Origin: Terramyces sp. JEL0728
Lineage: Eukaryota > Chytridiomycota > Chytridiomycetes > Rhizophydiales > Terramycetaceae
Length of the DNA stretch: 64,000 nucleotides
Assembly (NCBI GenBank): GCA_027603945.1
Contig: JADIIU010000041.1
Span: 41,347-105,346, forward strand
Direction of reading: 5' to 3'
The first letter of the stretch is position 1, and each line of letters opens with the position of its first letter. Shown here piece after piece: positions 1-64,000 of the stretch. The position numbers were made by a program, and so were the translations under genes. Below the pieces are notes generated by a model. It saw nothing but the letters and a program-made list of their open reading frames with translations. It had not been told where the DNA came from and searched no databases.

Positions 1-283
1 TTGGCATTTCTGGCGTTGCAGCAATGGGTGTGTTGTAAATCATTGGTGCATCTGGTGTAGCTACCGGAGTTGCGACTATCATTGTTTGAGCCAAGGCAGT
101 CGTGTTGACAGGTGGAATATCCGTTGTCATAGTAGTAATAGATACAGAGGAAGTTGCGCCTTGATCAGTAGTAGCAGTTGAGATTAAAACTGGAGTAGCT
201 ACAGTTATCGCAAAAGTTGTACTGCTGTCACCTCCATAAGCTGCTTGTGCGGCAATCACAGACAATAAATTAAAGATGAGCAT
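1..283 (-). CDS. Secreted Ser/Thr-rich protein, 3' part beyond window edge
   Basis: An open frame runs leftward off the window from an ATG at 281-283, giving 94 codons without a stop. The first about 16 residues (MLIFNLLSVIAAQA) form a typical signal peptide. The rest is dominated by Thr, Ser, Val, Ala and Pro (repeated TTM/TTD, ATPVATP), as in O-mannosylated cell-surface proteins. The N-terminus closely resembles that of the neighbour encoded at 457-795 (hydrophobic core, then AAQS/AAQA), so the two look like tandem paralogues on the same strand. I know no enzymatic domain here. A cell-wall or spore-surface role is inference from composition only. The C-terminus is outside the window, so a GPI signal cannot be tested. 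Confidence 0.55.
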   Translation of the reverse strand, partial: MLIFNLLSVIAAQAAYGGDSSTTFAITVATPVLISTATTDQGATSSVSITTMTTDIPPVNTTALAQTMIVATPVATPDAPMIYNTPIAATPEMP

Positions 284-456
284 CTCGAGTGGCTGATAAA
301 TAGTCGCTGGGTTTATATAGTTTATTGTGGAACACTATTTGTCATAAAGTTGTATGACAAAAAGTTTCAAGCCCAAACAACCACTACAAGCCTGAAATCA
401 GCCCAAGCATACCATTTTCCAAGGAATAAATGAATCTTGAAGATTTCAGTGTTTAT

Positions 457-795
457 TTACAATAGCACTACGAGAGGCACGAGTACTGCCAGAACGCCTG
501 ATTTGCCCAAAGATGAACTTACCACTCCGGTTGTAATCACTGTAGAGGAGAAAGGAATTAACGAGGTGCTCTGTGAGCTATCAGTAGCTGTTGCTGTTGA
601 GGTTATCGCGGTGGAATTAACTGGAATATCGGTTGGTGGTGGTTGGTTGCCAATACCGCCAGTTGGAGCTGAAATAATGGTTGTAAATGTTACAACACTA
701 ACAGAGCATTGACAGACAGCAGATGGAAGCAGCGTAGATGAAAAAGTAGCTGTAGACTGAGCTGCTAATCCTGATACCAAAGTGAATATAAACAT
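457..795 (-). CDS. Secreted Ser/Thr-rich, probably GPI-anchored small protein
   Basis: A single-exon frame of 112 residues. Residues 1-12 (MFIFTLVSGLAA) form a short signal peptide. The middle is rich in Thr, Ser, Val and Pro with two cysteines (CQC). The end has a small-residue stretch (SSSLGKSG) followed by a hydrophobic tail of about 12 residues with no charged end, which is the pattern of a GPI-attachment signal. It lies about 170 bp from its likely paralogue at 1-283, on the same strand. An antisense open frame covering 437-712 is a composition shadow. The function is unknown; a surface or adhesion protein is inference from architecture. Confidence 0.6.
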   Translation of the reverse strand: MFIFTLVSGLAAQSTATFSSTLLPSAVCQCSVSVVTFTTIISAPTGGIGNQPPPTDIPVNSTAITSTATATDSSQSTSLIPFSSTVITTGVVSSSLGKSGVLAVLVPLVVLL

Positions 796-1009
796 CTTGG
801 ATGATTGTGCCTAGTGTTGCTCTTTATACTAATGGTATATCTTGACATCACTACAGTATTTCATAGTGGTATCTCATCGATCCGCAACCAAGCCTGACTA
901 ACTTTAAAGTGAATGCAACTAGGGTCCTTCAATCAAGATTTACTTATAATACGAAATTAATCCAAAGAATCTGTTGATCAATTCTTCAGTAGCAGATTAA
1001 CTATAGCCT

Positions 1010-1948
1010 ATGCGATTAATAATGAGTGAAGGATGGATCTTAACTCATGCGGCAATGCTGCTTTTAATATGCCCTACCATAATTTGCAAAATCAAAGCCC
1101 AAATCTACTCTTGTCGGTTTCCAAAAATGAGTGAAGAATATAAAAAGAAATTCGCTGCTTTATGCACCGAGTTCTATGAATCCTGTCAGGACAATCCAAC
1201 ACAAGAAACTTCTCTCCACCACTTTTTCACTCTGTTTGATTCATGTAAATCCAAGGATTCAAAAGTGCATTTGGATTTTGAGAGACAGGATTTACACTTG
1301 CCATTACCAGCAACAAGCCAATACCAGCAAATTATAGAATATTACTTGTCAGTTGGATTTGATTCCAAAGGAGAAATGATTTACCCGCAGGAATTTGTTA
1401 CTTATTTGAAAATCAAGAATGATACTAGAGCTAGAGTTCATGACGAGGGACAGCTACGAAGGCTTGCTGAATTGGAATTAGTTCTCCAATCGGATTTAAC
1501 TTGCAATTTATCACCAATTGAAGCATTGGATGATTTCTTAAGCAACTACAATTCGGTTGGATCGCAATCATTCATTTCTGGATTGCAATTGTTTTTGTAT
1601 ACTCAATCAAAGACTAGTAGACAAGTTGAATGGGAAATTGAAGATCTACAATTGGTGGAAACTGGAATTCCCCAGTTTTACACAAAAGTAGTTGAATTAT
1701 TGCGGATTTTAAAGTGCAGACATTCCAGATTACAACAAAGGACAAGCTGGATCTGCGACTTTGATTATATTTCCTTGGTTAATTACGAGCTAAAAGTATA
1801 CTCTTCAGCAACAAGGTCTTTGGTAAGACCCTGCGGTACTTTGATTACCACTGCCAGAGAACGAGGAATAAACGAAAAGGATGATTGGGGCTCTTTGTTT
1901 TGGACTTGCTCGTACTCTATCAAATCATTTTTCGTACATTTATTCTAA
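1010..1948 (+). CDS. Hypothetical protein with EF-hand-like segment
   Basis: An uninterrupted frame of 312 codons. If the first ATG is used, residues 8-30 are hydrophobic and could be a signal anchor. A second in-frame ATG at 1129 would give a soluble protein starting MSEEYKKKFAALC, and I cannot decide between them. Around residues 115-130 the sequence FDSKGEMIYPQEF looks like the second half of an EF-hand loop plus its exiting helix, although the loop lacks the usual full set of acidic ligands. The predicted protein is mainly helical and cysteine-containing. I do not recognise the family. Its neighbour at 2293-2796 carries a better EF-hand, so calcium binding may be a shared theme. Confidence 0.55.
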   Translation: MRLIMSEGWILTHAAMLLLICPTIICKIKAQIYSCRFPKMSEEYKKKFAALCTEFYESCQDNPTQETSLHHFFTLFDSCKSKDSKVHLDFERQDLHLPLPATSQYQQIIEYYLSVGFDSKGEMIYPQEFVTYLKIKNDTRARVHDEGQLRRLAELELVLQSDLTCNLSPIEALDDFLSNYNSVGSQSFISGLQLFLYTQSKTSRQVEWEIEDLQLVETGIPQFYTKVVELLRILKCRHSRLQQRTSWICDFDYISLVNYELKVYSSATRSLVRPCGTLITTARERGINEKDDWGSLFWTCSYSIKSFFVHLF

Positions 1949-2028
1949 CCTAAATAAACTAGAATCGATTATCACTAATCAACCAATTTTGGATATCTCT
2001 ATTTTTGACTTTTTTAAACGCGGAATAG

Positions 2029-2283
2029 ATGGAGGATAGAGAATTCAACAGAAAATTCAAAGAGATGACTGAAAAGGCAAACGAATTACTCTTAGTTGGA
2101 ACCGATGCGCTCAACACTTCAATGGAAATTCCCGTTTCAGCTTCAAAAATTGTCTGTAATCATAGATCTGCTGCAATTACCACCTTTTTATTTCCATTAG
2201 AGGCTTTCTTTGTTCTTTTTACTATAATTCCTTGTTTTCTCTGGACTGTAACGCTTTATGTAGTCAATAAATTACAATATTAA
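2029..2283 (+). CDS. Small single-pass membrane protein, hypothetical
   Basis: An 84-codon frame starting MEDREFNRKFKEM. The first about 45 residues are charged and helical. Residues 50-78 form one long hydrophobic segment (FLFPLEAFFVLFTIIP onward), suggesting a C-terminal membrane anchor. The stop is only 9 bp from the stop of the convergent gene at 2293-2796, so the two transcripts must overlap at their 3' ends. No family was recognised. It is supported by length, composition and a clean ATG rather than by homology. Confidence 0.4.
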   Translation: MEDREFNRKFKEMTEKANELLLVGTDALNTSMEIPVSASKIVCNHRSAAITTFLFPLEAFFVLFTIIPCFLWTVTLYVVNKLQY

Positions 2284-2292
2284 TCCTCTATA

Positions 2293-2796
2293 TTAGGGTC
2301 GATAGTTATTATCATAATATTCATACACTATATCTGTGATACGACCAAGACCGCCTCCAAGCTCTTGATATCTTAGGCGCATCCATCTGTCCAAGTAATA
2401 CTTGAAAGCGCCTTTTCCGTCACCAATATAGTCCAGCGTAAGCTCTCCCCACGAGATCATGTCATTGTTACTAACATCTAAAGTAGTGAAAAACATCTCT
2501 ACTTCTGCTGTAGTCATTGGTATGTTGTACAGGGACAGCAGTCTCGTGAATTTAGTGAATGTGAGCTGGCAGTCGGACGTGTATTCGTTAAAGTTCAAGT
2601 AGCCTAATGCCGTATATGAATCACATCCAGTCAATCCAAAATAAACTCTTGGCAAGAGTGTATTCCAATCTGATGGCTGCACTGTCAGCGCCGCTTTAAA
2701 TAGAAAGGTATAGCTGGTGAATACCAGAGCAATTAAAACGCAATGCGACACTAATTCCTTGAAGGAATAGTGGTATTTGAGTATTTGAAATTTCAT
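2293..2796 (-). CDS. EF-hand-like protein with N-terminal membrane segment
   Basis: A single-exon frame of 167 residues. Residues about 16-38 form a hydrophobic signal anchor. At about residues 107-118 the loop DVSNNDMISWGE fits the canonical EF-hand pattern (positions 1, 3, 5 and 12 acidic or Asn/Ser, Ile at 8), preceded and followed by helix-like sequence. A second, degenerate EF-like unit precedes it. This suggests a membrane-tethered calcium-binding protein, possibly facing the secretory lumen. No closer family was recognised. It is convergent with the small membrane protein gene on its right-hand stop side. Confidence 0.5.
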   Translation of the reverse strand: MKFQILKYHYSFKELVSHCVLIALVFTSYTFLFKAALTVQPSDWNTLLPRVYFGLTGCDSYTALGYLNFNEYTSDCQLTFTKFTRLLSLYNIPMTTAEVEMFFTTLDVSNNDMISWGELTLDYIGDGKGAFKYYLDRWMRLRYQELGGGLGRITDIVYEYYDNNYRP

Positions 2797-2874
2797 TGTT
2801 CGAACGCGATTTTTGAACTTTAAACACGAATAAAACAGACACGAATGAGTTACAGAACCAATTTATTTGCTAGA

Positions 2875-3706
2875 TTAACTGCCAAGATGTTCCACTAAAC
2901 ATACCAAATCAGCTTCATTTTCAGAATTTTCCGAATCGCGCTTGTCTGATACTTTGAATGCATCATTCTAGGTTAATTAAACGTACCTGTGCGGAAACCA
3001 TTGCCTCTCTATCAATTTCAAATGCAGATCTACTTGGATTTTCCCTAGCTTCTTTTAGAGTGGTTGGAATGTAGATTCCCTGTCTTCTTCCCTGGAATTC
3101 TTTGATTGAATCAGAACGCTTCAGTGAATCGGCTCTTTGGATAGTCTCCTCTCTCTTTGGAAGCATCTCTACTGTAGGAGAATTGTAGATATCAGGATCG
3201 CCAACGCGGAATGGTACTTTGCAAACATTGTCTTCCGCAGAAGAGGCATATTCCCTTTGCATAGATTTTAGATATGCTTCATCTACAGGGTCATTCTCTC
3301 TATCTTCAAAATCGCCTGCAGTTCTATAAATTCTGGTTTTAGTTTCCAATTCGGATACGATTATTTCCTTTTCCTTTTCAGTAACTCTAGACTTTCCTTT
3401 GCTGAACCAATTAGTGATACTTTTAAAGTTTGTCGACGGGATTCTTTTAACACTGTTTCTAAAAGTGACTTCAGAGATATCGGTATTTTGATAGACTGGT
3501 TTATTCAACGAGGATCTGCTTCCTGGTAGGTACTTTGTTAACTTGCGAATGCTATCTCCGAATTTCGAATTGCCGTTTTTAGTATCTGGAATATTCAATG
3601 AAGTATCGGTCGAGACAAAGTCTGAGTTTTTGTCTCCGAATTTCGAATTGCCGTTTTTAGTATCTGGAATATTCAATGAAGTATCGGTTGAAACAAAATC
3701 TGACAT
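2875..3706 (-). CDS. Hypothetical disordered protein with N-terminal tandem repeat
   Basis: Two exons joined across a 19-nt intron at 2968-2986 give about 270 residues ending ...LVEHLGS. The intron has GT/AG ends, and removing it extends the frame past an apparent stop. Residues 3-54 are two near-identical 26-residue units (DFVSTDTSLNIPD...KFGD). The rest is highly charged and low in hydrophobics (KGKSRVTEKEKEI, RREYASS, RSDSIKEF), typical of intrinsically disordered proteins with Ser/Thr phosphorylation potential. I do not recognise it. It is transcribed away from the CCDC146 gene with about 190 bp between start codons, which may be a shared promoter region. Confidence 0.6.
3545..3703 (-). 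repeat. 78-bp tandem duplication inside a coding exon
   Basis: Two adjacent copies of a 78-bp unit (period 26 codons) encode the same 23-24 residues at the N-terminus of the disordered protein. The copies differ at only a few, mostly synonymous positions (for example gtc/gtt and gag/gaa). This suggests a recent in-frame duplication that is still kept in frame. The unit ends differ (GDKNS against GDSIR). Confidence 0.85.
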
Positions 3707-3894
3707 TTTGTCAAAGAATATTTCCTGCTAGACTGACGTAAGCAGAACAACTGGCCATCTCACGAATTAAAGACGAATACTAGTGAAAATACCACCTGTA
3801 TTTCAAATATAAGCAATAGATATCTTTGAATACTGAATTTGTTTTATTACATCATAAGAATCGCGCAAGTGCCAAGTTACTTTTCAACTTTTTA

Positions 3895-6800
3895 ATGGCA
3901 GACGCAAGTAACTTGAAAATTAATTAAAGCTGAGGAAACCCCAAAAAGAAAGGATTCACGAATTGAAACGCAACTGTTGGATATTGACGATGAGGACCAC
4001 CAAGGAGACTATTACCTGTCTGGGCTGTTTAATATTGAAACATCTCCCGGATACAAGGCGCTTGATGGATTAAAAACAAAAAAAGATATTTCAGAAGAAA
4101 AGTATCCTACCATTGACATAGAATCAACAAATACAAGAAAGCCTTCATAGATTTACACGGATTTCTGCTCAGTCTTACCGCATTCGAGAAGGAAATGTCG
4201 GAAACTTTTAGGAGTACTTTGCAGGAAATGACTATGCAGAGATTAGAAAAAGATCGAGCAATTTCCCTCCAGTTTACAGGAAATGCGGAAATTGGGGAAT
4301 TGAAACGAGAATTGTTAAAAGTAATCGATTATAATGCAGGCTCAAAACGAAGTAGATATGGCAATCGACAGAGAATCAAAGTTGCAGCTAGATATAGAAG
4401 AATTGTCGAAAACCAAACAGGATTTGATTCACGATATTGAAGAAATACGAAGGCACAAAGCAGACATGCTCGAGCCTCAGTTGATTGCCGCGACAAAGGA
4501 ATTAAAGATTGATTTGTTGCAAAGAAGACAGCAAGTAGACAACTTGCAAAAAGACATGGAAGAAAAACAAGCTGCGTACGAGGTTGTAATGCAAGAAAGA
4601 TCACGAGCTGAGGCTGAAAGAGAAAAGCACTCTATTGCCTATGTGAAAGCGTCAGAAACCCCAATCAAAATATTGTAAGTCTTGCATAACTCAGAAAACA
4701 AATTGAAGTTTTGCGAGACGCAATGAACTCGTTGACTGGCGAAAATGTGAAACAGCAAACAATCAGCAGCTCTTTAGACAAGGAAATCGAACGACTTGGT
4801 AAAAAAAAGAAGGATTTAGAAGAGATGCGAATTGGGTTATCAGCTGCGTATGAAGAACGACGGGGTTTAATTCATCAGATGGAAAGACAGGTTGATGATA
4901 TTTTCAAAGAGCATGAGTTGGCCAAGGAACAACTAGCATTCCAGAGGGCCGAACGAGTAAGGCTGGATCTCTCTCTAAGAAAACACGTTTTCGAAGTAAT
5001 TTTCGCTGACCTAGATCAAAAGGGAGCACGATTTAGTTTTACGGGTAATCAGAGAAAAGGATACTTTTTTGAAACTTTATAGGAGGCTCGAATTAACGGT
5101 TAACAATATCAAATTGTCCACACCGGCAACCATAAAACACGGAATTGATCTTCAAAGGCAGCTGGAAGCAATCAAGAGCGATGAAAAACACTATCGAAAG
5201 GAAGTACAGAGACTAAGACAAGCCATCGATGTGTGCACGTATGATTTTCTTCAGCAAGACAGAATTGAAAAAGCTGGAAGTGAAGAATTAGAAGAACAAC
5301 TTATGGTCAACAAGAAACTGGAGGCGGAATTGGATACCGCAATTCAAGAGGCAAATATGACTGCTAGAGAATTGGAAGAAATGAAAATGGAAAAGGATTT
5401 GCGGGTAATTGGGATTTTATTGTAGTCCAGAGAAGTCATTAGAGCGCAAGTTAGAATCAGGAGCTTAAAGAACGATAATGCTACGCAAGACATTGCTCTA
5501 GTTGATTCTGCAAAAAGATGTAACGAGACTGTTACTAGAGTAAAAGAATTCATGGCTCTATATGAATTGGTAAAGAACGAGAGAAACAAATACGTAAACT
5601 TTACTAATTAAAGCTTAATTTGATTCACTCGTCGACTCAAAGACTGGCAGAAATGAAAGAAAAGATTAAAATTTTAACAAATGAAATTGAAATCCTCCGT
5701 CATGAAATGGCCCACAAAGACAGAGATTTAGCGGTAATATTTACTGATTGTAGAGAAAAAAACAAGATAACAGTGCGGCATACGCTATACGCGATTCTTT
5801 GAGGAACGAAGCAAACAAGTTGATGTTGCAGTACAGAGACAAGAGAGACCAGATTGAACATCGTCTAACAAGAATTGAAGCCTTGAATAGCAATATTAAT
5901 GCTGCAGAAGAAGAAATGCAGATTTTGAAATCTCGATATGAACAATCAGTAAAAGATCGAAACATGGCTGGTGTGCATTTGCTGGACAGAAATGACGAAC
6001 TATGTATTCTGTATGAAAGAATCAACGTCAAAAAAGAGAACATGTCAAAGGGTGCTACAGCACTAGCCGACAGAAATGATGAAATGAGGAAGCTTCAATT
6101 GATACTCGCAGAGTCTAAACGGCAATCTGAGCTGCAAAAGCAAAAGAAGCCAATCATTGCAGAGCTGGATACAGAGCTGACCAAGCTGGAAAAGAAAAAA
6201 GCAGAATTAATGAACTTGACGGTAATGCTGGGAGAGCAAATGGAGAATCCAAGCGATGAAAAAAGATGCAGAAATCTTGGAGGTGTTGATCCAGCACAGG
6301 AGGAATTAACCAAAAAAATTGAAAAGTTGGAGAATTTATTGTCAATCCAAGAGGTATTAGTGTTTTAATGAAAGGAAAGTATTTTGGAAAAAGACTTGAT
6401 ATTGGAAGAAGTCACATCTTTATCAGAGCGACTAAAAGCCCAGACAATGGAGTCAAAGGATGAAACCCACACTACTACCACAGAAATTAATGAGCTGACC
6501 AAGAGGATTAAGAATGTTACCAAAAAGACAATGGCGAAAGTGTCAGAGTTGGCCATGCACCAAGCAATGGCGATGAGCTTGTACAGAGAAACCGCTGAAA
6601 AGGTATAAAATGTTAATCCAGGAATGCTTGTTGGAAGAAGCCAACAATAGACTCGAAACTGGAGATATTCCCCTTGAACAGATTGAAGGAGATTTCATCA
6701 GAGAAGAGCGCAAAAGACAGCAACGAAAAGCCAAATTGCAAGCACTCAACGAAAAAAGAGAAAGAGTCGCGAATGGCAGGTTTATTGAGCTGTACTTGTT

Positions 6801-7010
6801 CTTAATATTAGCGAAGACGATTTCTATTTACACGGCAAAGTCAAGACAACTGCAGAGCCAAGACCTAATGCCTACATTCCAGAAACGACTGGGCTTGGGC
6901 AATTGCCTATTCCAAAGCCATATGGTGAGCACTCTCCTTTCAAACCTCAAGAGCCTGGTGCGCAGTTGCGCCATTACAAGAAACCAAGTGTTTTGCCAAT
7001 TGAAATTTAA
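3895..7010 (+). CDS. CCDC146: CCDC146 / MBO2 flagellar coiled-coil protein
   Basis: Twelve exons join in frame to 964 residues, very close to vertebrate CCDC146. The protein is almost entirely coiled coil. Diagnostic stretches include the [11 protein letters not shown] motif, [31 protein letters not shown], and the conserved C-terminus (RPNAYIPE, then [16 protein letters not shown] and a final PIEI). The family (MBO2 in Chlamydomonas) acts at centrioles/basal bodies and in the flagellar axoneme, and is needed for normal beating. Its presence argues that this organism makes motile cells. Introns: 3908-3929, 4102-4121, 4321-4339, 4675-4694, 4996-5014, 5405-5425, 5594-5613, 5734-5753, 6354-6374, 6603-6621 and 6792-6811, all 19-22 nt. 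The first exon is only 13 nt, so the exact start is the least certain part. Confidence 0.93.
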
Positions 7011-7180
7011 TGATCTTATGCAATAAAGGAAATGTATTATATTTGGAGATTCAGATCAGGTCCATTTACTGCCAGTATTTGCAAATGAAATAGTTGTCCG
7101 AAAAAGTTTGCAAAACTAAATGATTTCACTTCCTAATCAACAAGTCGATTTATTGCAAACCTTTAAAAAAGCAGTCTCTA

Positions 7181-8383
7181 ATGGCGGATCGGTCATCAAA
7201 TACGTTAGTTCCTCGTTTACCGCCTCCGCTTCCCTTCTTTTTGTCCCAACTGGAGTTCATGCTTCAAAACCAGCGGGTAATTCACAAAGTAACTGTAGAA
7301 ATTGAAAAAGTATTGACCGATTACAGCAAGCAATCACATATGATTACAAACGAAAGAGTAAGGTAGATTTAAACAGTAGATCATCAACAAGATCGCTACT
7401 GCAAATCAAATTGTCGAAGAAAGCATTTTGACTGTGTCTCACACTGAAATGATCGACTGGTTATTGCCTGGAGTCAAACCAACAAAGAAAGAACTTGACG
7501 TTGCAATGGTAATTGCTAAATAATTACAGGTTTCTATCATGACATTGCAAGATGGAAAGATTTCTCAATACAGAGTTTATTGGGACCAAGCCGCTGTTTT
7601 GTCGCAAGCTACCATCCTACCAAGATCTCTTTACTGTAAAGCAAATAGAACTGAAGTTGTATTACCTGTTGCCAATTCGGCCAGCCATTTAACCGCATTA
7701 TCAAATGATGATGTTGATCAAATTAGCGAAAAGGTTGAAGCTGTTGCAGTAGAAGCAAATCCAAGGTTGAACCCGCAAAGAAACGCTGCATCTGAAGGCT
7801 TTATGCAGCATGACGATTCATTCAGGTAATAATCTTTTGATTCAGACCATCTTCAAGGGTACTTGGAAGACCTGGCGATAAATCCTCCGATATCTTTGGC
7901 ACTGAAGAAGAGTCTTTCAGACCATCTTCCCGTGTCTTGGCTAGACCAGGGGGCAAAACTAATGATGTTTTCAACACTGGACCAGAACCTGAAGTTACAA
8001 ATCGTCCAGTTTATAAAAAATCTTTGGATATTTTCTCTGACGAACCTGCACAAACAAAGGAGGTAAATCGCAGAGATCCAAACCGGGCTTCATTGGATGA
8101 TGATTCAGCTCACCGTCCTGGACACAAACAATTCCAAGGTTTGAACAACAAAACTCAATTTACCATTGGTGGAGACTCAACTGCCAACCAAGGATTCCGC
8201 ACTGGAAAACAAATTGACCCAACCAGCAATCAAAGCCAAATCTCCTTTGCTAATACCGAAACTGTTCGGGTAGTTGGATTTGCACGCCGTGATCCTAACG
8301 CCCGCAGTGAAGAAACTGTAACCCGTCCAAGCTCTAGAGTTTTGAACAACCCAGGCGGTAAGAGCTCCTTTTCCTTTGCTTAA
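7181..8383 (+). CDS. NTF2/SnoaL-like domain fused to Jupiter-type motif repeats
   Basis: Four exons give 379 residues (introns 7358-7379, 7509-7529, 7826-7845). Residues about 20-165 form an NTF2-like/SnoaL fold: the signature DWLLPGVKPT, the following strand and RVYWDQAAVLSQ are typical of this family. After a linker come two copies of the motif RPSSRVL-x-RPG-xK (at about residues 216 and 242), each followed by DIFGT/DVFNT. A third copy lies at the extreme C-terminus (RPSSRVLNNPGGKSS). Motifs of this kind define the Jupiter/HN1 (JPT) microtubule-associated proteins, which bind or accompany microtubules. The combination suggests a soluble protein recruited to microtubules, perhaps axonemal given the CCDC146 gene directly upstream. 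That role is inference. No catalytic residues could be assigned. Confidence 0.75.
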
Positions 8384-8562
8384 ATATGAAAATATATTCA
8401 TTTTCTTGGTTGTGACCATTGACCCATATTAAGGATACTCTCGACGCCGCAATTATGCGACAAAGAATTGTAGCTGCAGCACATTTCTTTTGAATAGCAG
8501 GGCAGATTATTGCAATTGTTGCATTTATGTATATTCTCTCCAAAACAATGGAATTAACTACA

Positions 8563-8574
8563 AGGGCTAGGGCT
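8563..8574. promoter_or_regulatory. GGGCTAGGG-type motif upstream of G-gamma gene
   Basis: The sequence AGGGCTAGGGCT lies about 80 bp before the G-gamma start codon. It resembles the TTAGGG-like motif seen before eL43 (40759-40771) and the CCCTAGCTAGGG palindrome before QCR6 (34845-34856). A common DNA-binding factor of the Tbf1/telobox type is a guess from similarity. Confidence 0.25.
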
Positions 8575-8655
8575 GATATGGAGTTGCGTCATTGATTGAT
8601 TGTCGCCTCGCTTTTCCTTTTTGAAATACAGTTTTGAAATCTAAGCACTAGGAGA

Positions 8656-8891
8656 ATGTCTGAATTAAAATTACGAAAGCTAATGGAACATACCCAGAGA
8701 CTCAGGGAGCAACTGGAATTACCGCGTATCAAAGTATCCGAGGCAGGACAAACGTAAATATATCTTAACAAAGACTGATTGCATATGTGAAATCTACAAA
8801 GGACGCCTTACTACCATCCGTATGGGGCCCTGTAGACAAGAAAGACGATCCATTCCAAGCGCAAGGCGGTGGTTGCTGCTCAGTCATTTAG
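8656..8891 (+). CDS. Heterotrimeric G-protein gamma subunit
   Basis: Two exons (intron 8754-8773, 20 nt) encode 71 residues. The N-terminal half is a short amphipathic helix ([25 protein letters not shown]) of the kind that forms a coiled coil with G-beta. The C-terminus ends GGGCCSVI, a CaaX box (C-S-V-I) with an adjacent palmitoylatable cysteine, as in fungal Ste18/GpgA proteins. The expected product is a prenylated, membrane-bound G-gamma acting with G-beta downstream of G-protein-coupled receptors. The protein is about the usual length (70-110 residues). The gene is too short and too interrupted to show as a long open frame, but both exons join in frame and both key motifs are intact. Confidence 0.9.
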
Positions 8892-9125
8892 AATTGCTTT
8901 TTACGGAATCCCAGAATATTATTCGACAAATAAAATGTTTTGAAATTTAGAAACGCTCCCACAATGTGTTTTATAACGTAAGATGCGGTGCCGGTTTGCA
9001 TACACCAATCAAACCTTATGAGTGTTCTCTGTGATTATCTAGTAATGTTTTAATTCCCTGTGGGTTCTCAAGTATGGATTTGGGCATTATTTACACTTTT
9101 CAATCAAAACAAAGCGCGTTTGAAA

Positions 9126-11836
9126 ATGGGGACAATTCGCAAAAATAATTCGATAGACATCAACCAAATGGATGATGACCAGTTATCTCAAATGCTAGGA
9201 TTCGATGTCTCTGATTCGTCGGCACTGGAGAAGGCTATTTTTACAAACATCAACGAGGGAAACAGAGTAGCAATAGTAAATATATTTCAAAACTACCCCT
9301 CATCCACTTCCATTTTGCAAATATTACTAACCACTACCTATCCAAATAAAGACTATTTCTATACGCACGACCCAGAGGTCATAAGAGACGCAGACGAATT
9401 GTTGGGAGAAAGGTAATCGTAAATAACAAAGCTTGGAAAATTTAAATGCCATTCAGATAGCGTGTATTTTAGGAGAGGAAGATTTAGGTATGGATATACT
9501 GCAGTTTGTCAACGACTTTACGGAAGAAATCAATGCCAAGAAAATCTTGTATGAATTCATGGGAAGAATATGGGGCGATGGAAATACAACTTTGCATCTA
9601 GCTTCTTTTATGGGGATGAGCGACTTGGTTCAAATGATGATCGAACTTGGAGCGGCTGTTGGTAAAATCAATAATAGAAAGTACAAACCTGTGGATTGTG
9701 CTGGAGACGATGTGACAAGGACTGTGTTTGAGACTGCTATCGAAAGTAACAGATAGCTAATATTAGTTGACAGAGCGAAAAGGAAAAACGTTGGGAATTC
9801 TCCAAGTATTACAGATTTAGTGACAAGCTCTCCTCAAAGTAGCCAGATACTATCCCCACAAGCTATCAAGTCGCCTAATGACACTTCACCATTGACACCT
9901 AGCAAAGGCGTGGACGAGTCAAACAAAGGCCACAGCAAAAGCTCGTCTTTAGATTCTGGCCGCAGATCACCTGCAGGTTCGAAATCAAGAAGTAGTAGAG
10001 CCGGGACAGTGTCTTCCGCACAACCATTTAAAATTGATTCCCTCCTCCGAACGGATAGTTCGCAGAGTAGTTTACAAAAGAAACAAAGAAAGAACGTAAA
10101 GTTTGATAAAGGAGTGTTGCTGCTACATTTGTGTCAACATGGTGATAGTACTCAAGAATGCCGTGATCAAGTTTACGATTGCTTAGGAATTACAGAAAAT
10201 GAAACCAACAAATCGGCTTTCGATGTAAACAACTTATGCCTGCCTCAACAATGGCTCTCACCTCTGCACTTGGGTTGTTCGCATGGCAGACTAGAAATTG
10301 TAAAAATACTTCTTACGCGAACAAATGTCGCAGTGAATATTAGAGATAAAGAAGGATGGACCCCACTTCACTGCGCATCCGCAGAAGGCCATGTGGAAGT
10401 AATCAACCTGTTGGGAAGATGCCAAGGCTCTATATATGACACTGATCAATCTAATAAGGAGTGGACGTATGTATTAGATGGACCAATAAATTTGGTGCCA
10501 GTGAATGATGATGATGATTTACCTGAAGACGTAGCGCTAGAATCCAGAGCAAAAGAAATCAAAGCGATCTTTAAAAGTAGATATTGCTGATTTAGGTCTT
10601 TTAGAAAAATATCCTCCAAAGGAAGCGGAAGTCAACAATGAAGAGGATGAAGAGTCAGATAATGTAGAAGATGTTGCTCCATTGAAAAAATCGTTTAGCG
10701 ATAACTTGAAACGAATAGGATCTGTGATGAAATCATCAATGAGACACCAAAAGCGTGAGGAAGAGCAAAATGACGACGAAGAATCGCCAGAAAGCAAAAA
10801 CCCATCAAAACAAAGCGAACCTACAATAATACCCGCTCCTGTAATAGCTGCTACAAACTTACAACCCACAGAAAAGTCGATTCCTTTAAAAGCAGATCCG
10901 CTGCAGGAAATCACCAAAGAAGTTATTAATTCTAGCGGTCCAAACCTCAAATCTGAGAACAGAAATCGAGTCGCAGAGCCTATCCCTGCAAAACCTGCGG
11001 AGCCAGTTGCTGATTTGCCAAAAAAGCCTGTAATTTTGGGAAAGGAGTTAAAAGCAACCGCAGTGTCAATAGAACCAAAAAACAATTCAGAATTGGAAAA
11101 AGTAAACGCGAGGGACACTATCATTCAGCCCAAACCACAAGCAGAAAGTATTCCTATCCTCCGTCCCAAAGACGAACAGAAAACTTCCAATAGCAAGAAT
11201 ACTGTATCGATACCTTTATCCAATACCCCAAAAGTAGAAACAGAAATAAGTTATGAACCAGAAATAATCAAAACTCCAGTAAAGAATATCCAAAAAACAG
11301 GTAGCACATCAGAGCTTAAAAGCCCATTGAGAATCGAAATAGTTCGGGCTGAAGAAGAACAGCAATCACAGTTATCATTTGAGCAGTGGAAGCTTGCAAA
11401 CAAACATATCATGCTAGCTTCACCGATTGTTCCGAAAACACCTACAGATGGTTCTCGAAAAGAAAGATTGTCATATTTACGAAGCAAAACAAAACCAAAT
11501 AACGAATTAGACTTGGAAAGTGCAAAGCATTCTGCGGAACAAATGAGACGTCCGGTAGAGCTGCAAAGAAGGTCATCAAAGAGTAATAGAGACAAACCTA
11601 TCCTTGATCAAAGTGGATTTGGCGCGTCGTACTACATGAATGAACAAGCGGCTCCTGGAAAGGTGGAATCGATAAAGAAGGTGTTCACTGTGGAAAAGGA
11701 GAAGAGCAATGGTAGTCTGGAAAATCTCGCTACCGAAGGTGCTTTGCCTAGAATGGTTAGTTCTGTCAAAGACAAAATCAAAATGTTTCAACCTTCAGCG
11801 CAGAAAGTAACCGTTCCATCTTCAAAGTTAAAATAA
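9126..11836 (+). CDS. Ankyrin-repeat protein, putative PP1-targeting (MYPT-like)
   Basis: Four exons (introns 9413-9431, 9746-9766, 10577-10595) encode 883 residues. Ankyrin repeats are visible near residues 155-190 (NTTLHLASFMGMSDLVQMM) and 360-440 (SPLHLGCSHGRLEIVKILL; GWTPLHCASAEGHVEVINLL). Just before the second cluster is RKNVKFDKGVLLLHLCQHGD. KNVKF fits the RVxF docking motif for protein phosphatase 1, and its placement before ankyrin repeats, with the FDxG follow-on, is how MYPT/PPP1R12-type subunits begin. The C-terminal 450 residues are charged and disordered with Pro/Lys/Ser-rich stretches. A PP1 regulatory subunit is the best guess. Start chosen at MGTIRKNNS because upstream in-frame codons have no ATG. 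Confidence 0.7.
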
Positions 11837-11886
11837 TATACAAGAATTACCAAATTATTTTCACAATTTTGCAATTTTGATCAGCA

Positions 11887-14800
11887 ATGAATAATCAACA
11901 GCTGAAAACCTGGATTCACGATTCCTTGATGAAAATGACGGGAATGTCTGAAGAAACGATTGTAGATTACTTTGTTGCTTCAGCCAAAAAGGCCAAATCC
12001 CCGGAGCATTTACTGAAAACTTTGCAAAAGGTTGCGGATATTCAGAACCAGGAATTTGTTCAACAGCTCTACGGCAAATTCCCTCACCCAAATGAGCAAA
12101 CCTATCGCAAGCAGCAAGAGATTGAGCAAATCAAACTGCTGGAGAAAAACAAACGATTTGCATTGATCGAAGCAGAGCCAGAAAATTTCGAGTTAAAAAA
12201 GTCAAACAAGAAGCGAAAATTCCGAAAAGAAGACTTGAAAGAAAAGGAAAAGGCTTGGGAAGAGCCTGAAGAAGAATACTATTCAGAGGAAGACGAAGCG
12301 GAAGATGAAAGGGATAGGGATATCAGAGAAAGAGATGAACTTGACGAAAGAATCAAAATGAGAGACCTAGAGGGCAAACAATATAATGACAAATCTCAAG
12401 TCCTTGATGAAAAGGCTCGCTTAAGAAAGATTATTGCAGATGACAAGGAGGCAAGAAAAGAGATGATGGGATCTATTAGAGATCGGGCTAGATATGAATA
12501 CGTAAAAAAGAGAGAAATGGACAAGATCAAGCTACTTCGACAAGAAATCAAAGATGAAGAATTTCTATTCCAAGGAGAACGACTAACTGAAAAGGAAAGG
12601 AAAGCCCTGGAGATGAAAAAAATGATTCTTAGACTGGCGGAGGAAAGATTGTCTCTAGTTGACAAGAACGATGGATATGTCATGCCAGAGGACTTTATAA
12701 CCGAAAAAGGAAAGCTGGACAAGAAAAAGCAGGAATCAGTGTTATATAGCAGATATGAAGAACCAACAGAGAAGATTGTTTCTGAGCAAGACCAATGGGA
12801 AGAGAATCAAATACAGAAAAATGTTTCCAAGAAGCAGAAACAACAAGACGAGCTGGATTTCGAATATGTGTTTGACGAGAAGGAGCGGGTGGAATTTATC
12901 ATGCAGAAGGCTTTGGAAATGCAGAATAAGGAAGCAGTCCCCCAAATCAGTGCTGCACAACAGAAACAGCTCTCGATCATGGAAGTCAGAAAATCACTGC
13001 CAATGTACCAATTCAAAGATGACCTCTTGGATGCAATTAATAAATACCAAACACTGATTATTGTTGGAGAAACAGGATCCGGAAAGACGACACAGATTCC
13101 TCAATACTTGGCTGAAGCTGGCTATACCAAGGATGGAAAGAAAGTTGGTTGCACACAGCCTAGAAGAGTTGCGGCAATGTCGGTAGCTGCTAGAGTAGCC
13201 GAAGAGTTTGGCACAAAATTAGGTGCAGAAGTAGGGTATTCCATTCGTTTTGAAGATTGCACCTCGGAAAAAACGATGATCAAGTACATGACGGATGGAA
13301 TGCTTTTGCGAGAGTTTCTTACTGAGCCAGATTTGAGCTCCTATAGTTGTATTATTATAGATGAAGCACACGAACGGGCACTGCACTCGGATTTACTATT
13401 TGGGTTGGTCAAGGATATTGCCAGGTTTCGGCCAGACTTGAAGCTGTTAATATCTAGTGCAACAATGGATGCAGAAAAGTTTTCAGAATATTTCGATGAC
13501 GCACCGATATTTAATATCCCAGGAAGAAAGTTTCCTGTGGAAGTTTACCACACTGCAAACCCAGAAGCGAATTATTTGGCTGCAGCAATCACTACAATTA
13601 TGACGATCCATATTACGCAAGATAAAGGAGATATCTTGTTGTTTTTGACAGGACAAGAAGAGATAGAAAAAGTCCACGAAAGTTTAACTCAAATTTGTAA
13701 ATCACTGGGAAGCAAAATTAAAGAGCTTATTATTTGTCAGATTTACGCCAATTTGCCCTCGGATTTACAAGGAAAGATTTTTGAACCAACCCCAGAAGGC
13801 GCAAGAAAGGTGGTATTATCAACAAACATTGCAGAAACGTCAATCACTATTGATGGTGTGGTTTACGTGATAGATCCGGGATTCTGTAAACAGAATAATT
13901 ATAATCCTAGGACGGGTATGGAATCACTTGTGGTGGTACCTATTTCAAGAGCTTCTGCTAATCAAAGAAAAGGAAGAGCAGGTCGTGTTGGCCCAGGAAA
14001 ATGTTTCAGACTCTATACCGCATGGGCATACCAAAACGAATTGGAGGAAAGTACAGTTCCTGAAATTCAGCGAACCAATATGTGCTCAGTTGTATTGCTG
14101 TTGAAATCTTTTGGGATTGATGATTTGATGAGTTTTGACTTTATGGATGCACCTCCAGCGGATACGCTAATTAGATCTCTGGAACAGTTATATGCCCTTG
14201 GTGCTTTGAATGATCGTGGGGAGCTAACCAAATTAGGTCGTAGAATGGCGGAATTTCCAACTGACCCTATGCTAAGCAAAACCCTCATTGCAGCAGAAAA
14301 ATACCAGTGTACCGAAGAAATAGCTTCAATCATTGCAATGGTGTCTGTTGGCAATAGTGTATTTTACAGACCAAAGGACAAAGTTGTCATGGCTGATCAA
14401 GCTCGAAAGTCGTTCAACAGACCCGGAGGGGATCATTTTGCTCTCCTTGCAGTATGGGATACTTGGGTAGAAACTGGTTACGCTATGCAATGGTGTTACG
14501 AAAATTTCATACAGTATCGAACCATGAACAGGGCGAGAGCAGTAAGAGACCAGTTGGTTGGGCTGATGGAAAGGACGGAAGTGAAATTATTATCCAATCC
14601 TGACACTTCAAACGTGGTCCCCATTAAAAAGGCACTTACAGCTGGGTTCTTTTACCATACTGCAAGGCTGCAACGTTCGGGGGATTCGTATCGCACGATT
14701 AAAAGCCATCAGTCCGTTCTAATTCATCCTTCTTCTACTCTGTACGGTGAATTACATCGCTGGGTGCTGTATTATGAACTAGTTCTGACATCAAAAGAGT

Positions 14801-14922
14801 TTATGCGGCAATGTATCGATATTCAGCCTGAATGGCTGATGGAAGTGGCCCCGCACTACTATCAGCAAAAGGAGCTTGAAGATGATTCAAACAAAAAGCT
14901 GCCTAAAGGGTCTAGAAATTAG
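11887..14922 (+). CDS. PRP2: Spliceosomal DEAH-box RNA helicase PRP2/DHX16
   Basis: A single uninterrupted frame of 1011 residues. The N-terminal about 350 residues are acidic and charged, starting with the small helical domain of DHX16 ([24 protein letters not shown]). The helicase core shows motif [11 protein letters not shown], Ia [45 protein letters not shown] and [14 protein letters not shown], then the ratchet/OB-fold region ending [15 protein letters not shown]. This matches human DHX16 and yeast Prp2, which remodels the activated spliceosome just before the first splicing step with its G-patch partner Spp2. It is striking that this gene has no intron while nearly all its neighbours have several tiny ones. 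Confidence 0.96.
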
Positions 14923-15010
14923 CTCCATAATAAACTTTATTTTCTGGGCTCTTTTTGTGACGTGTGTGACATGGTTGCTTTTTCCAATAACCTTATTCTT
15001 TCCTTGCAAA

Positions 15011-18000
15011 ATGGCTGAACGGAGGCAGCGCAGAATACCAAGAAAGGCTCCAGAGGTACAAATGCATTGATTTCAGGATTCAAATTTAAGAGGGATTGTA
15101 ATGGAGGAAACTTTGAATTTGGACAGAACTACTAAAAGCACAAACAACTCTATGGACGATTTAAATGCTGAATTGGCGGATATTTTAAGCGATAGTTCTT
15201 CCAGAAGACTTCCTAGGGAAAGGAGACAAGTAACTGACCAGAGTGGGGGTCGTGAGCGGACGAGGTCTGAGGGCAGAACTGTAATTTATGATTAATGAAA
15301 GAGAAGACCAACTGAAGAACGACAAAAATTATTGGGAATTGCAGACAGCCAGCGGATGCAAATACCTTTAAATGACAGCAAATCCAACGACGATTCAGCG
15401 CGACGGCGGCGGGATGTGGAACGCCGAAATGTTCCAGACACTCGTAGGAATCTTGATAAGAGTACACTGAGAAGCACAGATTCATATTCAAGACGACGGG
15501 AAGATTCGGAAAAGTCAATTAACCGACGTGATGACATTTCTAGTCCGAGAACTTTAGTGGAAGACAAAAGAGATATCGGAAAAGGCAATACATCACCGAC
15601 TACGCCGAGGAGAAGTTCTCTTGCTTCTACGACATCAGGCTTCTTAAGTAAGGCTGTATCTTTCAAAATTGGGGCTTTATTTAATGAAAACGATCACACC
15701 GACAATGCTACAAGCTACACAAATGATAGTACGATGCCAGATTTGACCGATCCTGCCACAATATATTCCCTGTTAAGTCAAGCCAGTTTGGATGCTGAAG
15801 GTACCTGATATGTTGATTGCAGGATTCCCAATTCTTAACCCTGAAAGATATCAAGAGCAGAAGAAAAAACTCGTACAGATCACAAATACATTTTCATCCC
15901 TTCAGAACAAACTATCCCTTGAATTTAAAGTCAAAGAAGCTACCGAGAACATCTTGCGGTTCAATGCAGAAGACAAGAATCAAATAGCAGAAGCGCGAGA
16001 GCAATTGCGAAGGTCAGACCGAAAAATGAATGACATTTCGAAAGGTTAAGGAGATTATTAATGCAGATTTGTGGGTTGTGGTTGGCGATTTGATTGATGC
16101 AGAGCGAGGTGTACTAAAGCATTTAGCTGGGACTCTAAGATGGTATTTATAAAAGTAACTGTTAGGAGAGTGGAGGAGGCAAAGCAGGAAATGTCGGAGG
16201 CACCTACCCTTAAAGTTCGTCCTGATCAAGAAACCAAAAAGAAATTGATGTCTGCTGAAGAGAGAGTTCGAGAATTAGAAGCCCAAGTAAAGGTGTTAAA
16301 ATCAACAGTATCCAGATTAGAATTTGAACAGCAGCCATTGCGAGAATTAGCTGCAGATTCGCAGCGAGAGGCTAGGAAGGCAAGGGAAGACCGAGATGCA
16401 GTTAAACAGTCGGTTAAAGCTTCTCCAGACTCCCAGCCAAGCTCCTTAGAATTCAATCGCATCAAACTGGATTATGCAACTTGCAAGGCAGAATTGACAG
16501 ATGTGAAAGAAGAACTTGCAGCAATTAAAAATTCTCAGGCGAATTTGCAAATGCAACTGGAGCAAGATCAGCAACTTATTCAATCCAAGGATCGCACAAT
16601 TGCAAACTTGCTCTCTGAATTGGAGGAGGCTACAAACAAAGTCGAATTTTCCAGAGCCGGAGGTAGATTAATGGACAATACTCCTGGAAGCAACGCATCG
16701 CTAGGAAGAATGCTCGGACGAAAGAATAACGGCGAAAATAAAGTTGCCGAGAATGAACGAATGAATAGTATGATGGGAACTCAGTTGAAAGAAGCGGTTT
16801 TGGAACGAGAAAAGCTGAAATTAAAACTGGAGCAAGAAATCGAAAGGTCAAAGGATTTGGAGATGAAATTAAGGAATGCAGGTTCGAGGAATGATGACGA
16901 TACCGACCAAGAAGACAATAGCTTTTCAAGAAGCAGAAGTATTGCCTCACCTCGTTCCCGAAGAGCCAGAGGAATGGAAAGTATTGACGGCAATTTGGAA
17001 AGTAAGGTTGCAGAGTTGGAGCGGAAATTGCGTGAAAAAGGAAATGGGCTTGATCCAATTCAAGAAAGACAGCTGGTTGACATGCAAAGAAATATTGAGA
17101 ATTATTTGGGAATTAACCGTTCTGATTTCAAAATTTCAAACTTGAATGACAAACTTGGAATGTTGATTGAAAATAATCAAATATTGGAAAGAAAATTAAA
17201 GAATTCAGAAACAGAGTTGGCCATATTGGAAGATACCGTTACCAATCTGAAGACAAAAAGCAATCGAGCACTGGAAAATAACATGAAATCTTCTGGAATG
17301 GACGAGCTCAAAAGGCTAGAATTGGAATACAAAGATCTATCCAATGCGTATGTGGATGCAGAGAGAAAGTTGGCGTCAATGGCCGAGTTGAAAAAACTAT
17401 CAGACCAACAGGCAACCAAGATTTCTAAATTCCAAACTGATAGGGATACTGATTTTAAATTGCACGAGGCTCAAATGGAAGATTTAAGGACAAGTATGAA
17501 GAATGAATTGCAAAAAGTTAAAGACAAGCATGAGAGTGAAGTGAGTCGATTAAAAGATGATCACGAGCGTTCCATTCAACATTTTAGAGATCAGACTGGA
17601 AGGGAAAATGATGATCGAACCAAAAAGCAAACTAGGGAAATGGAAAATACCAGGGCTATGTGGGAAGAAGAGGCAAAGCAGAGTTTAGAGAAGAAAATAA
17701 AGCTTTTATCGGAACAGCACAAGTCAGAGCTGGAAGAAGTCGCTGCATTGGCCGATTTAGAAAAGACACGCTTCAAGTCTTCTTTCCAAAAGGAACAAAT
17801 CGAATCCAAAGCCAGGTTAGAACAAGCTGAGGAAGCGCTGGTCCTAGCAAGACAACAATTTTTTATTGAAAAAGAAAAAATTCAAGAGCAAGTCGAAGTT
17901 CTGGAAAAAGACATCACAGTGCTAAATCAAAAGGCAAAGACTGCGGCTGATGACTGGAGTGGAAAGAAATTGGACTATGAAAATATTATTGATAGTTTGC

Positions 18001-18839
18001 ATGACGAAATCGATCAATTCCAGCAGCAAATTCAGGATGTGAATCGTAAGTTGGAAATCAAATCGCGTGAATTGTTGGAAATACAAGGAATACAAGAGAT
18101 TGAAGTCAAGAAAATTAAATCAGACTATGAAGCGGAAATTTCAAACCTTTCTTCACGCATTTCGGAATTGGAAAACTCTGAAAACGAGCTGCAAAGATCG
18201 TTGCAAGAAAATAACGCAAAACTTCAAAACTCACAAGGAGATACCGAACAAATCAAAGCCGACTTTGAAGCCCAGAAAGCAAAACTACTGAAGGATATCG
18301 ATAGAGCCCAAGATGCAGTTGGCGACACCACAGATCAACTGGAAAGAGTACAAAGATTACTCAGAGATGTGAATGGCGATGTGGATAGGTATAGGAAACT
18401 GGCCGATAGCAGGGATGAAGAGTTGATTACTGTTAAGCGCCAAGTAATTTGCTATTTAATATAGTTGCGGCAAAAAGAAAAAGAGTTGACAGAGGGGGTA
18501 AAGTCTGGATCGTCGGAATCGTCCAATGTTCGGAAAATTTTAGATCAAAAAGATACGGAACTGGATAATTGCAGAGCGGAAATCCGAAGCTTGAACGGGG
18601 AAATTGCTACTCTTAATAGGAAACTGGAAGTAAAAGACCGGGAAATTGAAGAAGCAAAGTCCCAAATGCGACGCAATGCAGGGGCAGACCAGGATGAACA
18701 GACGCAGGAACTCAATCGCATGCAAGTCATGTTACTAGAACTTAAAACCACCAGGGTAGATCTTCTCGAGCAGTTGGATGATGCACAGCATGAAGCGGAA
18801 ATGCTCCGCAACGAACTCAAGGCATTGAAGGCCCAATAA
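15011..18839 (+). CDS. Uds1-domain (up-regulated during septation) coiled-coil protein
   Basis: Seven exons (introns 15056-15076, 15281-15301, 15801-15822, 16045-16066, 16143-16165, 18444-18464) join to 1232 residues. The first about 230 residues are basic and Ser/Arg-rich. Residues about 235-345 (SKAVSFKIGALFNE; PATIYSLLSQASLDAEGFPIL; the KVKEATENILRFN helix) match the fungal Uds1 domain found in proteins induced at septation. The remaining about 870 residues are almost continuous heptad-type coiled coil (ELEAQVKVLKSTVSRLE and similar). The family is fungal and is linked to septum or cell-tip organisation. In a zoosporic fungus the exact role is unknown. The start ATG at 15011 is the first in frame after the PRP2 stop. 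Confidence 0.8.
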
Positions 18840-18903
18840 TTTCACGTTGTATTGTAGTAAAGAACCAAGATAATATACTCACTCATAGACATTTATTCAT
18901 ACT

Positions 18904-21900
18904 TTATTGTTGACCCAGCAGCCTACCTGTCATTTTGAGCAACCCAATGCTGTCTTCGGATATATAGAGATTCTGGATTAGAAAAGTTATACCATATTCA
19001 TTGTTTGAAGTTTTTCAATTGAGCCAATTGTCTGCACTGTTTCTTGAACCGCCATCCCTTTCCTAATGCTTTTCAATAGCTGGATGCTGGACATTTCAAC
19101 GATATCTGCATTAATAGTAAGAGTACTGAATAATAAGCCAATCTTGTCCTTGATGTACCCAACAGATTCCGAAATCTTGATTCGATACATTTCTTGCCTC
19201 GCAGCCAAGCTGGCTTCTGCAGATAACTTTTCATTTTCAATTCTCGAGACTTCATTGATTTCCTCGATTGGTACTTGATCCAATTCAGCAATCTTATTTT
19301 CAATATTTTTCAATTCATTGGCCAGATGCAAAATCTGATCTACGCTGTAATTCAGTAATAAAGTGTATACTAAAGATTGTAATATTGGTTCTATTGTAAA
19401 CGCATTGATACCTTTCGTTTGAATTTTTAAGGTCTGAGGCACTGGCTTAACTTGCAGAAAGAGGAGCACATTCCTTGAGATTTGCTCTGAAAGGTGGAGC
19501 ACTTCTTCAGCAAAAACAGTCCGCTTTGTTCCGGCAACAAAGAATGGCAAGTAAATGTGGTCTTTAACCCTTTCAACTTCTTCAGATGGTTCTATTTTGT
19601 TGTGCCACTTGGTTCCAGAGAAAATCTCAAGCACATGAGTGAGAATTGCATCAAAAGTGTTCAAGCCTGGACCGGGAAACTAAAGTTAATCATAATCTAC
19701 TGGAATATGAACAAAGTTGAGTTGATGGCCAATCCATGCAAAAATCCCAGTGATCAACTTCAAATGTTTCATAGAGGACAGAGTAAGGAATTCGCACGAG
19801 TTTTTGATCAGAGAAAGGATGCTTCCGTGGTGGGCAAGTAGGAAAGATATCGCTTTCTTTACAACTGTAACATTTTCGGAGCTGAAATGCGACAATGTGA
19901 TGGCAATCAATTCCAAAGTATGCTTTATAATGCCATTGTACAAGATTACGGTGTTATCTTCAAACATAGAGCCTTTGCTTATATCATATTTTGGTATTTG
20001 GTCCAGGAAACGGCACTCGGTAAGTGTTTCCAATAGCTTGTGCTCTAACAGTCCTTCTGCTCCAGTTTTAGTTTCCGCAAATCTTTTCAAGAAACTCATT
20101 TTGGTTTCAAAGACATATCTGTTGACATCATTATCAGATCCTATGGTCAAAGTCGGTTACTTGTATTCATGATTACCCCGCAGAGGTTCTTGTCATCTAT
20201 TTGCTTGATAGTTTGGATGTAATGTCCCAAAAAATTTCTATGGCCCAGGAAGCTGAGCATTGGGTGAGGAGAATGGAAAGAAGCTGTATAGTACCAGTTT
20301 CCAAGAGCACACAGCTCGGTAAGGGCAGTGAATGCGACAGTCTGCCAAATATATTCAGAATCTGAAGCATCCCTGCAAATCTGTTCCCAGAAATTGCTCG
20401 ACTCCTTGAAAATAAACGCTGCTGCCTGATATAGTGCATCATCTACATTCCTGGATTGATTTGGATTGCTTGGAGCGGTATCCGGCTTGATATAAGTGAT
20501 TAATCTAATCAGTGCAATGTAATAGTTTCCACGGACGGCTGTTGAAGACGACTCGTTAGTAATGCAAGCTAAAATGCCCTTCAATATGTCAGAATGGAAG
20601 GAATCTAACGAGGCCATTGCAATGTTATCTTTGAACCCAACTACCAATCTTGATTTCTTGTCTGAAAGCAATTGTGAAATTAAGGAAACTGCTACTTGCG
20701 AAGGTCCAGCTCCAACGCATAAGGTACTGGAATCGTGATTAACTTTTTTGAATAGTTTTGTCAAGATTTCAAATATTCTTCTTTCGAGCAATTCGGCAGG
20801 GAAAATATCAGAGTACGATTTCATTGAAATGCGAATGAGTTTACACCAAGCCTCGGCTACGTGGAATCTAGCATAATTTAGCTTTTGAAGGTTGTTTTTT
20901 TCAATAATTATGTTTAGTAGCTCTGATGCCTGGTCTTGTGCGGCTAATCTTCCACCCGCTTGAATAATAGACCCGGCCTTTTCCATAAAGTCTATACGCA
21001 TTAAAAAGGCAAAATAAATTGCCGGGACATTGAAGATTTCAGCGCCGTGTTCATCTGATTTCATGAAATCAGCCAAAGCAAAATCATTGAATACTGTCTG
21101 GGTAAGATCTGTAATTGGCATTTGCGTCCCCCTGAAATTTAATGAATCCAGAATTGAAACAATTTTAGTGTTGATTTGTTCATATTCGCCTTGATAGTCT
21201 TCAGAATCCCAAAGCATTCCATTGACACTAGACATATTGAACAACAAGCCTATAATTCTCTGGCTAGTAGCACGCTGTTCAGACAATGCTGTGATGTGAA
21301 GCTCGAGAGCTAATATTTGCAAAAGCCAGGCGCATTGGTGTAATCTACTCACTTGGACATCAATATGTTCAACACTGTCGCTGTCATCAACAGTTTTGAA
21401 GAGTGAAATTTGTTTTGCAAAGAAATCGCACTCATTTCGAAGGAATCGAAGTGCTTGAGTGCTTGTCTTCTGGTCGAACGAAACCAAGTAAACTAAATGC
21501 AAACACTTTTCAGCCAATTGTGGGTGGGTAATATAAATGGAATCAGAATCTTCTCTTGTCAGCATATTTACGATTACTGCCAAACAGGTATTTTCTTTAG
21601 ATCTTGCTTCGATTTCCTTTGCTTTTGATTTCAACCCCAGCAAAAAGTGTGCAATATTAGGGCAGGTCTGAATAGAGACATTCCAGATCAATAAATCCAA
21701 AATTACCAGCTTAATTGAGTGGTTATACGAATGTTTGAATGCTAAAAGGTCAAAGTGATAACCGCTTGCTGTTGGTTGCTGGAAATTCTCTTGTTCATTG
21801 TTTTCAATTCCATCCACAGTAAGCCTATCAATAAAGCCTTGTAAAATCTGGTCACTGTACTTGGAAGCTTGAATAATCCCAACCAATCTGTTTGTATGTG

Positions 21901-24232
21901 AATCGTAAGAATCCACTCCTGAAAACAGGGGGCTTTGCGAGAGCAAGTTGATGATAGACATTGCAATTAGACACAGTATTTCATTGTCACTATTAACGAA
22001 AGAAGTGACTTTCGTAATGGTTTCGGTGTGCGACGCCAAAAGAGTATCAATTCCACTCATAGATATTGGTAATCCTAAAATAAACGCTTCTTGGTGTCCT
22101 ACTATGGCAGGACATACAACTTCCAGGAAAGTTTTGTGCGTATTGAACATGAAATAAATGATTTTCAAAGATTGGAAAATTGCATCCTTAACCAACAAAA
22201 AATTGGACTCGTTTTCAATAATTTGGAATATTTTGAGGGCAAGTTTCGATCCTGATAGCACTCTGGTAATAATTTCAAATCCAGGCGACAATCCCAATAT
22301 TCTTAGGGGCGATAGATTGTTCCCAACATCTTGAATAGGATTTGTGATATAACCTAGTACTGGCTCCATTTCAAATTGTTCAAGACAGTGGTTGAAAATT
22401 TCCAAGCATTTTGTGCAAATCTTCCATTTTTCTTTCCCATCTGCAAATGGACGCTCATCGATTTTAAGGAATATCTCGTCGATAATAAATGCAATGTAAG
22501 GTCTAATTCCAGGTAGTCTATCTGGTTCGCCCAAAGTTTCATACATGCTTGTTGATTTACATTGGACCAGATTGCAAATTAAATTAAGGAAGGCAAGTGT
22601 TTCTGGATATGTTTGTTGAATGGTTTCAATTTCTTTGATATCATACAACAGCCCTTGCTGATCTCTTTGGGGAATAATTTGAGAAGTTTCCAATAAATAC
22701 CATACTTGGTTGGAGTTTTCACTCCATTCCAAGGTCGGATCGCAAAAACAACTGATGGTGTTGAGTAAGGCAGCCTTTAAATCTATTGGTAGCCTCTTGA
22801 TCAACAAGAAAAACAAAGTCTCCAGTGCCCTGTAGTTTTGATTTTCACACAGAATTCTTCTGCAGCTAGTAGAATGCTTCACTACATTGCCCACCAAATC
22901 TAAAAACACTAGAATAATTGACGTTTCTGTTGGTGACAGCTCCATATTTCCATTCTGTCCCAGCCTTTCCAAGTAAGAATTCAAAGTTCTAAAGAAATTT
23001 CCCCAGGTAATATTGCCAAACTGACCATTATTGTCCAAATTCAAGATTTGATGAACGTTATTTGAACAGACTTGGCCGGATGATAAGCTAGAAATGGTTT
23101 TTAAAAACAACACCAAGAATCTAGGAGTCCATACATCAGCTGCAAGTTTAACAAATTGGAATAGATCCGGCTCAGTCCACCATTGAATAGCCGAGTCAGG
23201 TCTATCTCTGTAGATATTGGAAATCAAAGTTAATAATTGCTCCCATTGAGTTTCTGGTGCATCTGTATTTGAAAGGTCTTGATCACGAGCAATAATTTGT
23301 CTGAAGCTCTTCTTGTAGGTATAAACAAAGCTAATAATGAATTCGGATAAAATCAATTTGTAATTTTCCAGCAATTCCTTTTCCAGCTCTTCTTCCTTTT
23401 CTTGTAGATATATTTGGAAACAATTGAAATCAATATTCGATAGTTTCTTGGAATCGCTGTCTTCTGAACTCATAGCAAGAGCCAGTAACAAGGGCTGTTT
23501 GGTTATTCTTTGCTTGAATTTTGCAATTTGAAGGTTGCAAACCAAAATAAAACAAAATTCATCAGTAATCTTTTCCAAAATAAATGAAATTTCATCTTCG
23601 TCAAACCCAAACTTTTTGATTTTAATCAATAGAATTTTGATCAAGTTCGATTCTCTTTTCAGTCGTTGCTCCAATAGTAAAATTTCTCGTTCTGTAATTC
23701 CAAGTTTAAACAATTCGTCTCTCTTTTGGTTTGTAGATTCATTTTTGTTTAATTTCAATTCAGTTAATTTCTGTTGATTTTCCAAAAGAGTTTTGAGTAA
23801 ATTTATGACTGGTGGTTTGAAGTTGAATTGAAAAGAAACCAAATTTTCAATAATCACTAGTAACGCCTCTCTTTCCATGTAATTGATTAAAATACAGATT
23901 TCAGTGGGAGATACATTTCCAAAAGAATTGTCTGCTAAACTGTAATTGTACAATTCACTGATTTCATCATTTCCAATCATCTTTGAAACCCTGGTTACAC
24001 CTAAATAAGCACATTGAATACCTATCGTTAACAAATATTTACCCTGGAGATACTGGTCGGATACTTTGACTTCCACTCCTTCCAAGATTACTTTTTGAAA
24101 TGGTTTTGGTTTCTCAAACTGTAAATCTTGTGGATTTAATTCTTGCAGTTGCTTGTTTTGCAAGTCATTATTTTGAATACACTTTACGATCAATTCGTTT
24201 AGTGCTCTAAAACGATTTGATTTCCACTGCAT
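18904..24232 (-). CDS. NUP192: Nucleoporin NUP192/NUP205
   Basis: Four exons (introns 20141-20160, 19680-19700, 18973-18992) give about 1755 residues, the size expected for this inner-ring scaffold nucleoporin. The protein is a long alpha-helical solenoid throughout. Family-type segments include the region after WWTEPDLFQFVKLAADVWTP, and SPTETSIILVFLDLVGNVV followed by LETLFFLLIKRLPIDLKAAL, which align by eye with the N-terminal and middle domains of Nup192/Nup205. It forms part of the nuclear pore inner ring with Nup93 and Nup53/59. The most upstream in-frame ATG is MQWKSNRFRAL at 24232. All three introns lie in the last quarter of the gene; the first 4 kb are open. Confidence 0.88.
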
Positions 24233-24309
24233 TTTCAAGAAAAAAATTGTCCAAAGAATTTTATTTTAAATTTGGTATTTTGATTCAAATCGACGGCGGA
24301 TAGACAATA

Positions 24310-25043
24310 TCATTCGGATAATTCGCCTTCTTCACTAGAAGTGTCTTTGATAGCAGGGATATCTGGAACAGCAACGGCTGCTGCCTCATCTTTATCTTTC
24401 GAAAGAGAAAACAGGTTTCTTTCAATAGATTCCAAACCTACTGGTGATAAAATTAAAGTGGGAAATTCAATGATTTCACTTGCTTTCAAATTATAGTTTA
24501 AATCTTGAAATAAATCTGTGGAAAACAATCCATTCTACATTAATATAACTTTACTTTTTGTTTTAAATAAAAGTATTTCGCATTTGCTTTTAACTCGTCA
24601 TTCATTTCCAACAATAACTCATTCAGCATTATATTTTCATTCGCCTGCTTGTAGAACTTTTGATCATTAAAAATAATTTCCACAGTCCAATTGAATCCTT
24701 TGTTGTAAACGGTTTTGTTTAATCTCTGTCTCTGCATTCCTACTGGCATCAATTTCAAGTCAATCATTCTTGAATTGGCGAATCTAGTGAGGAAATCTTT
24801 TTTCCTCTTGGTTGGTAATCGCTTTGCATTGTCATTTATTCTCCCTACCTCCATGAGGAAATTGTAATCACTGGTTAGTGTATTGGTGTTCATTTTGCTC
24901 TTGGAAAGAAAAACAGTTTTGTCTCTCTTCATTGCGCAATCTTGCTTGTGTTTGTTTGTGCATTCCAGCGAACAAGTCCGGAGTAAGCATTTTGGGCACT
25001 TGTATTTTGGTTCGTTTTCGCAATCCTTTATTTGACAACTCAT
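24310..25043 (-). CDS. BCD1: Box C/D snoRNP assembly factor BCD1/ZNHIT6
   Basis: Two exons (intron 24535-24554) encode 237 residues. The N-terminus is a HIT zinc finger with eight spaced ligands: C3, C8, C16, C19, then CSLEC, H and C (MSCQIKDCENEPKYKC, CPKCLLRTCSLEC, HKQDC). Downstream, MIDLKLMPVGMQRQRLNKT and the FNWTVEIIF strand match the BCD1 core domain, and FPTLILSPVGL matches its end. BCD1 is a nuclear factor that controls assembly of box C/D snoRNPs by handling Snu13 and Nop58 with the R2TP/Rvb machinery. Start chosen at the ATG directly before the finger; upstream in-frame sequence has no fungal-like content. Confidence 0.9.
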
Positions 25044-25110
25044 TTTTTTGTTTTTGCAAGAAAAAAAATAGCTTATTTGTATTGAAAAAAATAAATCCAC
25101 AGACTTTTTA

Positions 25111-26270
25111 CTAATCAAAGTATTCGTTAAAGACTTGGTTTTCGCCTCCTTCAAGAATGCGTGAGATTGGAATCTTTGGTCTTCCTTGTTCATTCAAGTA
25201 CTTGATTGCGAGATTGAATCCTTCATTCTTTTCTTGTTTTGTTGCTCCCTTGCCAATCCACACATAGACTTGGTTTTCAACATCGAGGATAAAGACATCT
25301 TCAGACTTTAATTGATCTTTTTTGAACTTGTCTGTAGCAATGACAGTAGTTTTTAATGGTCCGGTACTGTCCGATACGCACAATAAAAGCTTTTTGAAAG
25401 GCTTTTCTTCAAGCTTGTTTTCATCGGAGATTGTGCCCTTTTCGCCAATATATGCCCAGAAAGGTCCGGCATCAGTATCATTTTCATCTGTGTTAGCAGT
25501 ATTTACCATAAACTGTAATCTTTGCTTTCGGTCTCTCTCCGACTAGAGCACGAGTGAACTCCATCCCCTTGTTCTTTTCTAGTCCGTTGCTCTTGCTGCC
25601 ATTCCATTGGATAATAGTCAAGCCAGCATCAACAACGAATACATCCCCTTTGTTCAAAGACTTTAATCCCAATGGAACTTCACGAATAATTGTAGACTTG
25701 CGTTCTACATTGATTCTCAGCAATCTTGTCTTGTAATCCTTTTCTTCAACGTGCTTGAAACCAGAAGCAACTCCTCCCTTCAAGACTCGCAAGTGGTTAA
25801 AGTAAGTTACAAACAACTTGCTTTCATATCCTTGGACTTCTCTGTGTTGAACAGGGATTCCCAACAAGTAATCTGAATAAAAACCAATTACCATCCAATT
25901 CAACGGTCTTGTAAGCTGCTGTTCCTGCTTCATCTTGACTAGTTTCTTGGCCGAGCCAAAAGTGAACATCGTGAAGGAGTTTTGGCTCGTCAGGTAGTTT
26001 ATATGTCTAATTAAATAGGATTTACATGTAGGATGATGTAGGAGTCGCCGCCATAGAAAGATCCATAAGTTTCTTTAGGTACAGGAACTACTTTGAAATT
26101 CTCAATTCTCCATACCCATAAACCAACTTGCTTTCCAACATCTTTCCAAGCATCTTCAGTTTGTGCAGCTGCTAATTTAACTTTCTTTTCAAGTTCAGTT
26201 CCAAGGTTGGCAATGTTGCTATCAGCAAAGTCTAATATTAATCAAGATTACCGACTACTTGTGGTTTCAT
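25111..26270 (-). CDS. Gelsolin-family actin-binding protein (severin/fragmin-like)
   Basis: Five exons (introns 26232-26251, 26007-26025, 25873-25891, 25488-25506) encode 360 residues. The first gelsolin repeat shows [30 protein letters not shown] and [15 protein letters not shown], then [14 protein letters not shown], the G1-G2 linker signature that contacts actin and phosphoinositides. A second repeat has [21 protein letters not shown] third has [20 protein letters not shown]. Three repeats at this length fit severin/fragmin/CapG proteins, which sever or cap actin filaments in a calcium-dependent way. The first coding exon is only 19 nt (MKPQVV plus one base). Confidence 0.92.
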
Positions 26271-26598
26271 TTTGGAACTTTTTAGCGTGTTATGAGCCAC
26301 ACCAGTTCAATCAAAGACGATTGATTCAAACCAAAAGCGTTTTAAAATCGGACTAGAACCATAATGTATGTGTAGGGGTAATTGCTGTTGGTAATTTCAA
26401 ATCTCTATCCGAGGAGCGTTTATGGGAAGGTGTTCCAGGGCAATGATCCGATTACAAGTGGAATAGTATCTCAGGTTAAAAGTGCGGGTATTATTTATAC
26501 TGGATACAGTGCAGTCCAGACCAGGTACCACTAGTACCATCTCAAATGAAATTTATAGTTGCAGTTCAGATTTGCTTTTCAAATTCGATATTACCAAT
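26271..26598. other. Intergenic stretch with coding-like but unassigned sequence
   Basis: This 328-bp stretch separates the divergent gelsolin and B-box/DUF2009 genes. From about 26365 onward, several frames stay open on the plus strand. One path (ATG at 26368, with candidate tiny introns) would extend the DUF2009 protein N-terminally in frame, but the candidate introns lack the usual branch motif, so I did not include it. The left part, 26271-26360, looks like a plain promoter region. No RNA gene could be recognised. Confidence 0.4.
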
Positions 26599-28583
26599 AT
26601 GCAAATATCATTAGAATGTGGTTTTCTGGTTCAAAATTCCCCCAATGAACTCTTGAAACCCTCCATTTGGAACAAAAAATATTTTCGCGATTTTCAAATG
26701 CTCCAAAAAGACAAGCAAGAAAACAATTCCAGAGTGAATTTGGATTCGATTATGAACGGCCAAGTGGAAGAAATGGATGTCAGTAACGATGAAGAAATGC
26801 AGGAAGCTAAAACTATCGACGGGTATTGTATTGAATGTACAGACCAGCCTGCAGTGGTTTTTTGTGAGCAATGCACGGATGGTATGTTTAGATTTATATA
26901 GATTATTGCGAAGTGTGCTTTGCTGGACAACACAGAAGGGGAACTAGGAAAAAACACACCATTAAAAGGTTGAGGCAAATCGAAACAGAGGAAAAAAAGT
27001 CTTTAAAAGCAAGTATTATGCGGGTATTCAGCTCAAAGAAATCTGGTTCAAGTGCCTCCTTGAATGAAATGAATGATTCCAATGAAACAGCTGAAGATTT
27101 TTTGAATCACATTCCACATGCAGCAATTAGCGTCACTGATTTTGTTGATAGATCGAAATTCATTCCTTTACGTTTGACATATGACGAAAGAAAGTATCTG
27201 CGGTTGTTGGAAGCGGGGTTGAATGTTTGCGAATACACAGACAAGATTGATGTTATTGTTTACGGAAGCAAGAGCAAGCGTATTGTCATGCAAATTAAAG
27301 AACTGTGCTCGATTTTGTCTGGATTGGTGCTCGCGGCAGATTATAACGCAGGTCAGGAATTGTTCAAGGATCGCGATTTTGAAACAAATGCAGAGTTCTT
27401 TCAAGATATTTTTGAGTTGGGGAGACGGCATAAAATCATGAATCCAGAAAAAATGAGGTCTACTTACGGGAAACTGATTTATTTATTGCAAGATTCTCAG
27501 ATCAGAGAAGTGCAAGAAATGTTGTCATTCCAGTGTGTAAAACCAATCAAATCTGTTTTCAATACATTAGAAGCTAAAGGTGGATTGGATGTATTAAAAG
27601 ATGAACTTATTGAAATTGCAACTATGGAAATTATTGACGAAGGAAAAAAGAGAAATGAAGTTCAAGCCGAGATAAAAAAGAAAGAAAAAGCAATTGAGTA
27701 TCTGGCTAAAAAATATGGCAGGCAAGGGCTAGAACCGGAAGTAATCAGACAGTGTTTGTATTCTATTGGCGACAACAATTCATTCCTACGGTAATTTTGC
27801 TCTCATTAAAGAACCAACAGAGACCCTTGCGAAAAAATGATTTACTACCTGAAAAAGTATTTCGACCCCAAAGCATACGAAAAGAACTATTCTTTAGCAA
27901 TCCAAGCTGGAAGAGAAGGCGCCAGACTTTCCCATGGCCATGAAAAGCAATATCAGTATGTGCTGCAATCACTATCTCTATGGAGAGAAGTACTTCATGG
28001 TAAAACAGCGCTTATTAGATATGTTCAAGTTGTGGACCCTTGCTGAAGATGATTTGCTTGAAGAATCCAATTACTACAGATTGAGGGACACTGGTCAAGG
28101 ATTGAATCGCGTGCAGGGTAACTGAAACTAACTATAGCTGCTCCCCGAGTAAGTAGAATGATGCACACTATTCTGCACCGGGCCCAACAGAAAGTTGGAT
28201 CATGGGTTGGATCGTCTGTAATTCATCTTGGAGATCACAATGTTCCTAATGCGTTAATGTTCATTGACAAGTATACGCAAATCTACAGAATTCTACTACC
28301 GATAGTGAACACTCTTCGAAAAATTGATACTTTGAATCAGGTATCCCTTGAAAAATATGTACGAGACGCCTTCCAATCCCATGAAGATGCCAAGAAGGCT
28401 ATTCTGTGCGACTTTTTTAGACATGCTTTTGATGGAAGTGGGGCAGACAACTTTTTCGACGCAGGAAGTTGTATTGACGGAAGATTGACCAGTGCCTGGA
28501 ATTGGTGCTCCCAGCTCGAGAAAAAGCCGTACTTTCCGCTGTTCTTACTCACTGGATTTATGGGCTTTGATGGTCAATTCTAA
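26599..28583 (+). CDS. B-box zinc-finger protein with DUF2009 domain
   Basis: Five exons (introns 26882-26901, 27791-27811, 28000-28018, 28118-28137) give 634 residues. Near residues 74-110 a B-box-like zinc finger is visible: YCIECTDQPAVVFCEQC, then YCEVCFAGQH and a further His. From about residue 165 the sequence DFVDRSKFIPLRLTYDERKY, LRLLEAGLNVCEYTDKID and the following 400 residues match the DUF2009 family, which occurs in fungi, plants and protists and has no established biochemical function. The end LFLLTGFMGFDGQF is also typical. The start is uncertain: ATG 26599 is the first safe in-frame ATG, but open frame continues upstream to about 26482. Confidence 0.8.
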
Positions 28584-28696
28584 TAAAAATTACCTAATGA
28601 TCGCTTATTATATCTCAAATACGAAATAATACGACTAATCTATCAAATTATTATGTAATCAACCAAGCTTTTGCCCTGTCCCTTTCTTTCCAACAA

Positions 28697-31600
28697 ATGG
28701 GAAAGGAAAAAAAATTAGAAGCAAAGCAGGATAAGGACAAGAAATCCAAAGGAAAAACAGAAACTCCCCCGGAACCACAAATTCCAATTCGCCAGAAATT
28801 ATTTGGAAATTGGACTGGAAAGCTTCCTGCAGTGTTACTAAACGAACATTGCCAAAAAGAACAGTGGGAGAAGCCGGAATATCAATTTGTATATATAAAC
28901 TTATATTAGGATCAAAAATCTAAAGGATATTCATGTACAATAGTTTTGGGCAAGAGGAACAAGAAGACTTCCCAAATAGATAAAGTTAAATTCCGTCCTA
29001 AGGATGAATATTATCCGTCGCAACAATTGGCGAAACATTCGTGTGCCACGTATGCACTTCATCGGATAAAATCCCATCTGAACATTTCCAATCTGCTCCC
29101 ACCGTCCCAGAAGGAGTTATGGCAAAAATATGAAGGGTATAAACGCGATTGTGATAAGGATACAGTCGCATATGAATATTCTCCGGACCCTTTCAAGCCA
29201 GTAACCCACGTTCAGGAAGCACAAGTGCCGAGTACTCCAGATGAACCGTGGGCAGCGTATCCGGAATTACATATCAACAAAAATCTAAGGGAAAAGTTGG
29301 AAATTCTGATCCGTTCAAATTTAGATCATTCCCATCCAGTAAAAGAAACAGACTCAAAGATGGATTTGAAGTATGTAAAAAGGGTGCTGCTAAAGAAAGG
29401 GTTTAGGGAAGCACATGTGAACGAAGCTCTAACTTATCGTTCAGATATTCCTTCAGCTGTTGATTGGCTGTGTATCCATGTTCCAGAAGATGATTTACCG
29501 CAGGATATGAGATTGACAGACACAAAATCACTTTCTTTATTTAATCACAATCAAGAATCACTTGCTCGAGAATACGTTTTAAAGCGATTGATGCGCACAG
29601 GGCTGCCAAAATCTATTTGTTTAAAGCATTTGGAAGACAACAACATGGATGAATACTTGTCAATTTCTACGCTGTGTTTAGAGTTGATTTCACAGAATCT
29701 TTGTAGTTTAGAAGTTGGAGAGCATTTGGAACTACGGGAAGCAATTCAAGAAGAAATTCAAGTTTTGGAATCAATTTTTTCTGATCAAGTGTGTTTTGAA
29801 GAAAATGACTATGGAGTGAAATTTTCATTTGATTTGGAAGTTACTGGCACAATTGAAATTTATATTTCGAAAAATTTGAAATATCCTTATCATAACCCTG
29901 GAATCATCTTTGCGAACCCCGAAAAATTACCAGCCTACATCCGGATTGGAATACTGAAAAATGTCATGATGGACCTGATTAATCAACTAGGTGCGCCTTT
30001 GATTTATACCATTATCAGCTCTATTGAAGAACACGCCGGAAATATATTGCAGAATCCTCCTCTTCTTGCTACTCTATATCCAAAATCAAAAGCATTGGTG
30101 TTTGATATTAAAGATGGCAGTTTTGATGTGGACAAAGGCAGTCATAAAATAGTGCAAAAAGATGTGGAATCAGAGAATTTGAGATTACTCAAAGAGTTTA
30201 ACGACAAGCAGAACGACCTGAAATACATTGCCATGCTCAAAATTAGAAAAAAACTGCCGTCATATGTGTTCAAGGAAAAAATATGCAGCGCTCTCAAAAA
30301 CACTCAAGCGTTGATCATTTGTGGGGAAACAGGCTGTGGTAAATCGACACAGCTAGGCCAATTTATACTGGACGATTTAATAACTGAAGGGTTAGGTGCT
30401 TCTTGCAATATAATCTGCACCCAACCAAGAAGAATTAGTGCGATAGGTTTAGCGGATAGAGTTGCCAATGAGAGGATAGATAAAGTTGGTAACCAAATTG
30501 GGTATTCCATTAGAGGTGAATCAAAACAGAGTTCAAATACCAAACTACTATTTTGCACGACAGGGGTACTGTTGCGTATGATTCAGGGCGATCCAAAGCT
30601 GACACATGTATCCCATGTTATTGTTGACGAAGTGCATGAGCGAGGAGGTAATACTGACTTGATTTTAGTTGAAAGTGATTTCTTGTTGGTTTTGTTGAAA
30701 GACTTGCTTTTTAAAAGAAAGGATTTAAAGGTAATTTTGATGAGTGCGACTATCAATGCAGACTTTTTCAGTTCGTACTTTGACTGCAACTCTTTACAAA
30801 TTCCAGGATTTACTCATCCTGTTGATAACGTTTATCTTGAAGCTATTTTGGAAAAAACTGGGCATGTTCCAGAAAATCTGTCTGGAAATATCAAAGCAGC
30901 AGGAACTAATAGCGACAGTGATGATGAGTTTAGAAAGTTATTTGATAATTTGTCGGAAAAAATCTCTGTTAAAAAGCTGGTCGGTGTTGAAAGGGACCCA
31001 ACATTCAAGATCGATTATGGATTAATCACTGCGACGGTCAACTACATCTGCGATAACAATGAAAGTGGCGCAATCTTGATATTCTTGCCTGGTACAATAT
31101 ATCTAAATCAAAGGGATTATGGAGATTAAAAAATGTATTGACCGGATCGCGAATGATTTACCACATTTATCGAAAATATTGAAAATTTTCCCACTCCATT
31201 CTAACTTGACTAGTGTGGAACAGACAGAAGTGTTTAAAAAGGTCAGCGCTGGAATGCGAAAAGTGGTTGTTTCAACCAATATTGCAGAAACTTCTGTCAC
31301 AATGTAATTGGTTTATTAAAGTAAGCGATGACGTTGTGTTTGTTGTTGATACCGGAAGAGTGAAAGAGATGAAATTGGTTAACAGCGTTCTCTCTCTGCA
31401 AGAATTGTGGGCTTCTAAAGCTGCTTGCAAACAGAGAAGAGGAAGAGCAGGTAGAGTTCAACCTGGCATCGTCTATAAACTGTACTCTAGCTACTACGAA
31501 AAGAAATATATGGCCGCAAATTCTGAACCGGAAATACTACGACTTCCCCTGGAGCAATTATGCTTGCAAATTAAAACCATGGGAGTCAAGGATGTCATGG

Positions 31601-32652
31601 AGTTTCTCGGAAAGGCATTAAGCCCTCCTTCGAAAGAAAATATACAAAGTGCGCTCGATTTACTGGAAAAACTTGGAGCATTTGACGAGAATGGCGAACT
31701 AACTGCATTGGGTAAACACATATCGAAAATACCAGCTGATGTGAAAATTGCGAAAATGCTGATTTATGGCACCATTTTTAACTGTGTCGACCCGATTTTA
31801 ACCATAGCAGCCAGTCTTTCAGGAAAGGTAGTGAAGCCCTTAATGCCAGAGTCCATTTACCAGCCCGATAGATAAACGGGAAGAAGCTGCGCAAGCCCAA
31901 AAGAAATTTGCTATCCATAAAAGTGACCATTTAATGGTGGTTAATGCTTACGACGAGTTGTCGGATTTGAAAGGAAAAGGAGAAAAATTCAGATATTGTG
32001 ATAGCAACTTTATTTCGATGACAACAATGAAAAACATCTTGGATTTGCGGAAACAATTCAAAGACATACTTTTTGAATTAAAATACGCATCCACTGGCGA
32101 ATGGGATAGGATAAATATCAATTCTGGAAATCCAAAGATTGTTAAATCCGTAATACTAGCAGGTTTATATCCAAATGTTTGTACTATTAAGCTGCCGAAA
32201 CAGCTGTATGATTCCACGGCGCAAGGATCAGTAGCTATTGACATCAAATCAAAAGAAATCAAATTTTTTGACAAAGACACAGGTTATTATTGGTAACTCT
32301 AGGAAGATTATTTGTCCATCCAAGTTCCAGTTTATTTACTGAACAAAATTACGATGAAAATGTGCTTGTCTACTCATCCAAAGTTGCGACTACCAAAGTG
32401 TTTGTCCGAGATTGCTCGGTTGTACCAAACAATGCATTATTGCTTTTGGGTGGAAATGTAGATATGCTGCATGGTGGTCGGGCTCTCTCGATCGACAACA
32501 TTAGATTCCAAGCTTTCCCAAGGATTTCATCCCTAGTTCTAGGTATAAGGAAACTACTTGACCTTTCTCTAATGCAGAAAATTGCAGACCCGCATTTTGA
32601 TTTTGCAAGCTCGCCGATTGGAAAGCTATGCCTAGAGTTGCTTGAACAATAA
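28697..32652 (+). CDS. DEAH-box RNA helicase with UBA and RWD domains (DHX57/YLR419W type)
   Basis: Six exons (introns 28889-28909, 31092-31113, 31304-31325, 31828-31849, 32283-32302) encode 1282 residues. A lysine-rich N-terminus is followed by a UBA-like helix bundle ([37 protein letters not shown]) and an RWD domain ([18 protein letters not shown]). The helicase core has [52 protein letters not shown] and [12 protein letters not shown], then the HA2/OB region ([10 protein letters not shown]). This domain order is that of DHX57/DHX29-like helicases, including yeast YLR419W, which are cytoplasmic and linked to ribosomes or mRNA. Motif II is DEVH rather than DEAH, which occurs in this subfamily. 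Every intron joint was confirmed by conserved helicase sequence on both sides. Confidence 0.93.
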
Positions 32653-32676
32653 CATGCGGTTTATTGATATGTTTAA

Positions 32677-33470
32677 TTATAATGTAATAAACGGAACAAA
32701 TTCATCAAAGTCCCAGCTGTTTCCACATAACCAATTGTACGCTGACAGTCGATACTCTGAAGCATTGTAGATTTCTCCATATAGCTCTTGGTTGATATCT
32801 TGATACCTTTCCCCGCCAATCACAATATCATTTTCTTTGACATCACCGGATCTAAGTATGCCATTTGATAGCGCAAAGTTCGTTAAGCCAGTCACCATTT
32901 GGCGATTTTCCTGCATAGCTTTAGCAAACCTTGGGTCGTTCTTAGCATTCCCAAGAGCGAGAAAGGCTTCGTGTAACTGCGCTCTACAATCAACTCAAAT
33001 AACCTGTAGTAATAAACTTCAATCGTTTGGACCTGCTTCTTGAATTCCTCCCCTTCCATAATTTTTCCATCAAAACAGCCAATATGCGCTTCAATAGAAT
33101 CCTCTGTAGGTAAACGGTTGTAAACTAGCAATATATCTTTTAAATCTAGTTTCCTGTCTGGCGGTTGGAGGTTTACGAGTCCAATGGTGGAATACAGCGC
33201 AGCCATGGATTCCCATCGCTTAGCGGATTCAATCTTTTCCGTTTCAGTCCATCCCTTGTAATTAATTCCAAGCAGTCTTAATTCTTTTGGACTAAAGTGA
33301 GATTTGTAATCTTTCGTCGTTTGATCAACCAGTGATTGCAGTTGAGAAAACCTTTCCTGTCCATTCTTAAACTCTTCGTTATCGGTCTCCAGTAATGAGC
33401 GCTCCAATAATAATTTATTGATGAAGCATTTTGTCTTTATTTGCTGGAGACTTTTCTTGATCAAACTCAT
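32677..33470 (-). CDS. Conserved-looking helical protein of unknown function
   Basis: Two exons (intron 32984-33003, 20 nt) encode 257 residues. The sequence is mostly helical, with GINYKGWTETEKIESAKRW, EAHIGCFDGKIMEGEEFKK and, across the intron, YYRAQLHEAFLALGNAKNDPRF. It ends with an acidic, aromatic stretch (NWLCGNSWDFDEFVPF). The residue pattern looks conserved rather than random, but I do not recognise the family. Its start codon is only 11 bp from the start codon of the divergent SNF4 gene, and its stop is 24 bp from the DHX57-type helicase stop. Confidence 0.65.
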
Positions 33471-33481
33471 TTGAATTCAAT

Positions 33482-34508
33482 ATGCCAAAAAATATTCTGG
33501 AACAACACACCTGCTATGATATTTTGCCGACCTCGTTCAAAATGATCGTATTCGATTCTACACTGCTTGTAAAAAAGGCACTCGCAGCTTTGTTGCAGCA
33601 CAACGTTCAGAGCGCACCTGTTTGGGATAGCAAAAAGCAAGTATATGTAGGAATGTTAACAGTCACGGATTTCATTCAACTTATATTGTATTATTACGAA
33701 CAATCAACGCTTGAGGAAGCTCTTCTGCAGGTGGAAAGTTTAACAATCCAAAACTTGCGAGGTTGGAAATATTAACATAGATTTGGAGCGAGACGTCTTG
33801 AATTCGTTACCACCCTCAAGCCTCATTGTTAGTCCTTCCGATACCTTGTATCTTGCAAGCAAGCTACTTATCGAAGTAACCGTGTCTAATTTCAGAGCCA
33901 ACTACACCGGTTACCTATTCTTGAAGCTGGAGTGTGTTCCGACACAATAATTTCTGTTTTAACTCAAAGCAAAATCCTGAGATATATATCTACCACTGTA
34001 ACCACAACTAATTCAGGAATCCTCCCAAACAATCATGAACGTTACACTCAGAGATATGAAAGTTGGGACTTTTGACAATCTAATCACTGCTAAACATGAA
34101 AATTTGTTGATTGATATCTTGAATATTTTCATAAAGCAAAAGATTTCGTCGGTTCCGGTTGTTGATGACGACGGTACCTTAAATTTTACATAGGTAACGT
34201 AGTAAATGTTTACGAAAAATATGATGCGCTGGTACTCCCGATCTAATTGTAGCTTTTAGCAAAAGATGGTCCGCTATACAATCTACAGATGACTATCAAG
34301 GAAGCACTTTCATACCGTGCAATGGTAAAAATTATTAAAACAGGATTTTGCTGGAATTCACACCTGCCAAATGGAAGATACTTTTGGACATCTTATGGAA
34401 ACAATAAGGAATAATACTGTCCGTCGATTTGTAATTTTGGAAGGGACAAAGTTGAAGGGAATGCTATCTCTGACTGATATATTGAAATATGTTGTAGATT
34501 TAAAATAA
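33482..34508 (+). CDS. SNF4: AMPK/SNF1 gamma subunit SNF4 (four CBS repeats)
   Basis: Seven exons (introns 33762-33780, 33876-33895, 33998-34016, 34174-34193, 34232-34252, 34325-34343) encode 302 residues, close to yeast Snf4 (322). CBS repeats are clear: SYDILP-like CYDILPTSFKMIVFD with NVQSAPVWDSKKQVYVGMLT and TDFIQLILYYY; then LLIESQLHRLPILEA; then KQKISSVPVVDDDGNVVNVY; then NTVRRFVILEG and KGMLSLTDILKYV. The protein binds adenine nucleotides and regulates the SNF1/AMPK kinase heterotrimer in energy sensing. The 38-nt fifth exon shows how finely the gene is split. Start codon adjacent to the divergent gene at 32677-33470. Confidence 0.96.
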
Positions 34509-34523
34509 AATATTGAATCCTGT

Positions 34524-34795
34524 TTATTTTAATTTGGAAAACAATTTTGGTGCGGTCTAAATCAATTAAATACTTACACAGTGATCTACACATTCCTAAA
34601 ATTAACACGATTGTACCATCAAGTCCATAAATTCTTCCACGCAAGTTTCCTCCCCAGCATCTCCTCCTTCAACTCTAGCTGTACAGTTTGCCAATTTTTG
34701 ATTGAATGGGTGACAGTGATGACTTTCTTTGCATTCTGAATTAATGAACATCAACCTTCTTCAATCATTGGTTTTTGGTCTTCAATTTCACTCAT
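34524..34795 (-). CDS. QCR6: Ubiquinol-cytochrome c reductase hinge protein QCR6
   Basis: Four exons in 272 bp (introns 34736-34755, 34596-34616, 34557-34577) encode 69 residues. After an acidic N-terminus (MSEIEDQKPMIEE) come the cysteine pairs of the hinge protein: EECKESHHCHPF, LANCTARV, EETCVEEF and ECVDHC, then the nearly invariant C-terminus TAPKLFSKLK. The four Cys form two disulfides that hold two helices together. The protein sits on cytochrome c1 in complex III, in the mitochondrial intermembrane space. The third exon is only 18 nt, shorter than the introns on both sides. The gene is convergent with SNF4, with 15 bp between stop codons. It gives no long open frame, so it would be missed by ORF-based annotation. 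Confidence 0.93.
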
Positions 34796-35191
34796 TTGTT
34801 TTAGATGAAAAATGAAAATTGGACTTTGAATTTCAACACAGTAGCCCTAGCTAGGGTTGTTGCATTGTGAAATACATAACCAGTAAATTAAATCTCCAGT
34901 AATATCTATTGGCAAAATTAACATAGATATTCAAAATTCAGCAGAACACCGATTTCGCTTCCTTTCTTTTTGAACATATTTCGTTTGGGAGAGTAAACTT
35001 GCCAGATATAAATAAAATAATTGGCAAACTCTCCAATACACATATAATTTCATATTAGAATATTCGTTGTTTTGGACGAGTAGCGTCTCCATGAAGGATT
35101 TTGTCATGGATATAAGACAAGGAACGATACAAAATAACAAATTATCACAAGCCCACACACACTGCTATCATCCTAATTAGCCAATATTAGG
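34796..35191. other. Intergenic, AT-rich, no supported gene
   Basis: This 396-bp stretch lies between the QCR6 start and the start of the RhoGAP-like gene, so it probably carries both promoters. It contains the palindrome CCCTAGCTAGGG about 50 bp from QCR6. A minus-strand open frame at 34931-35158 has no ATG-supported homology and is best treated as chance. Confidence 0.5.
34845..34856. promoter_or_regulatory. CCCTAGCTAGGG palindrome upstream of QCR6
   Basis: A perfect 12-bp palindrome lies 50 bp before the QCR6 start codon, containing the TAGGG core also found twice before the eL43 gene. It could be a dimer-binding site for a TTAGGG-type factor. Only the sequence and its position support this. 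Confidence 0.35.
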
Positions 35192-38100
35192 ATGACTTCA
35201 GATTTGAATTCACCAATTAAGCGCCATTGGAATATACAATTACCCATTCCACCAATTTTCACAAGAAATGTATTCAACGGGCTTGATATTGATACTGTAG
35301 AAAAACCATGCACAGCTGGAGATTATCCTCCAATAGACTATAAATTCTTAAAAGCCAAAAGATTCGAAATTGATAAACTAACGACGCTCGTTGGGGAGCA
35401 CATTACACACAAAGACATTCAATCTAATTATAGCAAACCAAGAACTATTAATTCAAGAAAAGAACAGAGAATGCCTCGTAAGACAAATCTTCGAAATTGC
35501 AATAATAATTCAATTAAAAATACGAGTCGTGCTCCAACATTTGGAAAAGAAAATTCACACAGCAATTCTGTCGTAAGTGTCCTATCTGGTGATATAATAT
35601 ACCTTCCTGAAGGTGCACAAAAGAGAGGAAATACAAAACAAAGCGATATACCTAAAACCACCATCAAACAAACTAAGGTGAATATATACAGCAGTGTCAA
35701 CACATCAGAAAACAAAGTTTTTTATGAAGAATATAATAATTCGGAAAGCACAATGGATAACTCAAAAGAGAATTCATCGTCTCAGACAAATACCCTGAAA
35801 TCCAACCTCCTTGGCGCGTACACTCCATTACTGGAAAAGAAAATCAGTAAGTTGAAGGTTATTGAAAAAAACTCGGAAGCTGACGCAGTTCTACTCAATT
35901 ACAAAGTTATAAACAAGCATAAACCTAATTCGGAGATGCTAGAAAGGATGGATGATCCCAAAGACCTTCAAGATCAAAATAGATTAAACAAATTAACCTA
36001 TAAACCAATAACATACAAGAACGATATCCAACTTCAAGATCATGAAGTGTTTTCAAAAAGTGGAATTGAAAAACGAAATACAGAAACTAGTAAACAATTG
36101 TTCATGGTTCATCCTTCCTTGAAAAAATATGAATTGCAAAAAGAAAATTCGAAATTGAATGATTTTTGCAAATACGATATCTCAAGTTCAAACATGTCAA
36201 CAAATCATAAATCTGATGAGGCAAATATTGGTGCATCATTAAATATAAACTCAAACAATGGAAATACGAATGCTTTTCAACTTAAATCTAATTTGTGTTC
36301 CGTGGATGAAGAAAGTAATATCCCGACAGACTCTTTGGAAATAGATGCACCTATACCTTTAGAGAATATAGTCGCTGTTCCCCTCTCTAACACTTTACCT
36401 CCTATTGTAGAACAGCAATATGGATTTTACCAACAGGAATCCCGCCATTTTGATACAGGAAATCCTTCTATTTCTGAAAAACGACTACCCGTGCGAAAAG
36501 TTGGTCCAAGACATAAAACCAAACTCACTAGTCTAGAAAGGCAAGTGAAAATTAAAAACAATATAGTCGGATACCTCTACTATACTCCTAAGCGATTCGA
36601 ATCTGGTGCAACAAAGCAGAAACAGGTGAATGGATTTTTCATCTCAAAAGAAGGGATGAAAAAGCTTGAAGATGAGCTACATGATACTGTGGAAAATATA
36701 TACCAGCCTCCACCTAGAAAAGGGTTTGTTCGTGGAGCAAATTACGTGCACGAAAAAAAAGCAATTGATGGTAATAATATTCATCGAATGGATAACAACT
36801 ATGAGATCTTTGCTTATAATCGAACTACTGGGGTTGAATTTCAAAAAGCGGCCAGCAGTTTTCCAATTACTAAAATTGCTGTTAAAAGCAACTCTAGTCT
36901 TTTGCCTATAGACCCAGAAAGTCATATTCCCGCTGATTCTTCTATAGATTGCGAGTATCAATCTGGCGAAAGTAGCAATGAAAGTTTCAGCCCAAATGCA
37001 CCTCAACGAACAAAGAAAACTAAAAAGAAAAGAAAATCAGCATTATTACAGCCAATTGAAAATTCAAAGAGAAATACTGTCTTGGAAAAAGAGCAGTACC
37101 ACTATATTAAGAAGAAAATGGAAATGTTTAATGAATCTGACGAAAAATTGTTCAGTACATTGCAAGCACTTTACTTGAAAGGCGAAATTAATGGTATTTT
37201 CAATTTTATTTAGAACAAATGATTTCCGCATTGAAATCGCTGCTTGGTGATGATGTGAATTTTGAAGACATCATGTTGATTGCTCCAGAAATGAGACGGG
37301 CAGTTAACTACAATGTTGCTGATGCGTACCTTGCTAGTTCAATATTTGCGTATAGCAGTCCAGCACCAACAGTAGAGCAAGTGTTCTTGCCAGAATCATA
37401 TCAACGTTTAGTTTCCAAGTCTCTAAAAATTCCTCATAAAGTATTCGTCCCTGTTGGTAAGAGAATAAATCACAAAGGTAAGTATTTCTATAATATTAGT
37501 TGTGGAGGAAATTGAGGAAGAAATGACAGAGACACAAAATAACCCATTCTTTAAGGATTTCGAAACTCTACTTGAAAGGCAAATGAATTTAGAAGCTGAA
37601 ACCCTCTCTCGGCTGGGAAATTTTGATCACGATACAGTTACAAGAGATATTGCCAGATATCCTTGGGAAGATCTTCTTCAACTAATTTGGAACTTATACA
37701 ATCAAATGAAAAGCATTTTTGATGAAATAGTCCCTGAATTTCTGGTGAACGATCTTTACTCTCAAATGCATGATTTACAAATTACAGACGAAGAGCATAT
37801 CACCTTGATCAGAAAGAAAATACAACTTTTGGAAAATAGACCATTTATTTATATGAAAGCGTTTACTGGCCATATGCAAAGGTAATGTTCTCGCTAAAGT
37901 AGAATTATTGGAGTATGTAGTGAATCAATCGGAGGACCAATGAAGTTGTGCCGTGGACTGGCTCGTCTGTTTGGCAATTTACTCTTCAAAACCCCTATGC
38001 CAGTGACAAACGATCCTTATATAGCTCCTAAGCTTGAAATTAGACAAATTCTCTTGTGGGAGGAAGAAGAGGAAGATGAGGAACTTAAGAAGATTGCAGA

Positions 38101-38860
38101 AGGAAAGAAAAAAGAAGAGGAAAGAAGGATGGAAAAATTGAAGGCTGAAGTGCAGTTCAAAGAGCAGCAGGAGCGTCTTGACAGGCTATTTGCTGCAAAA
38201 CAAGAACAAGAACGTTTGAACAAGGCAGTGAAACTAGATGAGATCAACAACGATGTCGAAATAAACTCAAAGGAAGAACTGCTCAGTTGCAAAGAAACTA
38301 GCCTTGAAGAAGCTGCAACAGAACAGTCTGCTGAAGAAATCAATGGCAGTAATAGCACTAAAACAGCGTTTACTGTGCAGAATGCAGATCAAAATACCAT
38401 TAAAAGTGATGAAAATGAGATGTGTTCGGTAGCCAAAAATGACGGCGAGATTCTGGAGAAACAAGTCGATAAATCAGATAATAGCCAATTGCCTGGCACT
38501 ACTTTGCCAAATCTTGAAAAAAGAAAGAATTCGATAATTGCAGAGCTTCTTCCACTTAAAGTGGAATACAGTGCAGACAAAAAGCAAGATTTAATGGATA
38601 AACATATTTCTTTGATAGAGATATTTGGCTGGAACCAAGTTGAGATGGATGAAATTAAGCAGATGATATTGGAGGAGGATTTTTCATTGAACGCTTACGA
38701 AAAAATCTTGGAATTGATACTCAGATATTGGGATAGAATATTTTCCTCCTTGAACCGCCAAAAGAATGAACATGACAATACCGAACAAAAGACAGGAATT
38801 GATCCGACTCAGAATAAACCCAATGGTAAGGTAGATGCGGCTCCTGAATCCAAGCAATAG
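35192..38860 (+). CDS. Large coiled-coil protein with divergent RhoGAP-like domain
   Basis: Four exons (introns 37194-37213, 37478-37499, 37882-37902) encode 1201 residues. The first about 640 residues are Asn/Ser/Lys-rich and disordered, with short conserved-looking islands (VKIKNNIVGYLYYTPKRFES). Residues about 770-900 follow the spacing of a RhoGAP domain: AETLSRLGNFDHDTV sits where the arginine-finger loop (IFRxSG) should be, then WEDLLQLIWNLY, VPEFLVNDLY, LLENRPFIYMKAFTGHMQRI and KLCRGLARLFGNLLF. If correct, the arginine finger is kept. An acidic/basic coiled coil follows (WEEEEEDEELKKIAEGKKK onward). The family is not otherwise recognised, and the GAP assignment is tentative. Confidence 0.6.
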
Positions 38861-38931
38861 ATATATAGGGCAAGTTGCCGAAAAAGAAACTAGTCGCAGT
38901 GATAATAGACAAAAAGTAGGATAATAAACTT

Positions 38932-39738
38932 TTATTGGCAATGATGATGAGCATATTCACTGTCTGGAGGAATTTCTTCTGGATCCATACCGGCAGTCTT
39001 CATTTTAACTGCAATTTCAAACAGATAGTCATAGCATTCATTCATACATTTTGCTACAGTCAACTTAAAATAACCTTTTTGCCAAGTATCGCCCCATACA
39101 TATACCCCGTGTCTTCGCACTAGGACCGCATTTGCCAGAGGGTAATCGACCATTGCTTGTGCCATTCTATCTTTCAAATCCCTTTCTTCCGCGGTATTTT
39201 CAATAATTGGAACTCTAATTTTATCATAATATTTGTGATATGAATCTGTTGAACCTTTTCGAATCCCTTTGATCATTTCCTGATGAGTTACAACAAATTC
39301 TTTTCCTGGCCAAAGAAGGGTAGCCATAACTGCATTCTGAGAGTGAGTGTGTATACATGCTCCTGCATTTCTCATATCGTAGGCGTTGAAGAATAGTGGA
39401 GTGCACTGCGACGGATTGAATTTCAATTCTTTTGGAGGAGAGTGAACTACTTCCTTTTCCTTGTCCAAAATGAATAAATGGTAGGGTTCAATACGCTCCT
39501 TTTGTACTCCAGATGGTGCAATGTAATAATAATCACTGGATTAGCAACCAAGTACTCCTTTTTGATTGAAATACCTCCACCTGTACCAGTTACCCATCCT
39601 AATGTGTAGAACAATCTGCACAGCTCCGGAATAATGTTCACTGGGTGTTCTGGATCGCTTGAATGCCATTCAGACTTTTCCTCCTCAGACTTTTAATTAG
39701 AAAAATACTACTTTTCGTTTTTTAACCATTGGTACCAT
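38932..39738 (-). CDS. MDE1: Methylthioribulose-1-phosphate dehydratase (MtnB/MDE1)
   Basis: Three exons (introns 39690-39711, 39536-39555) encode 254 residues. The class II aldolase-like fold is clear: [14 protein letters not shown] near the start, [16 protein letters not shown] across the second intron, then the zinc ligands in [12 protein letters not shown], the catalytic-region THQEMIKGI, and the third His in [14 protein letters not shown]. The enzyme dehydrates 5-methylthioribulose-1-phosphate in the methionine salvage pathway, in the cytosol. The length fits yeast Mde1 and human APIP. Two in-frame ATGs start the short first exon (MVPMVKKRK); the upstream one is used here. Confidence 0.95.
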
Positions 39739-39776
39739 TCAAGAAAAGTTGAAAAATTCCATGGTTTAACAATTTA

Positions 39777-40414
39777 TTATTGGTGACCCAAAACTGTTAA
39801 TAGTTCACTGTATGCCTTATCAACTTCGGTATTGGTGATGACATAATCAACATTTCCTGGTTCAAGACCCCATTGCAATTCGCCCTTTGCGGTTTCTAAT
39901 CTTTGCTTCAAGGAATCCTCAGATTCAGTCCCTCTTCCCTTTCGTTAGTTAACAAACACCTTCAACCTAGATTCTAAATCCGCAATGGACGGCGGGGCAA
40001 TGAAAATGTAGAGTATCTTTGAACCGATTAATTCAGGTTGAGTTTTCATCTTTTGCTGTAATTGTTTGACACCCTGCATTTCAATATCCAGAATCACATT
40101 CTTTCCTTGGGATAAAATGTGCTTCACGGATTCAAAGGATGTCCCATAAATATTTCCTGAAAACTCTGCATTTTCAATAAATAATCCTTTGGAAATCATA
40201 TCCAAAATTTCTGCTCTTTCTCTAAAGTGATAGTGAACACCATCAGATTCTCCTGGCCGAGGTTTGCGAGAGGTGTCTAGAGTCAATAAAAATTACGAGA
40301 TATACTGAATCCATATTCTCCTGGATAGTCTGCAAACAATTTCTTTAACAGTGTTGATTTTCCAGCTCCTGATGGACCACAGAGCACAATTGGTTGAACA
40401 TCTTTTGCAAGCAT
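39777..40414 (-). CDS. GUK1: Guanylate kinase
   Basis: Three exons (introns 40277-40296, 39939-39959) encode 198 residues, standard for the family. The P-loop is [15 protein letters not shown]; next come the GMP-binding segments [11 protein letters not shown] and [30 protein letters not shown], and the lid region [17 protein letters not shown], which is created across the second intron. The enzyme phosphorylates GMP to GDP with ATP. Start placed at [11 protein letters not shown]. The frame stays open with other ATGs up to 40597, so a longer N-terminus (possible targeting sequence) cannot be excluded. Confidence 0.95.
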
Positions 40415-40827
40415 GAAAATTTTAGGAAAGCATATTCGAGAAACAGAAACCAGTTTATAAGAATTTTTGGAATTGGGTACCATTGTGCCCATTATTAGCG
40501 AATTAATCAAAGATTGTTCCCATCTTGAAATGAAACGCGCACACAGTTGAACAATTCCCTTAGAATTCCATCTCTGCTGGATTGCGATATCTATCATGAA
40601 TAGATATGCGTGTACCGCAGATTTGTATGCTTGATAACCATTTGGAATAATTCACTGGCAAAATAGGTGACGATTACCATTGCAAAAGAAACTCATTTAA
40701 GCAGTAAATATTCCAGTGCGCTAGCAGTAACAGCTTGTTTACCATATTTCTGATGGACTAGGGTTAGGGTTGGTGTTTTTTCTTCATTTTTTTTTCTCCG
40801 TTTTTTCCTTGCTTTTCAAAAACACAA
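40415..40827. other. Intergenic region with ribosomal-protein promoter
   Basis: A 413-bp stretch between the guanylate kinase start and the eL43 start. The left part may encode an N-terminal extension of guanylate kinase up to 40597. The right part holds the TTAGGG-like motif at 40759-40771, followed by a T-rich run (about 40774-40805) just before the ATG. I see no gene. Confidence 0.5.
40759..40771. promoter_or_regulatory. Telomere-like TAGGGTTAGGGTT motif upstream of eL43
   Basis: Two tandem TTAGGG-type repeats lie 57 bp before the eL43 start codon and are followed by a pyrimidine tract. In several fungi the TTAGGG-binding factor Tbf1 drives ribosomal protein genes, and Rap1 took over that role in budding yeast. 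A similar arrangement here is inference from position and sequence. Confidence 0.5.
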
Positions 40828-41130
40828 ATGGCTGTAAGATCGACAATTAACAATTAGAAAAGAACAAAGAAGGTCGGAGTTGTTGGTAAATACGGTACCC
40901 GTTATGGTGCTTCTCTTCGTAAACAAGTAAAGAAAATGGAAATTACACAGCACGCAAAATACACTTGCACTTTCTGTGGAAAAGACGCAGTTAAACGTGA
41001 AGCTGTAGGTATCTGGAAATGTAAGGGATGCAGAAAAGTTTTAGCTGGAGGTGCATGGTCAGTTGGAACCACTGCTGCTGCCACTGTCCGCTCAACTATC
41101 CGCCGTCTTCGTGAACTTAACGAAGCTTAA
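40828..41130 (+). CDS. RPL43: 60S ribosomal protein eL43 (RPL43/RPL37A)
   Basis: Two exons (intron 40834-40857, 24 nt, at the upper end of the window's size range) encode 92 residues. The first exon is just ATG GCT, a common position for introns in ribosomal protein genes. The protein reads [22 protein letters not shown], then a zinc ribbon CTFCGK...WKCKGC, then [18 protein letters not shown]. It is a structural protein of the large ribosomal subunit. It is convergent with the trimethyllysine dioxygenase gene and preceded by a telobox-like motif and T-rich tract. Confidence 0.97.
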
Positions 41131-41219
41131 TTTCATTGTTTAACTTGTGGTACTGCGCAATGTTATATTACAAGGAAATATATTTGTTTGGATACATTAC
41201 ATTTTACAATTGGAGTTTA

Positions 41220-42554
41220 TTAGTTGAATGGCATATTTTTTAACGCTTTCAATTTGCTTTGGAAATCATCATATCCGTGGTAGCTACCAAGCATTCTTCT
41301 GTATCCATTGAAAGATGCTCTGCCATGTAGCACCCGCCAGTTGTCCATCACAACCGCGCGACCGCCTTTAAGCTTTATCCAAAATTCATTTTCTTTAAGA
41401 GTAACCAACCTTTGCCATTCACGGAGAGCAGCGTAGAACAGCACAGTATTTTCTGGCGAAAGGTTCAGAGTGGACCTGTCATTGTCGTTGTACCTGATTT
41501 GATACAAGTGCCCTAAATTAAATTGAACTTGCCATTCTTGTCTAAATTAATAATAGAGAATGTCAGCGGTGTTGGCTGAATAAATGTATCTTTATCGCCG
41601 GCACTGTGGGCAGATATTTGTAATTTTGACAGCGCGTCGTATGCCCAAGGATGTCTCTCTTTTAACTGACGAGCGACATTAAACCCATCCACATAGAGAG
41701 ACTCGCCACCCTCTCCTCTATGCTCAATCAAGTGGAAAAATTGGAGTCTAAATTAAATAAAACAGACCCCACCGGTTCCGAAAAATACCTACTATTAGCA
41801 ACCATTACGTAGTATCGGTGTGTGCAGGCAATGCAATCGATGTATAAGCAGTGTCTCCGTGAGCCAAATTTGACGTGAAATCCCAAAATTCCCCGTAGTG
41901 CGTCTTCCTTATAAACGAAATGCGATTGGCAAGCGCATTAGTTTCCTAGAATTAGTTTGGGAAACTTGTGAAGAAATTGGTACTCCGTCTACAAATCCAA
42001 TTCCGTAAGTTTCAACATTCAGTAGCCATTCTTTCAATCCCTCCTCGCTGTGCATAATCTATTTAAGTATCAATATACATCTTTATAAGCAGTTACAGGT
42101 AGCCCATCGGAAAGGTTGGCGCCAAAGTAAGTGATATTCTTACCCCAATAAATGCGTTTCAATTCCTTTGGTGCGTTATATTTAGGAGCATATGAATTTT
42201 CTCGTAACCATTTCGAATCAAAAGTGGTTTTATGTTTGTCTTCCCCTGGAATAAGATTATTTTACATTCGATGTGCACTTCCGCGTCTGTAACGTCAATT
42301 TTCACAGGCGAGGCATTTAATGGAATGTCACTGGTGTTTACCAATCTTTGCTTGGTAACAGGATGGAAGCATTCGTTGCATCTGCAGTGATCTCTTAACC
42401 ATACTCCATGGCTACAATTAATTCTGTTGTACAAAATCGATTTTGCTCCGTCCTTAAATGTAATATCAACGGATTTTACGACCGATGGGTCAAATGCGGC
42501 CTTATATTAGCAACTAGTAACCGTTGACAGTTTTTTAATGATTCTAGGTCGCAT
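41220..42554 (-). CDS. Trimethyllysine / gamma-butyrobetaine dioxygenase family (probably TMLH)
   Basis: Eight exons (introns 42501-42521, 42246-42265, 42059-42078, 41946-41965, 41789-41808, 41748-41767, 41513-41532) encode 397 residues. The N-terminal zinc-binding domain has CSHGVWLRDHCRCNECFHP. The Fe(II)/2-oxoglutarate core has the HxD pair in LPAHTDTTYF and the distal His in VMDNWRVLHGRASF. A basic, hydroxylated N-terminus (MRPRIIKKLST) suggests mitochondrial import, favouring trimethyllysine dioxygenase (first step of carnitine synthesis) over cytosolic butyrobetaine dioxygenase. The last intron starts GC, not GT, and exon 6 is only 21 nt. The fifth to eighth exons align by eye with conserved family sequence. 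Confidence 0.9.
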
Positions 42555-42759
42555 GTTGGGTTGAGAAAGATTTTCCACTAGTCAGGTGATTTATACACAT
42601 TGTGAATAGAATCTTAATTATCAGAACAGAAATTAGAACGATACCAATAATCATTAATCGCAGTTTGCTTGAAAATCATGGCCGCAACAAGATGCCAAGC
42701 ATAGTCGCAATCTCCTCGATTTCATTGGCGATTTCAACTTCACGTACTGGTTTATTCAT
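42544..42759 (-). CDS. Possible small membrane protein (weak)
   Basis: From ATG 42759, and with a candidate 21-nt intron at 42668-42688, the minus strand reads about 64 residues: a charged helix (NKPVREVEIANEIEEIATML) and then one strongly hydrophobic segment (RLMIIGIVLISVLIIKILF). This would be a tail-anchor-like protein. However, the candidate intron lacks a good branch motif, and the frame would overlap the first codons of the dioxygenase gene. Treat as a low-confidence candidate; otherwise this is the promoter region shared with the desaturase gene. Confidence 0.2.
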
Positions 42760-42827
42760 AATATTGGTGATTCATTTTGATTCAAGTCATCAAGCTTATT
42801 CAAAAAAGCAAATTTTCTTTTCAAAAA

Positions 42828-43937
42828 ATGCTGACTTCAGAAAACAGAGAAAAGGAACTTTTAGAGCAATATGAAAACTTGCCTACGAATAGCAAACCAT
42901 TTACTGGCTCTTATCCGCCATTGAAGAAGGGAGACAAAGGCTTCCCGGCACCAAAACAAGATTTTCATTGGGATGAAACTACAGACGAACCTCACCGAAC
43001 TAGAAGAAAAGTGATATTGCAAAAGTATCCGCAAATTCAAGAGTTGTACGGACATTGCGCAAAGACAAAGTATTCTGTATTATTCTTGGTGTCTGCGCAG
43101 TTTGCAATTGCCTATTATTTAAAGGATAAAATGTGGACTGCACAATACTGGGTACCCGTTTCGTTAAATGTAGATCCTTGCGTATGTATTTGGAGCAACT
43201 ATGACTCACTCTTTATTCTTGGCTATTCATGAAATCTCCCACTTCCTGGCTTTCAAGAAGCCCCTTCACAACAGACTCCTTGGATTTTTTGCTAACCTCC
43301 CAATTGGTATTCCGTACTGTACCGCATTTAGAGGTTACCATATGGAACACCACACTTTGCAAGGTGTCGATGGAGTTGATACTGATTTGCCTACAAAAAT
43401 TGAAGGGGTTTTATTCCAGTCAACTCTTGGCAAACTCTTTTTCTGTATCTTCCAGATCTTGTTTTATGGTAATTTATTTTTGAAATAGCTCTCCGTCCAA
43501 TGATGGTTAGACTCCAAGCTTTTACATTTTGGCATTTCACCAACTGGGCATTCCAATTCACTGCAATGTTCTTGATGATCTGGATGTGGGGACCCAACCC
43601 ATTCTTTTACTTTCTTACCTGCACTGTATTAAGTGGATCACTCCATCCGATGGCTGGCCACTTTATTGCTGAACATTACGTCTTTGTTGAAGGATATGAA
43701 ACCTATTCGTACTATGGACCACTTAACTTGTTGGCTTACAACGTTGGCTACCATAACGAACACCACGATTTCCCACGTATTCCTGGCTCCAGACTTCCCC
43801 TTGTTCGCAAAATCGCACCAGAATTTTACAATAATCTCCCTCAAGTAAAATCATGGCCAATGACAATCGTAAACTTTATCCTTTTCCCACATATTTCTCC
43901 TTATAGTCGTGTTAAACGTCACTCTAAAAGTAATTAA
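42828..43937 (+). CDS. Sphingolipid delta-4 desaturase (DEGS1-type)
   Basis: Three exons (introns 43152-43173, 43469-43488) encode 355 residues. The N-terminus has the sphingolipid desaturase lipid-desaturase region (DFHWDETTDEPHRTRRKVIL). The three histidine boxes of the di-iron centre are HEISH, HMEHH and HNEHHD, in the expected order, separated by hydrophobic membrane spans (FQFTAMFLMIWMWG). The enzyme introduces the trans-4 double bond of dihydroceramide to make ceramide in the endoplasmic reticulum. The length fits animal DEGS1 (323) with a slightly longer N-terminus. It implies sphingosine-type ceramides and glucosylceramide precursors in this organism. Confidence 0.96.
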
Positions 43938-43965
43938 AATAAACGCTGTTAAATTTTACGCGTTC

Positions 43966-46164
43966 ATGCTTCATCATCAAACATATTATTCATTCTGCAG
44001 GGTAGAGATTTATCTCATACATAGTTGCTTCAAAATTGTACTGCCGACTTGAATGCAGATATAAACGAATTATCCAAGGCACTGTCTTGGTTCAAAATTT
44101 CGTTCAAAACTTCCAGACCAATATCTGTACAAATACAACTCACTTAGGAATCAAAGTATCTCTATATCAGGATATTATGTTTCTGGACAATGAAAAGACT
44201 GAGAGAAACCATACAGAAATCGGATAAACAAGAAACTAAGGCACTTTTGGAGCTGATTAATGCATGTTTGGATCTGGAGCCTTTATACGACCGGATACAA
44301 ACATGTATGATAGATATTACTTCATGGTTGCAAATGTTTGATGGAAAGCTTGTCGCAGAAGATTGTAACTCCTCCAGCGTAATATTTGCCGAGTTCCATC
44401 TAGCCTGGGAGGTATATCCATGCTAAACAAAGAACATTTACCTGTTGCCTTATGTTCCTCCATCCGAAGAAACTACGGGCTACTTTAAACAATTGATGCG
44501 CAACCCAAGGGCATCCAGCGATGTTTTTTCTCATATCTGCAAAGCAATCAATGATAATGTCAAGCGGTTTTTAGCCTTGCAGATTACACTGAATGAAGAC
44601 GAAAGTATTATTACTAACCCTGTGATAAAAGCAATGAAAATGAAGGCAGAAAAGTTCATTCGTATCCTCGATGGTATTTTTCATTAACAACAGAAAATAT
44701 CAGCGAGGCAAAGCTGTCAAACGCATTTTTGATATCCCTTAACCATTTGGTAGAGCGGATACTTGCGATTTTTGACCCAGACCCATTTTCTGGATTGCAC
44801 GACGCCTGCAGGAATTTGCAATTCAATTTATCCAGGGTTGAACCAAAGTCCACATTCGAAGAGCCTCCAAAGCTTCAGGCAACAGTGATTACATCTCCTC
44901 TAATGCAGGTTCCAAGTATTTAACCCAGATGCTCACAAAAAAGAAAAACGAAAAGCAAGAAAGAAATATATTTAAAACGGATGATAAAAATATAACTGAA
45001 ATCCAAAGATTTGCTTCAGATATGTCAGTAGCTGCATGTTAATGTAGGTATTTGCACTAGGCGAACAGCTAAATACTGGAATCGCGGATGAAGAATCCAA
45101 AGAATCTTTGCTTTTGGAAATCAAGAATGTGTGGATTGAAGTAGACCCAATATTGAATAGAGTAATAGAAAACAATGGATCGGAATTTCAGGATCTTGGA
45201 GTATTTGCATCAGATTTTGGCGGAAAGTTCCAGCTTACTACCACAGAAATACTTTGGTATGGAGTACCACTGGCTCTTACTAGTCGTGCAATTGAACTGG
45301 AGCAACATGAAATATGGGATTTGTGCATTCAAATTCAACTAAAGAACATCAAGCATTTCTACTTCCAAGCTATTTCTCCTGATTTGAAATTCATAGGTGC
45401 AAAGAATGATTTCACAAATTCCAACTTCTTGACCATATATACTAAATCTGAAGTATACAGATTATTCCCATTTTATACAAATCAAATGAATTTTATAAAA
45501 ACCGCTCTGGAGGTTTGTGCTGGGGTGCAATCTACGTATGCAGAGTATTTTTTAAGGGATATTATTACAGACAAGATTGAAAGAGAAAGACAGCACAATT
45601 TGGAGCTATTGATGAAGACAAACACCACATGCATTGAAAACTCTGAAGGGATTTTTGCCTGTCTGTCAAGGCTTACTGATGAAAAGCTGAGGCCGGACCC
45701 AAAGGATTTGGAGTTGCTCTTCCACTCATGTAGACTGGAATCAGCAGTAACAAATGAAACAATTATTCTCATTCAAGTAATCAAGTGTGATTAACTGCAG
45801 AGTTTTTGGAATCACTCTTACTCTGATTCATCAAAAAGAAATATATTGAATATAATTGACCGGCTGCTGAGTCCCCAGATTATGCAGAAGGTTGACCCGG
45901 CATTCATTATACTGCATCAGTGGCTCTTGTCTTTGGAAAGCACGATTAACGCATTCAAAAAGTAAGGAATATTAATATAGCCCAGAGTTATGTATGATGC
46001 AATTGACGCTATTGAAGCGCTGCAAAAAGGTATTGCTGGAGCCAATTACCCCACTAGTTTTAGATCACACCAAAAGCGTCTTTGAACATTGGGATGACTA
46101 TTGCTCATGGTTACAGGTGTTCCACAAAGACAATTGGGAATTGACAGACGATTTAATAAACTAG
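43966..46164 (+). CDS. Helical protein of unknown function
   Basis: Nine exons (introns 44002-44024, 44127-44147, 44412-44432, 44674-44693, 44909-44928, 45028-45047, 45777-45800, 45962-45980) join without a frame break to 676 residues. Every intron has GT-AG ends and 19-24 nt. The product is mainly alpha-helical, with an internal low-complexity basic stretch (MLTKKKNEKQERN) and no signal peptide. Segments such as LPYVPPSEETTGYFKQLM, GVPLALTSRAIELEQHEIW and SEVYRLFPFYTNQM look conserved, but I do not recognise the family. The start (MLHHQTYYSFC) is only 28 bp after the desaturase stop, so a later ATG is possible. Confidence 0.65.
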
Positions 46165-46177
46165 AATTCAACAGTGT

Positions 46178-46590
46178 TTATTCTTGGAATGGATTGGCAA
46201 TGTCGGCTTGTCCATCATAAGGGGAAATCAGTATTATGGCTGTTCCTCTAGTCACTACAAGCCCCAATTCTCGTAATTCATCAGTGTATTGCGACGGATC
46301 ATTGATATCTCATTAGTGTATATTACCTCGGACGTATTCATAAGTTTCATCCAATACCAGGTTCTGCAGTAAATCAAATCCTTTCAACACTCCAACGACT
46401 ACATGAATTGCCAGTTACCTTGTCTTCCTCCTTGGTATTTAACAATAATTTTCTTATCTGTATATTTAGAGAGATCCAGGATGTTTTCCTTTTTCTTTGG
46501 GGCATCGTTTGGTTTCCCGCCCTTTCCTTTATTGTTGTATCCTCCTCTTTGGCCTGACTTTCCTCTTTGTCCTTCCTTTTTCCTGTCCAT
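46178..46590 (-). CDS. LSM7: U6 snRNA-associated Sm-like protein LSM7
   Basis: Three exons (introns 46399-46418 and 46309-46326) encode 124 residues. A basic Gly/Lys-rich N-terminus is followed by the Sm fold: Sm1 ENILDLSKYTDKKIIVKYQGGR, GVLKGFDLLQNLVLDETYEY, and Sm2 LGLVVTRGTAIILISP, ending IANPF. These are LSM7 signatures. LSM7 is in the nuclear Lsm2-8 ring on U6 snRNA and in the cytoplasmic Lsm1-7/Pat1 decay complex. The second intron is 18 nt (GTAATATACACTAATGAG), the shortest found in the window, and lies in a splicing-factor gene. The start codon is 33 bp from that of divergent ELP1. Confidence 0.95.
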
Positions 46591-46623
46591 TGAGATTGGA
46601 AAAACATTTTTTTCTTTTTGAAA

Positions 46624-49600
46624 ATGGAATCACTGTTGCTGTTAAATCAAAAGGAGTTTACAACCAATTGTGATGTGTTCACTTTGAATCCTGATACCGG
46701 GGTTCTTTACTATGCAAAAGAAGATGGCGGGGAAGTGTTAATTTCAAGCAAGGATGGAGTAATAGGTTCCTTTTTAGGATCAGATATTGTTTCCTTCAAT
46801 TATATCATTGAAATTGATGCTATATGCGTTGGCCTTAGAGCCGGAGATATTTATTTATTACAAAACTCAACTGTTGAGCAGGTCGGTGTAGTCGATGCTG
46901 GAATATTAGCAATGGAATGGAGTCCAGATTCGGAGCTTGTTGTAATAATTACTGGTACAAAATAGCTAACAAGAAATGGGAACATTGATCGAAATGACCA
47001 AAGATTTCCAGATTGTTGCTGAATTTCCTGTGGAAGTTGATGAATACGGAGAAGCCGTTCAGGTAAATGTTGGATGGGGTAAAAAGGAAACCCAATTCCA
47101 TGGTGCAGTTGGAAAGTCGGCTGCCAAAACAGCTATTGAGAATACAGGACTATCGACAAATGACGACCTTTATCCAAGAATTTCTTGGAGAGGAGACGGG
47201 AACTACTTTGTAGTCTCCTCTGCAAATGTAAAAGACTCTAAAAGAGTATTACGAGTGTACAATAGAGATGGAAGTCTTCAAAATACCAGTGAAAGTGTTT
47301 TGAATTTGGAGCACACACTTTCATGGAGACCGTCCGGGAATCTGATCGCATCTACTCAATTGCTTCCAAACAAGCACGATGTAGTGTTTTTTGAAAAGAA
47401 TGGTCTTCGTCATGGAGAATTTTCATTAAGAAATATTGATGCAACTGCACACGAATTACAGTGGAATTCCGATTCTACCATTTTGGCAATTAGAATGCAA
47501 TACAAAGATGGCGACAAGGATAAACATGTTATACAGTTTTGGGGAAGCAGCAATTATTACTGGTATTTAAAGTATGAAATTGCGAGTGAAAATGATCAAA
47601 AGTTTGTTCAGCTACTCTGGGATCCAGAAATGCCATTATTACTTCATGCTCTAACATCAAGTAAGCAAACCAATAATGTTAGATTCTAAAGTGCTGACAT
47701 TTACATTTTCACGCAAAGTTATTCAAAGTTCATTGCTTTCTCCTGAGAACAGCGGGACTGTTGCTGTAATCGATGGAAGTACTATATGCTAACGTAGACA
47801 GCGTACTGCTGACTCCATTCAAAACCAGAAATGTACCACCACCAATGTCACACTCCAAAATTATCTTGAATTCCCCAGTGAGCTATGTCAGCTTTGGATT
47901 TTTTGGAAAAGAATGTATGGCTGTTTTATCAAACAACCAGATTTCATTCTTCAAAGATCTATCTACGACTTTGGAGAAGATAGCCCCAATGAACAGCATT
48001 TCGTAAGATTGATCTAATGGCAGCTTACCATTCGGATTCCCTTGCAGACAAATTAGCTGGATCAAAGAAAATACTGTCCTTGCACTCACTTATAATGCTG
48101 CAAAGAACACTGACGAACTATTTGCAGTTGAATTTGGCGCAGATGGGCTGAATATAACCAGTATCCCACCACCCCACCAGCATTTGGAAGTAGGAAAGTT
48201 AATTCACAACATTTCACTGGATTTGATCGCCTTTGAAACCATTCAAGGAGAAATTTTCGAAATTTCATCCCACGAATCTGAATGGTATTGCATCCGCAAA
48301 ACCAAAATGGCACACTTTTGTCCGTGGATTGAAGCCGCCAGAGTTGGGCCAAACCTCGAAGAATCTCGAATTCTTTATATTGGCCTGAATGATAGAAACA
48401 AATTGTATGCCAATGATAAAGTTCTCGCAATTGACTGTACCTCATTCGCGTTGCATAATGAATTTTTGGTTATCTCTACGTTGGAACATATTGTCAAATT
48501 TTTGTCCATTCACAAGTCTCCAGATGGTAAGTAAATAATTGATTAGAATTTGTGTTCCATACAAAAGAAGAAAATGTTGGATTTAATGAAAAAAGTAGAA
48601 GTATCGAATTAGGAGCTAAAATTGTTCTGACAATCCCTTTCCATACACATTTAGTGCTGCAAATGCCAAGGGGCAACTTGGAAACCATCGCACCAAGAGC
48701 ACTAGTGCTATCCAGCGTAAGAAGTGCGATCGAAGCGTAATCTTGACTTATCGTTAGTAAGGACTATAGATCTGCATTTATTAGCTGCAGAAGAAACCGT
48801 ATTGATATGAACATTTTGATTGACCATGATGTGAATCAGTTTGTTGGCTTCATTGACGAAATTGTCAGACAAATCAAGGATTCTGATTTTTTGAATCTTT
48901 TAATTTCAAGTTTGCGCAATGAAGATATTACAAAAACCATGTACCCTGCAAATTCAAGACCGCAGCCGTAAGTGCTAGTTAATTTAGAGCAGAGTTTGAT
49001 TTCACAACCAAGATCAATACTATTTGCGAAGTGATCCGTTCCTCCCTCGAGAAGGTAGACAAGGATTTGTATTGTTTCTCCATTCTTACTACTGACGCAA
49101 AGAAATCTCCTCCAGCATTAGAAGATGCAATGGAACGAATTCTGAAAACCAAAGGTAATTAGTGGTTTGACTCAGTTGAACAATCAATTGATGCTGCAGA
49201 TTCCGCATTAAAGTATTTGATCTTCCTGGTGGATGTCAACAAGCTGTTTGATGTAGCTTTAGGCATGTATGACTTTTCTTTAGTTTTGATGGTTGCACAG
49301 CAATCCCACAAGGTATACTTTTGCTGACGAGCAGGATCCAAGAGAATATTTACCATTTTTGAGTAACTTGCAGAAAATGGAGACCAATTACCAGAAATTC
49401 ACCATTGATGATCATTTGGGGAAGAAACACAAAGCACTGAAACATTTGGCCAACTGTGGAGATGTCAGATTTGATGAACTACTCCGATATGTTAATAAGC
49501 ACAATCTGTACAAGGCAGCATTGTTCCTATACGAAAAGGATTCGAAACAGTATCTGAGAATTGTTAAACAGTTTGCTGATAGCTTGTATGAATCGAGAAG

Positions 49601-50628
49601 ATTTGAAGAGGCTGGCACTTTGTATGAATTGGCTGGTGACATGGAGAATGCATTATCGGCTTACATGCTTGCATTAAAATGGAGGGAAGCATTAGCTGCT
49701 GCTATATCGTTGAACCTACCGATTGATTCCTATGCCAAAGAATTAACTGAAGGGCTCTTGGAAGTCAGGAAATTCAAAGAAGTCGCTACAATTTATTCTG
49801 AATATTTGAACAACTCTATTCTGGGAATCGAAACTTTGGTTGCTGGTGGATATTATACAGATGCAATCCTTTTTTCCAGAAAGTCCTCAAATGCACAGCT
49901 GATCAAGGATGTTATCCAGCCAGCAATTTTCGCACATGGGAATACTTTCCTGCAAGAACTGAAGGACATTTATGAAACTTTTGAAAAGCAAACGATTCGT
50001 CTGAGGCAAGTTCGCGTTGAAAAGTCAAAGAGAATTGGTAACTTTGGATTTATGTTTAGAAATCCAGGGTGAAATTGACGACCGATTAGACAATATCGAT
50101 ATGTTTTCTGACACCGCATCGATGGCAACAACCCAAATGACTGGAAATACTGCACGAACCGGAAGGACCAATTATACATTTTTGACTAGCATGACTGGCA
50201 CTTCGGCGAAAACGGGAAAGACTGGAAAGGCAAGAAGAAAGCTCGCAAGGAAGAGAGCTGCTGGCAAGGACATTTTCTTTGAAGACGAATTTTTGATGAA
50301 ATCGTTGAAAGGCTCTATTGAAAAAGTCAATCGATTATCCAGTAATGCATTTCTGACTTTAGGTGACATTTCTGGACAACTCCATACATTAATATCGCAG
50401 GGATTCATTGAGCTTGCAAAGACTATTCAACATCAATTTAAATCTATAATAGATTTAGTGAAGCTTCACATGAAAGAGATATTTAGCCCGCCAAAGTTAG
50501 ATCCTGCCAATGATATTGCTGCCAAGATCACTGCCGCTTTGGATGACGATGATCCACTCAAACCTGCTGTTATCGCCGCTCCTGTTTTGAATGAAGAAGT
50601 TTGGTGGTCTGATATTTTAGAACTATAA
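46624..50628 (+). CDS. ELP1: Elongator complex subunit ELP1/IKI3
   Basis: Eleven exons (introns 46955-46973, 47661-47682, 47779-47797, 48003-48023, 48527-48546, 48737-48757, 48968-48987, 49155-49175, 49313-49334, 50038-50059) encode 1265 residues. N-terminal WD40-type propellers ([49 protein letters not shown]) are followed by the helical region ([16 protein letters not shown] [39 protein letters not shown]) and near the C-terminus the basic cluster [13 protein letters not shown] used for tRNA binding. ELP1 is the scaffold of Elongator, which makes 5-carbonylmethyl uridine derivatives in the tRNA wobble position. The length is close to yeast Elp1. Confidence 0.95.
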
Positions 50629-50661
50629 TTGCAATAAACGATCATTGAATATCAAAAGTCT

Positions 50662-51764
50662 TTATTGCTGAATGGTTATCAAATTCCTCAAGTCTTTAAC
50701 GTAGTCTACAAGTACCCTTTTTAATGGTGCGACTTGATCGAGTAGGATGTTGAGAATATCTTCTCCAAACATTAAGGTATCACTGGGATTAATTTCCGAA
50801 TATCCTTCAAGCATACCAGAAAGAACTTTCATATCATCCTTGGTCAGGGCTGGGCCTGTTCCATCTTCTTTGAAATCTGATAGGACTTTCAAGGCATCAA
50901 CCTGCTTGAAAACGTCGCTAATCTCTTTGCGAATTTCGCCAACCTCATCTGGATACTGAACTTTGACACCTTTTTCAAACTCTAAAGCTCCATCATAAAT
51001 CAGTTTTAAATCTAAATTAGCAATGAGAACCTTCCAAATGTAAAGCAAAACGTTTCATCTGGACTATATCACTTTTACACTTCGTCTGGACGTTCGATAG
51101 ATACTGCGGAATCTCTACATCATCATCCACCTCAAAATCGCTATCCCATGTTTCCACCGAAATCGGATTGCTTTCCTTTTCTGCTTTAATTTTAACTTTG
51201 GGCACAATCCACTCTTCATTTAATGTAAACTCATCCACGCCCCAAGTATCCAACTCATCAAGTAAATCTGGAGATAATTGAGATAATGCAACACACGGAG
51301 CAGACTGTATTCTTCTTGGTTTAAGTCTGTGTTGGGATTGTGTGCGTGTTGGCAAGGCCGGTCTCGTTCCCAATTCTACATATCGTTTATCTGGCACCGG
51401 AGTGGATTTAAGTTCTGTTTCCAAGATTAAACCGTTGCGATTAGCTTCAATTTGCGCGCACTCTGCTTCAAAGACTGCAAAATCATCATCCACAAGGGCC
51501 ATGTCATCCCGCTTGGCCGGTAACACGCAGACACTTTGTGAGCGTTTTGTATGGCTATAATTTGAAGGACAAGTATTGCTAGCTGGTGACTTTGTAAAGA
51601 GTTGTCTTAACTGTCCGATTGGCAGCCAGGAAAACAGAGATGGCACGGCGGGAGCAGTAAGTGCAGCACTAGTCAACACAATCTGATATAAATTCAACAC
51701 TTACTGCTTGAATACCTTTTTTCGCTTTGTTGAACTTTCTTTTGAGTAGTCGTGGTTGACTCAT
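50662..51764 (-). CDS. Hypothetical protein, weakly Byr4/Bfa1-like
   Basis: Three exons (introns 51683-51704, 51012-51030) encode 353 residues. The first half is disordered with basic and Arg/Ser-rich stretches (RLKPRRIQSAPC). A central acidic, Trp-containing segment (VETWDSDFEVDDDVEIPQYL) leads into a helix (QMKRFALHLEDLKLIYDGAL) and a helical C-terminus. The WDxDFE...IP...FAL..EDLK pattern recalls Byr4/Bfa1, the two-component GAP partners of the fungal septation/mitotic-exit network, but the match is by memory and short. Treat the family call as a hypothesis; the gene itself is supported by the frame-consistent introns. Confidence 0.5.
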
Positions 51765-51865
51765 AAAGTAACTTTTTCGCGTTGCTGAATCAATGAGATC
51801 AAACTATACTAATAAAATATATTTAATTACAAGAGGAAGAGAGGTATCGTGCCGGGAGATGATAC

Positions 51866-52264
51866 CTATACTTCATAAATTAGGCAGCGTTCTAGTATAT
51901 ACCTTCCCTGTTTGTATTTTTCCGAACCAACATATGCTTTATCCTTGGATTAATGCGGATTACGTATTTCCATCCAATTAGAGTTTGGCAACTTGTGCAG
52001 TACAAATCCCTCACTACGTGAAGCCCGGTTGTCATTTTCCGTTCTTCCGGAGTTCCTTCAAACACATTTATTCTACAATTAATAGTTAGGTACACAGTGT
52101 TGAACAAATACGCTGTTCCATGCTGACCCCGAAAATTCTGGGTTAGAAATCCTTACTTTGGATATAATTTCGTCATGAGTTGTTAGATGCGTCTTACACT
52201 CTGAACAGGCAAATAATTTCTCTTTGGAATTGTAATCAAGGTACTGTTTGTGGACTTGACCCAT
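51866..52264 (-). CDS. Yippee-like zinc-binding protein
   Basis: Four exons (introns 52138-52156, 52073-52093, 51944-51963) encode 112 residues, the usual Yippee length. The zinc ligands are CSECKTHL and, later, CTSCQTLIGWKY. Family signatures are NFRGQHGTAYLFN, EERKMTTGLHVVRDLYC and the basic tail KYKQGRYILE. Yippee proteins are conserved eukaryotic CULT-like/beta-tent folds, nuclear or centrosomal, with a part in the GID/CTLH ubiquitin ligase in some species. The second intron (21 nt) has no stop and would keep the frame if retained, inserting seven residues; comparison with the family favours its removal. Confidence 0.9.
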
Positions 52265-52483
52265 TTTGCAGAAAGTCTAAACTGAAGCCGCAGCTGATTT
52301 CAGATGTGGCTACGATCGTAAACCTATTGCTTGATAGCTAGTTCTCAGTCATCAGAATGAGTCAACGGAAACGCTGATAATATTTCCAATGGCTGACTCT
52401 GGAGCATTGTGTTCTACTCAACTTTGTCGCCTGCCGAATAAGCTTTCTTGTACTCTAAAAGATTTACAAAGTTTCGAAATTAT

Positions 52484-53275
52484 TTATTGAACTGGACATT
52501 GGTTAACAATATCGTGTTGGTCGCCAACCGCTCTTGATTTTGGCTTGTCCAAGTGAATGGTAATACATCCTGGATTTGGCTCTCCTACTTTGGCATCGAT
52601 ATTGTGCTTGTTCAACAATTCAATGATTGCCGGTTTGATTTTAGCTACACCGTCGATGCTGTGTAAGCCCTTACCAACAATAATGGTGAGTTCATTGACG
52701 TTTTTTTCTTTGCATTCGTTAATCTTACTATCAGTGATTCTAATTGCTTCATTTACAAACTGTCCATGTAAATCAATTTCAGAAAACGGTCTTCCTGCAT
52801 TCTTGGTTTTGAAAAACAAATCTGAAGCGTCTCTATTTGCCTTTTCCATCTGTGCTCCTTTTTCCTTGGCCAAATCAGACCATTCTTTCGCTTTATCTTT
52901 TTCATTTGAATTCCATGCTCTTTGGGATTTTTCATACAACTCTCCTCTTTCTGCAGCTAATTTCTTTGCTTGAGCCCGAAGTTCATCCGCTTGTGCAATA
53001 ATTGAAGCGTCGTCAACATGGTGCTCTTGCTTTCCTTGTGCTTTTGGAGGTTTAGAGGTGCTTACTGGGGCCTGTTGAGGTTTTGGCGCACTGACTGGAG
53101 CTGTTGGTTGAGTCATTGGAATATCGGTTTGCATTTGGTTAGTTGGGGCTTGCTCAGTGTTAACAGCAACAATTGAAGGTTGCGAAGGCTCTTCCTTGTT
53201 ATTTGAATTCAGGAATGCTTCCACTAATTTCATTATCATAACGCAGCATCCAGGGCCATTTTCTTCTCTTGACAT
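52484..53275 (-). CDS. Smr-domain protein with DUF1771
   Basis: A single exon of 263 residues. The N-terminal third is Pro/Gln/Thr-rich and disordered. At about residues 90-165 a helical DUF1771 segment (ADELRAQAKKLAAERGELYEK, WSDLAKEKGAQMEKANRDA) precedes the Smr domain with its EIDLHGQFVNEAI and IIVGKGLHSIDGVAKIKPAI motifs, matching the LDxH and TGxG hallmarks (here GKGLHS). Such proteins bind or cleave RNA, and act in ribosome-associated or no-go mRNA decay in some species. The ATG before SREENGPG is used; an upstream in-frame ORF start has no support. Confidence 0.85.
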   Translation of the reverse strand: MSREENGPGCCVMIMKLVEAFLNSNNKEEPSQPSIVAVNTEQAPTNQMQTDIPMTQPTAPVSAPKPQQAPVSTSKPPKAQGKQEHHVDDASIIAQADELRAQAKKLAAERGELYEKSQRAWNSNEKDKAKEWSDLAKEKGAQMEKANRDASDLFFKTKNAGRPFSEIDLHGQFVNEAIRITDSKINECKEKNVNELTIIVGKGLHSIDGVAKIKPAIIELLNKHNIDAKVGEPNPGCITIHLDKPKSRAVGDQHDIVNQCPVQ

Positions 53276-53324
53276 GTTGAAAAAAGCAAACCTGAAACCC
53301 AGAAAATGAGGTAATAAAAACAAT

Positions 53325-55751
53325 TTATTTGCGATTGATTTCTCTGAGCTTTGAAGCAACGAGTTCTAGTGTGTTCTTTCGTTCTTGCACTTTTAAATGC
53401 TGCTCAATTCCTGGATTTTCTTTGCAGAACTGGAGTATCTCTTGCTTTCCAAGCGAGTAGTACATTTTGCTGTCAATTTCCCTTGGCAACTGGTAAAAGA
53501 AATCATTCAAGAGTTCAATGTAGATAAACATGACTGCAGTGGAGGCTAATTTTTCAGAGACAACCGACAGGAACACTTCTGGACAGCAAGCCTTGTTCTG
53601 CAATGTGCTGCACTGTCTGGATTTAACAGCTGCCAAGCGTTGATTTACTATACTAATTTCTGCTTGCGAGTGGATTGCTTGTCTCGCTTGTGCAATAATC
53701 GGAGCTGGGAATGGAGCTTCTGGTACTTCTAGGTTTGGATTTGTTTTCAAAGCATCATCTAAATAATTGACATATTTGATGGCATGTCGCAACTTTCTAC
53801 GTCCAATGCTGGCCTTAATTCCTTGCAAATTTTGCTGGCTTTCATTCAATTGATTTTGTAACGACTCGATAGTACGCTTTTGGCCGTCCTTCCATTCCAA
53901 TTCAGAAGCTTCTACTTCAAATTTGTAGGGTTTAATGGTATTTTCTACTTGTGCCACAGTGACATGGAATTTAGAACGCAGTAAATCAGTGGCGTGCTGA
54001 ATAACTTGTCTTCTAGCTGATTCGTGGAAGCTCCAAGGTTCTACCGAAGTGATTTCATCCAATTTGGATCCAATGGAATCAACAATTAGTTGCACAGAAG
54101 CTTTTCCAACTCCAGAGCGAGTTAATTGAGCAGACGCCTGACTAACCCTCGCATCCCAAAGACCATTTTCTTCGTTGGTGCAGTCCTTTGGCAAAGCAGC
54201 GATTCTGTCGTCCTTCCAGTACAAATCAGAAATAATGTCAATCATTCTCTTTTCCAGCATTATTCGGATACTTTCTCTAACACTAGGCTTGTCAAATTGC
54301 TTTGTAAAATCCTTGAATTTATGTTTCAGTGCATCCATACATTCCGCAACATAGCTTTCTGGAGTAATACGCAAGTCATTGTACAAAACTTTGAACTGAT
54401 ATCGTGCATCATCAAGTTCGGTCTCAACTGCATCTGCAATGTGGTGTAAAGAGCGACCCATGTGGCTTTCAAGCACCTCCATCAATCGTCTCCTCAGCGT
54501 GGTAGATCCAACTTGTGATGGGTCATATTCAGGGCTCTTTTTAAAGAATGCATTTTCGGATCGAATCATTGCTGCGGATTTGCCAGTTCCAGGCTTATTT
54601 ACCACTCCGATATATCCAAGGCTTAAAGGAAAATCTTGATTCTAAAATTAATGTGAATTACATTCAACATAGACACACCTAACGCAGGTTCAACTAAATC
54701 CATCTTTGTGATAACGCCAATAGTTCTTAAACCTAACGGATCTGCTCTTCTACTAGCGCGCAATGCTACCGTTAGCAAAGGATACCTTCAGAATTCGCAA
54801 GATCGACATCGGCAGCAGAAACTGCCAGGATAACATTCGGTTCAGCGATATACTTTTCACATAGATCGATAATCTTTTGCTTCAGTGCCCTTGGTTGGTT
54901 TTTAGTTGCAACTTGGATGAAGCCAGGTAAATCTACCATAGTTAAATCCGGAACATATGGCGAATATATTTTGAGTTCAATTGGAGAATGGGACACGCAT
55001 TCTTCGTCAGAAACTGCCAAGTTCAAGTCGGTTAAAGTCTTTTGAACTTTTTCAAAGGATGTAATTTTCCCAAGCTGCAATTGAGGGAATTCAGAGTATT
55101 CCTTGTCAGTATCTGGAGTGTGAATTAATGTCAATTCAATCGGACGTCTAGTAACCATATTCGAACCCCTATTATTAGCAAAAAGTACTTTGGGAGGAAT
55201 TCATGGCCAACAATTGCTTCTAAAACTGAAGATTTTCCGGAAGATTGGGAGCCGACGACTACAATGGAAGGCAATGTAAGCGCCGAGGTAGAAGTATCAA
55301 CTGATTTCAACAAATTCCTAATTTCTATCAATTTCTTTGTCAGCCCCATCAATTGATTGTCGTCCAGTTTATTTTGATGAACGACAGGAATATCGTATTT
55401 CTTTTCTTCGTCTTCCTTCACTGCTTTGACTTTATTTGCTTCAGGTTTCTTTTTGTTTTCCAATAGTTTCTCCACCGTTTCTACCAATTGCCCTTGTGCT
55501 TCATCAACGGTTCCATTAAAATCCATTGATTCGAAATATTTGTTTGCAGATTCAAATGACTTTTTCATCCAGTCTGGTACCATATCCTTTGTTGCTTCCG
55601 ATACTTTGTAGTGCATGTAAGCAGTCACACCCATCCCAGCACCAGCGGCAGCAATGGGCAAACGTATGAGGGTCAGTACTGTTCTCGGAATGAACGCAGC
55701 ATTTCTCCTTTGCTGGTAGTGATACCCATTCCTCGCCCTTTTGAAGAACAT
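53325..55751 (-). CDS. MGM1: Mitochondrial dynamin-like GTPase MGM1/OPA1
   Basis: Four exons (introns 55169-55188, 54766-54785, 54642-54661) encode 788 residues. A basic N-terminus ([15 protein letters not shown]) and a hydrophobic segment ([20 protein letters not shown]) give a mitochondrial presequence and inner-membrane anchor. GTPase motifs: G1 [12 protein letters not shown]3 DLPGF and G4 TKMD. Dynamin middle and GED-type helices follow ([12 protein letters not shown] at the end). Mgm1/OPA1 drives inner-membrane fusion and cristae shape. The first intron interrupts just before a GSNMVTRRP segment typical of the G2 region. All three introns are exactly 20 nt. Confidence 0.94.
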
Positions 55752-55824
55752 TTTCAAAGTTTTTCAATACATCAAATTTGTTCCATCAAAGGTGGCTTGC
55801 ACTGGAAAACTTTTGAAATTTATC

Positions 55825-56640
55825 ATGAGTCAGAAACAAAAGATTGAGCAATTCATGGAGGTTACCTCTTCTACGTAACGATATCTCTAATCAAGAAAGG
55901 AAAATGCAAAAGCGATTTTAGTAAAGCACAACTGGCAACTTGAAAATGCAGTGTCTTTGTTTTTCAAAGACCCAAACAACAAGAAGCTTGATTTGAAGGA
56001 AATTTACGAATTTTTTGATAATTACAAAGGTCGGGATATCTAATGTAGAACAAGATGAAGACATTATAGGTGTTGACGGAACAGAGCAGTTTTGCAGTAC
56101 ACTCCATTAATATAGATGATCTTGGATTAGATCCGTCGGATGTGGTATTAGTCGCTCTCGCCTGGCATATGAAATGTAAAAATATGTGCGAATTCACCAG
56201 GGAGGGGTTTTGCGAAGGATGCAAAGACTTGGGAGTAATTTGTGCTGATATCAGGTCGTGAATATCCAGCAATTGCAAGAGCAGATTCCTAAATTAAGAA
56301 AAGAATTAGAAAATGAAACTACTGGAAAGCAGATTTACTTGTTTACATTCAACTTTGGAAAGAATGAAGGACAAAAGAATTTAAGTAAACCCCGCTAATT
56401 CCAGGCTATGAAACTGCCATTGCTTTCTGGAGTCTATTAATTGGTGAGAAATTCAAGCACATGGATGCATGGCTTGAATTTCTTGAGGCAACTCACAATG
56501 GAAAGGCAATTAGCAAGGATACTTGGAACTTGTTTTGGGACTTTGTATTTACCAGCGCGGATGATTTTGCAGACCATGACAGCGAAGGTGCTTGGCCGGT
56601 ATTGATTGATAATTTTGTTGAATACTACAAGAATAAATAA
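55825..56640 (+). CDS. DCN1: DCN1-like NEDD8/cullin neddylation factor
   Basis: Six exons (introns 55875-55895, 56030-56048, 56097-56115, 56235-56254, 56385-56404) encode 238 residues. The N-terminus is a UBA domain ([35 protein letters not shown]). The potentiating-neddylation domain (PF03556) follows: [45 protein letters not shown], and the diagnostic end [19 protein letters not shown]1 acts as a scaffold E3 that helps Ubc12 load NEDD8 on cullins. The gene is divergent from MGM1 with 73 bp between start codons. The second intron begins GTCGGG, a non-consensus 5' splice site. Confidence 0.95.
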
Positions 56641-56796
56641 TTCATACACGATGCTCCTGCGTCTGCACTTTGCCATTCCAACCTTTAATATTTAAGCCGT
56701 GGTATTATTAATCCACAATATGAAATCATATGGAACCCAGCGTTCAGATCCTTAATATTCCTGTACACGCGAAATTGAACTTTTCGTGAAAATCAA

Positions 56797-57505
56797 ATGG
56801 CTGACGACCCTTTCAACATTGTAAAGAGGTTCTTTTTGTTAACACCAGAGAAGTAGAACAGTCGCTGGTTCAAGTTCAGCAATTATTCCAGCAACGAAAT
56901 TCCACACCAGAAAAGGATTTGAAGCGATTCAACAACGATATTCGTGACCGGCTTCAGAACATCTCTGCAGATTTGGATGAATTGGACGATACTATCAAAG
57001 TAATAATTTCTAATAGAGATTGTACAAGGAAATCCTACCCGCTTTAAACTGGACAGGAGAGAAATTGACGAGCGAAAGCAATTCGTGTCCATATCTCGGC
57101 GAACAGTTGAGGAAATGAAGTCGAGACTAGTAGATAAACAGGCCCAGCCGCAAGATGAAAAGAAAGCAAGAGGAGCCATGATTGAAAATGAACAAATGAT
57201 GCAACAGCAGATTATGCAAACCCAAGACAGACAAATGGATGAGGTGGTGGTCACTGTAAGGAACATGAAGGAAATCGGGAGAGTAATGGGAGACGAATTG
57301 GAGGATCAAACAAGGTATGGTTTTATTAATTAGATTACTGGGCGAGGTCGAAGACCATGTTGATGCGACCCAAAACAGACTGCAAGACGGGATGAAGCGA
57401 ATGAAAGATTTCATTAAAGCAAATTCCGACATAAAGCAACAAGTCACCATCATTATCCTTATCGTAGTACTGGTAATACTGGCTATTGTAGCTATTAGTT
57501 CCTAA
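56797..57505 (+). CDS. Syntaxin-6/Tlg1 family SNARE
   Basis: Four exons (introns 56829-56848, 57000-57018, 57315-57333) encode 216 residues. The N-terminal half has the Habc-type helices of syntaxin 6 ([43 protein letters not shown]). The SNARE motif ([23 protein letters not shown]... with the central Gln layer) leads to a C-terminal membrane anchor of about 20 hydrophobic residues ([20 protein letters not shown]). Syntaxin 6/Tlg1 is a Qc-SNARE at the trans-Golgi network and endosomes. The ends and size fit the family. Confidence 0.9.
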
Positions 57506-57545
57506 TAAACTTAAATTATTTTTACTTGTCTTTTTCACCAATAAA

Positions 57546-57941
57546 ATGGCATCACAAAAGGACAGAATCTACATGGCCGTCATTGGTGATGAAGATTCCG
57601 TGACTGGATTATTGCTGGCAGGGATAGGGCATACGGATACCAAGCAGCAAACGAATTTTCTTGTTGTAGATGCAAGTAAGTCCATGTTAATCAGAAACCC
57701 CAATTGCAAAAATTGAAGAAACTTTTGAAACGTTTACGACAAGAAAAGATATTGCAATCGTACTAGTTAATCAGCACGTAAACCCATTCTTATCTAGGTT
57801 GCGGAGATGATTAGACCAATGGTTGATAGTTACCAACAAGCTTTTCCAACTGTGCTGGAAATTCCATCGAAAGATCATCCATATGATCCTGCAAAAGACT
57901 CTGTATTAAAACGGATTTCAAAATTGTTTGGAGATGGTTAA
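57546..57941 (+). CDS. VMA7: V-ATPase subunit F
   Basis: Three exons (introns 57676-57694, 57778-57797) encode 118 residues, exactly the family size. The fold shows [19 protein letters not shown] near the start, [25 protein letters not shown], and the conserved C-terminus [21 protein letters not shown]. Subunit F (Vma7) is part of the rotary stalk of the V1 sector of the proton pump of vacuoles and endosomes. The gene is convergent with the axonemal protein gene, with 30 bp between stops. Confidence 0.96.
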
Positions 57942-57971
57942 ACAGGAACATAATAAACAGGATTTTTATTG

Positions 57972-59561
57972 TTATTTCGTTGCGACCGAGCCATCCTTGT
58001 TGAAATACAATCCTTTTCGCAGTCCATAGTACTCTTCCATTGTGGTATCGTACTTGTTCATTTGATCTTTTGCCAATGGAAATAGCTTATTTACCGCAGC
58101 AAGTTGAGGCAGTTGAGGCAATCTCCTGCAATTACCGTGCGGATCCTTATAATCATCCTGATGCGCAGTGCGAACATTATACTCGTCGTCTCCTCCCAAT
58201 TTCTGCGACACTTTGTACGGGTTGATTGCGACCCCTCTGGTTAATTTTGCTTCCTGTGAAGAATATGGAATAAACTCGCTTTGGGAACTAGTGACATAGT
58301 CGGTGGCATACTCGCCATCATGTGCAAACACTTTAGACTTGGTAATGTTGTATCCTAACGGAGGGTGGGCAGGAGCGCCTGTATACGGATACTCTTTAAA
58401 ATCACCTTTGGACGTAGTATTAGCATGTCCAAAGTCGAAATAATAAGGGTCTCCCGTGGGAACTGCAGATTGAAAAGCGCGGTTTGGGTTTGTTGAAAAT
58501 GTGTCAGATGTTGGCAGTCCTGCTGCTGCTTCGGTTTTCTTTACTGGCGGACGATAGCAAGTTTCTGAATAGGACTTTATATTCAACGATGCAGCTGGGA
58601 CCATTGCTTTTAAAATTCCATCGGATTTATCGTTTTTGACGCTTTTTACAGGAAAATCCAATTTTTTTGCAGAAAAATCAGTCTTTGTTACAGATAGATC
58701 GGTTTGAGATTCAGATTCATCTTGGCCAAAATGAATATGGCTCGATCCGTTCTTTTGAGATACAATTGGCACATACTGTCTATCCGCAGCAGAAGTTTGC
58801 TTTCCTCGATAGGCGGAAGTTAAGGTGGTCATGAAATGAGATTCAGAGGTAACATCATTCCGTGTGTAAAAAATATCTGAAATTTTGTTCTTGTACTTTG
58901 TGTGCGGCCCAAAATTCGATTGATCATGCTTAACATAAGAGTTGCCCTGTGTAGTATTGTAAGATAATGCACTTCCTTGATCTCCAAATACTAACTGAGA
59001 ACGCCTTCCCCCATAAATTTTCCTAGGGGTTTTTGAACTATCGCCAAGCAATCTATATGATTTTTCGGTTGTGGTTGTAAATATTTTAAAGAAATGGTCA
59101 TCAATTGGTAAATCTTGGCGTGTCTGTTGGCCAATATGGGCAGCTGAAGTAGCAGTGAGCGGCTTTGAATGGTGCGCCAGGCGGATAGAAGTTGCAACGG
59201 GTTTGCTACCATCTAATTTAGCTTATGCTCAACCTTTTTTTTGATAGTCTATTTTGGGAGCCTTGTAGGCATTTTCAGTTACACTCTCCTGTCGCAGATT
59301 CGCATCCAAGTTGCTATCTCCAAACGAAATGTGTTTCTGTTTTTGATCCGATATTGCAAATCCTGAAGATCTTCCAGCTATTTTTTCATTGTTGCAGATG
59401 GTTTTGGGGATGTAGTCTGAATTCATCGTAGTTTCGTATTTACTCTTTGACATATGCTCCTCTCCCATCACGATATCAGTATACAGCCCCTTTTTAAAGC
59501 CAGAATGTTTCTTCCATGGATATAGCGGGTCGTCTTGCATTTTGAGAGTGAAAATTTCCAT
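57972..59561 (-). CDS. Probable axonemal microtubule-associated protein (SAXO5/TEX45-like)
   Basis: Two exons (intron 59213-59233) encode 522 residues. The protein lacks hydrophobic core blocks and consists of short, repeat-like motifs: SHIHFGQDES, KHISFGDSNLD and SQLVFGDQGSAL all fit S/K-H/Q-x-x-FG-[DQ], and Tyr/Pro/His-rich linkers (DPYYFDFGHANTT; YPYTGAPAHPPLGYN) fill the space. This is how some axonemal microtubule-inner and stabiliser proteins (the TEX45/SAXO5 group) are built, and it agrees with the CCDC146 gene in implying a flagellum. The family call is by resemblance only. Start at 59561 or at the internal ATG 59540; the former is used. Confidence 0.55.
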
Positions 59562-59753
59562 GACGTCAAACAACGATCTGATTTCTCCTCAATGCAGAAG
59601 CTGCGACAATACGATAACTAATGTCGAAACTCAATTGGTGTTTTTCATACCGAGAGAAAGGATGGTTCAGAATGTCCCAACTGTCGGACATTCAATGAGG
59701 TGGATGTAATTATAATATTAATGTGGGTTTACCAAAGCTTATCGCATTGGTAA
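59560..59753 (+). other. Possible small zinc-ribbon gene or promoter (unresolved)
   Basis: On the plus strand, an ATG at 59560 begins MTSNNDLISPQCRSCDNTITNVETQL. A second frame shortly after reads GSECPNCRTFNEVDVI. Joined by a frame shift, these give two CxxC pairs, as in a zinc ribbon. The only candidate intron linking them is 17 nt and lacks a good branch motif, and the ATG overlaps the start codon of the minus-strand axonemal gene. I therefore leave it unresolved. Otherwise this is the promoter region between the axonemal and RRN3 genes. Confidence 0.2.
59561..59568. promoter_or_regulatory. CRE-type palindrome TGACGTCA
   Basis: A perfect TGACGTCA (ATF/CREB-type bZIP site) lies at the junction of the divergent axonemal protein gene and the region leading to RRN3. 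It overlaps the annotated start of the axonemal gene, so the real start may be the internal ATG at 59540. An 8-bp site can occur by chance. Confidence 0.3.
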
Positions 59754-59846
59754 TCCATAACTTGGCAGAACAATGCTTGTTTCAAAGGTGAGTTTCAAGG
59801 TAGTGTTTCTCGGCAGATAATTTTTTTTCACTTTTAATTGGAATTC

Positions 59847-61738
59847 ATGTTAGGAATACCAATGGATAGTGAACTAAAGAATGTGCGGTTTTCATTACCA
59901 ACGACGGAAAGAGAAGATTTCCCCAAGGATTATGATTCCATGACAAAATACCTTGCCAGCGTTTTTCAAGAAAAATCCAAGGTATTCAATTATATAACCA
60001 CAGGGTAATGAACAGCCATATAACGAATTGCTCCACATTTTATCGCAATCGCCAACTTCTGCTCGGAAATTATCCAAACTCCAAATTAAACTTTTGGTTC
60101 AAGCGCTATCTTTATTTGTTTCTTCAATGAACCACAAGATGCAGTCGTTAGTCAATGCAATTTTACAATTGGACTGGATTGATCAGGAACAGAATTTTAT
60201 TAGCATGTACTTGCACTTGGTTCAAAATGTAGTGTCTGCACAATCTTCCTATGTAGTCCCTGTTACCCAAACCATCGTGCAATATATCCGAACTGGTAGA
60301 CCCGAATTGACATTTAGGACAAAAGAAATATCCCAATATCCCTTCTTCAATCTTGTTTGAACAAATCCATTCAGCACTAGCCAAAATATTGCGCTTGATT
60401 CCAACTGGACCTTCGTTTATCCTACCAATACTATCAAAGTCAGTCCCACACAAATCCGAACCACTCTCTAGTATTTCATTTTATGTAAAGAGTTTACTAG
60501 CTATTGCAGAATATGCTCCTGTAATCAGAGTTCAGCTGATGGAAATTATAATTGATCTGATTGTGCAGATGGACGTAATATTTCTTAATCCTAGATTGAT
60601 ATTCAGATTGAAGATATAGAGGATGAATTGGAAAATGAAGATGTATTTGCAATGGATGATTTTGAAGCTGAACAACGACGCCAGTTCGATGATTCCGATG
60701 CTGACTCTGACGAGAGTTCACAGGTGATCTCATCAGATTATAAGGTGATGATTGCAAAACTGGACGCAGTTATGCAGTTGGTTACAAACTACATTTCGAA
60801 TGTCAAAAAACTAGAGGATCAAAGTCTGCTGAACGAAACTTATTTTGGATTACTAAGCTCATTCGATAAAATCATGCTACCCACACACAAACTGCGATCC
60901 GCCCAGTTTCTTGTTTTTTACACTTCATCAATGGTTTCAGAATACCCTGAAGAGCTTATGGGTTTGCTGGTTACACATCTGCTTAACGTGTCCACGTCAA
61001 CTGTTCTCAGAGAATCTGCTGCGTCTTACCTTGGAAGCTTCATTGCCAGAGCAAAACACGTTGGAGTAGATTCAGTTAAACACTGCTTACGATTACTGAA
61101 TCAACTATGTCAGACTTATATTGACAGCTATGAACACGAACTTCAAGGGCAGTTGCAGGCAAGCTTGCGCTAACCATAGGTCGATAGATTTGGAGTGTTG
61201 TACTCTGCTGTGCAAGCAATTCTGTATATCTTTTGCTTCAGGTGGAAGCAAGTCATGATAGTCGAAGATAGAACAACCACCGGATCGTTCCCGCCCGAAT
61301 TGGCCGATTTCCAAAGAGTGCTGTTGTCGAAATTTAGTCCGTTAAGAGTAATTGGGTTTAATTCAGGTTTGCTCGGAAGCGATTGTGCAGGAATTCGCAA
61401 AGATAGTACACCACTTGAATATCATGTATTGCTTCCCACTTATTAATTCTTCTGCCTCACGATCAAATACTTCTTTAGAATCCGTTCAATCACAGACAAA
61501 ATCGCAGGAGTTAAGTATTGTGTCCAGGTTGGAATCGTTTTTTCCATTTGATCCGCTGGTTTTGCCTCAGTGCAAGTTAACGGTGTCCAAAATATACCAA
61601 GAATGGGACGGAGAAGATAAATCTGATGTCGCGAGCGATGGAATAGTAACCGATTCTGACTTGGAAAACTCTCTTAAAGGGATGTCTCTGGACGAACGAT
61701 ATTCCTATTCTATGTCTCATTCGCATTCTTTTGGGTAG
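59847..61738 (+). CDS. RRN3: RNA polymerase I initiation factor RRN3
   Basis: Six exons (introns 59982-60003, 60296-60317, 60575-60594, 61159-61179, 61348-61366) encode 595 residues, matching Rrn3/TIF-IA. Helical HEAT-like repeats carry conserved stretches: FEQIHSALAKILRLIPTGPS, IAEYAPVIRVQLMEIIIDLI followed by the acidic DIDIQIEDIEDELENED, SAASYLGSFIARAKHV, and AVQAILYIFCFRWKQ. RRN3 binds Pol I and makes it competent to start rRNA transcription. The fourth intron begins GC (21 nt, with a CTAAC branch), one of two GC-AG introns in the window. A second in-frame ATG at 59862 is an alternative start. Confidence 0.94.
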
Positions 61739-61770
61739 TGTGGGTTCGTGAATGAAATATATTAAATGTA

Positions 61771-63396
61771 TTAATAATCACTGAAATTTTCAAAGTAATT
61801 CGGCACCTGTTTATCCATAGTTTCGTCCATCTTGCGTCGTTTGAACAGGCCATAAAAGATGGTAGCATCCAAAAGTGTCATTGTTTCCATAGAGATAAGA
61901 ATATTGTACAGGCGACTAAATTTCTGGAATGCCACACCAAATAATCTTAAACCGTCCATATGCAGCGCGTATGAAGTTTCGATTTTCTGACTGTTGACGA
62001 TTTTACCACAGCACTGCAAAAAGTACGCACATTGAAAGATCGACATCAATAGCATTGGGCCTAGATAATCTACACTTGGGTTATACTGTACAATCAGTGC
62101 AATTAATTTTGAGTTATGTATAGCTGCTTCCAGCGCGTCTTTGAAATACAATAGCCGAACAACGTTTTTCCCCTTGATCACATTCTTTATGAATTTCGGG
62201 ATGATGAGATTGACTCGGCAGCTATTATACAATACTGCGATATAGATTGCAAACCACGAGAGATGGATTTCAGTCAGTTCTTGGTTTTTTATCCGCAGCA
62301 TATGTGGCAGCAAGATTGGCATAAAACTGGAAAACCAATCATTGAGAGATGCGTTAATACACCCGGCAATATATCTGGATTCAGGTTCTCCAGCCAATTC
62401 TAGTTGAAAGTATTGGTGGATTTTAACCAGGATTTTCTTTAGCAGAATGCGATTTGCTTGTAACGAAGGGCTATAAATACAGGGGGTATACCACTCCTTA
62501 CTCGACATTACTTCCATACCATAGTATTCGCTTGGACCAGCAGTTTCAAAGTAAAAGTTGTCTGATGGTAGAAATAACATGAGATCCGATTCGTCAATGA
62601 TCTTTTCCCCAAACGAGTTTGGTGCTTGGGCAAAATTACAGTATAGGAGCCACCACGTTCTTCTTAGGTTTTCTCTCTCATAATCAAATGGGGAGAGCCT
62701 AGCGATGCCTTCTTCCGTATTAAGCCCAATGGATTTGGCAGTTTCTATTGCAAATTTAGTGTGGATCAACATTGACTCCTTTTGATCCAAATCTATCGTT
62801 AAATGCAGAGTTACTAAATAAGACAACACCGATGCAGCAAAGCGTCAAGACCGTCAAATGATCCTTTTCAAATTTGAACGACTGTGCCTTTTGAACAAAC
62901 AGGCTCGCCAATTCAATTCTGTTTTCTAAACCGTTGGGTACCAAATCGTCCGGGATATACGCAGATCCACAAGCATATAGTGCAAACTTGAGCGGATAGA
63001 ATAACTCTGCAGAAGATCTTAGATAAACTTCTGGCAAGATTGAGGACGGATATGAAAATTTTTTGAATGCAAATTCAAGTATTTGGTCATGCTCGGATTC
63101 GAAAAGCACTGATCCTAGGGTCGTAGACAGTTCCATTTCAGGCGTATTCGGCTTTGGCTTCTTCCGCTCCTTATAATTGAATGTTAGCATGAGATTCAAT
63201 TCCAGTTGCTGGATCCGGCCTTCTACTTTCTTTAATGTACTAGCTATTTCATCCAAGTGTGAGTACGTACACTTAATTTTTTTGTTTTGACAATGGCTGC
63301 AAACTGATTTTTTATCGCATCTTCTTTTCTAGTAGATCAGTTAAAACTTACCAGCTTCACGCAATTATCGCATGAATAACGAATCTTTTTGCCCAT
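61771..63396 (-). CDS. Zn2Cys6 zinc-cluster transcription factor
   Basis: Three exons (introns 63329-63351, 62793-62814) encode 526 residues. The DNA-binding domain is split by the first intron: CDNCVKL then KRRCDKKSVCSHCQNKKIKC, giving the exact C-x2-C-x6-C-x5-C-x2-C-x6-C spacing of the fungal binuclear cluster. After a coiled-coil linker (STLKKVEGRIQQLELNL), the fungal-specific transcription factor domain shows the A-x-x-A-x-x-LGL helix pattern (AIETAKSIGLN) and RRTWWLLYC. This family is essentially fungal, so the gene is strong evidence for the organism's kingdom. The target genes are unknown. Confidence 0.92.
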
Positions 63397-63956
63397 TGAA
63401 TAAAATAATGATAAAATTCTGCAGGCCCCATACTTTTCTATCAACACACGCGCCGTTAATGTCAATTGCTATTCAACTACAAGCAGCAGTAACTCCACCG
63501 GGACCGACCAATTATGCCATTCGTCTGGCAATGCAACGATCAAGTCGATTTATGATCTACAAAAAGTGTCAAGCGGAATTCTGTCCTACGTAGCACAAGC
63601 CATAAATGTGGGCTCAACCCAAAAAAGTCATTGGGACATGTTTCCCTTCAGTGCAAAGAAAATGGAAAATGCAACATAATGATCTACCAAACAACCCGTC
63701 CTGTTAGCCAGCCCTGATCAGAAAACTCCACAGGCCTGTTTAAACCCTTGCAAATAGCTTTTTTATTGCCTTATGAGCTTAAAAATAATTTAAATTTTGT
63801 GCCGGGAATTATACACCGCTTTATAGATCGCAGCCCGAGTACAAATCCTAAAAACGCTGGGATATGCAGAAGAGATACGCAAAATGAGAAATATTCACTC
63901 GCCAAAGAGTAAGAAGCCGTCAAGCCAATTAGACATTCGCAAAAGAAGCAAAAAAT
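63397..63956. other. Region without a confident gene
   Basis: From 63397 to the tRNA there is no recognisable product. On the plus strand, a frame without an ATG (about 63407-63678) reads a natural-looking protein (AVNVNCYSTTSSSNSTGTDQ, IYDLQKVSSGILSYVAQAINV) ending at 63676-63678, and a shorter ATG-started frame at 63459-63593 overlaps it. Neither could be tied to an upstream exon. The rest, 63680-63950, looks intergenic. Confidence 0.35.
63949..63954 (-). terminator. Pol III terminator of the tRNA-Asn gene
   Basis: A run of six T on the minus strand begins a few bases after the discriminator base of the tRNA-Asn. This is the length expected for RNA polymerase III termination. Confidence 0.75.
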
Positions 63957-64000
63957 CGCTCCCAGGTGGGCTTGAACCACCAACCTCTCGATTAACAGTC
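63957..64000 (-). tRNA. tRNA-Asn (anticodon GTT), 3' part
   Basis: Read on the minus strand, the sequence gives the anticodon loop CTGTTAA (anticodon GTT, asparagine), the variable region, a T arm GGTGG-TTCAAGC-CCACC, and the 3' acceptor strand TGGGAGC with discriminator G. The 5' half lies beyond the right edge. A T6 run just downstream (A6 on the plus strand, 63949-63954) is a standard RNA polymerase III terminator. Asn tRNAs in fungi share this T-arm sequence. Confidence 0.92.

Follow-up and report, generated by a model that had tools for sequence, protein, structure and literature searches.

Predicted spliceosomal introns of 19–22 nucleotides in the chytrid fungus Terramyces sp. JEL0728

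Results

Genes of the window

The genes and introns identified in the window (the whole 64-kb stretch of DNA analysed) are given in Table 1. Their origin in a flagellated fungus, as proposed in the original prediction, is borne out by the ELP1 protein, which matches Terramyces sp. JEL0728 (Chytridiomycota, Rhizophydiales); chytrids bear flagella. The earlier naming of the helicases is corrected: one gene is Prp2/DHX16-like, while DHX29-type domains are found in the other. The product of the syntaxin 6/10/61-like gene matches the STX6_10_61_N profile over its positions 1–99 of 99, with SNARE slightly below the cut-off. The intron with which the predicted range ended (63329–63351) is present in one loose gene-finder run and absent from the motif-learned and peaked-length runs.

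Table 1. Genes of the window and their predicted introns
Feature	Position	Strand	Introns	Remarks
Intron of 19 nt	2968–2986	−	2968–2986	First in the range originally predicted; three gene-finder runs
CCDC146/CFAP58-like coiled-coil gene	3895–7010	+	3908–3929, 4102–4121, 4321–4339, 4675–4694, 4996–5014, 5405–5425, 5594–5613, 5734–5753, 6354–6374, 6603–6621, 6792–6811	11 introns, 19–22 nt; CFAP58_CC domain in one exon; name CCDC146 from the original prediction
Prp2/DHX16-like splicing helicase	11887–14922	+	None	Best match Boothiomyces sp. JEL0838, 95%
Nup192	18904–24232	−	18973–18992, 19106–19126, 19680–19700, 20141–20160, 24022–24042	Nup192 domain (E=1.6e-140) in long exon
DHX29/DHX57-type helicase	28697–32652	+	28889–28909, 30648–30668, 31092–31113, 31304–31325, 31828–31849, 32283–32302	DHX29-type domains in 28910–31126
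SNF4 (AMPK gamma)	33482–34508	+	33762–33780, 33876–33895, 33998–34016, 34174–34193, 34232–34252, 34325–34343	Six introns, 19–21 nt
QCR6 (UCR hinge)	34524–34795	−	34736–34755, 34596–34616, 34557–34577	69 aa, four exons; introns 20, 21, 21 nt
ELP1	46624–50628	+	46955–46973, 47661–47682, 47779–47797, 48003–48023, 48527–48546, 48737–48757, 48968–48987, 49155–49175, 49313–49334, 50038–50059, 50342–50362	11 introns
MGM1-like dynamin	53325–55751	−	54642–54661, 54766–54785, 55169–55188	All 20 nt; domains in last exon
DCN1-like (cullin-binding)	55825–56640	+	55875–55895, 56030–56048, 56097–56115, 56235–56254, 56385–56404	Cullin_binding profile 1–118 of 118
Syntaxin 6/10/61-like	56797–57505	+	56829–56848, 57000–57018, 57315–57333	
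RRN3-like	59847–61173	+	59982–60003, 60296–60317, 60575–60594	RRN3 domain in last exon

Intron lengths

Under a peaked length model, whose design in itself biases it towards short lengths, the window contains 33 gene models, 30 of them intron-bearing, and 116 introns: one of 18 nt, 25 of 19, 40 of 20, 29 of 21, 17 of 22, two of 23 and one of 24 nt, leaving a single intron outside this range. The original prediction, with about 115 introns of 18–24 nt in 34 genes, a mode of 20 nt and about 80% at 19–21 nt, agrees closely with these 115 introns, of which 94 (82%) measure 19–21 nt. In a motif-free run, where the gene finder knew only GT...AG, lengths were flat from 12 to 150 nt and the codon table was trained on GT-AG models, 54 of the 90 introns in the window are 18–24 nt long (13 of 19 nt, 22 of 20, 12 of 21, six of 22 and one of 23), the others being scattered. 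Eight decoy dinucleotide pairs treated in the same way gave 67–84 "introns" each, only 1–10 of them at 18–24 nt, and no length peak. When the motif was learned and lengths were flat from 10 to 60 nt, 93 of 102 introns in the window fall at 18–24 nt. The counts from a self-training run were discarded: under its soft penalty, the predictions had drifted to 1,296 introns and genes had become merged.

The genome-wide sample consists of the window and 24 stretches on 24 of the 231 contigs, 304 kb in total or about 2% of the genome. With the motif learned and lengths flat from 10 to 60 nt, 369 of the 418 introns in this sample are 18–24 nt long; decoys in the same run gave 24, 23 and 45, from which about 6–12% of the calls are expected to be false. 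A looser, peaked-length run yielded 439 introns of 18–24 nt versus 85, 88 and 136 with decoys. A pattern search of the whole genome, in which spans of 14–44 nt were allowed, returned 23 matches, 22 of them 20–23 nt long, versus ten matches (compared by number only) for the mirror control. The occurrence of tiny introns genome-wide, as first proposed, is thus supported by the stretches from other contigs and by the pattern search, and their number is extrapolated to be about 16,000–18,000.

Splice signals and branch geometry

The intron consensus comprises an AAG/GTAA 5′ site (the slash marking the exon end), a YTRAY branch motif and a YAG 3′ end. Position +3 is A in 91% of the 369 introns, and the usual G at +5 is gone. 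The YTRAY motif is present in 269 of the 369, versus a mean of 42.7 and a maximum of 62 in 200 shuffles. In the motif-free run on 304 kb, 74 of the 102 introns of 18–24 nt contain YTRAY and 90 contain GTA, versus nine and 20, respectively, of the 53 introns of other lengths. Branch sites of the YTRAY type are usual in fungal introns.

The branch A is located at position 14–16 in 340 of the 369 introns, mostly 5–6 nt from the 3′ end, and the length range of 19–22 nt is the sum of these two narrow spacings. Scanning gene spans with the motif alone at lengths of 19–22 nt gave 214 sense and six antisense matches; scanned by the position of the branch A, 14–16 gave 214 versus two, and 13 gave one versus four. 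The edge at 14 is not strict: the branch A was assigned to positions 8–12 in 19 of the 369 introns, and to 10–12 in seven of the 269 with a full YTRAY; we presume that these assignments are wrong.

In Paramecium, introns of length 3n without an in-frame stop are depleted. An in-frame stop is present in 30 of 41 motif-defined 21-nt introns here, with 25.3 expected (P=0.06). In the frame-aware set, a stop is found in 72 of 80 3n introns versus 160 of 289 others, a count that is skewed, 3n introns without a stop being difficult for the gene finder to detect.

Restored proteins and deposited models

Removal of the introns restores conserved proteins in ELP1, SNF4 and QCR6. Across its three introns, QCR6 matches the Pfam profile from 1 to 65 of 65, and residues 3–69 match solved QCR6 chains; unspliced, its reading frames are broken. 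Junction windows of ±5 residues are ungapped in more than 80% of orthologues at six of the 11 ELP1 introns; for SNF4, the same holds in at least 30 of 33 orthologues at four of the six introns. Orthologues are mostly gapped or variable at five of the 11 ELP1 junctions and in one of the six SNF4 junction windows.

The deposited ELP1 protein of Terramyces sp. JEL0728 is identical to the spliced prediction at all 1,226 aligned residues (1,226/1,226). Judged by its protein, the deposited model has eight of the 11 predicted introns removed, two fused, with the loss of one exon, and one retained; two Boothiomyces models contain similar errors. In the ELP1 of Boothiomyces macroporosus, two inserts fit retained 21-nt GT..AG introns at the same sites, with the branch A at 15, and their removal yields the residue of JEL0838 (Asn and Ile). 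Among 37 SNF4 matches (E<=1e-20, lengths 0.55–1.75 of the query), some of them nameless, none bears the name Terramyces or Boothiomyces.

Spliceosome components

The U2 RNA was found (140 bits) and contains the branch-binding GUGUAGUA; YTRAY is complementary to its GUAGUA, as in U2-type introns. SF1 is also present, its own gene being interrupted by a predicted 19-nt intron, and Yju2 is present and normal, with its N-terminus kept. Neither U1 RNA nor, by Rfam or pattern searches, U6 was found, in searches with little power for genes that are split by introns or missing from the assembly. Two U6 candidates (Rfam 27 bits, cut-off 44) lack the AGC triad, are near-identical to each other and were not accepted, and two further pattern matches are not U6 by Rfam or by eye. 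The U1-70K N-terminus and RED (RED_N) gave no candidates at first look, where the controls were silent too, so no absence is claimed.

The GT-AG ends with their 5′ consensus are those of U2-type introns, as judged by comparison with eight decoy pairs for the window and three for the 304 kb. Judging from the sequence, the tiny introns are very probably ordinary spliceosomal introns of the GT-AG, U2 type whose length has shrunk to roughly the minimum that this spliceosome accepts. Several findings strengthen the original assignment to the spliceosome: the nearly constant location of the branch motif, the consensus at the splice sites, the restored orthologous protein, and the presence of U2 with its branch-binding motif and of SF1.

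Discussion

Alternative explanations

The early steps of splicing might have been rebuilt in the Terramycetaceae to a fixed geometry, with U1 recognition and U6 ACAGAGA pairing of the 5′ site altered or lost, and one compact complex measuring 14 bases from the 5′ end to the branch A and refusing longer introns. This is proposed because the +5 G is gone and the searches turned up no U1 RNA, U1-70K or normal U6; normal U1 contains ACUUACCU and normal U6 ACAGAGA, and U6 is normally easy to find. We consider such a rebuilding improbable.

It is less probable again that ordinary introns of 50–150 nt occur alongside the tiny ones as a separate class and are missed by the gene finder. Calls longer than 24 nt do exist: with lengths flat from 10 to 300 nt, 334 of 397 introns are 18–24 nt long and 57 are longer, versus 173, 207 and 169 longer ones with decoys, a comparison that flatters the claim because the decoy arms are without real tiny introns. 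When these were permitted in every arm, GT..AG gave 22 calls above 24 nt (of 443) versus 25–29 in six decoys, and 13 versus 14–20 at a stiffer penalty. Some long calls resolve into two tiny introns or one (47661–47797, 44885–44928). The view that no longer intron is needed is hence upheld statistically, not gene by gene, and in the sample of about 2% of the genome the lengths keep within narrow bounds below about 35 nt and form no second, longer class, as in ultra-short intron genomes. A rare long class, or one within untranslated regions, could still exist. As for the "obligate tiny-intron spliceosome" of the original prediction, which would be a machine unable to remove long introns, the data go no further than that longer introns are undetectable.

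Removal at the DNA level, like that of ciliate internal eliminated sequences, or skipping by the ribosome would suit short, frame-breaking segments, as such elements can be both. It is very unlikely, since GT..AG ends combined with a branch motif whose spacing is nearly constant are a spliceosome signature and U2 with its branch-binding motif and SF1 are present; neither process is known in chytrids. Chance or contig indels mimicking introns can practically be dismissed, even though the assembly is a draft in 231 contigs, since errors would show neither a length peak nor a motif nor strand asymmetry and would lack the same-site counterparts in Boothiomyces.

Proposed mechanism

Each of these introns holds little beyond its signals: AAG/GTAA, a few bases of T-rich filler, YTRAY and the 3′ YAG. 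Removal would follow the usual course of intron definition, with the 5′ site bound next to the branch site. Attack of the branch A on the 5′ G would close a lariat ring of some 14 bases, and the nearby YAG would then be used. The steep lower edge at 14 may represent a physical limit, set by packing the 5′-site and branch-site duplexes together. We infer that these introns are actually spliced, which A serves as the branch and how large the lariat is, and likewise that packing sets the limit and that deletion caused the shrinkage.

Comparison with other tiny introns

Terramyces is a free-living saprotroph. Its introns are among the shortest known; introns of this kind had been described from certain ciliates, from relict nuclei of algae and from parasites of shellfish, and are now predicted in a fungus. 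No account of them in a fungus was found in titles and abstract openings of the open-licence literature.

The introns of the heterotrich ciliate Stentor coeruleus are 15–16 nt long and lack a strong branch consensus, their branch A lying at 10 or 11 (PMC9505925). Both organisms share genome-wide GT-AG introns of very narrow range with a near-fixed branch A; the Terramyces introns, at 19–22 nt with the branch A at 14–16 and a clear YTRAY, are not of the Stentor type. The Stentor branching factors are reported to lack conservation in the parts that extend into the active site (PMC9505925), unlike Yju2 in Terramyces, whose N-terminus is kept. The chlorarachniophyte nucleomorph is described as having more than 800 introns of 18–21 bp in about 300 genes, and the mikrocytid Mikrocytos mackini as having only introns of 16 or 17 nt with conserved sequence (PMC10245619). 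The former is a relict nucleus, whereas Terramyces would have its 16,000–18,000 introns in a main fungal nucleus; the latter is an intracellular parasite with 224 introns and a reduced spliceosome, a far smaller set than that of the fungus. Other fungal introns are likewise GT-AG but longer: a mean of 63 bp, called relatively short, in Cryptococcus neoformans (PMC8476143), and 55–333 nt, mostly 60–79, in Blastocladiella emersonii (PMC2773782).

Significance

Gene counts and protein families derived from these genomes may be distorted, because of the errors in the ELP1 models and the lack of a Terramyces or Boothiomyces name among the SNF4 matches. Tiny introns are now placed in the Fungi, a kingdom in which knowledge of the spliceosome is deep. 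The steep edge at 14 bases would provide a measurable lower limit, unlike the 10 of Stentor; since the two limits differ, what determines the smallest intron becomes testable by structures and reporters.

Intron detection and length

Genes were predicted by scoring codon usage, with GT..AG introns of 12–150 nt admitted at the same cost for every length, and other dinucleotide pairs took the place of the intron ends in decoy runs. With these flat lengths and no learned motif, 54 of the 90 introns called in the window were 18–24 nt long, compared with 1–10 of the 67–84 called with each of eight decoy pairs. To widen the sample, one 10-kb stretch was added from each of 24 other contigs (C1–C20, C25, C30, C35 and C45), giving 304 kb including the window (C41:41347-105346), about 2% of the 15.0-Mb, 231-contig genome. 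With motifs learned and lengths flat from 10 to 60 nt, 369 of 418 introns measured 18–24 nt (95 of 19, 152 of 20, 71 of 21 and 34 of 22 nt), against 24 of 198, 23 of 287 and 45 of 256 in decoy runs. The original prediction of a genome-wide trait, not a window artefact, thus holds across the window and 24 other stretches.

When the length model was learned from the same data, the window yielded 116 introns, 115 of them at 18–24 nt, nearly equal to the earlier hand count of about 115; part of these must be wrong, since this looser setting gave 85, 88 and 136 decoys of 18–24 nt over the 304 kb, against 439 for GT..AG. Among the 115, 100 start with GTA, 79 contain the branch motif YTRAY, 110 have their best branch A at position 14–16 from the intron start, and 62 combine all three.

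Extrapolation of 369 introns per 304 kb gives about 18,200 genome-wide, or about 16,000–17,000 after subtraction of the decoy share of 6–12%. The density is 1.55 introns per kb of coding sequence, with at least one in 125 of 173 gene models. For B. dendrobatidis, PMC5364385 gives 37,153 introns.

With lengths flat up to 300 nt over the 304 kb, 334 of 397 GT..AG introns were of 18–24 nt and 57 were longer, compared with 173, 207 and 169 longer introns in decoy runs, an uneven comparison because decoy runs without access to the real introns invent long ones. In a fairer control, the real tiny introns were permitted in all arms and the ends of the long introns alone were varied; long GT..AG introns then numbered 22, against 25–29 in six decoy pairs, and 13 against 14–20 under a stiffer penalty. 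As these counts do not exceed those of the decoys, long introns form no detectable class in coding sequence, which bears out statistically the claim that no longer intron is required.

Splice sites and branch position

The 5' site of the 369 introns reads A(53%)A(60%)G(51%)/GTA(91%)A(56%), followed by T (45%) or G (18%) at +5, where the otherwise common G is not favoured, and T at +6 (57%). YTRAY occurs shortly upstream of the AG in 269, whereas 200 shuffles averaged 42.7 and never exceeded 62. This set was partly selected by the branch motif; weightier is the motif-free set, with YTRAY in 74 of 102 introns of 18–24 nt versus 9 of 53 of other lengths.

Among the 369, the best branch A falls most often at position 14 (158 introns) or 15 (140), then at 16 (42), 17 (six) and 18 (four); 19 introns have it at 8–12 and none at 13, and of the 269 with full YTRAY seven have it at 10–12. 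It is followed by 5 nt in 159 introns and by 6 nt in 146. An AG intervenes before the intron end in 12 of the 269 alone, so the first AG after the branch A is almost always the one used. A frame-free motif scan of gene-finder spans found 214 sense and 6 antisense matches at lengths 19–22; tallied by branch position, 214 sense and 2 antisense matches have the branch A at 14–16. Across the whole genome, AAGGTAA..CTAAY..TAG, with 14–44 nt permitted, matched 23 times (ten of 20 nt, six of 21, five of 22, one of 23 and one of 43), versus ten for the mirror pattern.

The simplest account would be a shortening of introns to roughly the minimum spacing accepted by the spliceosome, with the branch A 14 bases in from the 5' end and 5–6 bases after it. 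The steep lower edge of the branch position points to a physical limit, though not a universal one, as the edge is at 14 in Terramyces and at 10 in Stentor.

Spliceosome components

U2 RNA is present (140 bits, branch-binding site intact), as is SF1, whose own gene has a predicted 19-nt intron. The Yju2 gene is predicted to be intronless. The N-terminus of its product aligns from residue 1 with the solved human YJU2 chain 5yzg_Y, and the first hundred residues contain a single gap, of two residues. Yju2, at least, is therefore untrimmed in Terramyces, whereas in Stentor the branching factors are reported not to be conserved where they extend into the active site (PMC9505925). Whole-genome searches with Rfam, and by pattern for U6, did not find U1 RNA or a normal U6, nor were U1-70K and RED found, which does not prove absence; U6 may be unassembled or split by a tiny intron. 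A weak U6 likeness (27 bits) lies in a near-identical stretch of more than 100 nt on two contigs, perhaps a dispersed repeat.

Predicted spliced proteins

Features in the window and on two further contigs
Feature	Location	Strand	Observation
Repeat	3553-3706	-	23-residue unit DFVSTDTSLNIPDTKNGNSKFGD present twice, period 26 residues, near gene start
SNF4	33482-34508	+	seven exons
QCR6	34524-34795	-	four exons, 69 residues
ELP1	46624-50628	+	11 predicted introns
ELP1 site a	47661-47682	+
ELP1 site b	47779-47797	+
ELP1 site c	48003-48023	+
ELP1 site d	48737-48757	+
ELP1 site e	48968-48987	+
ELP1 site f	50342-50362	+	stop-free
Further gene	61771-63431	-	C-x2-C-x6-C run near start in first gene model, reminiscent of a segment of a fungal Zn2Cys6 factor; no Pfam match in two exons searched; intron structure varies between runs
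U6-like stretch (loci L029, L030)	C199, C111, near 1501-1606

That the tiny introns are spliced in Terramyces is an inference, which the restored proteins support. The unspliced QCR6 DNA is broken in all three sense frames; once spliced, it encodes a protein that aligns to positions 1–65 of the 65-position Pfam profile of its family, and residues 3–69 match the best solved QCR6 chain. In an alignment of ELP1 with 119 of 120 listed matches, excluding the window's own protein (P0121), over 80% of counted orthologues show no gap at six of 11 junctions; the other five, at sites variable among orthologues, are ungapped in 68/118, 73/118, 1/119, 25/118 and 2/119. For SNF4, aligned with 33 of 37 listed matches, gaps are absent at four of six junctions in 30 or more of 33, at another in 25/32 and at a further one in 2/33. 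At the last, the residues LRDLERD are the same in Globomyces, so the gap adjoins the join and is not at it. None of the 37 SNF4 matches is labelled Terramyces or Boothiomyces, some being unlabelled.

Terramyces is classified in the Terramycetaceae, within the Rhizophydiales (Chytridiomycota). The deposited ELP1 of Terramyces sp. JEL0728 (HDV01_005208) matches the spliced protein at 97% over its full length, ahead of Boothiomyces macroporosus (77%), Boothiomyces sp. JEL0838 (72%) and Globomyces (51%). All 1,226 aligned residues are identical; identity is below 100% because the splicing differs, the deposited model lacking 32 residues and containing seven more. Judged from the protein, eight of the 11 predicted introns are removed in it, a and b are joined as one intron, and f is translated. 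The stretch between a and b, lost from this model, is present in both Boothiomyces and Globomyces.

Probable tiny introns in relatives

ELP1 of B. macroporosus contains an insert, SIMFFTL, precisely at site a. Back-translated with all codon choices and phases, it has a sole GT..AG reading with YTDAY, a phase-1 intron of 21 nt whose branch A lies at 15; once this intron is taken out, Asn is left, as in Terramyces and JEL0838. The insert of this species at site f also fits a phase-1, 21-nt intron with the branch A at 15, its removal leaving Ile or Met where JEL0838 has Ile. Of 6,281 seven-residue windows from five ELP1 orthologues, 277 are compatible with the phase-1 GT..AG part alone. The JEL0838 protein lacks exactly the exon between d and e, as expected if two tiny introns had been joined. 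Among the deposited ELP1 models from Terramyces and the two Boothiomyces (P0121–P0123) there are retained or fused tiny introns and lost exons, and one frame is probably shifted at site c in P0122. As the Boothiomyces traces, judged from the proteins, lie at Terramyces intron sites, the trait probably dates back at least to the origin of the Terramycetaceae.
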